From Dacryopinax spathularia (lineage: Eukaryota > Basidiomycota > Dacrymycetes > Dacrymycetales > Dacrymycetaceae): a stretch of 64,000 nucleotides of DNA. The stretch covers positions 1,240,001-1,304,000 of the forward strand of contig JBBPFI010000005.1 in assembly GCA_037974965.1 (NCBI GenBank). The letters are read 5' to 3'. A program made the translations under genes and the position numbers. Every line of letters begins with the position of its first letter. The first letter of the stretch is position 1. The notes under the pieces are model-generated. The model saw nothing but the letters and a program-made list of their open reading frames with translations, did not search any database and had not been told where the DNA came from. Shown here piece by piece: positions 1 through 64,000 of the stretch.

Positions 1-30
1 CAGAAAGATGGAAGAGAAAGGGAGACGCAC

Positions 31-287
31 GCAGTAAAGTCGGCACTCCCCGAAACAGCCCTACTCCCACTCCCATCCAACCGGGTACACCACACCGCGC
101 CCTTATGCCCAATAAACGTGCCCAGCCAATCACCCTTCCAATCCCTCAGCATCGGGTTCCCATCCTTGCAGGACGAGACGAGCAAGTACGAGCCATCTTG
201 CTCGAGATGGGGCGAGAAAGAAAGATGGACAACGGGGCGGGTGTGGCCGGAGCAGGTGAGGGGGACGTTCCGCTGTTGGGTGGCCAT
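31..287 (-). CDS. STRAP-like WD40-repeat protein, first coding exon only (gene runs off the left edge)
   Basis: The ATG at 287-285 opens a frame whose first residues contain LTCSGHTRPVV, followed by SCKDGNPMLRDWKGDW and FIGHKGAVW, then a second blade with SGSADFT. This is the N-terminal blade pattern of serine/threonine kinase receptor-associated protein (STRAP/unrip), a WD40 propeller linked in animals to the SMN complex and TGF-beta signalling. A GTGCGT donor begins at 30, so the exon ends at 31 in phase 2 and the rest lies outside the window. The start matches the family start almost exactly. A decayed copy of the 3' half of a gene of this family is at about 17.3-18.0 kb. Confidence 0.85.
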
Positions 288-1323
288 TCCTCCGCTATGT
301 GCTGCTATGAGAGAGTATTAGAGTGGTTGTGCGGTAGAAGTTGGGTGGTATGATAGCGTGATGAGTAAAGGGGTTGTATGCTGCTGCTGCGTTGGTGGCG
401 AGAGTCGTACAGTGAGATGTATGCGCTTCGATTTGCGTCGTTCGATGAGCTGAGGTTGGAAGGAGATCGTAAAGACGTCGAAAAGGTCGTCGTTAGCGTT
501 GCAGGCCGTCACAGCCGTTTGCACAGTCGGGGTGGGCGATGATAAGGCAGATGGGGTCGGAGTCGGAGTTGCGCTGGGTTGGGGAGGGACACGTGGGTTA
601 CCTATATGCAGACAGAAGGGCAGAATCGGCTCTAAGGCCGTGGTTGGGTCCGGATGAGAGGGGAAGGGTGGCTCAGAATGACAGGGGATAGAAGGAGGGG
701 TGGCGACTGTAGGGGTGGTGATGCACCGCAGAAGCCGCTCTGCAGAAGCACTCAGAGAGGGGGCCGGCAGTCGAAAGAGAGGTGAGGAGCCGAGAGCCGT
801 GGGAAGTCTGAGCGTTGAGAGTCGAAGTGCGGCGTTAGAGTTTTGCAGGTGAGCTAGTGGAATATGCGGGAATGGAGGAAGATGGAGATAGGTTGATGCG
901 TTGGACAATGAACGGTGAGCTGAGGGGAATGACCATGGGCCTTTCAGTGCTTGCCTTGGGGTCGGGGAAGACTGAGTCGCTCTTGCAGGGGAAAGAGCGG
1001 AGGCTATCGGCCAAAAGCAGCTGCACCGGTTATAACCGACAACGAAGACGTCTCTATTTAAGCGATCATCTTTTGGGCAAGCACGGGGAGGGTGATAGGG
1101 TGATGAAAGGAGGGAGAAGACGGTGTTGTGGCGTGTTAGAAGGAAAGGGGGAGGGTCACGAGATGTTGATGAATAGTATCATTCGGTGCTTCCTGTTCCA
1201 TGTATGCAGCTTGTAGTGTACGTTGAAATCGCACAACCAGCTTCAACCCAGTTTATTCTTCTTATCCGTCCCTGCATGCTATATTCCTTCCAACCCATAG
1301 TCTGCTCCTCCTCCTGTAACCCG
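288..1323. other. Intergenic, about 1 kb, no gene recognised
   Basis: Upstream of the STRAP-like gene and downstream of the alcohol dehydrogenase. Purine-rich on the plus strand. The open frames here are Ser/Pro/Thr-rich low-complexity translations with no recognisable domain, so I read it as 5' leader/promoter plus the 3' flank of the next gene. Confidence 0.5.
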
Positions 1324-3114
1324 TTATGCCCAAGGATCAAATACCACCTTCCCCCATTCCCGACTATCGAACTTCTCGTACCCCTCCACCGCCTGCCTAA
1401 GCGGGATAACCCTCTCCACCAGCGCTTCCTCCCCGCCCACACCACCTAGGACGTCCCTTCTCCTCACCAACAAGTCCACAGCGAGGGGGAACATAGCCCG
1501 CACGGGACAGCGCCCAAAGGACATGGAGACGTTCTTCGTATACAGCGCGTCCCCGTTCAACGGGAACTGGGGCGAGGTATGAACGCCGACGGAGGAGATC
1601 ACGCCGAATGGACGGATGAGGTCGTACGCCAAAAGCAGAGCAGAATCGTTCCCGACAATCTATCTCCCGTATCAGCATACAGGTCGCATCTCCCCGTGCC
1701 CCACTTCCGCCCGGTGCGGCCGCCTCGGCACGCGAAGGGCAGAAGCGCAATGATGAGGTATGAGGGATGAGAAGAAAGAGAACGCACCTCAAGAACAGCA
1801 TCAACCCCTTTCTCCGTCTCGGCCGTGACGGCCTTCTTGGCCTGCTCGATATCGAGCACCGCTACGTGTGCCGCTTCCTCGGGCGTCATCTTCTTGAGGA
1901 TCGCTTCTGCTTTCGCGCGGCGGGCGGGGACGGGGTCGACGGCGTAGATGTTGTATGTGGGGACGGCGTTCTGCGTGAGGATGTCGAGCAGGGATACAAG
2001 GGCGCACTACATACACGCCCGTCAGCTTTCTTTCACTCTTCTCATACTTCTCGCAGGAGATGGGATAGGATAGACGATGAGAGGGGAGGGAGAGAGGAGA
2101 AAGACGCACGATCCCCACCGGCCCCAAACCAACAATCGCGACGCTCAGCCTCCTATCCTCCTCCGTCACCCTCGCTCCCTCCTGCTGCCCCACAACCCTC
2201 GGCACCACCTCGCCAATACTGAACGGATACGGCGTCCCCCTAACAACAGGGGCCACATTCGGATGCCCCAGAGCCTGGATCGCAGCGAAGTACCCGGTGG
2301 GCAGGATATCGCCGCAGAGCATGAAGCTTTCTTCTGCTAGGTCTTTCGGAAGGTCTGGGGGAAGGAGGAATAAAGTACCGCCTGCTTTGGGGATCCGGGC
2401 GTATTGAGCTTGGGCGCCGGGGAGGTTGGGCGAGCCGAACAGGAGGGAGTGGACGCAGCGGGAGGGGAAGCCGATGCGGCAGAAACTGCGAGCGAGCGGG
2501 TCAGCACACTCTTCCAATACCTTTCCCGAGTTCCCAGCCGGCGAAGGAAGGCAGAAGGCAGGGAAAGGGAGAGAGGGGGAAGGGGAATGGACGCACTGGC
2601 ACTCCTCGCACGAACACGTAAAAGGCGAAACGACCTTATCCCCGACCTTGAGTTTCCCATACAGCGCCGGCCTCCCCACCAACGCAGGCCCATCAGCGCC
2701 GAACGACGTGCCGAGAGCGACGACCTCGCCGATCAGCTCGTGTCCGCAGACGTAGGGAGCGGTAAAGGGCTCGAGGCCGCGGTAGGCATGGAGGTCGGAG
2801 CCGCAGAGACCGGCTTTCTGCGAGCGCGCGAGCAGAGCGAGCGCGCGAGCAGAGCGAGCAAGAAAGCGGGACTGCGTTAGTCCCGCGTGCCTTGGCAGAG
2901 AGGGGGGGGAGGGACGTACGAGGACTTTGACAATAGCGTCATCCGGGTGCTCGATCCTACCCCCCCACCCAGAGCGTCAGCACCTCGCCCAAGTAGAGGA
3001 AAGACAAATTTGAGCGCACTTTGGTGTGGGTAGTTCCTCAACCCTAATATCCGCCAACTTTCCGGGGTGCAGGCGGACGGCCGTCGAAGTAGCGGGAAGA
3101 GCAGGTGTAGCCAT
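1324..3114 (-). CDS. Zinc-dependent medium-chain alcohol dehydrogenase, five exons
   Basis: Oxidoreductase of the medium-chain dehydrogenase family, likely acting on an alcohol/aldehyde pair with NAD(P). Reading from ATG 3114: exon 1 (to about 3020) has VRLHPGKLADIRVEELPTPK; exon 2 has IEHPDDAIVKVL; exon 3 has the catalytic zinc region GLCGSDLH and GHELIGEVV, then the structural-zinc cysteines (CSCEEC, then CRIGFPSRC after the next intron); exon 4 ends at the dinucleotide-binding motif AIVGLGPVG. The last two coding blocks hold the rest of the Rossmann fold (YNIYAVDPVPARR) and the C-terminus SREWGKVVFDPWA before TAA at 1326-1324. Start chosen because the family N-terminus follows at once. No frame break seen. 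Substrate cannot be told from sequence. Confidence 0.85.
2822..2855. repeat. Two perfect tandem copies of a 17-bp unit inside an ADH intron
   Basis: GAGCGCGCGAGCAGAGC occurs twice back to back (2822-2838 and 2839-2855), just inside the acceptor of the second intron of the alcohol dehydrogenase gene. Confidence 0.8.
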
Positions 3115-4660
3115 GTTCACTCTAATGAATCAACCCAATCCTTCCAGTCTGACCGATACAACCCAAGCAAGAGCAGGAGAAGGAGCAGGAGGAGAGCAGG
3201 GGTAGGGAGAGGCAAGCGACGGACCGGAATAATATACAGTACACCTCCCTTTTGCGTTACGGCCGGAGGAGGACGACTCAGTGGACTCGACGGGAATTCG
3301 GGCGGACGACGGCGCGGGGAACCGAACAGGGTCTCCCGCGCCGGATCATCTCATCTCCATTTCGGCCGCGGGCCGAGAGGTTCCTGATCGATCAGCCCTG
3401 AAAATGATCGAACCTGATCGAGTTGATCGGGTTCTGGGAGGTAAAAGGTGAGGATCGGTGGGACTGAGGGCGGGGTTTGCTCGCGACCGACTTCGACGGG
3501 GCTTGGCTTCTTTCAAGTACTTGGCTTATAGCTTGCCTTGAGCCTGAGGGAAGGCGCGTATATGCTCTCGCTCTGCTTTAGTTCGGTATTTGCTGGGCTC
3601 GCCGGATCTTGGGTCGAGGGGTTTTGGGGACTGGGCGACGCGCCGATGGAGGTTCTTTCCGTCGCTGAGGAGGATCTCTACTCACGCGTCTGTCCACATC
3701 GCCTGCCCTCGATGGGATACCCTTTGCTTGGAGCTATCCGTTTGTCCACAACATGCTAGGGGTCTTGGCTCTATGCATGTACTTCCCCTGTACGGGTGTC
3801 TGCCTACTCAGCTGGGTTTGTCTTCCTGCGGTTCGGGGTGCTCTTTATGAACACTTGGCGCGGCCGCGCTCGAAGCGCGAGGGACTCAGGACGATCTCCC
3901 TGGTCTGCCCCGGCCTCTCTTCGATAATGTGGAAGATTTCCGCTGTGCTGTTCTTGCTCGCAGGCTCGGTATCATGGGACAGCTCGTTGACATCTGGATA
4001 TCTTCTTGCTGGATCGGCATCCCATTCTTCCTGTTCAAGCTAATCTTCGACACTGCATGTCCGTACTTGGCGCGCTACCGACTCTAGTCTCAATATGGAA
4101 TGACCATATTCTGGTAGTGGTCCTCCCCTCGTAACATCCCGCACTCTGGGACCGAGCTGCGCCCTTCGGTCAACATCTTCCAGGCTCCTCCTCTACCGCG
4201 TCCACAGCTGAAGGAATATTAACACAACTTCGGAACCTGCTCTGCCGTTTTCGTCTGATATGATCGTCCATTCTCCTCGGCCCGAGTCACCAGCATCATG
4301 TTCCCCTCATGCTCGCCCGCTCCGTCGGCTCCTACACGCCCCAGCCTGCCCCGCACCTGCCTTCGCAGCTCACCTCCGGAAACCGGATCGAGGGAAATGA
4401 CTGCCCGTTCTGAATCTCATCTTCCTTCGCTCGAGTCAATCAACCAGTATTGAAGCAGCCAATCAACTCCGGACGCTCGTCTACCTTTGCTCCGGTGCCT
4501 CTCTGGTGGAAACTTACGTAGCAGGCCGCTCTGGACGGGCAGTCCTCAGACTCTGGGCGAAGTTGTTGGCTCTTGGCATTGTTATCGGGCAGTCGGGAAA
4601 CTGGATATAATGGCCCCCTTCCACTCTCCCACAACAAACCCCCCATCAGGACAAGCAAGG
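3115..4660. other. Intergenic between divergent ADH and sedolisin genes, no gene recognised
   Basis: About 1.5 kb between two divergently transcribed genes, so it should hold both promoters. Short open frames at 3538-4043 show no family resemblance. The pentamer GATCG occurs five times between 3386 and 3456. Nothing else identified. Confidence 0.5.
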
Positions 4661-7281
4661 ATGCCCCCACTCATGCTGGCTCTCTTGCTCCTATGTCTCC
4701 CCCTCTCCCTCGCAAAGCTGCACGAAACCCGCTCCCACCTCCCCCCCGCCTACACCCGCCACCCAACCCCACCAGACCCATCCTCCCTCCTCCCCACACC
4801 CCTCCGGTTTTTCCTCCTTCAGTCTAACCTCGCCCATGGCCCAGAAAAGCTAATGAACGTCTCATCCCCTTCATCTCCCTTCTTCCGCAAGCACTGGACC
4901 ACCGAGCAGGTGAACGACTTCTTCCGCCCTTCGGAGGAGAGCGCTCTTGCTGTCGAGCGCTGGCTGCTTGACTCCGGGGTGGAGAAAGAGCGGGTGAGGA
5001 GGTCGAAGTCGGGTGGGAGCGTGGATGTTCTGGGGTTGTCGGTGGGGAGGGCGCAGGAGCTGTTGAATACCACTTATGCGCTGTATACGCACGAGGCGAG
5101 GGATGGGCAGCATTTGGGGGTTAGGGAATATCACTTGCCCGAGGAGGTCGCAGAGCACGTCGACTTCGTCTACCCCACCCTCCAATTCGACGGCCACGCA
5201 ACGCGACACGGCAAGCTCGTTCCCCTCTCACCCGAACAGACCGAGCGAGCCGAACTAGCGAAGAAAGAGAAGCGCGATCGTGTTGGCCTGGGCGAGCCGG
5301 GGAGCGGGAATTTGCCGAAGCAAGGCCAGCAGGTTGGGGAGGACCAGCTGGGGGGGAACACCACGAGCGGGATTAGTGTCTGTGGGGAGTTTATCGTTCC
5401 GCCTTGTTTGGTTCGTCCCCTCCCTCCCATCTCCTACGCAACTCTACCCTGGAAGTCAGGAGACAGGGATGACGAGCTGACCGCTTCGCAGGAACGACTC
5501 TACTCCTTCCCCCCTCCCGACCCCTCCGCCCAAGCCGTATACGGCACGAACCACCTCGGCATAGTCGAATACACACCCCAATCCTACCTCCCCCAGGACC
5601 TCGACCAATTCTTCGCCTTCTACGCCCCCTACCTCCTCGGCACCCGCCCGACCCTCTACTCCATCGATGGGGGCTCCCTGCAGACCTCTTATGGAGGGTT
5701 TGACTATCAGGGCGAGAGCGACCTGGACTTACAGTACGCTATGGCGCTGAGCTGGCCGGAGGTGCCGGGGTTGTATCAGGTTGGGGACTGGAGTAACGAG
5801 GCGAGCTTTGGGAACTTTTTGGATGGGGTTGATGGGAGTTATTGTGCGTTTGAGGGGGGGGACGACCCGACGGTCGATGAGATCTTTCCGAGTCCGGGTG
5901 CGTCTGCCTGTATCATCTTCTTCATTTCCTCATCTCCTCATCTCCCCACCCCTTCCCTCCCCGCGTTTCCTCTCCTCTTCTGTTCTGCTGTTCTGCTCTT
6001 CGGTCCTCTTTTGCTTGCATTGGGCGCTCTTGGCTGGAGGAGGCGAGCGTGTTGCTGATCCTCAGCGTGTGTGGGTAGGGTACGACCACCCAGAAGACTG
6101 CGGCACCGTTCCCAAAACCACCGTAATCTCCACTTCGTACGGATACAACGAGGTGCGGCACAACTTCCGCAACTTCAATAGCAATCTACTGATGTTTCTC
6201 GTTTCGACGTACAGTACGACCTCCCATACAGCTACATGCGCCGACAGTGCGATGAGTATCTTAAGCTGGGGTTGCAGGGCGTTACGGTCGTTTTTAGTAG
6301 TGGGGACTATGGGGTTGGGGGGAATATGGGCGGGTTGTGTGTTGATAGGAGTACTGGTGCGCCATTCCCTCCCTCCTTCTACCTATTGTTTCTTCTCTGC
6401 TGTGTGGGTTGCTGCAGGGCGGTACTGACGATGTCCGCGCATAGGATACTATGACTACGAAGGCACAATGTTCACGCCCTCCTTCCCCTCGACCTGCCCC
6501 TGGGTGCTCTCCGTCGGGGCGACCCAAATCCCGCCCTACGCGACCGACCCCTTCGGGCAGCCCGAAGTCGCCTGCGAGGAAGTGATCACCTCCGGCGGCG
6601 GGTTCAGCAACGTCTTCCCCCGCCCGGCATACCAAGACTCGGCGGTCTCCTCCTACCTCTCCAATCATGGACCGAGCACGGAGTCGAAGTTGGACTATAG
6701 TATGGGCGAGGTTAGGGCGTACCCGGATCTGAGCGCGAATGGGGCGAATTATTTGGTTAGTGTCGATGGGGGGTTGACGTTGGTTTATGGGACGAGCGCG
6801 AGTGCGCCGGTCGTGGCGAGTTTGATCGCGAAGATCAATTCGGCGCTGGAGGGGCAGGGGAACGCACCGTACGTCCGCTTCTTTCTCTCTTGTTTTCCTC
6901 GTCCTCCCCCTGTCCCCACTTCCCTTCCTACTCGTTCTTCTCTCTCTCTCTCTTGCTCCTTTACGGCCGCGTGCGGGGCGTACGGTGCCGGCCCAGAGCG
7001 CAGCTGACGAACAACAGCGTCGGGTTCATAAACCCCGTCATATACGCCAACCCTGATCGGATAAACGACATCACATCCGGTAGCAACCCAGGCTGCGGAA
7101 CAGGAGGGTTCAACACCGCTCCAGGGTGGGATCCCGTGACCGGTACGCACTTCCCCACTCACTCTCAACTCTCCATTCTTCACTCTTCACTCTTCACTCA
7201 AGAATCGACGACTGACGAAGCGTAGGGGTTGGCACGCTGAACTATGCGAAGCTGCATGATTTCTATATGCGCTTGGGCTGA
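4661..7281 (+). CDS. Sedolisin (peptidase family S53, tripeptidyl-peptidase type), secreted
   Basis: Acid serine-carboxyl protease that would act outside the cell or in the vacuole. ATG 4661 gives a strong signal peptide (LMLALLLLCLPLSLA). The activation prodomain follows (FFRKHWTTEQVNDFF; YHLPEEVAEHVDFVYPT). Catalytic Glu and Asp lie in GESDLDLQYAM with the E-x3-D spacing, the oxyanion Asp in FSSGDYGVGG and the nucleophile Ser in YGTSASAP. Introns at roughly 5407-5492, 5895-6079, 6170-6215, 6356-6446, 6869-7004 and 7140-7225 join these blocks; the last exon ends DFYMRLG then TGA at 7279-7281. An upstream in-frame ATG at 4610 would put extra residues ahead of the signal peptide and is less likely. 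No frame break seen. Confidence 0.85.
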
Positions 7282-7515
7282 ACGAGAAGAGGGGCGGCCG
7301 ATGGGGGTTCGGGTCGTTACGTTTCTCTGACTTGCTTAAATCATTCTTTCTGTGACTCCTGTACACTTTACGATCAGATGTTCTTGCTAATGACGTTTTG
7401 CTTGATTTATCGTTTGCACCATATATGCGCCGGCCGACCATACTGGCGACGGGCCAAGTATACATTTCGGTTTATTTCCTACAGCTGTGTATGGACAGCG
7501 GTTCAATGTTGTTGT

Positions 7516-8474
7516 CTACAGCTCGTCCATGTGACGAGCGAAATGGCGCGAGTGCAGCTTCGCACCGGCCTCGTCAATTGCCTTGATATCGGCGTCACTC
7601 AGCTTAGGCAGAGAGTACGACCCAAGGTACTCCTTCAGGCGTTCCTCCTTCGTCGTGGTCCTATCTCCACCAATAAGTCATTGTAAGAGCAGAACATGAG
7701 GGTGAGACGTACGTGACGGCAATGATCCCCTTCTGCTCGAGCCATTTCATCAGTACCTGTGTTTCCGTACCGCCGATCTTCTTGGCTAGTTCTTTGACTA
7801 CGGGCGTAACGGGCCCGTCGGTCTTCTTTGTCAGCGGGGTGAGACCGCCGAAGGACTCGGTGAGGATCCCGTGCTCTTCCTGTAGCTTAAGCAGCGGGAG
7901 GAGCTGCTTGTACACATACGGGTGGAACCTGCATATATGCGTCAGACTTGGACAGATACAGGAGCGAGATACGGACGCACTCAATCTGGTTCACGACAGG
8001 CTTGTGCTTCGCGATCTTCAGCACCCTCTCAAAGTCCCGAATACGGAAGTTGGACACTCCGATGCTCTTAGCCAACCCGGCGTCCTTCACCTCCTCCAAT
8101 CCCTTCCACACCTCCTCCAGCCTGCCGGGAGCCTCGAAGCTCGTCGGGGAATGGATGAGGAAGAGGTCGACGTAGTCCAGCTTGAGCTTGGCCAGACTGC
8201 CTTTGAGGTTCTGCGTGACCGTCTCGCCCTCGTCGAGCTTGACCACTTTGGTCGTGACGAAGAGCTTGTCGCGCGGGATCCCAGACTGCGCGATCGCTTC
8301 GCCTAGGCTGTCCTCGTTGCCGTAAACTTGGGCCCCGTCGAGGTGGGTGTAGTTCGCTTTGAGGGCGGCGAGGACGGGCTTGACGGCGTTCTGCTGGTAC
8401 AGAGCCGTGCCGGTGCCGAATGCGAGCTGAGGGATCGTGTGACCGTCGAGGAGCTTGAGGACAGGGACAGACAT
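7516..8474 (-). CDS. Aldo/keto reductase, tandem paralogue 1
   Basis: NAD(P)H-dependent carbonyl reductase fold. Starts MSVPVLKLLDGHTIPQ; the family tetrad is visible as Asp and Tyr in HLDGAQVYGNEDS, Lys in FVTTKV and His in FLIHSP. The IGVSNF motif and the NQIEFHPY junction follow, the latter spliced across the first intron. The third exon ends HMDEL then TAG at 7518-7516. The frame is open upstream to 8564 and would add a hydrophobic stretch, but the neighbouring paralogue starts at the equivalent Met, so 8474 is preferred. It lies in tandem, same strand, with the gene at 8903-9862 and is clearly its duplicate. Substrate unknown. Confidence 0.85.
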
Positions 8475-8902
8475 AGCGATTGACAGAGGCGAGAGCAAGA
8501 GCAACAGCAGGCAGAAGTAGGACGCGAGAGTCACGGTGGTCGTTGGCTCCAACATGCAGGGCAATTATATGCCCTCCCTGGGTGCTTCATCATCGACCGG
8601 TGAGGTGGAGACGTCGCCGTATCGTGCGAGCACACCATTCGGTCGTTCAGTGACCAATCATATCGCGTCAGCGCGACGGTCGGGTAAATGCCGCGACGGT
8701 CCGACACTCATTCGATCCATGGCGACATTCCAACGATGAAAGTCACAACCTCGCGCTATTCTCGAACTTTCGGACAATCACATTTGTCTAGCAAAACCGT
8801 GGTACAGGATACAACAAGGACAATGGGTCTCTATCCATGGCAAAGAGGCCCGAATACAGTTTCGCGAATACATTGATTTCAGAGCGTCTTCAGTCCTATT
8901 GC
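8475..8902. other. Spacer between tandem aldo/keto reductases
   Basis: About 430 bp with no coding signal. Holds the promoter of the downstream paralogue on the minus strand. Pyrimidine-rich on the minus strand near 8480-8530. Confidence 0.5.
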
Positions 8903-9862
8903 CTAGAGCTCCTCCATGAACTTATTGAAATGGCGGAAGTGCAGTTTAGCACCAGCTTCGTCAATAGCCTTGATGTCCTCTTCGGTCAGCTTCGGCAGCT
9001 TGTACGTGTCCAAGTACTCCTTCAGGCGCTCGTCCTTCGATGTAGTCCTGTCCGGTCACAGGTCAGCGATAGAATACAGCCACGGTCATCTGCACTCACG
9101 TAACAGCGATGATTCCCTTCTGTTCGAGCCATTTCATGAGAACTTGCCCTTCCGTACCGCCGATCTTGGCTGCAATCTCCTTGATAACAGGAGTCACAGG
9201 ACCGTCAGGCTTCTTTGTGATAGGTACAAGGCCGCCGTACGACTCGGTGAGGATGCCGTGCTCCTCCTGCAGCTTCAACAGAGGAAGAAGCTGCTTATAG
9301 ACGTAAGGATGGAACCTGCATATATCTGCGTCAGCTTGTGTTTACTGTGGGATTTGGCTCTGACGCACTCAATCTGGTTCACAACCGGCTTGTACTTGGC
9401 GATCTTGAGGAGACGGTCGTAGTCCCTCAGACGCCAGTTCGACACACCAATGCTCTTCGCCAAACCTTCATCCTTCACCTGCTCAAAGCCCTTCCACACC
9501 TCCTCCATCCGGCCCGGCTCCTCGAAGTGAATGGGCATGTGGATAAGGAACAAGTCCACATACTCCAGCTTGAGCTTGGCCAGACTGCCCTTCAGGCTCT
9601 CGCGCACCGTCTCACCCTCAGCGAGCTTGAACAGCTTGGTCGTGACGAACAGCTTCTCGCGGGGTACACCGGATTCAGCGATAGCGTCGCCCAGGCTATC
9701 CTCGTTCATGTACACTTGGGCGCCGTCCAGGTGGGTGTAGCTCGCCTTGATGGCGGAGACGATAGGCTTGACGACGTTCTGTCGCGAGAGCGCGGTGCCG
9801 GTACCGATCCCGAGTTGGGGGATGGTATGGCCATCGAGCATCTTCAGCACAGGGATAGACAT
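8903..9862 (-). CDS. Aldo/keto reductase, tandem paralogue 2
   Basis: Starts MSIPVLKMLDGHTIPQ and carries the same tetrad regions as its neighbour: HLDGAQVYMNEDS, FVTTKLF, FLIHMP, then IGVSNWR. The coding sequence is split by introns at the same two places (inside NQIEFHPY and after KGIIAVT). The last exon ends HFNKFMEEL then TAG at 8905-8903. The shared intron positions and length show a local tandem duplication. The residue after Tyr (Met instead of Gly) and the LIHMP loop differ, so substrate range may have drifted. Cytosolic by absence of any targeting signal. Confidence 0.85.
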
Positions 9863-10899
9863 GTTCGATAGGATGGTGGTAGGAAATGAGGATGACTAGG
9901 AAGGTGAACGGATAGGCTCGGATAACACCATGTTGCCAGCGTCGAGACCTCCACCCATACAATCGCGGGGTCGTCGTCGAAGGGTGTAAAGCCGACCACC
10001 AGCTTCGTTGTTATATCGATAGGGACTCGCCCCAATTGAACAGCGGCTTCACAAGTGGTTGCCTCCCTCCCAAGCACTCACCTTTACTAGTGCCTGCTGT
10101 TTGCGGCAACTACTCAAGCCACTAGCTGCAATCTGAATCCCAACTGCCGCTGCTCCTCATTCTATGCCGTCTACGGACAATAACCTGGCCAGCATTAAAG
10201 ATCAGTTCTGCCAGTTAACTCGAGGGCCGTTCTAAGAAGGCCGTGATGGGTGGTACGACAAGCCAGGGCGATAGACCTCCCTGTTGCTGCTAAGTCAGGC
10301 TTAAGTGCTGTGCATTGTTGAGCTAAGATCAGAACACAGTTGCGATAATGCCGGAGATCGCGAAAGGCGATTACGTGGATTGGTCATATCGCTTCACGCC
10401 TCGCACTCATATGGGTGCCATCGTCACACTGTGCCTCAGCGCTACAGAACGCTGCTTCGGCATCTAGGTCGGAACAGGGCCTCACATGGCAAAATATCGC
10501 CGGTATATTTGGAGGACTGGATCGCCAATCAGGGAAATTGATGATGAAGCATCATCCACCCGGTCCTCACATCCGCTGGCATCATTTGACACCACATCGG
10601 GAACAAGCTAGCGCCCGGGCCGTCCATCACGGAGGCGTTATTGTCTGCTCTTCTCAAGATACACACTTTATCTTCATCTGCGAGGAACGAACTCAGGTGC
10701 TCTCTGAGAAGCTTTTGCATCCAAACACTCCGCCGCGATATGGATCAACCAACTGAGGATGGGCAGGGGCCCAGGGCATGAATACGCTCAAAAGAACGCT
10801 CTACAGCAGACAACCGCTCGACGGCAAGACCACCTGGAGAGTGCCCGCCGCTCTGTAACACACTAGCATATTGAGGCATATTTCTCCAAGACCGGCGAC
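9863..10899. other. Intergenic about 1 kb, no gene recognised
   Basis: Between the reductase pair and the first DUF6533 gene, divergent orientation. No ORF with family resemblance, no repeats noticed. Confidence 0.5.
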
Positions 10900-12551
10900 A
10901 TGAACACAGGACTGTCCCCTACACTTCTCCTTTCCGCTGTGGGGCAGCGAGCCACGGCGGTACGTCCGCTGCACAACGGATGCTTGTATTTCCTAACGGC
11001 ATCGTCTCTTTTGCATTGCAGACGGTGCTCGGTGAGATCTTTCTTGCTTGCTGAAAGGAACCGAGCTGATCCGCGGAGGTTCCAGCTGCCTGTACAACAT
11101 TGATCGTTCGTCCCGCAGGTCGATCTAACTGCCAAGGTGCTGACTTCATGTTCAGGTCTACGACTACATCTTAACCTTGCGTCAAGAAATCATCCACGTC
11201 TGGCGCTCCCCAGTTAGCGTGGGAAAAGTGCTATTTTTTTTGGTACGATACTTCGCCTTTATTGATCTGTCTCTTCTTGACTGGCGTGAGCTCGGCTTTC
11301 GTGATCGGGTGATTACCCTTCTTATGAGTCCTCGCCGCAGATTACTTCGCCGTAACAAGTTCCTCTCCCTCCTGCAAGATTACTCAAACGATATTGATGT
11401 GTGCGCCGAAGGTATGGAGCGCCTGCATTCGAATACTGATGGACGAGCAGGTTTTCAGCTTGTGGGGATCCTAGGATCGTGCGCCGTAGTCGGTCTCCGA
11501 ACGTGGGCAATCTGGAACCGAAACCGCTTGTGCGCTGTCGTTCTTCTCTCGGCATTCCTCTGCTCGGTGGGCTGGGGCGTTGCAGACGTCGTTGTGTTTA
11601 CGGCGGCACTATCGGGCAAGCGCGCTTTCAATGTCTCCTTATCGTGACGCTGACCACCCACCCGTGTCTTCAGAATATGGCAGCCCGCTCGTGCCGATGG
11701 CTGGGTGCCTTTGGGAGACGTCCTCCGAGGCACTCCTTTTGATGCATGAGTTCTACATCGTCCTCGCCGTTTACGAAGCCAGTCAGTTGGACCTCCCTTC
11801 GAGCGACCTCTGGCTGACCGACTGACACAGTCATACTGCTGGGCACGCTGCTACGAGGGTTCGAACATTGTGGGTTTTAATAAGGCGACAGACTGGCATC
11901 ATCTCACGAAAGTGTTGAAGTGCGAAAGCAACCTGGATTGCTGGTGACCGTGCTGTATCGAGATGGTATGTCACATCGCTCGCCTCCCTGACTTGACATG
12001 GGCTTACCCGGTCCGCTCAGCCTTTTTAGCATCCTGCTTGCTGTCGGGTTTGTGCTGATGTACCCCATCACGACTACCTGCTCATTAGCCTAATCTTTGC
12101 TTTAGTCACTTCCGTCATCGCCGCTTACATGTTCGAGACAAACGTAATGCTGTACCGAGCAAGACTTGCGATGGCGCTAATAACTTCCCAGAACGCTGAG
12201 GTATTCGCATACGCCTTCTTCCATCGAACTATGACGGCCGTTGTATCGACGCGGATAATGTTAAACATTCGCGAAGTATCTACCTCAGCAAATCGAGGGA
12301 ACGTAACGTCTGAGTCAGTTGAAACCACAGTGCTCACTAGTGGCGTTGCGAATTCTACGGCGGCGAACGGGATGTGTAAGTGCTACATTCACCAAATGTC
12401 ACCGTGCGTTCCAATAATCACGAAATCCCGTAGCCCTTGGCCTGAGGGAAAGCTCGTGGTAGATTCAATGAGCTGGAAAACTGAAGTTTCTCATTATCAT
12501 TCGCTTTTTGTAGATTTCTCAGTAGGTAGCTCTTTCGAGATAGGTTTATAG
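10900..12551 (+). CDS. DUF6533 multi-pass membrane protein, copy 1 (subfamily C)
   Basis: Predicted integral membrane protein of the basidiomycete DUF6533 family; function unknown. Exon 1 is 10900-10959 (20 codons), then a 10-nt micro-exon 11022-11031, a 20-nt micro-exon 11086-11105, and the DUF6533 core exon from 11156 (VYDYILTLRQEIIHVW, then VGKVLFFLVRYFAFIDLSLL). Later blocks: GFQLVGILGSCAVVGLRTWAIWNR (about 11453 on), MHEFYIVLAVYEA, LLVTVLYRDG, and the C-terminal STRIMLNIRE at about 12250. The 3' end is uncertain: the terminal frame is open to 12551 but a donor-like GTAAG near 12375 may shorten it. Closest in window to copies 7 and 8. Confidence 0.7.
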
Positions 12552-13689
12552 ACGGATAAGCGGCTACTGCGCTGCATGGTCGCCTCCGCTGTCACGGTTG
12601 TTTATCGCAATCTGGCCATGCTCCTCGGATTCAAGGTGCTCGCCATAATACAGCACGATTTGATTAATTCGACAATCTGACCAAGGCGGGCAGAGCTTCT
12701 CTAAGGGGAATGATGGTGGATCCTTGGCATTCTTGCTGAGCTGTAAGACACCGCTCGAGATCGCTGGTCAATACTAAATAGTCCAAGTCGGATTTGCGAG
12801 TAAGAACGCGGCTCCCTCAGTTTGCAGCTTCTAGTCGCGGCAAGGTTCCTCCTTGTTCCACCTTCTGAGTCGTTCTCCATGTCTGCTTGCTGCGCGACAG
12901 CGCCTTTGTTGATCGAAGGTGTATTCTGCCGAGTAAGACCGAAAGACCGGCCGCTTCCTTCCAGGCACAGCACAGCCCGAGACCCACGTTGTCATTATTG
13001 ATGATCGTCATATCTGGTTCCGGCGCTAGCAACGTCAGAGGGGATGTCATCGGACCCTGAGGAGAGGGAGGTTGAGCACGCAACTCTATTGTCCCCTCTT
13101 TGCCATCCATGGTCCGGCGGTAGCGTTGGCGGGTCCCTGGACGCATGTGCTGCTCATAGAGGAGTGAGGTTGGTGCTAGTGAGGTACGCCGTTGTTTGGG
13201 GCTTCATTACGGCAGACCTCGCTCACTGGGGATCCGTTAGACCCAGGAGAAGGATATGGTAGTCTGGAACAAGCCTCATCCGGGAATACGCAACCAACAC
13301 CATTTGGAGCTAGAAGCCCAACCACCCATTCCAACCGTACGCAAATGGGTCATGCGTCCTCCTCGGCCCGCAGCTCATCCCCTCCATAGGCGCAAAGCAC
13401 CCGAACAACGCACCTGACCCCGTGCCGGCGGGACCCGCAATGCACGCTAAAGGCAGGCGCTAGCTCCGTCCCTGAGCCCTTATTCTCCTCCGATGGGTGG
13501 ACCAGCGAGGAAGTGTTCTATACTTAGAACTTCCCTTACCTAGTACGCTCCCCCACCGGGGCCCGCAGACCCAACGTGTGGTTTCCTGATATGGACTAGC
13601 GTGCCCGGAGGATTGGACGGAGAGAGCACGTTGGACGGCGTCATGCGGCCGTCATTCGTTCCTCGGTATGATACCCCTTCCTCAACGCA
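12552..13689. other. Intergenic about 1.1 kb, no gene recognised
   Basis: Upstream of the glycine-rich protein gene. No protein family seen on either strand. Confidence 0.5.
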
Positions 13690-13697
13690 TATATAAA
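13690..13697 (+). promoter_or_regulatory. TATA box of the glycine-rich protein gene
   Basis: TATATAAA lies 90 bp upstream of the ATG at 13787, followed by a C/T- and A/C-rich leader. A consensus TATA suggests a strongly expressed or inducible gene (inference). Confidence 0.6.
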
Positions 13698-13786
13698 CCC
13701 CGCTGACCTCGTCTCATCCCAGCTCATCCCCCATCTACACAGCGCATACACTCCACCCCACCACACTACAAGTACAGTAAAGCAAC

Positions 13787-14801
13787 ATGTCCGGGTTCCT
13801 TGATAAAGTGAAGGGCAAGGTCGAGGGTGCCTTGAACAAGGGCGACAACAACCAGCAGGGCGGTGATTCGGGCTATGGTGGTGACTCGGGCAACTCGTAC
13901 GGCTCGGGCAACACCGGTGGGGACTCTGGCTATGGCGGACAGCAAGGCGGCCAGGGCGGATTTGGCGGCCAGGGCGGGTATGGCGGTAACCAGGGTGCGT
14001 CCCTCCTCTTCTCCCTCTGCTTAGAAAGCGAGAACTGACGGTATATGCAGGCGGTGACTCTGGCTTCGGTGGCAACCAGTCCGGTGGCGGCTTCGGCGGT
14101 GACTCCGGTCCCACCGGCAACACCTATGGCGGCAACACGACCTCCGGCGGAGGGTTCGGTGGCGACTCGGGATCCGGCGGTTTCGGCGGTGACTCCGGCT
14201 CTGGAGGTCAGACCGGCTTCAGCCAGACCGGCTTCCAACCTACCGGAGGAGAGGGCAGGCATCATCACGAGTCCGGCGGCGGGCAGGGCGGCGGGTTCGG
14301 TGGCGACTCCGGCTCTGGCCAGGGAGGGTTTAGCCAGGGAGGGTTCGGCGGGGACTCTGGGTCTGCCGGACAGGGCGGCTTCAGCCAGGGTGGATTCGGG
14401 GGCGACTCGGGCTCTGGAGGCCAGGGAGGGTTCGGGGGCGACTCTGGTGCTGGCCAGGGGGGCTTCGGCTCGAACCAGGGCTACCAGGGTGGAAACCAAG
14501 GATACGGCGGTGACTCTGGTTCCGGTCAGGGAGGCTTTGGAGGCGGAAACCAGGGCGGTTTCGGTGGTGATTCCGGTTCCGGCCGAGGAGGGTTCGGCGG
14601 CGGCAACCAGGGTGGGTTCGGTGGTGACTCCGGCTCGGGCCAGGGCGGCTACGGTGGCCAGGGTAGGTGCTTTCTGCTTTGACTGGCTGAAACTCTTACT
14701 GATATCGGTTATTAGGAGGCGACTCTGGATTCGGCGGCAACCAAGGAGGCCAAGGCGGGTACGGCGGTGGGGAGGGACACCATCATCGCCGCGAGGAGTA
14801 A
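13787..14801 (+). CDS. Glycine-rich low-complexity protein with GGDSG repeats
   Basis: Three exons, 13787-13994, 14051-14662 and 14716-14801, keep one frame and give about 301 residues. The N-terminus MSGFLDKVKGKVEGALNKG is a short charged amphipathic segment. The rest is many imperfect copies of a unit built from GGDSGSG and GQGGFGG with interspersed NQG and SQGGF, ending in a His-rich basic/acidic tail (HHHRREE). No signal peptide or membrane segment, so cytosolic. Composition (Gly, Ser, Gln, Phe/Tyr, Asp) resembles intrinsically disordered, phase-separating or desiccation/stress proteins. I do not recognise a named family and give no function. Long overlapping open frames in other frames and on the minus strand are by-products of the repeat. 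Confidence 0.85.
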
Positions 14802-15036
14802 GCGCTGGATGGATGAGAGAGAATGGCTAAACTACGAGATCGCAATCCTCGTGTAAGAATGATCTTGAAAGGGAATGAATAAATGCGACAATCAAGGAAT
14901 ATCGAGCTCCCCTGCGTTAAGCCGCAGTGACCATGTCTACAACAAAGAAGTGCGGGTGACGTGGAGTTCAAGAGTGACGCATCACCCCCTTTCAGCGACA
15001 ACCAAACATTGTAACCGGACGACGGGTATTTCGTGG

Positions 15037-16428
15037 TCAGACGACGTGCATCAAAGGCTCGTTAGAGGTGGCAAGCGACGTTGCCGTTCTTGTCGTCCTA
15101 GTCGCAGCAGTCGTCTCGGTAGCCACCGTACAGTCCCATCCATCTAGCCCGGTTGCTGCTTCACGGATGTTCAGGATGATGCGAGAGGGAAGATTGGACG
15201 TCAAGACACGGTATGTGCAGCTGAGAGCATAACTGGGTTCCCCCTGATATGGCCAGTTTCAATCCTCCTTAGGCGCAATTGTGATTGGTATAAGGAGCAG
15301 AGGCACGTACCGTACTGAGAACAAGGACAACGTTGGTATACCCCACGACTGCAAACGGCTGTGTAAGCAGCTGCGCCGGCTCCTCCGAGTAAAGTACGAA
15401 CAAATCTGCAGAAGGAAGGAAAGAAAAGCTGCGCGATTGATGTAAAAATATGCCCGCCCTCGTAAGCATAGGAAGCCCCTACCATCCCGATATAAAACGG
15501 CTGTGAGACCTTGAGGGTTCTGCCGCACTGGAAGAACATGTAAGCGACGTACACGGAAGACCACGGCTACGCGCCTAAGGCTTACGATGTTGGATACCCT
15601 TTGCAACCGTGAGCAGGAAGAGAGCTGTCTTCCTCATATCAGTTGCGTTCTTGCAAGACAGAGACGAACTAACGCAGCTGCAACGTGGCACTCACGGCAT
15701 ATGACTTCCACAGGTCCTCCTTGCTTGAGGGAAAATCGAAGCAGCCTTGCAGCAAAGGAATTCGGGTTAAGGCACCCGCCGATTGCTGATATGCAAGAAG
15801 GTAGATGCACGCCACAGTGCCAATCAGCATGAGTAGCAGCAGAAACATCGCCACCAGCTTGCTGCGACCCCAGAGTGCCCAAGTACGCAACCCGTAGACC
15901 ACGTCGGCTAGAGAGCCGGAGAGCAGAAATATGACGATGAGATACAACGCTGCAGTGTTGCAATCGACAGCATAGGTTCCGCCCATGAATGCGTCTGCTA
16001 TTGACGGGACGATGTGAGAACAGGCCGCAAGCGGGGTCATTTACAGACGTGCCAAAAGGCCACATCCACAAGTCTAACACCGGAAGATAGCGAACACCGA
16101 GGAAGATGACTTTGCCCGGTGTCCATCTTGCGAACCAGACGTGTTCCACTTCCTTTGGAAGCATGAGGACATAGTCATACGACTGCCAGACCTACATGCT
16201 GGAGGGCCGATGATCTGTTCAGGTCGTGGAAAAACGTACGAACAAAGTAATGCCCAGTACTGATATACATCAGCTAAGTCGACGGACGGCGACAATACGG
16301 TTTACCTGTATCGCACTATCGTCCCGACATATATGAGCAGTCCCCGACCACAGCAAGTCAAGCGTACTCACAGCACCAAAGCGGGCGGCCGTAACGGTCG
16401 CTCGCCAGGTACCTTGGCTGACTGCCAT
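15037..16428 (-). CDS. DUF6533 multi-pass membrane protein, copy 2 (subfamily A)
   Basis: Exon 1 is 16428-16372 (MAVSQGTWRATVTAARFGA), followed by the 10-nt micro-exon 16315-16306, the 20-nt micro-exon 16259-16240 and the core exon from 16182: SYDYVLMLPKEVEHVW, then WTPGKVIFLGVRYLPVLD. Subfamily A traits follow: DAFMGGTYAVDCNTAALY, DVVYGLRTWALWGRSK, PLLQGCFDFPSSKEDLW, FLLTVAKGIQH, QGLTAVLYRDG and the C-terminal block SRIILNIREAATGLDGWD before a Thr-rich tail and TGA 15039-15037. Function unknown; several hydrophobic segments mark an integral membrane protein. Closest to copies 4 and 5. Confidence 0.75.
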
Positions 16429-17004
16429 TGACCTAGCGCGTTAGATCCATCGGGTTGCATAGTAGGGGGAGACTCCGTCTTTGTACTCTCGTCATGAGGG
16501 AGCAGCGCCACAGGAAAATTGTGTTGACGTTAATTGCACCATATCATAGAAACCATGAGGTGGTTGGTTGTCTGAATCAAAGTTTCTGCGAAATCAGGAT
16601 GGAGAACTGCCCTGAAGGATGATGGACCGCGGGCGGACTGAAAGACGCGGGTTTCAAAGGCGTGCAGAATTGTTCGACAACACGAAAAGCGGGATAGCTA
16701 AGATATTCGCAGCCTGCCGCCGATTCCATGTCTGAAAACTGGTGCGGTGGGCAGTTGCCGCGGGTTTGGCGGATTTCAAGCACAGCGCAGCGCACAGCGG
16801 CAGGGATGATCTGCAGATTGAGAACAGGAACGCCTATAAGAAGGCAGGGCATCCATCCTGGACATCTACGAAGTGGGGCAAAGAGCACGAGCAGGGACCT
16901 GAGACGATCAAATAGCGAAGCAGATGTAAGGACAAGTTAAGCGATAGGTCTTGACGTCCCGAGAGTTGCTGAGAAAGCCACAGTTACTCCTCACCAGAGC
17001 GAGG

Positions 17005-17180
17005 TCGTACCGGTTCATGTAGAGTTGCTCCAGCGTAGTCTGAGTCCCACTGAGACGCGGGGACGTCCTCGCTGAATTTGGCGGCGCTCCACCCATGGGG
17101 AAGTAGAGTAGAGGAAGGAATTGCTGATATCCAACAATCTACTAGGGACGAGCTCGTTGTACTCCTATCCGATCTGAAGG
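17005..17180 (-). pseudogene. Fragment of a FAD/NAD(P)-binding oxidoreductase relic (copy C)
   Basis: This stretch aligns by eye with 38110-38285 of the larger flavoprotein relic at 37.7-38.6 kb: both share the minus-strand pattern KFS-DV-P/A-W-D-DY and a GAAGTAGAG-AGAGGA stretch on the plus strand. It lacks the flanking parts of the gene. Alignment is short and gapped. Confidence 0.4.
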
Positions 17181-17284
17181 GGCCGGCGAGTCTGCGTTGG
17201 CGCTGAGCGTGCGGAGGTCATGAGCGGTCAGGGCATGGCAACCGCGCCGGCGCCGACTGTAAGGACGCAGTTGGAGGTTACAGG

Positions 17285-17965
17285 ATCATGCTCGTGAAGA
17301 GAGCGCGACTGGACGAAGCGGATATGATTGGGGACTCCATCGCCGCGGGGGAGCAAATGAAGACAGTCGAGAATGTTCTGTCCGCCGTTACCTCTGGACC
17401 GTGGACAGCGAGGGATGTTTAGTAGTGCGCGGGAAGACGGGGTGCTGAGATGGTGGACCTGCGCGCCCTGCTCCCCACCCTCGTCTCTCCGGCAAGAGTA
17501 TGGCGCTCTCACCTCCAACACCACACGCTCTTCGTCACATCCCGCAAAACAGTCAGCGTCATCCCCGCCTCTTCCCCCAGCTTCTTCCCTCCTCCGCCCT
17601 ACCCAAACTTCCCATTCTCGCCCAGCAGCGCGAGCCTTCACCCGATCCTACTCGACCGGTATTTTGTGCGGAGTTGGGCGGACCCGTGGACCAGATGTTT
17701 GATTGTACTACGAGGGAGAAGAGGGACGTGTATAAGGGGCATCATGGGTCTGTGCATGCATGGAGTATAGCCCAGATGGGGAGATGTATACTACTGGGAG
17801 TGGTGAGCGCCGTTCTTTCTAGCACCTCCACGCCTTCGTCATGGTGTTTCTCCGCTACTTGCCCCTCTTTGGTCTTCTCCTGCTTGAGAGACGTCGACGC
17901 GGGTGCAGAGGACGGCACGATCTGGCTGTGGCAGACTACGCCGGGAAAGACGTTGGCGGGGCGTA
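17285..17965 (+). pseudogene. Decayed 3' half of a STRAP-like WD40 gene
   Basis: In alternating frames the plus strand reads SSAREDGVLRWWT, SSASLHPILLDRYFV, REKRDVYKGHHGSVHA, MEYSPDGEMYTTGS and EDGTIWLWQTTPGKT. Order and wording follow the last blades of STRAP (SASLHPEKEFLV..., [38 protein letters not shown]). Blocks are broken by frameshifts and stops. TTGS and EDGTIWLW are separated by a sequence with a GTGAGC donor and GCAG acceptor, so an intron is retained and the copy arose at DNA level, not from mRNA. The 5' half is missing. Confidence 0.65.
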
Positions 17966-17969
17966 GAGA

Positions 17970-19512
17970 TGGACGTAAGGCGTTGGATGGGGAGCTGCGT
18001 TTGAACGCGGCGGATATTCGGATGCCAGATCGACGCAGAGCTGCAATTGCAAAATCTCGTATCAACAGCCCACACTGCCCGCAGCCAGGAAGACGCCCTG
18101 CACAGTATGAAGAGTGACTGGCTCCTCCCTCCTTGGACTGCCCATCACACATGACCGTCAGGAGGGCTGGGAAAGTACTAAGCAGCACTCGATCCTACAG
18201 GGCAAGTACGCCTCCAACCGGTGCTCGGATTATCCCAGTATTAGATCATCATCCCATTCGATTCGTCGCCTGCGCTAGCATCAGTAGATCCATTACAGCT
18301 CGCTCGAGTCTCAATAGGTTCTTACTGTTCTTTCCCCCCGAGGTATTCGAGTTCAAGGCGGTGACACCGAAGTTCAAGCGAGCTACACAGGTGTGTATTG
18401 CCTTCGCATCCAGTCGCTTGATAAGTCGCTTGCTGGGAAGAGGCAGATAATGGTGATGTCGCTCACATGTGGTCGTGTGATCACAATCCACATACCCTCT
18501 GGTTGGAACGGAACCCTGCTGCTACTTCTTTATCCACCCCATCTCATTCACAATGATATTGACAGTATTGTCTACTTCTCCAAGATTAGCCACTATGTCG
18601 GTTGTTCTGATGACCAAGTGAACCGCCTGCCGCTTGAAAGGCGGCGTGGTTGAGGGCAGTGCTCATTCTTATCAGGACGATGGGCTCGCAGACATCTTTG
18701 CATTGATACCGGTGTTGTTAGCGGATAGCGGAATGAAGCTCGGTGGCCTCGGGACCGTAGTCGCAAGGCAATTCTGTTGGGAGGCACATGTCAAGAGAAG
18801 TCAAGCGAGATGCGTTGAGGTGTGGGAACTGTCCAAGAATGCGGCAATGCAGGAGATTAGGCGGCCATCAATGCTGGTTAAGGGTATTCCTGTTCACAGC
18901 TCACAGGCACGTCGTCTGGCTTGTGCTTCGCGCTCGATAGGTCGGGCAAGTAGAGTAGTTAGCTGTCAATAGTTGTTTGACTCATCCTATATTGGCGTAT
19001 AGACAAGAAATACTGGAGATCCATGCTCGCCGTGCAGAGTAGTAAGGCGGTAGAAGGGACAGTCCCGACAGCACCAACAACCTGGAGTCGGCGCTAAGCA
19101 CGGCTTCAAATCTGTCCCACCGCACACTTCGGCCTCTCCCTTTCTTCATTCTCTAGGAGCTACTCCCAGGACTCAGCCAGCTTCATCAAGATGTCCTCTT
19201 CCACTAGGTACCGCACTGGCCAACAGGCAGCAAATCCATCGATGTGAACTGCTTACAGGCTGTGTTCATGGTGTTCCAGAATACAACTGGGACTGCCTGC
19301 CAGCTGGAGCACAATATCAGAAGAGGCCCGTTGGCGGCTATGATGTCCACAGCATGCCTCATGTCAGATCTCCGCCAGTCTGATATCGTCAAGGCGCCGT
19401 CTGCCAGATCTACTCGATGTGCATAATTGGGAAGGTCAAGGATCGGACTTTGGGAATGCTCGGAATTGCAGGGCACGCGCACAGGTGCCAACTGTTGGGA
19501 GCACACAAACGC
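17970..19512. other. About 1.5 kb without a recognised gene
   Basis: Between the STRAP-like relic and DUF6533 copy 3. Several open frames of 80-112 codons show no family resemblance. May hold further relics too decayed to recognise by eye. Confidence 0.45.
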
Positions 19513-19519
19513 TATAAAA
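19513..19519 (+). promoter_or_regulatory. TATA box of DUF6533 copy 3
   Basis: TATAAAA, 57 bp before the ATG at 19576. Confidence 0.5.
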
Positions 19520-19575
19520 GTTTCCCTATTGTCATGGCACAATCTTTGCGAGTGGGTTGAAGTCGTTCTACAATC

Positions 19576-21086
19576 ATGGATCCTGGACTAGCGACAGAAC
19601 TACAGGAACTAGCTCGACTGGTCAGCAGCGAGCGATTAGTTGGTGTGAGTCCCTTTTCCCTCCCTCGTTTCCCTCAACAATGGATTGATTCTCGTCCATA
19701 GGAAATAATGGGTGGGTAATCTCCCTATGGGGAACAGTTACTAACACCAAGAACGATGCTCTACCAGTTGCCAGCGCGGCCTTCATAGTAAGTGTACGGG
19801 CGGCAGTCGGCGAGATAGTGCTGACTCCTTCCGCTTCAGGCTTACGACTACACTCTCACCCTCCCCAGGGAGATCAATGTGGTATGGCGAACGCGCTGGA
19901 CACCGGGAAAGATACTGTTCCTCATGGTCCGCTATACGCCCTTTCTGTATCTCGGAACGATGTCGTGTGCGTCCTTCCAAAAGTGTGCGCGTCTGATTCG
20001 GGGCACCGATACTTACTTCAGTCGTGCTGATGTACTCACCCACTCCTAAGCCCTGTATATTTCTATCCCGGGCGTATTCGTGTATGTCCCTTAAAATCAC
20101 CTTTCCGAGGTGCTATGGACTGATTGTTCGTTCAGGGCTATCATTGATTCAAATCATGCTATCCGATTCTGTCATGGCTCTTCGGACCTGGGTACTATGG
20201 GAGCGCGAGGGGGCAATCATGACGATCGTTGCACTTGCGTGGACAGTCGATTTGGTCCTTTCGAGCTATTATGTAGACCGCGCAGTGAGCGTATTTTCCT
20301 GTAAGCATATCCTGTCTGTTTCCTCCTACCCACGGCTCATTTCTTGGCTGCAGTTGTAGGAACGCCCCCTGGGTTGGATGTTCAGGGTTGCTATGTAAAC
20401 GATGTAGGGGGCGCTAATCCCTTCTATTCCGGACTTGGCATCTCCTACATCATCGCTGGTGTCTACGAACTCTGTACGGAATCTCTTCTTAGCCACTCCA
20501 CCCCAGTGTCATGCTGACCCACGGCAGTGATCTTTTCGTTGACCTTTGTTCGCGGGTTCTTGTACTGTGCGCAGTTTATCTACTCCAGGAATTTCGGTCG
20601 TCATGACGCTGCCGGCAGGGAAAGGTGGCTCTGAGACAAAGCTCCTCAGTGTGCTTTATCGCGACGGTAAGAGAGTATTCAACCGCAAGAACCGTGCTGA
20701 TTCCTGGAGCAGCGTTCGTGGCTTCTAGTGTTTTCTCCGGTAAGGGCCGATATGTATACCTTGCAAGCCAAGACAAACGCTTAGGCTGATAAAGTGATCA
20801 TCCTCGTACAGATCGTTCTGACGGAGTCCGGGCAAGTAAGTCGCTGTGTCTCACGGTCATTCACAATGTCTCATGAGCATAACAGGAGGTTTGGTCCCAG
20901 GGATTTTGCGCGGTATACACAGCTATGAAAGTTGTCTTTCCGACCCGCATCATCTTGAATATCAGAGAGAGCGCCCTTATTTTGGACGCATGGGACGTGC
21001 CCAACCCGGTGCACGGTCCGTCTCAAGAGGCACAACAAGTGCAGCACATCCAACCGGACTCCGACTATCCTTCGAACGTCCCATAA
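19576..21086 (+). CDS. DUF6533 multi-pass membrane protein, copy 3 (subfamily B)
   Basis: Exon 1 19576-19644 (MDPGLATELQELARL...), 10-nt micro-exon 19702-19711 (EIM), 20-nt micro-exon 19768-19787 (completes to VASAAFI), core exon from 19840: AYDYTLTLPREINVVW, RWTPGKILFLMVRYTPFL. Then SDSVMALRTWVLWEREGA, a GVYEL-type segment near 20460, SVLYRDGK at about 20650, and the C-terminal block PTRIILNIRESALILDAWD ending before TAA 21084-21086. Lacks the DAF-G/DC segment of subfamily A. Function unknown. Closest to copy 6. A short fragment of its middle part recurs at about 35.0 kb. Confidence 0.75.
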
Positions 21087-21144
21087 ACACGTCCGGCCTG
21101 CAAGCAATGACCAAGCGGACATGGCGATCTCAAGAACATGCTGC

Positions 21145-21560
21145 TTGAGAGGCGGAGGCGGCCACATCTGCGGGCACGCGAGCGGGAAGTAGGATAAAGT
21201 GAAAAGATTTCTGCTAGTCAGCTATTTTGTACAAGATTCCGAACCTTGTCGTTTCACAAATCTCGATTTTGATGTCAAGCGCGGCGGTGGGCGTTGAATT
21301 CTTTTCTGTGGCTTCGATAGAGGCCTGAGAAATACACTCGCAACAGCCATCCCTCTTTCCGTCCACGGCCTATTATTCACATTAGCAATGATCTGTGACG
21401 TACACAACCACCTCCCTCTCTTCCTCCAGTGCTTGAACTCCTTCTTGCGCCCCACAGAAACCAGCTCTTCATCACAGTGCGCCCTGCTCCATCGGCCCAT
21501 GCCCTTCCGCCTCCCACTCCCTCATCTCCTTCCACCCCTTTCCCTCCTTCCCCCGTCTTC
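21145..21560 (+). repeat. Segmental duplicate A of the stretch at about 37311-37720
   Basis: Starting at TTGAGAGGCGGAGGCGGCC, this block matches 37311 onward with few changes through GATTTCTGCTAG, CTATTTTGTACAAGATTCC and GTCAAGCGCGGCGGTGGGCG, then through ATTAGCAATGATCTGT into a C/T-rich tract. It leads directly into the 3' end of flavoprotein relic copy A. Confidence 0.75.
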
Positions 21561-21569
21561 GTTACCAGC

Positions 21570-21657
21570 TTACCCCAATGGATAAAACAGATTCGTGAAG
21601 CACAATAGCCCAAACATGTCCTGCTCATACTCCTCGGCTCCAAGCGGGAGTACGGGA
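21570..21657 (-). pseudogene. Flavoprotein relic copy A, C-terminal piece cut off by the copia insertion
   Basis: On the minus strand this reads on from 34293-34937 once the copia element and one TCGCG copy are ignored: after the EMAILSG motif the frame continues and stops at TAA 21572-21570. It therefore belongs to the same relic as the feature at 34293-34937. Confidence 0.55.
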
Positions 21658-21662
21658 TCGCG

Positions 21663-22063
21663 TGATGCGGATATGCGCAGAGACGCGCGCACTACCCTAG
21701 CGCTTAGTCAGCGGAAGCAAATACGTGCTAAGTGCGCACCTAGAACTACATCCAATCTTTACTCTTGACATCCACCTTCTGACTGGTTGATACGTGCTCC
21801 TGCATGAGTCCCAGTTGATTATATTATCCTCAAGAGAAACCAGCAATCAGTACCTACAGTAGAAACGGGCTTTGCCTGATCTATTAGTAGAGGACGTCCA
21901 CGGGTACTGCCTGAGACGTCTCGACCTGGTCCCTTGCCATATTAGGCAATCCTTCCACTCTCACCACTTGTCGCCTTCACTACCTCGTCTTACTCAGAAC
22001 TCACCAGCTATTCCGCACTTGACACACGCCTACGGGCACATCCATAACCCGCATCCTGCATCA
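21663..22063 (+). repeat. 5' LTR of the copia element
   Basis: 401 bp, starts TGATGCGGATATGCG, ends CGCATCCTGCATCA; matches 33892-34292 with no difference noticed. Confidence 0.95.
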
Positions 22064-22077
22064 GGTTATGAGCCCTG
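22064..22077 (+). other. Primer-binding site matching the initiator-Met tRNA anticodon arm
   Basis: GGTTATGAGCCCTG directly follows the LTR. It is complementary to CAGGGCTCATAACC, the anticodon stem-loop of fungal initiator tRNA-Met, not to a tRNA 3' end. Priming from an internal (half) tRNA-iMet is known for Drosophila copia. The gag ATG (22068-22070) lies inside this site. Confidence 0.75.
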
Positions 22078-22708
22078 ATCCTCTCGCCGACATGCCTTCT
22101 ACCGACTTTAAAGATCTGAAGGTCAAGCAACTCCGTGACGATGGCTCGAACTGGACGACATGGAAGGACATCATGATGACGGCCTTCCAGCGCTGCAAGC
22201 TGATGCGTCACCTCAACGGCACTGCTCGACGGCCCTCAACCTACGTACTTGTAGATGGCAAATGGCGCGAACAACTGCCTGCTATCAGCCAACCTTCTGC
22301 AACTACGACCATCAACCCCGCACAACCGGCACAAGCCTTGGGTGCCCCAAGCACGGCAGATTCGGGAGGTGCGAGTGGAGAGGATGGAATAAGAGTTGAG
22401 AGGGGCCTAGGCAAAGAGTTGTCGGAAGAGGAGATGGAAAAGCTGGACGAGAAGATGGAGGACTACGAGGCGAACGAGGCAACCATCCGGGAAATCGTCT
22501 ATCAGACGATCAGCCCAACAACACTCATCCAAGTTCGAGATGCAACAACGGCATACCAGCTCTGGCAGAAGATAACAGCAATGCATGAGAACAAGGGCTT
22601 CGACGTACGCTCTACTCTGCACCGACGAATGATGGATCTCCGCTGTGGCGACAATCAGTCCCCACATGAGACCATCGCCGAACTTGCCAACTACCGTGAC
22701 CGTCTAGC
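22068..22708 (+). CDS. Copia polyprotein, N-terminal Gag part, cut by the gypsy insertion
   Basis: From ATG 22068 (or 22092) the frame runs KDLKVKQLRDDGSNWTTW and later LWQKITAMHENKGF and MMDLRCGDN, typical of copia Gag (UBN2-like). It is cut at LANYRDRLA by the gypsy LTR at 22709. The frame resumes at 29948 with QMGEAIDDDTF. Lengths on both sides (641 and 3916 nt) add to a multiple of three, so the reading frame is otherwise unbroken (1519 codons with stop). Confidence 0.9.
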
Positions 22709-23424
22709 TGTGAGGGCACACCACAATAACAAGGCTACTGCGGGTGAACAGAGAGACGGGGTAGCGTCCAGAGAGAGTACAAGGGGTTGTTTAGGGATGA
22801 CAGAGAGTGTATTGGATCGAGTGCCTAGGTAGTTACAATGGTGGAATTTCCCCAGAGACCGGATCTAAGGGGATAGAGGCCCTAAAGGCTCTATATTTAT
22901 ACCCGGGAGCCCTAAAGGCTATCCCTTGCTATGGGAGGTTCTGGAAGACCTCAGAAAGCGTCAGAACACGTCAGAATGTGTCAGAAGACGTCAGAATGAC
23001 TAGGGAATGAGTAAGGGATGAGTATAGCACAGCAGTACAGTCATCGCGTGTCAGGATGACTCCATGGCAGTGCATGGCAGTGCGTGGTGTCATGGCAGTG
23101 CATACTCAAACCTGTGCGTATGCCCGGGCCCATGGCTGTGGGTCCTGTAGCTGGTCCCTGGGCGCTTAGAATCGATAGGAAGCCCTTGGAAGGTGGTGGG
23201 GTTAAGGTGGCCATCCGCCGATGGCGGCAATAAGGGCATGAGCGGCACGTCCCTGACTGGTGGCACGTCTGGCCATTGACTAGGCTTCTGGGCGGCACCG
23301 GCATTAGTCCTATCACCGGTGATCGGTGGAGATAGGTGATAGAAGCTCTTGCTGGGTGGCCATGGGCATGCGGTCGTGATCGGGAGTCCAGGCTTTAGGG
23401 TCGAAAAAGGTACGTCCCCTGACA
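22709..23424 (-). repeat. 3' LTR of the gypsy element
   Basis: 716 bp, matches 29227-29942 with no difference noticed. Contains five consecutive 10-bp units at 22951-23000 and a CATGGCAGTGCATGGCAGTG repeat near 23063. Confidence 0.95.
22951..23000. repeat. Five 10-bp phased units in the gypsy LTR
   Basis: TCAGAA begins at 22951, 22961, 22971, 22981 and 22991, exactly every 10 bp, with variable bases between. The same array is at 29469-29518 in the other LTR. Confidence 0.9.
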
Positions 23425-23437
23425 TCACCCCCCCTTC
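23425..23437 (-). other. Polypurine tract of the gypsy element
   Basis: On the element strand GAAGGGGGGGTGA directly precedes the 3' LTR; this is the expected plus-strand primer position. Confidence 0.7.
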
Positions 23438-24133
23438 AAGGTGCGATGCCCCAGAGCACGTGGTTGTGGGTGGCAGTGTTGACAGTACAGTCATTGATGG
23501 TGTCTCGGTTGGTTGGGGGCTCCTGTGTCTCTTCCGTTCGACCATCATGGACCCAGGTACGGTTTATTGGCAATACGATGACTTTGCTGACCTTGAGCCT
23601 AGTGATCTCGTCCTTAAGGTGGAAGGCGCGTGGGGATGTGGTGTTGGAGGAGCTCCCAGCAACGCCGTGGGTTCAGGTTGTGGTGGGACGGTTTCTGGTC
23701 AGGGGAGAGACGCAGGTGGGGTTGGAGCGGTGTCGATGCTGTGTGGTGGAATGGCGGGAGTGCGTGCGGTTGCCAGAGTGGCCAAGCTGCCTTTTCTGTT
23801 GCCTGCGGGACCCGTGGAGCGAGTGCGGGCCATTTCGTGCTGAGTACGCCATCCTGTCATTGGCGGTAACCGTTTCTAATATCATGATAGCTTTCTGGCC
23901 AGCTTTGGAGGGCAGGCCCCAAAAATCCATCGTCGGATACCGAAGCGTTGGAAGCGAGTGGAGGATATTGATGGGGATCGGCTTCGTCCTGGCATGGAGT
24001 GGGCTGTGAGGTGGTTTCTGGAAGATGGGAGGTTGGTATGGGCATGGGAGAAGTGCTTGAGTTGTCGTCTGCAATGTCGGCAATGTATTCGTGTAGATGG
24101 CTTTTCTTGTTGCTTGTTTTGCCTTTTGGACGA
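23438..24133. other. Gypsy 3' noncoding stretch between pol stop and polypurine tract
   Basis: About 700 bp. Open frames here (for example minus 24167-23673) show no recognisable domain. No accessory gene identified. Confidence 0.5.
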
Positions 24134-27100
24134 TTACTGGTGTTGTTGAGCATGCCCTTCGGTCCAACTGAAGAGAACCTTTGGTGAGGGAGTTGTGTAG
24201 TTCTCCAGTTGTTGAAATGGAAGTCGTTGGAACGTGAGTGCCGAAATCCGTCCAGGTGCAGACGGGTGTTTGGTGTGGAAGTCGCGGATAGCCTTGGGTG
24301 CATCTTCACGGAGTTGTGCTTCGGGTTCCCAAGTGCGTTCAGAGTTTGGGTAGCCCTTCCACTTGACCAGATATTCCAACTTGCCACGGCGGAGACGGCT
24401 GTCATCAATACGTTCAAGTTCCCATTGTGGAACTCCATCTTGGACTACAGCAGGGGGTGGTCGCTTCTCTTGAGGGCGGCCAGGGAGATCACTTTCCTGG
24501 TAGCGACGCAGTTTGCTGACATGGAAGACAGGGTGAATAAGGAAACTGCTGGGGAGTTTGAGTCGATACGCATTATTGTTGATCTTTTCGAGGATCTCGA
24601 AGGGTCCGAACCATTTGTCATCCAGTTTCTTGGCCGGTCTTGTTGTCTTGATATTGTGCAAGTCTAGCCAGACTTTGTCTCCAGGTTGGTAGTTAGGTGT
24701 TTGGCCATGGTGGAGATCATAGAAGCGTGCCATGTCCTCGGATGCTTGCTTCAGGGCAGCCGTGCATTCCTCTTGTAGCTTGTTCATGCGGGTAAGGAAA
24801 TCATTGACTCCTTCAATGGGAGAGTCACGGATGGGTTCAGTACCCATGCGGGGATTTTGTCCGGTGTTGGCCATAAAGGGTGACATGCGCGTAGAGGCTT
24901 GAACACGGTTGTTGTATGCAAACTCAGCAAGAGGGAGCCAGTCAACCCAATCATCCTGCCGATAATTGACAAACAGGCGTAGGTACTGCTCAATCTCCTG
25001 GTTGATGCGTTCCGTTTGACCATTAGTCTGTGGGTGGTAGGCGCTAGAGGCGGAAGTCTTGATATCCAAGAGGCGATTGAGTTCTCTCATGAAGGCTGAC
25101 ACATACTGTGTTCCTCGATCACTGATGATTTCTTCTGGGAGTCCATGATGTCTCCAAACATTGTCACGGAAGAGTCGAGCAATGCCCAAGGAGGACACTT
25201 CATTCTGGGTTGGTGCAAAGTGTGCTTGCTTGGTGAGCCGGTCCACAGCAACAAAGATGGCATCATGTCCATTTGATGGTGGGAGGGAGGTAATCAGGTC
25301 TGTAGTTACACATTGCCAGCGTCGGGTAGGGATTCGGTTTGGCATAAGTTGCCCAGTAGGAGCTTGAGGGTACACCTTGGTGCGGTTACAGGCATGGCAC
25401 GTCGTCACATAACGCCCAATGAATCGGCTGATATTAGGCCACCAGTAGTTTCTTGAGACCAGTTCGAGTGTCTTCCATCGACCTGGATGTCCTGCCACAG
25501 GTGTGTCGTGATGAAGTCGTACAATCTTTGTTCGGAGTGCATCGTTTTTGGGCACGTAAACCTTTCCTCGGAATAGGATAAGGCCAGATTCTTCTGCCCA
25601 TTCAGAGCCAATAAGGCGACTAGTGCCAGCAGCCTTCATTTCTTCAATCGCTTTGACCACAGCTTCATCTTGGTCCTTGCAATTCCGTATTTCTCGCAGG
25701 AGATCTCGTTCCGCACCAGTGATAAGGGCGTGTCCACGTTGTGCTGCAGCAATCTTGAACCAGTGTGGACGAAGCAAAATTTGATCGGTGTTATCGTTCT
25801 CCCCCCTCTTATGGTCCGCTCGTCTCGAGAGGGCATCGGGTTTACCGCTTTGTTTGCCAGCACGATGGACCAGAACAAAGTCAAATCGGGAGAGGAAGAG
25901 TGACCAGCGTGCTTGGCGTCGAGTCAGCTTCTGAGCAGTCTGGAAGTACTTGAGATTTTGATGGTCGGTGTAGATCTCAAACTGGTGTTTGGCTCCTTCC
26001 AGGAAGTGACGCCATTCTTCAAGCGCTCGGATGATTGCCAGTAGTTCTTTGTCATGGATGTCGTACTTTCGTTCTGTTTCAGAGAGGCTCTTGGACATGA
26101 ATGCGACGGGGTGCCATTTGCCATCCTCCCCCAGTTGAGAGAGTTCGGCTCCAGTGGCATAGTCAGAGCTGTCTGCCTCTACTCGGAAGGGTTTATCTTC
26201 ATTTGGAAAGGCAAGCACGGGGTGTGAGGTGATGGCTTCCTTCAGGTGCTCGAATGCAGTTTGCTGATCGGAGCCCCATGTGAAAGGGGTATCTTTTCGG
26301 GTGAGGTCGTGGAGTGGCCGGGCAATGGTGGAGAAATCTTTGATAAAGCGGCGGTAGAAGTTACAGAAACCAATGAAAGATTGGACTTCTGTCAGGTTGG
26401 TAGGGGTTGGCCATTTCAAGACGCCCTCCACTTTCACAGGATCCATGGCGACAGTGCCCCTCCCAATGATGAGACCAAGGTACTCAATGGTCTCCTTATG
26501 GAATTCACATTTGGCTGGGCGAAGGTAGAGCTTGTGTTGACGGAGAAGTTCCAAGACTTGCAGGACTGTCTGGCGGTGGTCTTCAAGGTTGTCCGAAAAG
26601 ATCAGGATGTCATCCAGATAGACGACCACACGTCCGGCATCGATGAGGTCCCGAAAGATGTCATTCATCATGGTCTGGAAGGTGCTCGGACTGTTGGTAA
26701 GGCCAAAGAACATGACTAGAGGTTCGAACAAGCCACGGTTGGTACGGAAGGCTGCCTTCCACTCGTCGCCCTCTTTGATACGTATGTTGTTGTAGCCCCA
26801 GCGAATATCCAACTTGGTGAACCATTGAGCATGACGTAGTTGGTTAACAAGGTCAGAGATAAGCGGAATTGGATAGCGATTCTTGATAGTCATCTCGTTG
26901 AGCTTGCGGTAGTCTTGGACAAGGCGTAAACGGCCATCTTTCTTCTTGACAAAAAATACAGGAGCTGCCATGGGGGACTTGGATGGGCGAATACGTCCAG
27001 AGGCCAGGTTCTCCTTCAGGAATTCATCAAGCTCCTTCTGCTCATCTAAAGAGAGCGGATAGACTCGGGAGCCCTTTGGTTCTGAACCCGGTTTCAGTTC

Positions 27101-28024
27101 GATGGCATGGTCCCATGGTCGGTGTTGAGGTAGTTCGTCAAATGAATCCTTGGAGAATACGTCTCGATAGTGGTGGTATTCCGGTGGAACCAATGCTTCA
27201 AAACTTTCTTCCTGTTGATGACGCTTGGCTTCTTCAGCTGCCAGTCGTGTGGATGCAGTTTCGGTGGCCCGGATGGTGGGACCAGTTGGCGGGAGCCAGG
27301 CAACCAGAATGCGATCAGTAGGCTTCAACTCATCCACAGCAGGTTGGGCTTGGTCCTCGGATTCGGTGGTATCCATGGCGAAGACAGCAAGAGGTACAGG
27401 GATTTGAGTGATCTTGTTGGGAGGTATGTTGGCCGGGTTGGTGGTACGGGCAGTGCACCGGGGTGGGCAGCGCGACATCTTCACTTCACCAGTGACCCAG
27501 TTGATTTCGGGATTGTGAAGTCGAAGCCAGGTATGGCCAACAATGACGGTCCGTCGACCCAGGCTGGTGACTTGGAATGTGGTGCGTTCGGTGTGGTCCC
27601 TGAACTTCATGATGAGGTCTACTTCTTCACGAATCGAACCTCCCTCATTCAGTGTCCCATCGATATTGTATACAGGGATGGCGCGTGGGAGTCGTTTTGT
27701 GGTTAGGTTTCGGTACTTAACATATTCGGAGTCGATGAACATGCCAGTAGCACCTGAGTCAAGGAGTGCAGTGGTGGTGAAGGATTCGCCAGAGTCCAGT
27801 GCTTGCAAGCCCAGAGAGAGTTCCGTGGAGTTGAGCGGTGAGACCGAGCGAATATAGATCTTGGGTGGTAAGGGTGTTTCAGGAATGGGAATGGATTGGG
27901 TGGACACGGTTGCAGGCTTAGGCGAGGGCATAATGGCATAGTCATTGTCATTTACATCCAACTCGGCTAAAACAGCAAAGCGATTGGTCGAGGGCAATGT
28001 GTCCCGTTTGGTCGACCGTTTCAA
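24134..28024 (-). CDS. Gypsy Pol polyprotein with C-terminal chromodomain
   Basis: About 1,296 residues. Protease motif ALLDSGATGMF near residue 85-95; RT with FTKLDIRWGYNNIR and the catalytic VVYLDDILIFS; RNase H with VEADSSDYATGAELS; integrase with an HHCC zinc module (HHDTPVAGHPG... CHACN), catalytic Asp in TTDLITSLP, Asp in IISDRGTQY and Glu in NGQTERINQE; C-terminal chromodomain LEYLVKWKGYPNSERTWEP. The frame opens with TTG at 28024, not ATG, and overlaps the gag stop, so Pol is probably made by -1 frameshifting as Gag-Pol. The chromodomain is known in related elements to steer integration to modified chromatin. Confidence 0.95.
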   Translation of the reverse strand: MKRSTKRDTLPSTNRFAVLAELDVNDNDYAIMPSPKPATVSTQSIPIPETPLPPKIYIRSVSPLNSTELSLGLQALDSGESFTTTALLDSGATGMFIDSEYVKYRNLTTKRLPRAIPVYNIDGTLNEGGSIREEVDLIMKFRDHTERTTFQVTSLGRRTVIVGHTWLRLHNPEINWVTGEVKMSRCPPRCTARTTNPANIPPNKITQIPVPLAVFAMDTTESEDQAQPAVDELKPTDRILVAWLPPTGPTIRATETASTRLAAEEAKRHQQEESFEALVPPEYHHYRDVFSKDSFDELPQHRPWDHAIELKPGSEPKGSRVYPLSLDEQKELDEFLKENLASGRIRPSKSPMAAPVFFVKKKDGRLRLVQDYRKLNEMTIKNRYPIPLISDLVNQLRHAQWFTKLDIRWGYNNIRIKEGDEWKAAFRTNRGLFEPLVMFFGLTNSPSTFQTMMNDIFRDLIDAGRVVVYLDDILIFSDNLEDHRQTVLQVLELLRQHKLYLRPAKCEFHKETIEYLGLIIGRGTVAMDPVKVEGVLKWPTPTNLTEVQSFIGFCNFYRRFIKDFSTIARPLHDLTRKDTPFTWGSDQQTAFEHLKEAITSHPVLAFPNEDKPFRVEADSSDYATGAELSQLGEDGKWHPVAFMSKSLSETERKYDIHDKELLAIIRALEEWRHFLEGAKHQFEIYTDHQNLKYFQTAQKLTRRQARWSLFLSRFDFVLVHRAGKQSGKPDALSRRADHKRGENDNTDQILLRPHWFKIAAAQRGHALITGAERDLLREIRNCKDQDEAVVKAIEEMKAAGTSRLIGSEWAEESGLILFRGKVYVPKNDALRTKIVRLHHDTPVAGHPGRWKTLELVSRNYWWPNISRFIGRYVTTCHACNRTKVYPQAPTGQLMPNRIPTRRWQCVTTDLITSLPPSNGHDAIFVAVDRLTKQAHFAPTQNEVSSLGIARLFRDNVWRHHGLPEEIISDRGTQYVSAFMRELNRLLDIKTSASSAYHPQTNGQTERINQEIEQYLRLFVNYRQDDWVDWLPLAEFAYNNRVQASTRMSPFMANTGQNPRMGTEPIRDSPIEGVNDFLTRMNKLQEECTAALKQASEDMARFYDLHHGQTPNYQPGDKVWLDLHNIKTTRPAKKLDDKWFGPFEILEKINNNAYRLKLPSSFLIHPVFHVSKLRRYQESDLPGRPQEKRPPPAVVQDGVPQWELERIDDSRLRRGKLEYLVKWKGYPNSERTWEPEAQLREDAPKAIRDFHTKHPSAPGRISALTFQRLPFQQLENYTTPSPKVLFSWTEGHAQQHQ

Positions 28025-29148
28025 AAATCCTCCTTGGGTGATTCTTCGGTTGCCTTAGGTGGAGCTGGGAGCGCTTTGTTGGAAGAGAGCAATTTGCCAA
28101 TCTCTTCTCTCAGGATCGCTCTCACACCATCGGCATTCAAAGGTGTGGTATCGGTTGTCGCAGTGTCGGTTGCACGAATGCGGGCTTTCTTGGGCTCTGG
28201 GCATTCACGGGCAATATGTCCAGGTTGGCCACAGTTGTAGCAGGTGATCTTGTGCCCAGTACGACGGTTGGAATCAATGTCCATGGGTTCACCAGGGTGC
28301 AGGGCTGGTGTGGTGGTCGTAGCCGAAGTAGATGAACGTGCGGTGGTGCTTGTGGTAGTCTGTCGGACATATCGGGTGTTGTTGTTGGAGAATGGCCGGC
28401 GTGCATCTAGCTTACGCTGCTGTCGATCAAAGCGAAGGGCATAGTCATACCATGCCTGCAGTTTCGTTGGCATTTCTGGCAGTGCATAGATCTTGCTGAC
28501 AAGCGCGCTGTTGAGGCCGCGTTCGAATTTCTCCATCAGAGCAGTATCGTTATACTGAGTGCGTGTGGCTAGCTCTTGAAATGCGGATACGTATTCATCA
28601 GCCGTCTTCTGCCCTTGCTTGAGTTGATCCATCTTGAAGCGTGCGGAGCCTTCAGGATCGGGGTCCATGAATGTGAGACGGAAGAGTTTCTCAAACTCAT
28701 TCCACGTGGTGAAGGACAGTGCAGCCGGTTTGTCGGGATCATCGGTGTTAGCAACTAGGCGGTCTGCCCATGTGCCAGCAATCCCTCCTTTCATGTAGGA
28801 CAAGGCAAAGATGATGCATTCATTGGCGGTTGGGAAGTCCAATGGACGGGCAAAGAAGTTGATGCGGAGTTGGCGTAGAAAGGTGTCGGCTTTGGCACGC
28901 GTGCCATCGAAAATATCGGGTGGTGCCACAGGGGTGTTACGACGGGGCATGACTTCAAGCTGTGCAATCCTAGCTTGCAATGCCTTGAGCTCGTCAGTCA
29001 GTTGTTCCTCCACAGTCTTGACGCGAGGTTCCTGCGTAGTGGTTGTATTGTTGACAGTTGGGGCTGCCTCACTGGCTGCTGCCGCAGAGACTTGAGGACC
29101 CACATCACCCATTACCATGGGGATTCCTGGGACTGTAGGGTACGCCAT
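28021..29148 (-). CDS. Gypsy Gag with CCHC zinc knuckle
   Basis: 375 residues from ATG 29148. A coiled, Gln/Glu/Leu-rich segment (VEEQLTDELKALQARIAQLE, residues about 45-65) precedes the capsid-type retrotransposon gag domain (AGTWADRLV, FEKLFRLTF, KMDQLKQGQKTADEYVSAF). The nucleocapsid knuckle is CYNCGQPGHIAREC near residue 310. Ends in KEDF then TGA at 28023-28021, preceded by a run of five T on the coding strand. Confidence 0.95.
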   Translation of the reverse strand: MAYPTVPGIPMVMGDVGPQVSAAAASEAAPTVNNTTTTQEPRVKTVEEQLTDELKALQARIAQLEVMPRRNTPVAPPDIFDGTRAKADTFLRQLRINFFARPLDFPTANECIIFALSYMKGGIAGTWADRLVANTDDPDKPAALSFTTWNEFEKLFRLTFMDPDPEGSARFKMDQLKQGQKTADEYVSAFQELATRTQYNDTALMEKFERGLNSALVSKIYALPEMPTKLQAWYDYALRFDRQQRKLDARRPFSNNNTRYVRQTTTSTTARSSTSATTTTPALHPGEPMDIDSNRRTGHKITCYNCGQPGHIARECPEPKKARIRATDTATTDTTPLNADGVRAILREEIGKLLSSNKALPAPPKATEESPKEDF

Positions 29149-29226
29149 AGAGGTGTAGAGTAAAGCTCAGAGGTAGGAGTAGAGTAGGGAATAGCAGTAG
29201 GGTTGTTGTCGGCAGATCCGGTCTTC

Positions 29227-29942
29227 TGTGAGGGCACACCACAATAACAAGGCTACTGCGGGTGAACAGAGAGACGGGGTAGCGTCCAGAGAGAGTACAA
29301 GGGGTTGTTTAGGGATGACAGAGAGTGTATTGGATCGAGTGCCTAGGTAGTTACAATGGTGGAATTTCCCCAGAGACCGGATCTAAGGGGATAGAGGCCC
29401 TAAAGGCTCTATATTTATACCCGGGAGCCCTAAAGGCTATCCCTTGCTATGGGAGGTTCTGGAAGACCTCAGAAAGCGTCAGAACACGTCAGAATGTGTC
29501 AGAAGACGTCAGAATGACTAGGGAATGAGTAAGGGATGAGTATAGCACAGCAGTACAGTCATCGCGTGTCAGGATGACTCCATGGCAGTGCATGGCAGTG
29601 CGTGGTGTCATGGCAGTGCATACTCAAACCTGTGCGTATGCCCGGGCCCATGGCTGTGGGTCCTGTAGCTGGTCCCTGGGCGCTTAGAATCGATAGGAAG
29701 CCCTTGGAAGGTGGTGGGGTTAAGGTGGCCATCCGCCGATGGCGGCAATAAGGGCATGAGCGGCACGTCCCTGACTGGTGGCACGTCTGGCCATTGACTA
29801 GGCTTCTGGGCGGCACCGGCATTAGTCCTATCACCGGTGATCGGTGGAGATAGGTGATAGAAGCTCTTGCTGGGTGGCCATGGGCATGCGGTCGTGATCG
29901 GGAGTCCAGGCTTTAGGGTCGAAAAAGGTACGTCCCCTGACA
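29227..29942 (-). repeat. 5' LTR of the gypsy element
   Basis: 716 bp; upstream LTR relative to the minus-strand gag. The adjoining internal sequence (GAAGACCGGATCTGCCGAC on the element strand) should hold the primer-binding site; I could not match it to a tRNA from memory. Confidence 0.95.
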
Positions 29943-29947
29943 CTAGC

Positions 29948-32900
29948 CCAAATGGGTGAAGCCATTGACGATGACACCTTCACCAACCGCATTCGCATTG
30001 CACACCCTTCCTACAGGGATGCAATACGCCAACTCGAGAACGCTATACGCGCAGTCCAGCCAACAAACCCCAACACACGTCTCACCAGCGGGATGGTCAT
30101 GTCCACCATCTATGACGAATACGACCGCCGCACCTCAGAGCAGGAAGCGGACAAGGTCCAGTCCAACACTGCTTTGGGAGCGGAAGTACGGGGCAAGGCA
30201 AAGGGCAAGGGTGGCAGAAGCGGCAAGAAAGGGGGAAAGCCCCAGTTAAAGTCAAACAAGCACTGTTCGAACTGCGACAGAGATGGGCATGTCTATGAAG
30301 ACTGCTGGGCCCCTGGAGGACCCAAGGAGGACGACAACCCCTGGAAGAAGCGTCAACAGCAGAAAGGCAAAACCGCTGCCTCTGCTGACAACAGCAACGG
30401 GTCTACTGTCAACAACAAGGCCCTCGCTATCACTGCACCATCTCTCTATGAAGAGCAGACAGCAGCTGCAGCCCAGACAGGCAAGCCGTACTACGGTGTG
30501 ATCCTGGATTCTGGAGCCAGCATCCATATCTGCCCCGACCACGCAAAGTTCATCACGTATGAACCTATCAAGGCAATCCCAATCACGTCAGCTGAAGGAT
30601 CTTCATTTGCGGCAATTGGTCAAGGAGACGTTACACTCAGCCTTCCCATGGGTAAAGGCAAGAGCATGCCCGTAACGCTGAAGAATGCCCTACACACACC
30701 TGGCACGGCATACAGCATGATCTCAGTGCCAACGCTTGATGCCAAAGGGTTCAAGACAGTAACTGAAGATGGCCTCTGTACATTATACACGCCTAGACCT
30801 GAACGGGAGGTCATTGGCCGCATTCCTCTGAAGAACGGCCTCTATCGAGTGGCACCTGGTTACACCATCCAGCCCACACGTACCGTAGCCACCATGGCCC
30901 AGCGTACTCTCACCATCATGGAGGCGCACAAGATCCTTGGCCATATTGGCATCTCCACCATCAAGGAGATGATCTCCACCGGCGCCACGCAAGGTCTCAA
31001 CATAGACCTCAACTCCCCCGTCACACCCTGTGACGACTGCATGGCATCCAAGGCTATTCGCCTGCCATTCCCAAAGACCAGCAAGCACACCCGTGCAACC
31101 CGTTATGGTGGCAAGGTCAATGCAGACCTATGGGGACCACACTCGGTCACTTCTCTTGGAGGATCACGGTACATGCACGTACTCGTTGATTCCTACAGTC
31201 GTGAAGTATGGGTAGACTTCCTTGCCAAGAAGTCAGATGCCTTCAAGTCATACAAGAACTACGAGGCCTGGCTCATCATGCACCGCAACGAGAAGGGCAT
31301 AGCCATCCTTGGCTCTGACCGCGGTGGTGAATACCTCTCAGACGTCTTCCGAGAGCATACGGCAAGCAAGGGCACTCTACGGCACCTCACTACGCATGAC
31401 TCACCCCAATCCAATGGAGCGGCTGAAGTCATGAACCGTATCCTCATCTCAGATATGCGTTGCCTGCTGAGATCAGCCCGCCTACCCAACTTCCTTTGGG
31501 CCGAAGCAATTCATCATGCAGCATATCTCCGCAACCGTACAACAACCTCCCACCTTCCCCGCGGCACTACACCATATGAGGCGGCCACCGGCAAGAAACC
31601 CAGCCTAACCGGCATGCTGCCTTTCGGCGCCAAAGTCTGGGTCAAGAACCTCAAAGCCCACAAGACGGAATCACAAGCCATTGAGGGCCACTTCCTTGGC
31701 TTTGACGATGAATCCAAGGGCTATCGTATCTACTGGCCAGCAAAGCGGTCAATCACTGTGGAACGGGACATCTACCCTACACGTGATGCGCTGCTGGATC
31801 CTCTGGTCGAACCCATGACGCTTGAGGGAGGGAACACGGATGATGAAGAAACGGTCAATCTGCCAGACTTCGACCAAGCAGACCGGCAGCCCCAGCACAC
31901 CGCACCACCTACACCTCCAACAACGCCTCCTGAGCCACGTCTCACAGAAGAGCATGAGCTATCTCCCTTCACAACACCGCCAGCCAGCACAAGAGCAAAC
32001 TCGCCTGTGCAAGAACTGCCTTACCAACAAGACGATCACCTCCAACCACCGGACAATAACCTTGGCCGCGGTAAACGTGTCCAGCATCAACCTGGTCACT
32101 ACCGTCGACTTGCCACAGGTGCAGTTGCAGCACTGTCCGAAGATGCACTGCTATCAATGCTCGCACCATCTGGCTTTGAAGTATCAACAGGGTATGAGGA
32201 ATTTGCGCTCACTGCCAACTTTGGTGGCGAGCCAAATACACTCAATGAGGCACTGGCGCAGCCTAATGGCGAAGGAGAGAAATGGCGTGAAGGCGTGAAA
32301 GCGGAGCTGGAGCAGATTGAGAAGCTCAACACGTGGACAGTTGTTGAAGCACCTCCTGGCACCAACATCGTTGGCAGTCGCTATGCATTCCGCATCAAGC
32401 GAGATGAGACTGGCAAGCCAGTCAAGTACAAGGCACGCCTGGTTGCAAGGGGCTTTACGCAAAGACACGGTGTTGACTACTATGACACATATGCACCGGT
32501 CATCAAGCCCACTACCCATCGGGTACTACTGTCTATGGGTGCAATACGAGGAGATGCAATCACGCAAGCAGACGTGAAGAATGCCTACCTCAACGCCCCT
32601 ATGACTGAAGACGTCTACATGGAACTACCTCCACGCTATGAGGAGTTCAATCCAGACTTTGCGAAAGCAAGCAAGAGCCGTACTGGTAGACGACTGGTTG
32701 CAAAACTCAACAAAGGGCTCTACGGCACCAAGCAAGGTGGTCGTCTCTGGTATCAACATCTGAAGAAGACGTTCATCGCTCTCGGCTTCAAGGTCTGTGA
32801 TGCAGACACTGCCGTCTTCTACAAGTTCAACAGTGGCAAGCACATCATCGTTGGTGTTGCTACAGACGACTTCACCATTGTCTCCCCTGACAAGGCTCTC

Positions 32901-33863
32901 ATTAGCCAGTTCATCAACGACATGAACAAAAGCTTTGAGCTAGTCAACCTCGGCGATATTAACTGGTTGCTTGGGATCCACATAACCCGCAACATGACAG
33001 CACGCACTATAACGCTCAGTCAGAGGACATACCTGGAGGATATCATTGGACGCATGGGACTTGAGAATGCCTCACATGTCACCACGCCAATGGAACCAGG
33101 ATCCGATCTCAGCTACGAGTCTGCTGCTCTATCGCCTGTGCTGCTCAATGACACAGAGCATGCACACTACCGTTTTGGCCTTGGCGCACTTATGTATGCC
33201 GCCATTATGACAAGGCCCGATATCCAATATGCGGTAACATTCCTTTCACAATTCTTGGAGAAGCCACATACCACGCACATGAAGGCTCTCACTCGTATAT
33301 TCCGGTACCTGAAAGGCACTCTCAACCACTCTTTAATTCTCGGCAGTAATACTGGTAACGGCAATACCCTTATTGGCTACTCCGACTCAGACTGGGCCAG
33401 TCAAGCCCATCGTCATTCTATCTCTGGCTACACTTTCTTCATTGGCAACGGCACTGTCTCCTGGAGCTCTAAGAAGCAGCCTATCATTGCGCTCTCTAGC
33501 ACCGAAGCGGAGTACATCGCCCTCACGCATGCAAGCAAGGAGCTCATCTGGCTTCGCAAGCTCATGCACGAGCTATACCCAGCCAACAAAGAAAATGTTG
33601 CCACCACACTCTTTTGCGACAACCAAGGTGCTATCGCCTTGTCCAAGGACGCAACTTACCATGCAAGGACGAAGCATATATCAGTCCGTTTTCACTACAT
33701 TCGACAAATCGTTGATTCTGAAGAAGCAACTATCGTCTACTGCCATACTGACAACATGGTTGCGGATACTCTCACCAAGTCACTGACTCGCGTCAAGTTC
33801 GAGAAGTTCAGGACAATGCTTGGAGTAAGGGAGGGCAATCTGGTAAGGCATAGGGATGGTTAA
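29948..33863 (+). CDS. Copia polyprotein, remainder: Gag knuckle, protease, integrase, RT, RNase H
   Basis: Continues the Gag frame cut at 22708. CCHC knuckle CSNCDRDGHVYEDC; protease VILDSGASIHIC; GAG-pre-integrase HKILGHIGIS and CDDCMASK; integrase catalytic Asp in NADLWGPHS, Asp in GSDRGGEYLS, Glu in NGAAEVMNR; copia RT from NTWTVVEAPPG through FAPVIKP-type block DTYAPVIKP, GLYGTKQGGRLWYQ; catalytic pair in VATDDFTIV; RNase H GYSDSDWASQ, ALSSTEAEYIAL and FCDNQGAIAL. Stop at 33863. No stop or frameshift seen. The residue before the catalytic DD is Thr preceded by Ala, where YVDD-like forms are usual. Confidence 0.93.
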
Positions 33864-33882
33864 GGCTTCGGGTAGTACGTTC

Positions 33883-33891
33883 GAGGGAGGG
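33883..33891 (+). other. Polypurine tract of the copia element
   Basis: GAGGGAGGG directly precedes the 3' LTR at 33892. Confidence 0.7.
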
Positions 33892-34292
33892 TGATGCGGA
33901 TATGCGCAGAGACGCGCGCACTACCCTAGCGCTTAGTCAGCGGAAGCAAATACGTGCTAAGTGCGCACCTAGAACTACATCCAATCTTTACTCTTGACAT
34001 CCACCTTCTGACTGGTTGATACGTGCTCCTGCATGAGTCCCAGTTGATTATATTATCCTCAAGAGAAACCAGCAATCAGTACCTACAGTAGAAACGGGCT
34101 TTGCCTGATCTATTAGTAGAGGACGTCCACGGGTACTGCCTGAGACGTCTCGACCTGGTCCCTTGCCATATTAGGCAATCCTTCCACTCTCACCACTTGT
34201 CGCCTTCACTACCTCGTCTTACTCAGAACTCACCAGCTATTCCGCACTTGACACACGCCTACGGGCACATCCATAACCCGCATCCTGCATCA
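33892..34292 (+). repeat. 3' LTR of the copia element
   Basis: 401 bp; followed by the TCGCG target duplication at 34293-34297. Confidence 0.95.
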
Positions 34293-34937
34293 TCGCGACC
34301 CCGGAGAGGATAGCCATCTCGTACGCGTTTACAACTGTCCGGCTGCCCTCGAACCACGCGTTGAGACGGCATTGGAGAAGGAGCAAGAGGAAGGGAGGAA
34401 CAGTGGCGTAGCGTGTCCAGCCGTGGCAGGCTATAACTGCGGATAAGGATACATATATGCGCATGATGAAAGGCGAACCAAGGGCAGGAGACGTGGAATG
34501 AAGGTACGCTGATGCCACTAGGCCTCCCCCATAACTTGGCTCTTGTCGATCTGCTTACTATCCCACATCGCCTCTTCCATCTTGCACTAAGGATTATCTG
34601 GCAAACATGAAGGAACATGCTCTCCCGGAACCGCACCCCTCCACCGAAGCTGATTTGAACTTCAACCGGGGTGGAAGCAGTGCGGAATCGTTGGAAGGGG
34701 CGGCGCAGCGTATGGTGGAGGTGTCCCAGGATTCGCCATGTACACCTTGGTTCAGGCCGAACGCACCGTGTCGTTCTGTGTCGAGCGGAATGGACAGTAC
34801 TTGGCCGCCACGGTACTCGGACGGCTTTCTCCGCAATAGTGGCGTACAACGTATCTGCAATAGCGTCGACCTGAGGTTTTGATCGGTGGCTATTCCAGCC
34901 GGGCAGGCGTGGCGACGAGGACGCGTTTCTTGTTCAT
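34293..34937 (-). pseudogene. FAD/NAD(P)-binding oxidoreductase relic, copy A (interrupted by copia)
   Basis: From a start-like ATG at 34937 (NKKRVLV) an early stop breaks the nucleotide-binding strand. Further on SIPLDTERHGAFGLNQGVHG, VEVQISFGGGVRFRES and EGSRTVVNAYEMAILSG recall a fungal family of flavin-binding amine-oxidase-like proteins (patterns GGQAF-D--R-G---NQGVQGGS near the N-terminus and AGSWT--N-HE-A--SG near the C-terminus). The conserved GxGxxG is gone and frames alternate. Copia inserted into the C-terminal exon just after AILSG; the tail is at 21570-21657. Copy B is at 37740-38624. Confidence 0.6.
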
Positions 34938-34984
34938 GGTGCTATAGAGAAGAGCGTGATTAGAGGAAGCAGAAAGTATGGGGG

Positions 34985-35110
34985 GATATTCTTACTCCGC
35001 CCCAGTGTCATGCTGACCCGCCGCAGTGATCTTTTTCGTTGACCTGTGTTCGCGGGTTTCTGCACTGTGAGTGCGCAGTCTATCTAGTGCAGGGATTCCG
35101 GTCGTCCGGT
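34985..35110 (+). pseudogene. Fragment of a subfamily B DUF6533 gene
   Basis: About 125 bp aligning with 20498-20612 of copy 3: shared CCCCAGTGTCATGCTGACCC, GTGATCTTTTTCGTTGACCT, TGTTCGCGGGTT and GGAATTTCGGTCGTC-like stretches, with small indels. No other part of the gene is nearby. Confidence 0.7.
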
Positions 35111-35384
35111 TTATTTGAAGAACCTCCTGGTACGCTGTTTTGCTTATTATCAGCCTCGACATATTCATGGACCGTAATCACCGCTGCCAACTTGAAGCCA
35201 CGCAACGCATATCATTCATCGTCTGGTCTCCAAGTTCATCATACACTGGCAGATAGTAACATGGCAGGAGTCGGGTGCCTAGTGAGACCGCCTTGGGGGG
35301 CTGGTAAGGCTTGCCCGAACACTGTGATGAGCCCGAAGTTCGACACTACATAGTGGCTTCGATGCCTGGCAATCCCATTTGGAA

Positions 35385-36010
35385 TCAATCATGGTGAACG
35401 GCACCATTTCCGCCTCGGTTTGATTGCATGGGAGTACCGTAGCCCTTGCCGCTTGTCGGATGCGTGGCGGAACTTCTCACAAACTCACGTGGGATTGTAC
35501 GGACGACCCCACTGATTCTGACTCCGACCTGCAAGGGTCAATGACTGACTCAGAAACGCTTCATCATAATGTTGACGACTCACAGTGGTTCCGCCCGTAC
35601 TGTGAATAGTGCCGTGACGGCCATAATACGGCCCTCCGGTAATCATCACCTGTTCACCTATCTGTGGTAGACGAACCAACAAGTCAATCACAAGCTCCTG
35701 CATGCTGAAGCAGACTGCAAGCCTGCCCACTCACAACGAAGTCGACGTTTGTACGGCTGGAAAGGATGCTATCGTCGTATCCGGAAGGGCCGTTGCGCGC
35801 GTATACAGCCCCATCCAGCTCCGCCATTGACATCGAACGAGCATACAGCTCGTCAAGGAGATCGCTGGCGGGCACGCCACGCAAGGACAGCGGTGCGGCA
35901 TCTGTCGCCTCAAACCTCCTTTCGAACGTCGGTCGAGCGATGGTGGGCGCCACAGACGCGGCAAGCAGGGCCACAAGCAAGGTGAGATTCTTCAGAGACA
36001 GAGGAGACAT
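35385..36010 (-). CDS. Small predicted secreted protein with a KOW/SH3-like C-terminal half
   Basis: Three exons in phase 0: 36010-35735 (92 codons), 35661-35584 (26 codons), 35528-35385 (47 codons plus TGA), giving 165 residues. Exon 1 starts with a signal peptide (LTLLVALLAASVAPTIA) and an RR pair soon after (FERRFE) that could be a Kex2-type site. Exons 2 and 3 join to EQVMITGGPYYGRHGTI, GGTTVGVRISGVVRTIP and REFVR, the spacing of a KOW motif (beta-strand, GPYxGRxG turn, second strand pair). KOW motifs are usually in ribosomal proteins and transcription elongation factors, so a signal peptide in front is odd. Splice sites are by eye; a shorter form is possible. Confidence 0.6.
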
Positions 36011-36198
36011 GATTGCGTCGGTGGGGAGGTTGGTTTGGTGTTAAAGGGGGCTAAGCTATAATGCAATTTCTCAGCCTCGGCATGGACGCGTAGTAGTGGT
36101 AAACTGTGATACCCACCGTCCAGCGCAAAGGGATCAAGGTAAAGCGAAGGAGAGTGTGAAGACCAGCTTGGGGGGATGTCGGTGAACACTTCGACGTC

Positions 36199-36205
36199 TT
36201 ATATA
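36199..36205 (-). promoter_or_regulatory. Candidate TATA box for the KOW-like gene
   Basis: TATATAA on the minus strand, 189 bp upstream of the ATG at 36010. The distance allows a 5' leader. Confidence 0.35.
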
Positions 36206-36241
36206 GTGTACGTCAGGCTGTAAGAAGCGTTGGAGCATAGT

Positions 36242-37085
36242 TGAAGCAAAATGTGTGGATCTGCCGTTGGCGGTGCCAACGGTAGTCCGGAAATGCCCTC
36301 CGCCTACATCCGAAGGTATCCAGATCCAGATGAGCAAATTTCTTCTTTGAGCCACTCTCCGTCTCCGGTTTCAAGGGGTGCTGTCGGCTGTCCACAACGA
36401 GCCCGTCTGTTTGCTACATGCAAGCCTGCTGCTACGGATGGACACGGTCGGACACGGTCGGTCATAGTCAAAACCGAATATGTGTTTTGAAAACAGGCGG
36501 TTCTAGTTCGGTCATAGTTACGGTCAGGTCAAAAACCGGTTTGTAACCGGTCATGACCGGTTTTGAGGAGCAGATATGGAAGGCACAAAATCGAGCGGCC
36601 CAACAACCCCTTGCAACCAAACGGAGCATCCATCGCACTGGCAGGCATTCGACTGGTAAGGAAAGGCAACAAGAAGCGCTCAGCTGAGCCGCTGCACAAA
36701 GTTTTGCTCGACTCTACATTCGGGACCACGGACTCCCCGCCCCCACAGCGGCTTGCTTTGCCTTGTCAGCACCACTTCCTATACATTTGGTCACGTGCGT
36801 TCAAAACCGGTTTAGAACCGGTCAAAACCGGTCAAAACTGGTTTTCATTTTTGGGAATGATCCGGTTATGGTCATGGTCATGGAACCATGACTGAACCAT
36901 AACTCGACCGGAAACCGGCGGTCATTGCGGTTCGGTCATGACCGTGTCCATCCCTACCTGCTGCCCATCGGAAAAGCCTTTTCGTTGGGTGGCCGGAACC
37001 AGTCGAACCGAAGAAGTTGAGAGGCGGAGGCGGCCACATCTGCCGGCACGCGAGCGGGAAGTAGGAGAAAGTGAAACGATTTCTG
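36242..37085 (+). repeat. Tandem repeat unit 1, with an inserted hAT-type MITE
   Basis: Begins TGAAGCAAAATGTGTGGATC and ends at GATTTCTGC before the second copy starts at 37086. Without the 524-bp MITE and one 8-bp target copy it is about 312 bp and aligns with 37086-37380. Confidence 0.8.
36433..36956. mobile_element. hAT-type MITE, 524 bp, no coding capacity
   Basis: Terminal inverted repeats of 17 bp with one mismatch: TACGGATGGACACGGTC at the left and, read inward, TAGGGATGGACACGGTC at the right. An exact 8-bp target duplication CCTGCTGC flanks it (36425-36432, 36957-36964); 8 bp is the hAT hallmark. The second tandem unit has the unoccupied site with a single CCTGCTGC at 37252-37259. 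Subterminal parts are rich in AACCGGT/ACCGGTT motifs. No transposase ORF. Confidence 0.85.
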
Positions 37086-37380
37086 CTGAAGCAAAATGTG
37101 TGGATCGGCCTTTGGCGGTGCCAACGGTAGTCCGGAAATGCCCTCCGCCTACGTCCGAAGCTATCGAGATCCAGATGAGCAAATTTCTTCTTCGAGCCAC
37201 TCTCCGCCTCCGGTTTCAAGGGGTGCTGCCCGTCTGTTTGCTACCTGCAAGCCTGCTGCCCATGGGAAAAGCCTTTCTGTTGGGTGGCCGGAACCAGTCG
37301 AACCGGAGAAGTTGAGAGGCGGAGGCGGCCACATCTGCCGGCACGCGAGCGGGAAGTAGGAGAAAGTGAAAAGATTTCTG
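37086..37380 (+). repeat. Tandem repeat unit 2 (unoccupied by the MITE)
   Basis: About 295 bp, close match to unit 1. Its end (GAGGCGGAGGCGGCCACATC to GATTTCTGCTAG) also matches 21147-21217. No gene recognised in it. Confidence 0.8.
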
Positions 37381-37720
37381 CTAGTTAGCTATTTTGTACA
37401 AGATTCCGAACCTTGTCGTTTCATAAATCTCGATTTGGATGTCAAGCGCGGCGGTGGGCGTTGAATTCTTTGGCTGCGATAGAGGCCTGAGAGACGCACG
37501 CGCAATAGCCATGCCTCTTTCTTGTCCACGGCCTATCATTTTACATTAGCAATGATCTGTTATTACGGATGCCTCCACCTCGCTCTCCGTCTCCTCCAGC
37601 GCTCGAACTCCTTGTTGCACCCCAGAGAGGACAGCAAACCTTCCTCACAGTTCCCCATGCTCCATCTGTCCATGCCCCTCCGCCTCCCACTCCCTCATCT
37701 CCTCCCCCCCCCCCCCTTCC
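37311..37720 (+). repeat. Segmental duplicate B of 21145-21560
   Basis: Same order of sequence blocks as duplicate A, leading into flavoprotein relic copy B. Includes a poly-C run of about 14 near 37706. Confidence 0.7.
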
Positions 37721-37739
37721 GTTCTTCCCGCACCTTCGT

Positions 37740-38624
37740 TCTCGGGGAATACCAACATAAATGGACCAACAACAGATACTCTCTGAAGTAGGACGGAGCT
37801 GTCCCCCTCATACCCCTGGGGACATCCAGCGCGTAGCGGGTATACGACCGCGGCCCGGAGAGCAGAGCCGTCTCGTGCGCGTTTGCAAGTATCCAGCCGC
37901 CCTCGAGCCCGGTTTGAGGTCTGGAGCAGGAGACAGAGGAAGGGGACTGCGATGGCGTAGTACGCCCAACAGTTGCAGACTGTAGATGCAAACACAGAAA
38001 GAGGCATATACTCTATGCGCCCGATGAGCGAGAGAAGGGAGGCGAGACGCGAGAGGCACGCACTTTGATGCCACCAGTTTCCCTTAATGACCCTGCTCTC
38101 ATTGATCTCCTCGCGGTTCAACAAGTCGCTCCATGTAGTCTGGATCTCAGTGGGCCACGACGACGACGTCGCTGAACTTGTGCGGGCGCCGAGGCCGCGA
38201 TGCTCTGCCTATGGTGAAGTAGAGCAGAGGATGGAGCCGGTACCCGAGGACGAGCGCTCCGTACTCCTCTTCGATCTCAGGAGCGGGGGATCGCAACTTG
38301 CTAGGGAAGACGGTCGTCCGGAACATGTCTCCTCAACGAAGCTACTTTGGAGGACAACCACAGCCAGGGGTGCGTTGTCGTTCAAAGGGGCGCAACGCAT
38401 GGTGGAAGGTGTGCGATCCTGTGTGCACGCTTTGGTTCAGCTTCAAGACACCCTGTCGTTGTTTATTGATGGGGATGGAAAAGGCTTGTCCGCTACAGTC
38501 CTCGGACGCCTCTCTCGACAATGGTGACCTATAACGTATCTGCATTGGCGTCGAGCGTAAGGTGGTGATTGGTGGATATGCCAGCCGGGCCGGCGTCGAC
38601 GATGAGAACGCGTTTCTTCGTCAT
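37740..38624 (-). pseudogene. FAD/NAD(P)-binding oxidoreductase relic, copy B
   Basis: Start-like ATG at 38624 followed by KKRVLIVDAGPAGIS, a near-intact dinucleotide-binding motif in which the first Gly of GxGxxG reads Asp. A stop follows within about 30 codons. Then SIPINKQRQGVLKLNQSVHTGS, and further pieces matching copy A in changing frames, ending with the equivalent of the NAYE--LLSG block near 37870. Multiple frameshifts. Parent gene not in this window. Confidence 0.65.
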
Positions 38625-39530
38625 GGTGTGGAGACATTGTAGAAGGACGGAGGAAGTCTACGATGGAATGCAGAGTGGACTGAGCGTGGGTGGAACGACA
38701 GCATCGTCATTGCCTGCACCGTTGATGGTAAGAACTGAGATCGGGACGGAGGGACATAGTACACACACCTGTGTCCTTCCCCATCAACTCGCATTCACGA
38801 CTGCTTATCTTCCCATCCGGCGCATATATGTTGGTCCGGAGCGCCTGCAGTGCGCAATCCATCGATGTCTCTTGCTGTTGTTCTAAGCCAATTACGGCCA
38901 GATGGAAGAGAGGCAGTCGATGACATCCGGAGTTGATGAGGAGATCCCCGATCATAGTACGCGTCGGCGATCCCTTCAATTTCAACCCAATAGTAGTCTG
39001 TCAGTCCGCCAGTGGACCTTCCCTCTCACCGCAAGCCTCCTGCCCATACATCTCCTGGCGGTTCGAACTGTACGCAAGGCCCGATTCCCCGCAGGAAGAG
39101 AGTACGGTTCTTCAGGGACAAAGCTGCAAAACCGACAGCCACGCTCTTCTTCTGTGCTTCTGCTACTTGCGTTCCCGTGTTGCAGTGCTCCGTCGGAGTC
39201 CTCTCCGCTGTCTTCTCGGCTTGCCCCATCGGGCAAGGAAGGGAAGGGAAGGGAATATGTTGGTTTCAACCTGCTGCTTACTGCCAGCTATATAATTCGA
39301 ACAGTGGTAGTCCATGTCCATGGGTCAGCTGACGCCATACAATCGAAGAAGCTCTCTGGCCGACTGCTGGTTTGACTGCGACTGGATTAGGGGGACGCTC
39401 TCTGCTACTTTACCACTTCACATTGAACCAGTCCGTTCCGTTCAAGTGACGATATAAGCCTTGCTCCGCCAACTGAGAAACGGTTGCTGCCAAACGGTCC
39501 TCTTCCCATCCTCTCTATCGACCCAGAAGC
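38625..39530. other. About 0.9 kb without a recognised gene
   Basis: Minus-strand frames at 39269-38982 and 38985-38707 are open but match nothing I know; donor/acceptor-like sites occur, so a small unknown gene cannot be ruled out. Confidence 0.4.
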
Positions 39531-40550
39531 ATGTCCGCCAACGCATCCTATCCACGCGTGTTGGCCGAGCTGAGGCCGTACATGTCACTCCCCCATCCTC
39601 TGCCCACGCATGGACCACCCGCCTCCCCAGATCCGACAATCAGCGTGCGCGCAGCGTTCGACGCCCTCCCTCGGCCCTCCTTCGATCCACGTGTGCAGGT
39701 GGAAGAGCGGAAGATAGACAGGGTAAGGACGATCATCGTCCGTCCTCCTGCAGCCGCCGAAGGCGAAGCCGAAAGGACACGAGCAACGATATATGTGCTG
39801 CATCCAGGCGGCTTCGTCTTTGGCCGCCCGGAGATGGAAGCTATGCTCCTCTCCTCGCTGGCGCTCGCTGGCCACACCTGCATCAGCCCAGACTACCGGC
39901 TCGCACCCGAACACGCCTACCCAGCCGCATGGGAAGACGTGCGCACCGTCTGGGACTGGATCACTTCGCCGTCTGCTGCTTTGGAGCTAGGTGTAGAGAA
40001 GGAGAAGATCATCCTGATGGGCACGAGCGCGGGTAGTGCGTTAGCGTCATGGCTTGCGTTCCGGCTTGCGGAGGAGAAAGCCGCCGTCATGCCCCGGCTA
40101 GTGATCCTGGACTCACCGCACCTCGACAGCCGGATTGGGCCATTCAAGTCAATGCAGTCTGACTGGCCTCCGGCAGTCGAAGGCTACATGTGGTGGGCGG
40201 CAGAAGGCTGCAAGTATACCAATATCCATCTCTTCGGCGGGGACTCGCCTGCTGCAAAAGACGAAGGTGGGCCCGAGGGTCTGTTCGTCAACGAGCTGCC
40301 TGTTGCACGCTACGAGGAGCTCGCCAGCCGACTGCCGGCATTCTACATGCTGGTGTGTGAGCTGGACTGTCTTCGAGACTCGGCGCTCGAGTGTGCGAGG
40401 AAGCTGCTCGATGCGGGCGTGAGGGTGGATCTGAGGGTTGAAGGGGGGACGGTTCATTATTACTCTGGCTTCTTCCCGACGACAAGGGTTGCTCAGGAGG
40501 CGAGAGAGGCATTCATCAAAGCTATTCAGAGCGCGTTGGAGGAATGGTAG
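39531..40550 (+). CDS. HSL-type alpha/beta-hydrolase (esterase/lipase), single exon
   Basis: 339 residues, intronless, unlike nearly all its neighbours. Oxyanion region VLHPGGFVFGRPE takes the place of the HGGG motif; SPDYRLAPEHAYPAAWEDV is the family signature; nucleophile Ser in MGTSAGSALAS; catalytic Asp region CELDCLRD and His in GTVHYYSGF. All three triad positions are present. No signal peptide, so likely cytosolic carboxylesterase acting on short acyl esters. ATG 39531 chosen as the first in frame with conserved N-terminal cap sequence following. Second residue of HGGG is Pro here, which is unusual but does not by itself rule out activity. Confidence 0.85.
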   Translation: MSANASYPRVLAELRPYMSLPHPLPTHGPPASPDPTISVRAAFDALPRPSFDPRVQVEERKIDRVRTIIVRPPAAAEGEAERTRATIYVLHPGGFVFGRPEMEAMLLSSLALAGHTCISPDYRLAPEHAYPAAWEDVRTVWDWITSPSAALELGVEKEKIILMGTSAGSALASWLAFRLAEEKAAVMPRLVILDSPHLDSRIGPFKSMQSDWPPAVEGYMWWAAEGCKYTNIHLFGGDSPAAKDEGGPEGLFVNELPVARYEELASRLPAFYMLVCELDCLRDSALECARKLLDAGVRVDLRVEGGTVHYYSGFFPTTRVAQEAREAFIKAIQSALEEW

Positions 40551-40768
40551 TTCGTGTTCGCGATGTCCTGTATGCCACCTCGGCGTGCCATGATTTCTCG
40601 TTCCAGAAGCCTAAGTCCTCGCATACCTCCTAAGAATTTACTTTGCGTATTGGCACGGCATTGACACCAGCTTGGAGAAAAGGAAGTGCCGAATAACATT
40701 GGGTTCCTGCTACCGTCCAAACCCGTAGACCTCCCGGTTTGCTTCGCTCGTCTCCGGGCATGGATGTA

Positions 40769-41282
40769 CAGTGGTGCGCAAAAGTTTCGCACACGCGTTA
40801 GGACCCTTTTGCGGGGATTTCCCTACTATAAACCAGTGTATACTTGCACTGGCGCTAGCTCAAAATCTAAGACTAAAAGTCCTGACCCAGACCTCATGAA
40901 GTGGCAAGCACTACTTCTCATCTGGATATTCCGAGGGCAAAAGGAATGTTTACAAGGAAAAAATAGGGGGGTTGTGTGAGATCGGAGAAACTCAGTGCGG
41001 GAGCTGCCAGTGAAGGCGCGCGACTTACATTGCCAGGGCTCCAAACTACGCAGACCTGTCATGCCGTACCTCCGATTGCCAGGCCAAACAATCATAAACT
41101 GGGGTGTTTTAGAAGCGGAATTATCTCCAAAGAGGGCATGTAAGGGCTTAACTAGGTTTTTTCCCAGGGGTTTTAATCACAGAAGTTATGCAGTAAGCAG
41201 CTTAAGCATCGACATTATCTTCGATAAGGATTGCACACCCAAAAGGGTCTAGACGCGAGTGCGAAACTTTTTAGCACCACTG
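40769..41282. mobile_element. Tc1/mariner-like MITE, 514 bp, TA target duplication
   Basis: Ends are inverted repeats of about 24 bp: CAGTGGTGCGCAAAAGTTTC at the left, and the right end read inward is CAGTGGTGCTAAAAAGTTTC. Both continue GCAC. TA flanks it on both sides (40767-40768, 41283-41284). No transposase ORF inside. It sits between the esterase gene and DUF6533 copy 4. Confidence 0.8.
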
Positions 41283-41521
41283 TATGTTCAGTCTCGCAAC
41301 CTCTCAGCCTTGCGGACAAATTGATGGTGGGCTTTGTTGTCGGCCCCGATCCTGTCGGATTTCTTCGTGATACGTAGTTGCCGGCGGGCAACGTCTAGAT
41401 GGAAGACGGGAAATATGTGTTCTGTTGGGCTATCAGGGATACAACATAGTTAATTCAATAAGAGTATCAAGGGAGGTAGAGAGGAGATTGATGGTGCGAA
41501 CCACAAACACCTACGCGGAAG

Positions 41522-42951
41522 TCAACAGCTCTCAGCGCCAATCGGACTATCAGCAGTATCCGCATCTTTGCTCTCATAGCCGCTGTCTCCCTCCGTCTCA
41601 GCTTTCCTTGCGGAACGCAGATGCTCCATCGGTACACTGGTTGTTGCCATGGTTGTCGTTGCCCTCGTCGTGGTATCTGTTCCTACTGTACAGTCCCAGC
41701 CGTCCAAGGCCGTTGCTGCTTCACGGATGTTGATTATGATACGGGACGGGAGATTGGATGTAAGCGCGCGGTATGTAAGGTTGAGGGTATAGTTCGGCTC
41801 TCCCTAATGGTCGATCAGCTTGTTGTAGTGTATATGCGTATGCGTTACATACCGTGGAGCGTAAGAGGATAACGTTTGTATAACCAACGCCTGCAGCATA
41901 ATCATCTCAACGAAGCTCTTTGGGGTGGGTGGAACGACGAACATAGCTGGGCAAGGAAGGAAAGAAACGCTGGGAGGTGTGTCAGAAGCATTGTGTAGGT
42001 GCCGGTTATGGCGTGCTTACCATCCCGATACAAGACGGCCGTAAGACCTTCAGGATGTCGCCGTACTACGAGAACGCGTTAGACTCCCATACGGAGCAGA
42101 GGTCCGGTCTGCTCACAATATTGAACGCCCTTGGCGAGGGTCAATAGGAAGAGCACTAGGGCACATGAGCCAAGGACCCGCAGAGCCGACATGACAACTG
42201 ACTCAGCTGGAAACCCTCCGTCAGCAGATATGCCTTCCAAAGACTATCATCGCTGGAAGGGAGGTCGAAGCACCCTTGTAGACCCGGTATACGTATGGCC
42301 GGCTCGCCGGACTGAAGGATGACGAGGAGGATCACGACTGCGGCCGTGAACCCAAGCAGGGACACCAGAAGGAAGATACCCAAAGGTTTGCTGCGAGTCC
42401 ATAGTGCCCACGTCCGCAGCCCATAGACGAGGTCCGCAAGGGATGCAGAGACCAAGAATACCACAATCGAGTAGTACGCAGCGAAGTTGCAGTCCAAGGG
42501 GAGATTAGCCCCCATGAAGGCATCGGCTGTTCGGGAGGTATCAACAACGGAAGTCTGCTTGGGAGGTGTAGTTCCACGCACCAAATGGCCATATCCACAA
42601 GTCCACAAATGGAAGGTACCGTACAATGAAGAACAGCACTTTGCCAGGGCTCCATCTCGAATACCAGACGTACTCGATCTCCTTCGGCAACATCATCAGG
42701 TAGTCATATCCCTAGCGGCGACATTCAGAGCTGTCCCTCCGATCGGGATGAAACACATACGAATAGCGTTATACCAACCACTTCGAGCGGTCAGAACCAT
42801 TCCTCCATTCACTTTTTGCTGTGCTCACCGGTATCGTACTGTACAAGGACTGGCACATTAGCCTACGTAGATTGAGGAGTATGTGCGTACTCACGCTGGC
42901 AAAGCGAGCTGCCTCAGCTGTGAAGACCAGCGTAGAATGGTCGATGTCCAT
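41522..42951 (-). CDS. DUF6533 multi-pass membrane protein, copy 4 (subfamily A)
   Basis: Exon 1 42951-42895 (MDIDHSTLVFTAEAARFAS), 10-nt micro-exon 42838-42829, 20-nt micro-exon 42780-42761, core exon from 42711: GYDYLMMLPKEIEYVW, RWSPGKVLFFIVRYLPFVD. Then DAFMGANLPLDCNFAAYY, DLVYGLRTWALWTRSK, PGLQGCFDLPSSDDSLWKAY and the C-terminal SRIIINIREAATALDGWD with a Thr/Ser-rich tail ending before TGA 41524-41522. Function unknown. Its upstream flank faces away from the F-box gene. Confidence 0.75.
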
Positions 42952-43480
42952 CTCCACGAGTGCAACTGCACCTCGGTCTCGATGCTGTTGCTGGTCGCAT
43001 TTTTCTACGTAGTTGCGTCTTGGAAGAAAGGTCGGAATTCTGGACCGAGGTGTGTGGTCGTCGTTCAATTCAGTTGCATCACACGGGGACCCTGGGATTA
43101 GGAATGAGCACACGTCTGCACTGCCTTCCCCGCAAAAGAGGTGAGGGTTGGTGAGAGGCCCGGAATAGATTTCACGAACTCCTCGGCAAATTCTAGGAAG
43201 TTCGGTAGAAAGACCTACGGAAGTGATTGGAAGAAGCCTGTTCCGTGTTTCAGGTCCATCAGTATGACACATTGTAGGTTATCATTACAGGCGGAAATGC
43301 CTCAAGGCACGGTGATATCACAGTACATGCATCCGAAAAGCGGTGTATGGTACATGAGCAACCTTCAGCGAACGTCCTATCGTGAGTATGTGGAGGTGCA
43401 TTGTGGGAAAATGGACTCCCATCCATGGGCAGGAGCAACGGACCAAGTGATGCGAGTAGGTTGTGCTGGACTGTTGTGTT

Positions 43481-44970
43481 TTAGGAAAGATCCTCGATTC
43501 TCGCATTGGGCCACAGTTCGGAAAGCCACGCAATCGCACGGGGTTGGTTGATATAAACGGTGCTAGAGCCAAGAACCATGTGCGTGAGACGAAGTTGAGG
43601 TATTGTAGGCGTGCGCTGGGCTAGGGTGAGATTAGCTGGCATGCTGAGCTCTTCGAGCTCGTGCGCAACGGCAGCGAACTGTGCAACGACAGGCGGCGTA
43701 GGCAGGTTCGCCGCAGCGACTGGCCAGTCCCATATGAGTGAGCGTAGTTTTCGGCATGAGTGGCCCAACAGGTTGAGTAGGAAGCCGTGATCGTCCGGCC
43801 CGCCTTGAGGGAGCTCATCTGGAGCGAGGAAGATGCGGACATGCAGAGCATGCAGGTTGGTGGCTTCGGCAAAAGGGGCAAAGTCACTGGCCGTGGGCAG
43901 GGAAGGGAAAGGTTGCTGCATGAAGGCGCCGGTGCGCAAAAGCGTGTATTGCTCCAGCATAGGGACTTGCTCTACGAGAACGACGTGCATCCTAGTCAAC
44001 GCTTCGGCGTCTTCCGGCGCCTCGATGATTATCTCGAATTGGCGGAGGAGTGGTAGTTCGGCTTTCTTCAAGAACTCTGCTGCAACATCGGGTGAAGCCC
44101 GCATGTGGACAGCTGCTAATGTCGTGAACGTGACGCCGGGGTGGGTAATCCCGGTCGGCGTGATAAGGACATCTGCTCGCGGGCACATGACAGATACAGT
44201 GTTCGGCTCGAAGGCGATGCGGTTGTTGGGCAACTGGACAGTGCGGAGGCGCCGGAGATATCCCAGCCACTCCAACACTTGCTGCTCTGTGACCTCTTCG
44301 AAAGAAGATCCGAGAAGATGTAATTCCGCCAATTGTGGAGTCCACTCAGAGAGGGCATAGCAGTAGGCTTCGATTTCTCTGCGGGCGTTCAATGACGGAC
44401 GATGGCCAGCAACATGCAGGCTGAGGTACTTGAGGGAGGCCGACAACAGAAGTGCAGTGGAATGGAGTTGCGTGCCTGGCGGTAGTTCGACAGCGAGACT
44501 TCGCAGCCGGAAGGAGCGACTCCATACACCATCGCTGCTGGGAGCATGTCGGAGTATCTGTAGGGCGGATATGCAAGAAGAGAGGTGGCCTTCGCCATTG
44601 CTTCGCATATGCGGACCGGAACTTCGTAACTCCAAGGTCGACATGTAGTTGGAATACGCTGCGAAGCGCTCGTATGCCCAAGTAAGACCCTCTTCCTGTA
44701 CACAGCGTGAGCTCGAGCAACACTGCAACGTGTCCGCTTACTCACCCTAGGCGAGCTCATAAGTACGCGTGTTAGGTGGTAAAGGCTCATCTCGTCGGCG
44801 TTGTCATAGAGACGAGGGATGCAATGTGCAAACCACAGCGATGATACGGCCGCCAATTGTGCCAGACATCTCCGGTCCTGGCGATTTTGCGGCGACAGCT
44901 GTTCGGCAATGAGAGCGACGATGTCCGGGATGGACAGCGCTCGGTGCATTGTGTCTCCATTTGGTACCAT
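43481..44970 (-). CDS. F-box protein with leucine-rich C-terminal region
   Basis: Two exons, 44970-44746 and 44695-43481, in phase 0, giving about 479 residues. The N-terminal F-box-like helix set reads ALSIPDIVALIAEQL, then CLAQLAAVSSLWFAHC and IPRLYDN. The long second exon has irregular leucine-rich strands (RLRSLAVELPPG, LKYLSLHVAG, QLAELHLLGSSF, LRRLRTVQLPNN, LRSLIWDWPV) as in basidiomycete F-box/LRR proteins. Expected role: substrate receptor of an SCF ubiquitin ligase via Skp1. The frame is open upstream to 45261, but that extension is Arg/Pro-rich and precedes the usual F-box start, so I do not include it. Confidence 0.75.
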
Positions 44971-46085
44971 ATAAGGAGGCGGTAGTGCAGCAGGATCCAG
45001 GGGTCGTTGGTTTGTCGGCTCATTCCGCTTGTCTGAATGGAAGCGAACGCTTGCGGAAGGTGAGACGGGAGGCAGGAGAACCGCCAAGACACCGTCCATC
45101 ACCCGGTCGACCAGTCGGCGTCTACGACGCTGGACACCATTGGAGAGCGATACACGATGGACTCCTGGCGCGTACAGGGCGTAGGGTGTCAACGCATATA
45201 GGACGTCCGCAACTGTCGCATGCATGACGTTCTCGCGCAAGACGGCAAGGCGAGAGGGCATGGTGGAGAGTATGGCGTGGTTCCCGAACTGGAGGAGAGG
45301 GTGGCCGGGAGAGGTGATGGATGGTGAGCAGCATACTCGGCCTGTTCATATCGAGCGTATTGTCGTCGCCGTCACCAATGCCGTATTCGCGAGTGTACCG
45401 CCCAGCCCTGTCTGGCGGTACGCTAGATGAGGCATCACCCGCAGACAATCAGGGTTCATAGCGCACACGCGCGGGACCGAGGTTACGAGCGTAACCTGAT
45501 ACCAGCCTTGAATCCTTTATCCACGCTTCTGTCGCCTGGTGGAAGCCATCGTATGTCATAGAAGACGGTCCCGCCCTTACGTTGTGCTCGTTGTTGTAAA
45601 ATGCACCAGCTGCCGAGTCCAGCATTCCATTGCCGCCGCATGCGCGGACAAAATGACCTGCTGAGCAAACAATAAGTGACGCTAACCTGGCACGATAGTC
45701 ATTTCGCGATGGCCGGTTTTAGACAGATGTCCGCGCAGATAGTCGGATCATCCGCGCAGCTTGTCCCGTCCCATCGCAGCCGTTGCGGCCGCGAGGCTGT
45801 GGTCTGCCAAGCTGGCAGGCACGGGCGTCCTGGTTTGCGGTAGCGAGCTTCGGCATACCCAGCGAGCGAGACAGAGAGATCCTCATACTTTTAGCAGACA
45901 GAAGAGAGCTTCATGAAGCACAGTCCTCTAAGAAAGTTACCAGTAGTAGTAGGTTGGATGACGAACTGGCGCCATTCTGGCCTGGAGATCAGCAGAGGAT
46001 CCTACAGGCAGGAACACGTGAGGGACGGGAGCAATCCCCAGTGATTTCTTTTCGAACGCGTCGCGACGCGTCAGTGCAGCTTCCC
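44971..46085. other. About 1.1 kb between F-box and RAD51-paralog genes, no other gene recognised
   Basis: Divergent promoters expected. Minus-strand open frames near 45122-45448 are Arg/Ser/Pro-rich with no domain. Confidence 0.45.
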
Positions 46086-47400
46086 ATGCCTCCGTATTCC
46101 TTGAACACATTATCGCTTGCTCCGTCAACCCATAAAGCCCTGAAAAGAGCTGGCTATCTCACCTCAAATGACCTTATCGGAGTGACGGCCGAACTGCTAT
46201 GTAAAGGTGCTATTCGCGAAGGTGCTCAAATGAACAGGCGTTGAACGGCGATATAGAACTAGCAATCCCATTGTCTGAAGCCGAGGAAGTCCTACGGCCA
46301 CCAGAACAACGTATGCACATAACGAATGGGCGTTTCACAATCTGACTACGATATACGCTCTTAGTTGGATCTGGTCCTGTCGCCAATCCTGCTACAGCCT
46401 CTACCTTGCTAGGCAACGGACCGGGCTTCGACATCTTACCTGGTCTACCCTTCCTCCCATCGTCGCTGGTTGAGATCTGTGGTATATCGCATCAGCAAGC
46501 ACGAGCGTCAGTATCTGAGTACTTTGATAGGAACTCCAGGTTCTGGCAAAACGCACTTGACTCTGTCTGCTATACTCCAAGTAGTGCAGCAAGGGAATGA
46601 AGTTCTGGCCATCGACGCCGACGGCAGCCTTCCGTCCTGGCGCTTAAAGCATTTCTTACAAGCATGGGAGCAGTCTAACGGTTAGTAAGGGTCGTAAGTC
46701 TCCTACGGTCCCAACTTATTATGAGAGCAGAGCTGCCGGACGACTCCGTCTGCTCCCTGGCGCATACAGCAACGACTCACGACTTAACGACCCTTTTGAG
46801 CCTTCTTCTTTCTCTTCCCTCCATGGCAACCAAGTTCCCCAAGGTCAGCTCTGTTGTCGGTCAGAGAAGCGTTTCTCTGACCCGTCGCCTAGCTGAAGTT
46901 GATAGTCGTGGATGGCCTCTCAGCACCCTTCCGTCATCCTGTTCTCGCTACGACGCAACGAAGTCGTGCATTAGCCACTATCCGCGACTGCCTGCAACGG
47001 ATCTCAGCTATACCGGTTGCAGTACGTTACGACATTGTCTTGTCCTGCCTCCGTGCTGATGGCGTCGACAGGTCATTTTTACCACTCAGGCGGCAACCAA
47101 GCTTGTAAACTTCTCAGCAAGTCTTCCTACCACGGCCGACGATAATGCGGCCCAAGCCATTATACAATCCTCTCTCGGAGATAGATGGTTATCTGGTCGA
47201 TTCGCCCGCGTGATGCTAGCACGGGAGGGGAGTGACGGCCATAGGTAAGATCAGCCGAACTGGGACGATCCGCATTGACTGGTACCCTGCAGAGTAGCAT
47301 ATATCACTCGCGATGGAAGAACAGACCGGATCGAGTTACGGTGGGATGTACGTGTTATGCTTTGGCCAATTCATTTCGCTCAATTATCTTTCAGGAATGA
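46086..47400 (+). CDS. RAD51-paralog DNA repair ATPase (RAD51C-like), nine exons
   Basis: RecA-fold recombination mediator of homologous repair. My splice model (46086-46206, 46257-46310, 46365-46481, 46531-46680, 46731-46843, 46893-47015, 47072-47244, 47293-47347, 47395-47400) keeps frame and gives 303 residues. N-terminal helix-hairpin region LNTLSLAPSTHKALKRAGY and LCKELAIPLSEAEEVL; LVEICG followed by Walker A GTPGSGKTHLTL across an intron; Walker B LIVVDGLSAPFRH; then VIFTTQAATK, SLGDRWLSGRFARVML and VAYITRDGR. These follow the RAD51C order (TEICGAPGVGKTQ, VIVDGIAFPFRH, TNQMTTK, LGESWG). The last exon codes only Glu and the stop. Shorter than human RAD51C; RAD55-type assignment is possible. 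Confidence 0.8.
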
Positions 47401-48317
47401 ATTAGATGATGTTCTGCAGTGGAGCGGACTGTACCATGGCTAGAGTCTGCAATGCCCAAAACCTTCAAAGAACGATCTTGGCTTGTGTTGCGCTGCTGTG
47501 GCACGGACAAGGTACCCTGACAGGCCGCTTCATTTGGGTAACTCCCCAATGCCGCAAGAATTCGATGAGCTCTTCATCCCGAGACGACTTGAGAGCGAAA
47601 CAACGTCAAGGAGTCAGCACTCGCTATGGCGCTTCTTCACACGAATCGATTGAAGATGCCACCGGTCGATGTCATAGTCGCTGCCCTTACATCAGCAGCT
47701 CAGGCTTCAGGACGCAGTCTCGACTCGGAGGGTGTGAGTTACGAAGGTATCGATGGTGGCTGTACGTCCGGAATGAATGCGTTTGATAAATAACGTGAGC
47801 GATGCCACGGTTGTCCATCACGGAAGCAAAGAATCACCGATCCCAGGTCAGTCTGGATGAAAATCTGTCCATCTTCGAGCACCCAAACAATAAGTGCATG
47901 AAACAAGCCGAGACAGAGACTGGTGCCTGGAGCTCTCCTCTGCATTCGAGGTGGATTCTCGGAGGTTCGTAGCTCCGTCTCGGTGGAACAAATGTGCACT
48001 TTTCCCGATCCGGGACCGTATCTTTGATTCCACGTTTTGTATGCTTTCGGGCGGGCCCCGCGTAGCGAACCCAGGCGTTGTTACGCTTCCCGAGCATATG
48101 GACCTTATCGGGAAGACCGCTTACTACAGGCTCGCCCGGCTACCCTTTCCGCCCGGTATGGCCGGCAGAAGGGTTCGACGACAATGAAACGCGTTACCTA
48201 ATGCACACACCCCGCAGTGCCAGCGCATCAGCGCCCGCGACTCGACGGAGCATATATACAGGCAAAGGCTTTGACCGAACGCCTTTGGTAACTATCGTCG
48301 GCCCAATGCTGTAGCCG
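47401..48317. other. About 0.9 kb without a recognised gene
   Basis: Between the RAD51-paralog gene and DUF6533 copy 5, same orientation. No family seen on either strand. Confidence 0.45.
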
Positions 48318-49778
48318 ATGGATCAAGCGTCGCTGAGGAAGGCGGTCGATGCTGGTCTTTTCTGCGCGGTACGAGCGTCTTCCAGACCATAGGTTGCATC
48401 ATTCTGATGACGCTGTGCTTGATCACAGTTCGATACGGGTAAGCTGGGGCTAATTGCCAGTGCCTAATATGGTTGTTCTGACTTCTGATGCATTGAAGTC
48501 GCGGGGATGACCTTGGTGGTATGTCTTATGTGGCACTCCCATTCCCGTAACCTGATGCTGACACTTCTTGCAGGCATATGACTACCTTCTCATGCTCCCC
48601 AAGGAGAAACGGTACATATGGTCCGCCAAATGGACTCCCGGCAAGATTGTCTTCCTGCTTGTTCGGTACATGCCGTTCATTGATATGCCACTCTGGCCCT
48701 TCGGTATGGTACCTCAACTCGTATTTTCCGAGTTGTAGTTGACGCCTTGACGTCTAATAGGAGATGCGTTCTTCGGTGGAAACTTGCCAATAGACTGCGA
48801 TACCGCGACCTACATCACCCTTTGCAGCCTTATTATCGCTTGCTTCTTAGCGGATTTCGTGTATGGCTTGCGGACATGGGCGTTGTGGAGTCGCAACCGC
48901 TGGTTCGGTTGGTTCTTGGTCTTCTGCGGCCTGGGGTTCAACGTCACTTGCATCGTTCTGTTGGTTGTGGTGCAGCCAAATCTCCCGGGTAAGTCTTTTC
49001 TTTACGAAACGAGTCGTCCAATGCTGACCGCCAGGCAGCCCAAAGAATTGACGGCCTTCCTGGATGTTTCATTCTACCAACTCCGTCTAACGAGATCTGG
49101 AAGGCATACTTGTTGACCACTTGCTTCCAAATTGGTACGTGCCGATACTTCCGCTTGTGAGCTTTAGCTCAACTTGGTGCAGTTCTGTTCTTGTCAACCC
49201 TGGTGAAAGGAGTACAACACTATTGTAAGACTGTCGGGTACTCTGCCGAGTCACTCGGTGTTCTCACCATCACCATCCTCAGGGCTGCGCTCGCCAGAAG
49301 CGCTTACTACTGTTCTATACCGAGACGGTCAGTGGATCTACCAAGGTGGTTTGGCTTTGTAACTGACATATTACCCGCAGCTTTTCTCTCCTACCTGGCT
49401 CAAATTTGTTCGTCCCCCTTTCCTTAAGCAAAGCGTCTTCTGACTTGCCGGCTCACAGGTATTGGTCTATTAAATGTGGTACTATTGCTGACCAGGGTGC
49501 GTGCCTGGGAACTGCCATCAGCGCCGTCGCCCTCGCCCGTTACTAAATCCGTCGTATAGCAAGACATTAACTACTCGATGGACGCGACCTATCGAGCACT
49601 GCTCTCTGTCCTACCTTCTCGCATTATCCTGAATATCCGGGAAGCCGCCAACGCCAACTCGCTTGACCAGTGGGACGTGACTATGGGAGGGACAGGGATG
49701 ACGACGAGGAGCTCGGATATCCCGCTGCAGAGTATGGTGCACAGGACGGTTGACAGCGATGAGACGGGATGGGAGTGA
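48318..49778 (+). CDS. DUF6533 multi-pass membrane protein, copy 5 (subfamily A)
   Basis: Exon 1 48318-48368 (MDQASLRKAVDAGLFCA), 10-nt micro-exon 48429-48438 (FDT), 20-nt micro-exon 48499-48518 (completes to VAGMTLV), core exon from 48574: AYDYLLMLPKEKRYIW, KWTPGKIVFLLVRYMPFID. Then DAFFGGNLPIDCDTATY, DFVYGLRTWALWSRNR, GLPGCFILPTPSNEIWKAY, VLFLSTLVKGVQHY, TVLYRDG and SRIILNIREAANANSLDQWD, ending TGWE then TGA 49776-49778. Hydrophobic segments span most exons. Function unknown. Confidence 0.78.
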
Positions 49779-50115
49779 GGAGGACGAACCAGGGCAATAT
49801 CGTCCCTTTCGAGGACGTCTGCTTGAGCTGTCCATCTCGCACACGACAACCGTGTCGCCAACCCGACAGCAGCTGGACGCCGCGCTCAATGGGGAATGGC
49901 TCTCCAAGGAACAGGCGCACAGCCCTTCCAGCCCCTTTTCGGCTCGGCCTCATGGGCGATACCTCCGTTGTTTGGCAGGCGAGCTATATTTTGGATATGT
50001 ACTGTACACTTTCTGTTCCTTTACATGTACCCGCTTACGTATACCCTCATCAATTATGCCCCTCCAACCCTCTCAACCCTTGACCAAAACGAATCCGTCT
50101 GCCGCCATACGAGTC
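49779..50115. other. Convergent intergenic spacer
   Basis: Short 3'-to-3' gap between DUF6533 copy 5 and the GH79 gene; a long plus-strand frame here is antisense to GH79. Confidence 0.5.
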
Positions 50116-51865
50116 TCATCCCTCCTTCCAGTAGACGACCACCACCTCGCTCTCCCTGCCTGGGATCACCCCGCCCTGCACTGGCTCATCCACCCTCTTT
50201 CCCTCAGGCCGCCCGCTGAGCGTCTCGAAGCTCTGCCCAGCCCAGGTGAGGTTGTTGTACCTCTCCACACCGGGCAGGAACAGCCTGCGAGCGAACGGTG
50301 TCGAGCCTGTGCTGTTGCCACCCACACCGCCAGAGAACGTAGACGGCGACGTCGGAAGACTGGACAGCGTATAGTTGTACGCCTTCCGAGGAGCTGTGGT
50401 GTTGCTGTAATACGCGGCGGAATTGACGATAACAGCCCGCAACAGCTCGCCCGAGTCCGCCGCCCATACCCCATACGCGCTCACAACCCCAGTCTCGTTC
50501 GCAGGCTTAGCCTGTACTTCCAGCTCGGCAACTTTGACCGGCCCGGAGTGGGAGAGCGTTTCTGCCGTTATTGGGAGCACATGGTACATGGGCATTATGT
50601 GCGGTGGGGCGATGAGCGTGTCGTCCGAGCAGTTTGCGACGGGCTGGAAGAGGTTGTATCGGTAGCAGACGCCGTTATGGAAGTATATGCGCTTGATCCC
50701 CTTCGATAGGGCTTGGAAGACGTCTACGGCGCATACATATCAGCATTGGTTTCTGGAAATTGGGGAAGGGGGGGCGTACAATCGACAGCCCATACTGCAG
50801 CACCTGCGACATTGCTCACTCCTGGTTGGCCGTGTCCACCTACGCTGCCCGTCTCACCCAACTCGAAACTCAGGTTCGCAGCCCGAGCAGCGGCGATCTC
50901 CGTGCTGAAGAAGGCGATGTTGCCCGCCACGCTCGAGTGATTCATTAGGTCTAGAGCCCAATATCAGCATGCTAGTTCATGAAGTTGAAGATCGCAGGCG
51001 CACCGGAGACGACCTTCGGATTGCCCTGATAATGATGCTCGCTTGCGATCTTTGTGAGATTTCGGATCTGCGTGGCGTTCGCGATGCCTGCCTTTAGCGC
51101 GCCGGAGACGGTAAAGTTGGTGCTGTTGTTCGGGTTGCCGTACGCGAATAGCTGGAACGTGGGTGGACTGTACGGGTGGGAGGCATTCAGGACAGCTTGC
51201 GCATAGGTGTTCCAGCTTCATCCTCCTTTTAGCAATGGCGCATACACACCGAGGAAAGGGGCATACTTCGTCGCATAGTCCTTCACAGACCAGTTCCCGT
51301 ACAAATCCACTTCGTTCCCAATCTCGAACGCCCTCAATTTCACTCCCTTCCCCTTCACGGCCTCCCATGCCTTGACTGCAACCTGAGCCGCCATCTCCGG
51401 GTCTAACGCACGCAGGTTCAACCCAAACGTGAACTCCGTTCCATTCGGGAAGGTCGCTGCGGTATTCCAGAAGTCCGATCCGGCATAGACGATCGTCGCT
51501 TCGGGGTAAAGGCCCTTGGTGGTCGAGTTCGTAGAAGGCGGGAACGTGTCGTTGTAGTACTTCAGGCTAGCGTTCGGAGAGAGCCATGTCCTGTCCTCGG
51601 TCGTCCCGCCTACTCGGATTGGCGGCGGTGTTCCAGCGCGGTCGCGGATATTGGAGAGGAGGGTGTGGGTGTAGTTGTTGGGCGAGTCGAGGTGTCCGCC
51701 CCAGTCTGGGAAGCGGTCTTGTTCGACGGAAAGACCGATGGGAAATGAGGTGACGACCTGGGCGGTGATGGGTACCACCGGAGGTATCAGAATCGTTATT
51801 GCAGTCGCTTGTGCATTGATACCGGAGACTAGCAGCGACAAGGCTGCGAGAAGAGCGCGATACAT
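50116..51865 (-). CDS. Secreted glycoside hydrolase family 79 (beta-glucuronidase type)
   Basis: Starts with a signal peptide (MYRALLAALSLLVSGINAQ). Four exons. N-terminal barrel part: PIRVGGTTEDRTW, LRAFEIGNEVDLYGNW with the acid/base Glu in NEVD. After the first intron WNTYAQAVL and SEHHYQGNP; after the second LMNHSSVAGNIAFFSTEIAAAR and the likely nucleophile Glu in FELGETGS; after the third YVFQALSKGIKRIYFHNG and a C-terminal beta domain ending VVVVYWKEG. Many N-glycosylation sequons (NNYT, NASL, NSTT, NGTE, NNST). Fungal GH79 enzymes remove glucuronic acid or 4-O-methylglucuronic acid from proteoglycans such as arabinogalactan; that would fit plant-polymer breakdown. No break seen. Confidence 0.85.
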
Positions 51866-52684
51866 CGCTCAGCCAAGGTAAGTCGTCCAGAAGCGGTAAT
51901 CATCTGTCCAAGAATGGCTCGATATAAATCATGGTTGTCCCTGCTTGCGGAGGACCGGACCGTTGTCGATGACCGCCCTATCCACCATTCCTGTCACGAA
52001 CGTGCATATTGGCGCGAGGATTGCGTGTGTGGTCGAGATCGATGGTTTCTGGTGGAGATGGAGGAGCGAGTGGCTGTCGTGACGTGGGAGGCACGGGACC
52101 TGCAAAGGGATTGACAGTGTGACCAATGGGCGCCTATCTGTACCCTTTTCTCTTGACAGCTGCCACAACTCGGGCTAAACATGCCGCGCATCCCGAACCC
52201 GAGCGCTCGTATCAAGATTGGTGGACCAATACGATCTTGACGATGAGCAGTAGAACTGCTGGAAATGGGCTGTCTCTCAAGAGGAAGTCGTGACATGTCA
52301 GATTCACAACCTCCTGCCACGGAACATGCTCACGGGGTATGATCAATCGCTTACCCTAGCGCCATTCTTTGTTGAGAAGAGTTGGCCTACACTCCAGACC
52401 TGTCTTCTCTGCTGCCTCGCGACCCTGGATCACAACGAGAAAATGCACCTTTTCGCCTGCAAAAACGCTTCTTCCTGGGAAGAAGACCTCGTTTCCATCG
52501 GAAGCTTCGGCTTCATGCGGGTCAGCTGCGCGCTTCCTGATGTCTGCACTGCCGAAAGGTGGATCATCAAATGACGGCATTATCTGATACAGCCCTTCAA
52601 AGAACGAAGGCAGAGACTATATATTCTACCTGGGCTCTTTCAAAATCGACCATAGCCCCTTCCATTCAGTTGTACCTGTTTAAG
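51866..52684. other. About 0.8 kb divergent promoter region, no gene recognised
   Basis: Lies between the 5' ends of GH79 (minus) and DUF6533 copy 6 (plus). No coding signal on either strand. Confidence 0.5.
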
Positions 52685-54209
52685 ATGGACGCAGGCGAGC
52701 TGCAGGAAGTTGTCCGGGATATGAGACTGATTGGGGTGCGTCTGAGCTCACTCTTCGTGTCATCGCGGCTCGCCTGGCTGGCATCGCCGGGCGAATAAGC
52801 ATGGCTAACATTCTTACCTGTAGGACATCATGGGTGAGCTGGTGTAGTCCTCTGGAAGGGGTTGGAGAATATCTTTTTGACCACACACTCTCAACAGTCT
52901 CCAGCATGGCAATCGTTGTAAGTGCAAGCTGACACCGAGATCGTCCTCAACTGAATCACCCTCGTATGTAGGCGTACGATTATGTCGTCACCCTCCCTTC
53001 CGAAATCGAGTTCATATGGCACGCACGATGGACGCCAGGCAAGATCCTCTTTCTCTTCGTGCGCTACGTGCCGTTCGTCTTCCTCGCATCGATGTACTGT
53101 GCGTCCGTTCCTGTACGCGTGGGCGCTTAGCCCGTCCTCATTCTATGGTTCTGCCAGATCCGTTCATCGCTTCTCCTAACGCGGAAGTCTGCCAGTATGG
53201 AGTTCGCGCGTACTCCAGTAGGTGACTACTCGCTCCTCCCGTGTTATCTCGATCTGACGATTGCGTAGTGGTAGGACTCTTCCAATGCATGCTCGCCGAT
53301 ATCGTCATCGCCCTCCGCACCTGGGTGCTCTGGGAACGAGCGAGACTTGCCCTGCTACTTATCTCCGTAGCATGGATAACCAGTCTAGCCGTTGCGCTGT
53401 ACTATGAGGTTCCCATTGTGGAGGGACAGGAGTGTGAGTCTTCTCTGTTCACCCTTCATGAGGAATGCGAGCTGATATATTGTAGATTATATCGGTTATC
53501 CCCCTCAACTGCATATCCCTGGTTGCTTGCTGGGCGGACCCGTGAGCGCTTCGACTGTCAGGGCGACATTCATCATCTGGGGTGTATACGAGCTTGGTGA
53601 GCCTTGATGCGATCATGTTCTCTGCTGCATCGCTCATGGAAACAGTGATACTGAGCATGACGGTGCTGCGAGGACTGGTTCATTGTACGTAGTAGCCATT
53701 TCTCCTCGAGACATCTGCTTGATACATCGGGGCGCAGTGAGGCATGGTTCTACGGCAAAGCTTGTGACTGTCCTTTATCGGGACGGTGAGCCAATGCAAC
53801 CTTGTCTTGCCGTCATCATCCCTAACGTTCTTGCAGCATTCATGGCTTCCATCTGCTTTGCCAGTAAGCTTCCCCCGTTTTCTCGTCTAATTCAGCCCTC
53901 ACACGCAGCTTCTTGAAGGCGTCACTATTGTCATGATTATCCTCACACAGAGAGGACAGGTACGTCCCTTTCCACACGAGTCATGCCATGCTCTCAAGCC
54001 TTGCCCAGGAAACGTGGGCCGCAGGAGTGAGTTCAACATACACCGCCCTCAAATGCGTCCTCCCCGGTCGCATCGTACTCAATATCCGAGAGAGCGTAAT
54101 GAGCCTCGACGGATGGGATATCCCCACTTCTGTCCCTCCCATAACAATCAGCCGGGATGCTGTCGCGAGTTCTCAAGCGGGCACGAGCACTACGACTACT
54201 GGGTTCTAG
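52685..54209 (+). CDS. DUF6533 multi-pass membrane protein, copy 6 (subfamily B)
   Basis: Exon 1 52685-52735 (MDAGELQEVVRDMRLIG), 10-nt micro-exon 52824-52833 (DIM), 20-nt micro-exon 52898-52917 (completes to VSSMAIV), core exon from 52972: AYDYVVTLPSEIEFIW, RWTPGKILFLFVRYVPFV. Then MLADIVIALRTWVLWERARL, LVTVLYRDGE near 53765, and GRIVLNIRESVMSLDGWD ending before TAG 54207-54209. Closest to copy 3. Ends 255 bp from the convergent copy 7. Function unknown. Confidence 0.75.
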
Positions 54210-54463
54210 GATGGTTTCTTTTGGGATTATGGACGTTGGCACGACAAGCTCGCACCTTCCGCTGGGGAACTAGGAGGGCACGATATGATTGATGTGGCAT
54301 GTTTGTACGATTTATATGTAACTTGGGATTTTTTTACTCATTATCTGGATCTTGGGGCATCTTACCAGTTTTGAACTTGACGGACGCGATGATCATCACA
54401 CACGGGTAGAGATTCGGTTGTGCGGGGCGCGCGACAGAGCGCGTTTTTGTCTTTCAACAGCGT

Positions 54464-55976
54464 TTAAGGATTATATTCATTTGTTCTTGTCGTCCGAACC
54501 TCTGTGGAACCGGCGCTGTCTCGTTCTAGAGTTCTGATCCAGCTTCCACCCGTCCTCATCGTAACGTCCCAGGCATCGAGGACATAAGCAGCCTCGCGAA
54601 TGTTGAGGACGATACGGTTCGGTAATACGATCGTTAACGCTCGATGGATGAAGGCGTAGGCAAACAGCCAGGAATTCTGCAGAGATAGCTGTCAACACGG
54701 CTTGTCCTGTCCTAGAAAAGAAAATGGACATACATCGGTTCCGCTCATGTAAGCGGCTAAAATGGAGGCAACTGACGGTTGAATAGATTCAATGAGACTT
54801 CTGCTGCTGTAGTCGCTTGGCTAGCAGACGAACCGGACAAGCTACAACATGTCATGAAGGCTTTTTCCCTGAGTTCAGAGATATAAGTTGCCGGGTGGAT
54901 AGATATGAACGCACCATCCCGGTAGAGCACTTCGGTCAACAACGAGGGCTGTTTACGAACTAGGAGGTCTCAGTGACCGGTTGAAGCTCTGAGAGTACAG
55001 CTTTTACAATGTCGAATGCCTTGTAAGAGCGTGGCAAGGAAAATGACTAGAGACGGGTTGTCAGCATGAACTTGCTTCGGATTAGCAGGAAATACGAACC
55101 TGCTTCATACGCTGTCAGAGCAATGTAGAAGGCTTGCATGTTGTAAAGCCCGCTCCATGTAGTATTTAGTGCGCATCCCGGAATGACTGACCCAACCAGC
55201 CAGGTATGGTCTGGAACCTGCGTCAGCCAAGAAAGGTACATTTTGCAGGATGACGCTCACTTGTCATCCCATTACTGAAATTGACAACATCCGAAAGTCC
55301 TCCTCCTGCTACTGCGAAGAACGCCAGGCAAAGGAACACCCCGCACGCTCGGTCTCGATTCCAAATAGCCCAAGTTCGCAGACCCACGATAAGGCATGCG
55401 CCCAGGAGACCGAGAAGCTCGAGACCTGAAACGTGGAATGAGCGCTAGTGTGGGCTGCGAAGAGGGAAGGCTTTACACAGGATTACAATCTCTACCACGC
55501 TGCAAGCAGCGTCGCTGGGATCCATTGTGAAGTAATCTTAACCCTCATATCAGTAATGACATGATCAAGGAAATGATGCACCTACTCCAGTCTAAAACGG
55601 CCAGATCCGCAAAAGCCAAATAACGAACAAGAAAGAACAGTATCTTGCCCGGGGTGAGCGGGGCTGCCCAAATGTACATTACTTCTTGCTGAAATGTAAG
55701 GATGTAGTCGTAGACCCATCAGCGGTTCAGCAGAAATGTCGAGTAGGGTAAGGAGCGACGCTCACCACTAGGGAAGAGCATGCAACTGATTCGCCTGTGA
55801 GTTAGTGGGCGAGTCGGTACACCTTTATGCAATGCATACCTAGAACTGTCTGGAAGGCAAGATGATAAGCTTCTGTTGCAAAGTAGGCTGCCAAATGCGA
55901 TTCCGCTCACCGAGGTGGCCCGATGGTTAGGCGCCCATTCTAGTAAGTATGTCGAGTCCTCGTTCAGATCCATCAT
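54464..55976 (-). CDS. DUF6533 multi-pass membrane protein, copy 7 (subfamily C), with a lost acceptor
   Basis: Exon 1 55976-55911 (or from the second Met, 55973), 10-nt micro-exon 55849-55840, 20-nt micro-exon 55785-55766, core block VYDYILTFQQEVMYIW from 55715, PLTPGKILFFLVRYLAFAD. Then GLELLGLLGACLIVGLRTWAIWNR, MQAFYIALTAYEA, LTEVLYRDG and NRIVLNIREAAYVLDAWD, ending NEYNP then TAA 54466-54464. The two bases before the core exon are GG instead of AG, unlike the other seven copies. An in-frame AG at 55690-55689 could serve but would remove the YDY motif. The rest looks intact, so it may be a recent pseudogene or use another site. Confidence 0.65.
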
Positions 55977-56588
55977 TGGATATTTTTCGTGAGAGGCCAA
56001 CCAAAGTCTGGTGCAACGAGCCGGGGACGGTTGAATGAGACTCCAAGGTTTATGAGCGTGGTTTCCATGCTCCCCACCGCCCGCAACTGCGGGCTCTTTG
56101 TGTGCGCAGCGAACGCCCCTATTCCCGGTGAAAGGGGCTCCCCGGAAAGGCATTCTGTCATGTCCGCAACATAGGCTTTCCGTGTCATCTGGTAGAATTC
56201 AGCATCACCACGAGCAGGATAGATATGAATGACTTGACGAGGAGACGCTGCGGTCGCAACCGCAGCGACCGGGCAGTGCAGCGTCTGATGGCGATGTGCA
56301 CGAGATCATTTCAGGCACAAACTCCTCTTTCATCGTTTTCCTCTGTCTGATTTACGACAGGTTGCCGCTGAGCGAGGAAGATGCGTCCTACACTTGATAA
56401 TGAGTGGGAATCTTCGGATGCGGCCGCATTAATCTGGTCATTTGAGCACTTCATACACGACTGTTATTGAATCCAACTTGACAGCATTCATCAGGGTACA
56501 TGAAATTTAGACGTCCTCCACTATGCCACGTAAATCAGCACGTAAATCATTACGTCGCATAACTCGTGAAATTCGAAAGAGCTCACCT
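55977..56588. other. About 0.6 kb intergenic, nothing recognised
   Basis: Upstream of copy 7 and downstream of the MMTAG2-like gene. CACGTAAATCA occurs twice near 56527-56550. Confidence 0.45.
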
Positions 56589-57549
56589 TCATACTCTCCC
56601 ACGCTCCCAACGGTCGCCCTCCCGCGGGCCAGGTCTATCTCGTTCTGTATTGGCTTCCCACCTTCGCCTGTCTCGTTCCCTCTCCTTCCGCATCTCCTCC
56701 TCGTCATACCTGGTCCCCTTCCCATCCCGATCGTCCCTGGGATCTCCACGTGCAGAATACCGGTCGCGAGTGGTGTCGTCGCGTCGATTCGCGTCTCGCC
56801 TCGGACTACGCGAACGGTGCCGCTCGTCGTGTGCGTCGGAGCGTCGCCTCCCTATGGGAGATTCAGATCGATGTCCCCGTCGCCTCCTGGAAGGTGTACC
56901 ATCCAGACTAGGACTTCTTCCACTGGGACCGTCGTGACGCTCATGGTCGTCCGATGCGTCTGATCGTCGACGGCGGATTGGTGAAGGCAAACGATCCACG
57001 TGGTGTCTTCTAGGCGACGGTGACCTAGAGTCGTCCGAATATCGTGCAGGAGATAGACTTCGTCCCTCCCGTCTCGCTCGCTCGCGACGACGTTCCTCTC
57101 GTCTCGCCCTTCGCTCCTCCTTCCGTCTACGCTTCTCTTCCTTCCGTCTGCGCTTCTCTTCTTTTTCCCGCGCTTTCTCCTCATCCACACCGGACATTCC
57201 TTGTAATGGCGAAGTAGCTTCGACTTGCGGGACACGGACAGCCGGCTTGAATCCCCTGGACTCGAGGTTAGCAATGCCGAATAACGCGATATGACCCCAC
57301 ACACAATGCAACCGCGAGCGCATCCTCTTCTGCCTCTTTGATCTTCCTTATTTCCTCTCTCTTCTCTGCATCGGTCCTCTCCTTCTCCCGAGTGTACCAA
57401 TGGATGTCCTTGTTCTTCTGCCAACGACCGACAGGCGCATTGATCGAATGACCAAGATAGTTCTCGCGATCCTTGTCTTGTGTTACATCCGACCACTTGA
57501 ACTCAGCCGCACCTCCTCGAGTTCCACCTCGGACCGGACCATTGTACAT
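56589..57549 (-). CDS. MMTAG2-like protein (kinase phosphorylation domain, SR/RD-rich tail)
   Basis: ATG 57549 begins MYNGPVRGGTRGG, then WSDVTQDKDRENYLGHS and APVGRWQKNKDIHWY, an almost exact match to the N-terminus of multiple myeloma tumor-associated protein 2 family members, a small conserved nuclear family. After one intron (about 57310-57260; donor and acceptor uncertain) comes a highly charged tail: lysine/arginine/glutamate coiled stretch (EEKRRRKEEKRRRKEERRAR), then Arg-Ser and Arg-Asp rich repeats (RSPSPRR, RSRSPRR, RDDRDGKG) as in splicing-associated factors. Nuclear, RNA-processing role is inference from composition. Stop at 56589. Confidence 0.82.
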
Positions 57550-58103
57550 GACAGCAGGTGTAGTAGACGATGGGCAGGATGCTCAACAGCGGGCGTAACT
57601 CAAGGTGGTGGTGGCGCAGCACTCTGACGATGAGGACGCGCTTACCCTATCGGACATAAATAAATTCAATTTAACGCCGCTTACCGTGGGCGGCTTTCTC
57701 CGGTGCACGACCATCAGCTCACACTCGGACCCATCTCATCTCTCAAATAACGATCGGACATCATGGGCAGCTTATGGCCTCATCCTGATCAAGCACGCAC
57801 AACAGTTATGGCTGTGAAAGAAAGCAATCGTAACATGCTATGAGAGCTCTTCTAGAGGAAACACTGTCGGATGCGGCCCGAGGGCTGGTGGCTCGGCACT
57901 TCTGGTTACGTCCCAACGATCCACATGCACGGTTCTTCGTATATTCAATTTTGGTCGATGCTATAACATGGATGTACGTATACACCAAGGGGTAGGCGCC
58001 TCTCGCTCGGCCGTGCCTGATCATTTGTCGTGATTCTCCTCTTCATCCTACTGCCCCTCCTTCTCGCCAGGGCTGTCTCCGCCCCGCGGGTCGCTAGCCT
58101 GTT
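57550..58103. other. About 0.55 kb intergenic, nothing recognised
   Basis: 5' flank of the MMTAG2-like gene and 3' flank of DUF6533 copy 8. No coding signal. Confidence 0.45.
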
Positions 58104-59649
58104 CTACAACGAACGGATCGTGACATCGTCCGACATCTCTACCAAAGGGAACACGCCCGGAAGTGTCCCGTTAAGAGCGGTGTCGGCGGCTACGTCCGCC
58201 CCATCCAGAGTATAAGCGGCCTCTCGCATATTCAACATGATTCTTGTGGGAGCGACGACCATGGCCGCTCGATGAATGTAGGTGTAGGCGAATGGATAAG
58301 GGTTCTGAAAGAGGATCAGAGCGTGGTTTAATAGGCAATGGAGGATTTTCCAATACCCCGGTCTCAAACATCACCGCCGAGAGAATGGATGTGGCTGTTT
58401 GCGGTCAAGTCATGAGGTGAGCGAAACAGGTCTGAGGGAAGGTAGGACAACTGACTGGAGATTACGCAGGAGGCTACAAAGGCTGGGCGCACGTCAGCGC
58501 TGGCTGACCGAATATCCGCAAGGGAAGAACATATGCGTACCGTCCCGATATAGCACCGCCGTCAACAGCGCTCGTTCCCGTCGCCCTGAAGATGCTAAAC
58601 CCTCCATCCCGCCCAGAGGATGCGGCTTACTACTTACAGTGTCCGATTCCCCTTATCAAAGTTGCCAAGAGAATTACTGCACGATATGTCAGACAAGGAG
58701 GGCCGCGACACCTACACATGGGTGGACCAACCTGCTTCATAGACAGCAAGTGAGATGTATATATCCGCAATGGCGTTCAAGCCATCGGAAGACGCCGCAG
58801 TCCTGCAGCCGGGGAGGCCAGGAACCTGAGGTAGGTCTGGCTTATCAACCATTCGTTAGCTCCGCTTCTGATTCATGAAGGTAGACAAAACAAGCCCACG
58901 CACCAAGTGCCACGATTGTTTGGCTGTAGACGACAACGCCATGAATCGACCAGCCAATCGCTACCAAGAACGCCACACAGAGTATGATTGCGCATATGGT
59001 ACTCCGATTCCAGATGGCCCAAGTCCGCAAGCCGACGACAATGCAAGCGCAAAACACACCCACAACCTCTGTATCTGCGAAGAAATTGAGTCAGCATGTT
59101 GTGGGAAGCTCGTACATGATACGGGATCGTTCTTACAAAGCGCCATTGTGCTTACGACTTTGCAGAACCAATCGGTGGGAGTTAGTGTACCGTACACTAT
59201 GACAGCATCTCAGTCGATTGAAGGCGCAGCTGGTTGTGGACGGCTGGAATTGGAAGGAGCTCACCCCAAAGAAGTACGGTGTAATCGACAAAGGCCACGT
59301 AGCGGAGGACGAGGAAGAGGACTTTGCCCGGTGTCCACGACGCGCCCCATACGTATCGAACTTCTTGCTGGAGGGTGAGCAAGTAATCATAACTCTGACG
59401 ACAGGTGGTTAGTCGGGGATGACATCCTCGTGCTAGGGAAACTCACTATGATTGCTACACCGGCCACTGCGCGGAGCTATAAGTATGCCTCTTCGTGGGA
59501 GCAACAGTCGTACGTACTAACGGCGGACTGGGGAGGCATGATGATCAGAGTCAGCAAGCGGGCAGCCATTGAGGACTCGGTCCACCTACAGTTGTTACTT
59601 GATGATTTGCAGCCCAGAGCTGCAGTTCTTCCTGAAGCGACTGGCTCAT
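58104..59649 (-). CDS. DUF6533 multi-pass membrane protein, copy 8 (subfamily C)
   Basis: Exon 1 59649-59599 (MSQSLQEELQLWAANHQ), 10-nt micro-exon 59527-59518 (SAV), 20-nt micro-exon 59466-59447 (completes to MAGVAII), core exon from 59394: SYDYLLTLQQEVRYVW, WTPGKVLFLVLRYVAFVDY. Then EVVGVFCACIVVGLRTWAIWNR, LTAVLYRDG and TRIMLNMREAAYTLDGAD, ending IRSL then TAG 58106-58104. The phase-1 base left by the 10-nt exon is A here and G in the other seven, so the codon across that junction is Met where five copies have Val, one Ala. Function unknown. Confidence 0.75.
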
Positions 59650-60397
59650 ATCCACCGAGGTTACCACTTCAGACCTAGTCCTTCAACACCGTTGCACTAT
59701 GAAGCGTAGCTGGTTAGTGGTTACTCTCGAGAGAAAAGCCGATGAGGGGTCGCCCTGTATCGAAAAGCCAGGGTAGTACCAATCTCAACGGCGGACGCTC
59801 TATATGGGGAGGGAGAATGCGGACAACTTCCTGATTACGGACATCAGACGCTTGTGCTAGATTCTACCGAGCGCGTACCTGCATTCTGATAGTTACTTCC
59901 GACGGGATGTTGAAAGTGCTTGTCATGCGGAACGCCGTTCCCCAGACTGCGCAACGCGCATCAGAGTGTTCATACAGCATGCGCTATGCTTCAGACGCAT
60001 TCCGACGCCAATCAGTAATGATGGTGCTGGCAGTGCAAATGAGCTGATGATAGTTGATACGAAGAAGTCTGCAGTCGACCTATCCCTGACAGTACCGAAC
60101 ATGAAGCCAGCGTCGTCTCCAATTCCCGGTTCTTCTTCGCGAATTACTTCTTCACGGATTAGTAATTACTGGACCGCGCGAAGAGGAGAACGCAGACACT
60201 CAGTTGCATTCGGCCTTACACTGATCGAAGTTTGTTCTGCGAGGCTACAAAGTGTGATGGCCAGTTCCCACAGTCAACGCCGGACTACCGCGCATCATTA
60301 TCAGACATACCCCGAGAACACACAGAAATCAAGCTCCGCGCCGATCTCTCCTCAGTTCGCAGGTCTGATGCTCACCACCAACCCAGCTACAAGCACA
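59650..60397. other. About 0.75 kb intergenic, nothing recognised
   Basis: 5' flank of copy 8 and 3' flank of the K+ channel gene. A plus-strand frame from 59966 runs into antisense of the channel gene and is not supported. Confidence 0.45.
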
Positions 60398-62565
60398 TCA
60401 AACATCGACAGCATTAAGAGCTTTCATCGTCCCCGCGCTCGGCCCTGCCCGTTCCGCCTGATCCCGGGCCTCCTTCCTCTCCCCCCCAGCGCCCAAATTA
60501 TCCCCCTTCCCCGCCGGGCCCTTCGCCTGCTCCTGACCCTCCACATACCCTTCCAGACTCGCCCCTCGAGCGCCAGCCTCGATATTCCCATCCCCTACAT
60601 CTTCCCCCGAGCTCGCACGTCTGCGCTCAAATGCATCTTGTTCTTTTCCCCTGAGCTCCTGGATCCGACTGCCAGTAGCGAGGAACTTCGCAAATGTCTC
60701 TCGGTAGTGTTTTGTTTGCTGGAGTAGGTCCGCGTCGCCCGAGTTCTCTTCGTCCATTATCCTCCGGATATGTTCCTCCGGCAGGCCGAGGCTGCGCATA
60801 TCCCTCAATTGCTGGTTGCGGTCTGCGCGGAGCAAGACTTGGGGCTGCGAGCCCTCGGGGAGTTGGTTCATCATTATCCTCCTTGCCTGCGCCTCGAGCG
60901 AGCACCCGAGGGAGAGGAGTTCGCCAAGGAGATGATGCTCGAACTGGTCTTGCAGCTCGTGTCCCTCCAGCTCTGGGTGTTCTTTTTTGAATTGAGAGAG
61001 TTGACGTTCAAGCACTTGATGGTGCTCCAGCACGAACTCTGCATGAGGCCGAACTACGTCGGAGCCTTGTTCTTCTGCCATTTGTTGCGAGGCGAATCGG
61101 CCTTCGGTCCAGGATGAGACGACGTTCGAGACTGCTTGGAGGGCGAAGGAGGCGATGATGGGCACGGCGAGGAGACTGTAGAGGACGAAGAATGTCCGGC
61201 CGGCAGCGGTGCGAGGGGCGAAGTCGCCATATCCCACAGTGAGGAAGAAGACGTACTGCACCCCCAACACATCTCCGATCAGCAAGTGCAACTGCTCTCT
61301 TCTGTTCTCAGGAACAACGAGGGACTTACGCAGAAATACAGCCCAATACCATACGACCAACCCTCCATCTTACAGAACACCACGGCCCCAACGAACCAGA
61401 AGACCACCAACCCCAACAGACTCGTTCCCAAATCGAACATCTGACTCAACCGCTCCTCACGCGCCATAAGCTCATTCAGGAAGTTCACTTCGTCTTCTAG
61501 CCTGGCGGGACGGGAACCCGTGTCGCCGAACTTGCGCTCGGCTTTTTGTTGGTAGGCTGTGCGCCATTGTTGGCGGCGGACGTCGATGAGTGCTGTATAT
61601 GGACGGGAGCAAAGGATAAGTGGAGGGCGGGAGAGGGGAGGGAGAGCGCGTACCGGAGAGGAATTTGACGATCATCGAGACGATGTTTGCGAGGAGGGAG
61701 ATAGTTATCAACGCGAACGGCACCAGCAGCACCCTTGTGCTCGCATACGTCGGCTCCAGGTCGCCAAACCCGACTGTCAATCAGCACATCTCTCCCCAAG
61801 CAAGCCTCACGAAAAGAGTGGGACGCACTAGTCAACATAGTAACCACCGCAAAATACACCCCATCAAAGAACTCCCAATGCTCAATCTTCGAGAATATCA
61901 GCGCCTCAAGCGCAACCACCAGGATCAGCCCAAGGATGTTGCGCATGAAGTGCCCGCCTGTAAGCCGGACTTGGACTTCGTCTGACGGGGGACGGCCGAT
62001 CTGGATGAAGAAATGGAAGAGGAGGAAGAGGGCGCATGTGCCTGATAGGACGCAGGCCCAGATTGCGCACCCTATCCACATCAACATTCACGATCAGCGT
62101 ATATGACTCTTAGGAGGAGAGGGAGGACGCACAGAACCCCTCAGCGTGCACTCCCCCGGAAGGACGAAGCCGGCTGTGCACCGCAAGATTGGCGATCTGG
62201 AGTATCGTGCTCCCAAGCCAGACAAACGTCGAGATAGTCGTCAACACCCTCCACGTCTTCTGCGCTTTCGAGAACCTCAACACTAGCAAAGCATTCGCAA
62301 TCAAGACTAATGCCTATCCCCCACCACTCATCATCAGCACTTCTCAAGAGCAGTAGGAGGAAGAGGAGGGGCGTACGAGCGAGACAGCGGAGAGGACGAT
62401 GCTCTCCTTCGCGTCTGGCAGTCCTTGACCAGAGGAATTGTTGTACCAGTGCTGGCTTAAGCTGGGGATTGAGAGGAGTGAAGCGAGCGGGGCTAGTATG
62501 GCCGCCGTCAGAGGGGCGAGCCTGGCAGCAGCGAGGGCGGTGTCGTACATCTTCACGTTGCCCAT
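60398..62565 (-). CDS. TOK-type two-pore-domain outward potassium channel
   Basis: Plasma-membrane K+ channel of the fungal TOK1 class (eight membrane spans, two pores). ATG 62565 (MGNVKMYD); exons carry LVLIANALLVLRF, TISTFVWLGSTILQIANL, CAIWACVLSGTCALFLLFHF and GLILVVALEALIFSKIEHW. The first pore is FFDGVYFAVVTM joined across an intron to LTVGFGDLEP; the second is FFLTVGYGDFAP. The long cytosolic C-terminus (HAEFVLEHHQVLERQL onward) is helical, Gln/Glu-rich and ends KALNAVDV. Both selectivity filters are intact. An upstream ATG at 62718 is in frame but less likely. Shares the minus strand with the sulfate permease upstream of it. Confidence 0.88.
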
Positions 62566-62973
62566 GGCTTGCTCGTTCGTTGCTTGAGAGAGTGGGTTAT
62601 GGTGGTTGTTGTGGTATATGCTGGTGAGAGGGATACATGCAGCGCGCAAGGCCGGCAAAGAGAGGTTTAATTTTGAAGTTGACCATGTTGGATTGTAATA
62701 ACGGTAAACGGTGAGCAAAGAGGCGCTCTCCTCGTCGCCTGACGTCAGTCCGACGTTCCCCTCCCCTCCTCAGGGTCTGCTGCGCCTTGGTCTATTTATG
62801 GACCACCACTCCCCCTAACCGAGCTATTTCGAGCGACACCTGCACCAGCTCGCGCACATATTGTTTGGGATCGTAATAATCATTTCCAAGATAAGGATAT
62901 CTTCAACTAAAATGTTATACATATTGCAGCTCTCGCTCATCCTTTGACCCATCTACATACAGTATGGGGTCGC
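62566..62973. other. Spacer between sulfate permease and K+ channel genes
   Basis: About 400 bp. A TATTTATGG near 62793 may serve the channel promoter on the other strand; nothing firm. Confidence 0.4.
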
Positions 62974-64000
62974 TCACTGCGTCTGCTCACTCGCCCCATC
63001 GCCCCCGACCTCATCTGGGTAATACTGCCTATCCTGCGCGCTCCTCACCGCCGTCGACAGATCAAAATGGAAGAACGGCGTCGCCGTACTAACGATCGGA
63101 GCCTCAAAGTCCGTCGTACTGCTCACAGCCGTCCCCGTCTTCTCCAGCGGACTGTTGATATTGTCTTCTCCGTCGCTGGGCGATGAGGCGGATTCCAGGT
63201 CTTGTTGAGTTTGTTGGGGTTGTTGGGGACGAGGCGCGCCTTGGCGAGCGGGGAACTCGTCCCCGGGGCCCCATTGGGACGCTTCGGGCGGAACGACGGG
63301 TGCGATCTCTATTGGCAGTGACCTGTCCGGTCTGCCAATGCCGAATCCGCCCGCGATCAGCGCCCTGCGAATCCAAGGCGACAAGATCCCAGCGAAATGG
63401 AACTCGACCGGCGCATCTGCCCATCTCTCGAGCTCGGACCGAAGATCCACAAGATTTTGGACCGCAGTAGTGTCGATCTGCGACACCGCGGAGAAATCCA
63501 ACACCACCGCCCTCAGCACGGGCTTCTTCGCGTCCAGCGCTTCTGGGTCCGGCTGGCCCCTCTTCGGGCCCGGGTCGTTCCACGGCCTGTCGGAGAGCTG
63601 GACACCGCTCATATCCCTCCCCCTGCGCGTGAGCTCTTTGGCCCGGTCGACGATCATGTTGTTTATCAGGCTGCTGTTCGGGTAGGTGAAGCTTTCTTCG
63701 AATCGGAAGATGACGATCCCTGGAGGTGGGGGCTCGACCCGCAGGCCGGGGTTGATCACGTGGCCTTCTCTGTCGAGGGGCACGTAGACTTCTCGCACGT
63801 GGGTGGCGCCTTCTTTGCCGGATTGGATGCTCCCTCCGTCGGCGCGGACGGTTACTCGGCCGAGGAAATGGCCGCGAGGACGAGCGATGCGGAAGAGGAG
63901 GAGGGCGGCGGAGGCGGCGATGGCCGTGTAGATCCCGTTCTCTATCGAGCTAAATACTGTCACCAGGACGGCTGCGAACCAAATCACGAACTCCAAGGGC
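62974..64000 (-). CDS. SulP-type sulfate permease, C-terminal part (5' end off the window)
   Basis: H+/sulfate transporter of the plasma membrane. The visible part begins in the last membrane segments (FVIWFAAVLVTVFSSIENG, IAASAALLLFRI), then the cytosolic STAS domain: PGIVIFRFEESFTYPNSS, LRAVVLDFSAVSQIDTTAVQ and LVDLRSELERWADAPVEFHFAGI. The tail is Pro/Gln/Ser-rich and acidic, ending GGDGASEQTQ before the stop at 62974. The frame is open to the right edge. Length and order agree with fungal SUL1/SUL2-type permeases. Confidence 0.88.
   Translation of the reverse strand, partial: PLEFVIWFAAVLVTVFSSIENGIYTAIAASAALLLFRIARPRGHFLGRVTVRADGGSIQSGKEGATHVREVYVPLDREGHVINPGLRVEPPPPGIVIFRFEESFTYPNSSLINNMIVDRAKELTRRGRDMSGVQLSDRPWNDPGPKRGQPDPEALDAKKPVLRAVVLDFSAVSQIDTTAVQNLVDLRSELERWADAPVEFHFAGILSPWIRRALIAGGFGIGRPDRSLPIEIAPVVPPEASQWGPGDEFPARQGAPRPQQPQQTQQDLESASSPSDGEDNINSPLEKTGTAVSSTTDFEAPIVSTATPFFHFDLSTAVRSAQDRQYYPDEVGGDGASEQTQ

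What the first reader, a model, noticed from the sequence alone, without database searches (positions are those of the whole stretch)
10900..59649. All eight DUF6533 genes share an invariant pair of micro-exons, 10 nt then 20 nt
In every copy, exon 1 (17-23 codons, phase 0) is followed by exactly 10 nt, then exactly 20 nt, then the exon beginning just before YDY. Positions: copy 1 11022-11031 and 11086-11105; copy 2 16315-16306 and 16259-16240; copy 3 19702-19711 and 19768-19787; copy 4 42838-42829 and 42780-42761; copy 5 48429-48438 and 48499-48518; copy 6 52824-52833 and 52898-52917; copy 7 55849-55840 and 55785-55766; copy 8 59527-59518 and 59466-59447. Subfamily consensus of the 10-nt exon: TNCGATACNG (A), GANATNATGG (B). 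A 10-nt exon is below what gene finders usually accept, so N-termini of this family may be widely mis-annotated. Together these exons encode the first hydrophobic stretch (for example VAGMTLV).
Basis: partly seen in the sequence, partly recalled or inferred. Interest (0 to 1): 0.85.

Follow-up and report, generated by a model that had tools for sequence, protein, structure and literature searches.

The report
Paired tiny exons in fungal membrane genes
A large cluster of related membrane-protein genes in a probable jelly-fungus genome really does split the start of its first membrane helix over a 10-base and a 20-base exon, inherited from a common ancestor and apparently spliced in as a rule; this is a tidy, well-supported case of a known kind of gene structure rather than a new mechanism.

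Summary
The exons are real. All 16 lie at the stated coordinates between AG and GT. In 30 clustered paralogues, 10 nt then 20 nt is the commonest of 1,600 length pairs (27 of 30 with GT donors, one of these spurious; shuffles at most 4). Spliced alignment to proteins from elsewhere recovers the pair at the same coordinates in 7 of 8 window copies, and in 23 of 33 genome copies against 0 of 264 shuffles. Copy 7 lacks the AG before YDY. One paralogue lacks the intron after the 20-nt exon, another lacks both, frame intact. Seventeen of 21 relevant short-contig proteins carry the ten encoded residues; the other 4 start later; none skips them. They form the first half of TM1 of a predicted seven-helix, GPCR-like protein.

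Corrections: the pair marks one clade (33 catalogued copies on contig C5), not DUF6533; none of 20 hits outside it has all three introns (partly by eye). "Widely mis-annotated" is weak: 12 of 14 annotated dacrymycete relatives contain the stretch. Best reading: constitutive micro-exons, probably made by intron gain around an older intron.

The parts
10900..10959 (+). copy 1 exon 1 (20 codons, phase 0 end)
11022..11031 (+). copy 1 10-nt exon ACGGTGCTCG
   Evidence: AG/GT flanks; recovered by a profile of other organisms' proteins
11086..11105 (+). copy 1 20-nt exon
11156..11285 (+). copy 1 YDY exon
16306..16315 (-). copy 2 10-nt exon TGCGATACAG
16240..16259 (-). copy 2 20-nt exon
16053..16182 (-). 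copy 2 YDY exon
19702..19711 (+). copy 3 10-nt exon GAAATAATGG
19768..19787 (+). copy 3 20-nt exon
19840..19966 (+). copy 3 YDY exon
42829..42838 (-). copy 4 10-nt exon TACGATACCG
42761..42780 (-). copy 4 20-nt exon
42582..42711 (-). copy 4 YDY exon
48318..48368 (+). copy 5 exon 1 (17 codons)
48429..48438 (+). copy 5 10-nt exon TTCGATACGG
48499..48518 (+). copy 5 20-nt exon
48574..48703 (+). copy 5 YDY exon; the modelled gene has 11 exons, 48318-49778, 301 aa, PF20151 at 58.4 bits
49381..49407 (+). copy 5 27-nt exon in the 3' part (same length in all 8 window copies)
52824..52833 (+). copy 6 10-nt exon GACATCATGG
52898..52917 (+). copy 6 20-nt exon
52972..53098 (+). copy 6 YDY exon
55840..55849 (-). 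copy 7 10-nt exon ACAGTTCTAG
   Evidence: AG/GT flanks; not recovered by the profile
55766..55785 (-). copy 7 20-nt exon
   Evidence: AG/GT flanks; not recovered by the profile
55586..55715 (-). copy 7 YDY exon by homology; the intron before it ends in GG, not AG
59590..59649 (-). copy 8 exon 1 (20 codons)
59518..59527 (-). copy 8 10-nt exon TCCGCCGTTA
59447..59466 (-). copy 8 20-nt exon
59265..59394 (-). copy 8 YDY exon

Best explanation
The 10-nt and 20-nt segments are constitutive coding micro-exons of one clade of DUF6533 genes (33 catalogued paralogues clustered on contig C5 of a probable dacrymycete fungus). Introns here are short (median 54 nt in the models), so each is most likely recognised across the intron (intron definition), and exon size does not limit splicing. 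Together the two exons give exactly ten codons (phase 0 - phase 1 - phase 0) that form the N-terminal half of the first transmembrane helix of a seven-helix, GPCR-like membrane protein. Their lengths are invariant because the paralogues inherited the intron positions and a change would break the frame or the helix. Evolutionarily, the intron between the two exons is the older one (also seen in DUF6533 genes on contigs C2, C12, C13, C16); the 10-nt exon arose when an intron was inserted 10 nt upstream (shared with the C16 gene), and the 20-nt exon when another was inserted 20 nt downstream (C5 clade only). Shown: positions, frames, statistics, distribution among paralogues, presence of the ten residues in proteins from elsewhere. 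Inferred: constitutive inclusion in this organism, intron definition, direction (gain rather than loss).
For: All 16 exons flanked by AG/GT. (10,20) is the top length pair, 27 of 30 with GT donors (26 after setting one spurious chain aside), 30 of 30 with GT or GC, against a GT-only shuffle mean of 0.89 and maximum of 4. A profile of proteins from elsewhere finds introns at 18.0, 21.1 and 28.0 in 23 of 33 cluster copies and 7 of 8 window copies, 0 of 21 other matches, 0 of 264 shuffles. Codon-position entropy 1.15/1.03/1.85 and 0 of 33 in-frame stops. In C5:1183807 the intron after the 20-nt exon is absent and in C5:1200703 both are, with the frame kept to the base. 17 of 21 relevant short-contig proteins have all ten residues without a gap, preceded by 6-39 residues; 6 of the 17 sit on contigs too short for the CDS plus 449 nt, the smallest total intron length in 22 models of this genome. 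Intron at -23 without the other two in the C12, C13 (two) and C2:175634 genes; -33 and -23 in C16; all three only in the C5 clade (partly by eye).
Against: No transcript of this organism was available. Copy 7 has no AG acceptor before YDY. The profile alignment misses the full triple in 10 of 33 copies (two lack introns, one is copy 7, seven are diverged, have GC donors or were not reached), and with stiffer intron penalties finds it in only 12 and 8 of 33. By splice-site score alone (10,20) ranked first in 14 of 32 copies. Short-contig proteins were read as proteins, not contigs; 'spliced' rests on length arithmetic for 6 of 17, and how many introns their own genes have is unknown. The profile proteins were found with a query that already contained the stretch. 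The gene tree rests on about 46 residues, so gain versus loss is not settled; C5:1200703 may lack the third intron primitively.
Confidence: 0.9

Rival explanations
1. The pair is a regulated cassette: both micro-exons are included or skipped together (30 nt, phase 0 to phase 0), switching between a protein with a full TM1 and one lacking its first half.
For: Skipping either exon alone shifts the frame (10 and 20 nt), skipping both keeps it (lengths and frames). A microexon switch is described in a fungus, Trichoderma Xlr2 (PMC11121469, passages).
Against: None of 21 relevant short-contig proteins and none of 14 annotated ones joins exon 1 directly to YDY; 17 of 21 and 12 of 14 contain all ten residues, the rest start too late to tell. 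Two paralogues lack one or both introns and so cannot skip the pair. Any exon pair with phases 0-1-0 has this property.
Confidence: 0.05
2. The segments are intronic chance matches; the true mRNA starts elsewhere or joins exon 1 to YDY.
For: A 10-nt exon is weakly constrained, and 20 to 483 length pairs fit a copy.
Against: the paralogues without the introns, and the residues in proteins from other sources.
Confidence: 0.02
3. The three-intron arrangement is ancestral for DUF6533 and the unsplit genes lost introns.
For: Exact intron absence does occur inside the clade; PMC3584928 (passages) discusses both gains and losses in basidiomycetes.
Against: The intron after the 20-nt exon is in 0 of 20 non-cluster hits and the one before the 10-nt exon in 1 of 20 (C16), while the middle one is in 5 of 20 (partly by eye); 11 of the 20 have a different intron, at -44 or -12.
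Confidence: 0.25

Closest known systems
Conserved plant microexon clusters (PMC8831610; ten passages seen)
   Same: Very small coding exons (1-15 nt) at conserved places in protein families, with fused-exon relatives; includes a rice transcript with two adjacent microexons (5 and 12 nt); many were missing from annotation.
   Different: Plants, RNA-seq-supported; here a fungal multigene cluster, no RNA data, and annotation mostly includes the segment.
Microexons in Phanerochaete chrysosporium P450 genes (PMC1184071; three passages seen)
   Different: Spread over P450 families, not one invariant adjacent pair.
Trichoderma virens Xlr2 microexon switch (PMC11121469; passages seen)
   Same: Fungal microexon missed by annotation.
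   Different: Condition-dependent, single gene, ascomycete; no sign of regulation here.
Coprinopsis SNB1 / snowball, DUF6533 7TM protein (PMC10949477; one passage seen)
   Same: DUF6533 domain, predicted seven transmembrane helices, extracellular N-terminus.
   Different: Agaricomycete gene; its exon structure was not examined here.

Membership tests
DUF6533 (PF20151) | Profile match above the curated cut-off (24.1 bits) | tested here: met
   54 of 54 listed matches over the cut-off, 8 in the window; copy 5 spliced protein 58.4 bits over residues 20-63
Coding micro-exon (<= 30 nt) | Length, splice-site flanks and reading frame | tested here: met
   16 of 16 in the window with AG/GT flanks; frame and codon-position signal
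Coding micro-exon (<= 30 nt) | Included in mature mRNA | tested here: inconclusive
   Indirect only: ten residues present in 17 of 21 relevant short-contig proteins, 6 of those 17 on contigs too short for introns of the size seen here; no RNA of this organism
Regulated (switch-like) micro-exon | Alternative inclusion between conditions | not testable with these tools
   No RNA data; no skipped form seen among the 35 proteins compared (21 short-contig, 14 annotated; 6 of these start too late to tell)
G-protein-coupled receptor-like seven-helix protein | Seven transmembrane helices in GPCR arrangement | tested here: inconclusive

The most novel reading that the evidence does not exclude
The 10+20-nt pair acts as a coordinated 30-nt in-frame cassette whose joint skipping, across a receptor-like cluster of more than 30 genes, makes a second topological form lacking the first half of TM1.
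Probability: 0.04. Interest if true: 0.75.

Novelty: new member of a known kind. Interest (0 to 1): 0.38.

Why it matters
It gives a clean, many-copy natural example in basidiomycetes of how tiny exons may arise (an older intron flanked by newer ones) and how stably they are inherited, with intron-less paralogues as built-in controls. It is a good test set for gene finders and for whether intron definition tolerates two consecutive micro-exons, and it fixes the N-terminus of a poorly known fungal receptor-like family.

Tried and rejected
A hexamer-based gene finder trained on long ORFs gave implausible models; replaced by hand reading of copy 5 and the profile-based spliced alignment. A script stopped on an error after 9 genes; searches covered the rest. 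One search was an abortive script that read only its own command line and gave nothing. The structure job was asked for twice before it was ready. The chain scan reported a (10,20) chain in C5:1219908 that contains a stop codon; read by eye, the 10-nt exon there uses a GC donor, as in three neighbours. In one search, allowing GC donors also raises overlapping variants ((10,2) and (14,20), 25 of 30 each) and was not tested on shuffles, so the GT-only figure is the sharper test. In one search the (10,20) chain was present in 27 of the 32 C5 hits examined and ranked first by splice-site score alone in 14. Two C5-cluster hits gave no chain there because no AG lies before YDY (C5:1183807, copy 7), and C5:1200703 and C5:1372551 were not among the 32. 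The domain tree used 46 of the 54 hits, I did not look at its support values, and it places C1:2662296 and C2:3096948 oddly inside the cluster, so I lean on intron positions. The profile used 13 of the 17 proteins (left out: P0001, P0005, P0010, P0011). Rows left out of the short-contig count: P0026, P0027, P0030 (distant); they too contain the stretch, so with them it is 20 of 24. Left out of the 14 annotated: P0025, P0028, P0029 (not dacrymycete); two contain the stretch and P0028, a partial Mycena protein, has a four-residue gap in it. Nothing on DUF6533 micro-exons was found in print (open-licence papers only; listings, and passages in six papers).
Full report
What was checked. The window is G000:C5:1240001-1304000 of a 29.2-Mb genome; a PF20151 (DUF6533) search lists 54 matches in it, 8 in the window. 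The closest annotated proteins are from Dacryopinax primogenitus (61% identity) and Calocera, so the organism is probably a dacrymycete (inference).

The exons are there. In the seven copies whose chain is complete, exon 1 (from a suitable ATG) has 17-23 codons and ends in phase 0, and the 10+20 nt give ten codons followed in phase 0 by xYDY. Copy 7 is the exception: the intron before its YDY exon ends in GG, and the next AG lies 27 nt into the exon, in frame.

More than chance. For the 30 C5 copies with an AG three bases before the Y codon, I listed every pair of exon lengths from 1 to 40 nt that AG/GT sites allow with introns of 42-90 nt. The pair (10,20) is the commonest, 27 of 30 with GT donors; the mean over all 1,600 pairs is 1.2 copies; in 100 dinucleotide shuffles (10,20) averaged 0.89 and never exceeded 4, and no pair exceeded 7. 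With GC donors allowed it is 30 of 30, though overlapping variants reach 25 of 30 and no shuffle was run for that version. One of the 27 is a spurious GT chain with a stop codon; that copy's 10-nt exon, read by eye, has a GC donor. The catalogue of 33 cluster copies (26 automatic, 7 placed by eye) shows third-codon-position variability (entropy 1.85 against 1.15 and 1.03), no stop in frame (0 of 33; 14 and 2 of 33 in the other frames) and a hydrophobic translation only in the proposed frame.

Independent test. I built a profile from 13 proteins of other sources (alignment A2; 13 of the 17 found with the copy-5 protein as query) and aligned it to the genomic DNA with an intron-aware dynamic programme. 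Stiffer intron penalties lower this to 12 and 8 of 33, as expected for a 10-nt exon that must pay for two introns.

Natural controls. In C5:1183807 the intron after the 20-nt exon is absent; in C5:1200703 both introns are absent and the 30 nt run into the YDY exon with the frame kept to the base.

Evidence from elsewhere. The three protein searches returned 41 distinct proteins. Of 24 on short contigs from jgi/lgn sources only, I set aside 3 distant ones; of the other 21, 17 contain all ten positions without a gap directly before the YDY position and 4 (P0001, P0011, P0024, P0038) begin inside or after the stretch and say nothing; none joins exon 1 to YDY. Six of the 17 (P0003, P0006, P0015, P0017, P0023, P0032) lie on contigs too short to hold their CDS plus 449 nt, the smallest total intron length among 22 models of this genome, so they come from spliced or intron-poor sequence; the intron number of their own genes is unknown. 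Of 14 NCBI-annotated dacrymycete proteins, 12 contain the full stretch; P0039 starts after it and P0041 inside it; P0012 has three residues before it, P0022 an odd-looking first exon, P0005 looks like a fusion of two genes, and P0037 is one residue short before the FDY. So mis-annotation exists but is the minority in this sample.

Distribution in the genome. Relative to the first base of the Y codon the introns are at -33, -23 and -3. C5:1372551 lies in the cluster and by eye has a similar pair but no YDY. Of the 20 matches outside the cluster, I read 9 with an intron at -44, 5 at -23, 2 at -12 and 4 with none nearby (partly by eye). The C16 gene has -33 and -23, hence a 10-nt exon, followed by a 27-nt exon whose intron lies 7 nt further down (by eye). 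The simplest order is: -23 first, then -33 (10-nt exon), then -3 (20-nt exon) in the C5 clade. The short-domain tree is too weak to prove the direction.

How it most likely works. The introns in the 23 models with all three introns have a median of 54 nt (43-109; the programme allowed 42-110), which suits intron definition, under which exon size is not limiting (general knowledge, not tested here). The invariance needs no special cause: shared descent plus frame and helix constraints. Joint skipping would be in frame, so a switch is conceivable, but nothing seen supports it.

Known or new. Conserved microexons, including an adjacent pair, are documented in plants with pervasive mis-annotation (PMC8831610, passages); microexons are reported in a basidiomycete P450 family (PMC1184071, passages). 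No paper found describes this pair. It is a new, well-documented member of a known kind.

Noticed in passing
55716-55765 (copy 7, minus strand): The intron before the YDY exon ends in GG instead of AG; copy 7 may be dying, may use an in-frame acceptor 27 nt downstream, or the base may be a sequence error.
   Followed up: partly
12021-12047, 15402-15428, 20713-20739, 41943-41969, 49381-49407, 53837-53863, 54834-54860, 58456-58482: A third small exon, exactly 27 nt, is modelled in all 8 window copies and bounded by the same introns in 30 of 33 cluster copies, next to exons of about 39, 45-48 and 38-41 nt.
   Followed up: partly
C5:1183807, 1217010, 1219908, 1225425, 1236105 (outside the window): The intron after the 10-nt exon has a GC donor in 5 of the 32 catalogued copies that have this intron, against 0 of 31 for the intron after the 20-nt exon.
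   Followed up: partly
L048 (C13:746751 and 749863), L049 (C2:175634): Three DUF6533 genes of another subfamily share their own modelled 17-nt micro-exon just after the LEDE/LDQE motif.
   Followed up: no
contig C5, about 1.18-1.66 Mb: The window is part of a cluster of at least 33 DUF6533 paralogues on both strands over roughly 0.47 Mb.
   Followed up: partly
L023 (C5:1488715-1491715): 1,286 bases of this locus read N, next to a DUF6533 copy; the search reports an implausible 21,533-aa open frame there.
   Followed up: no
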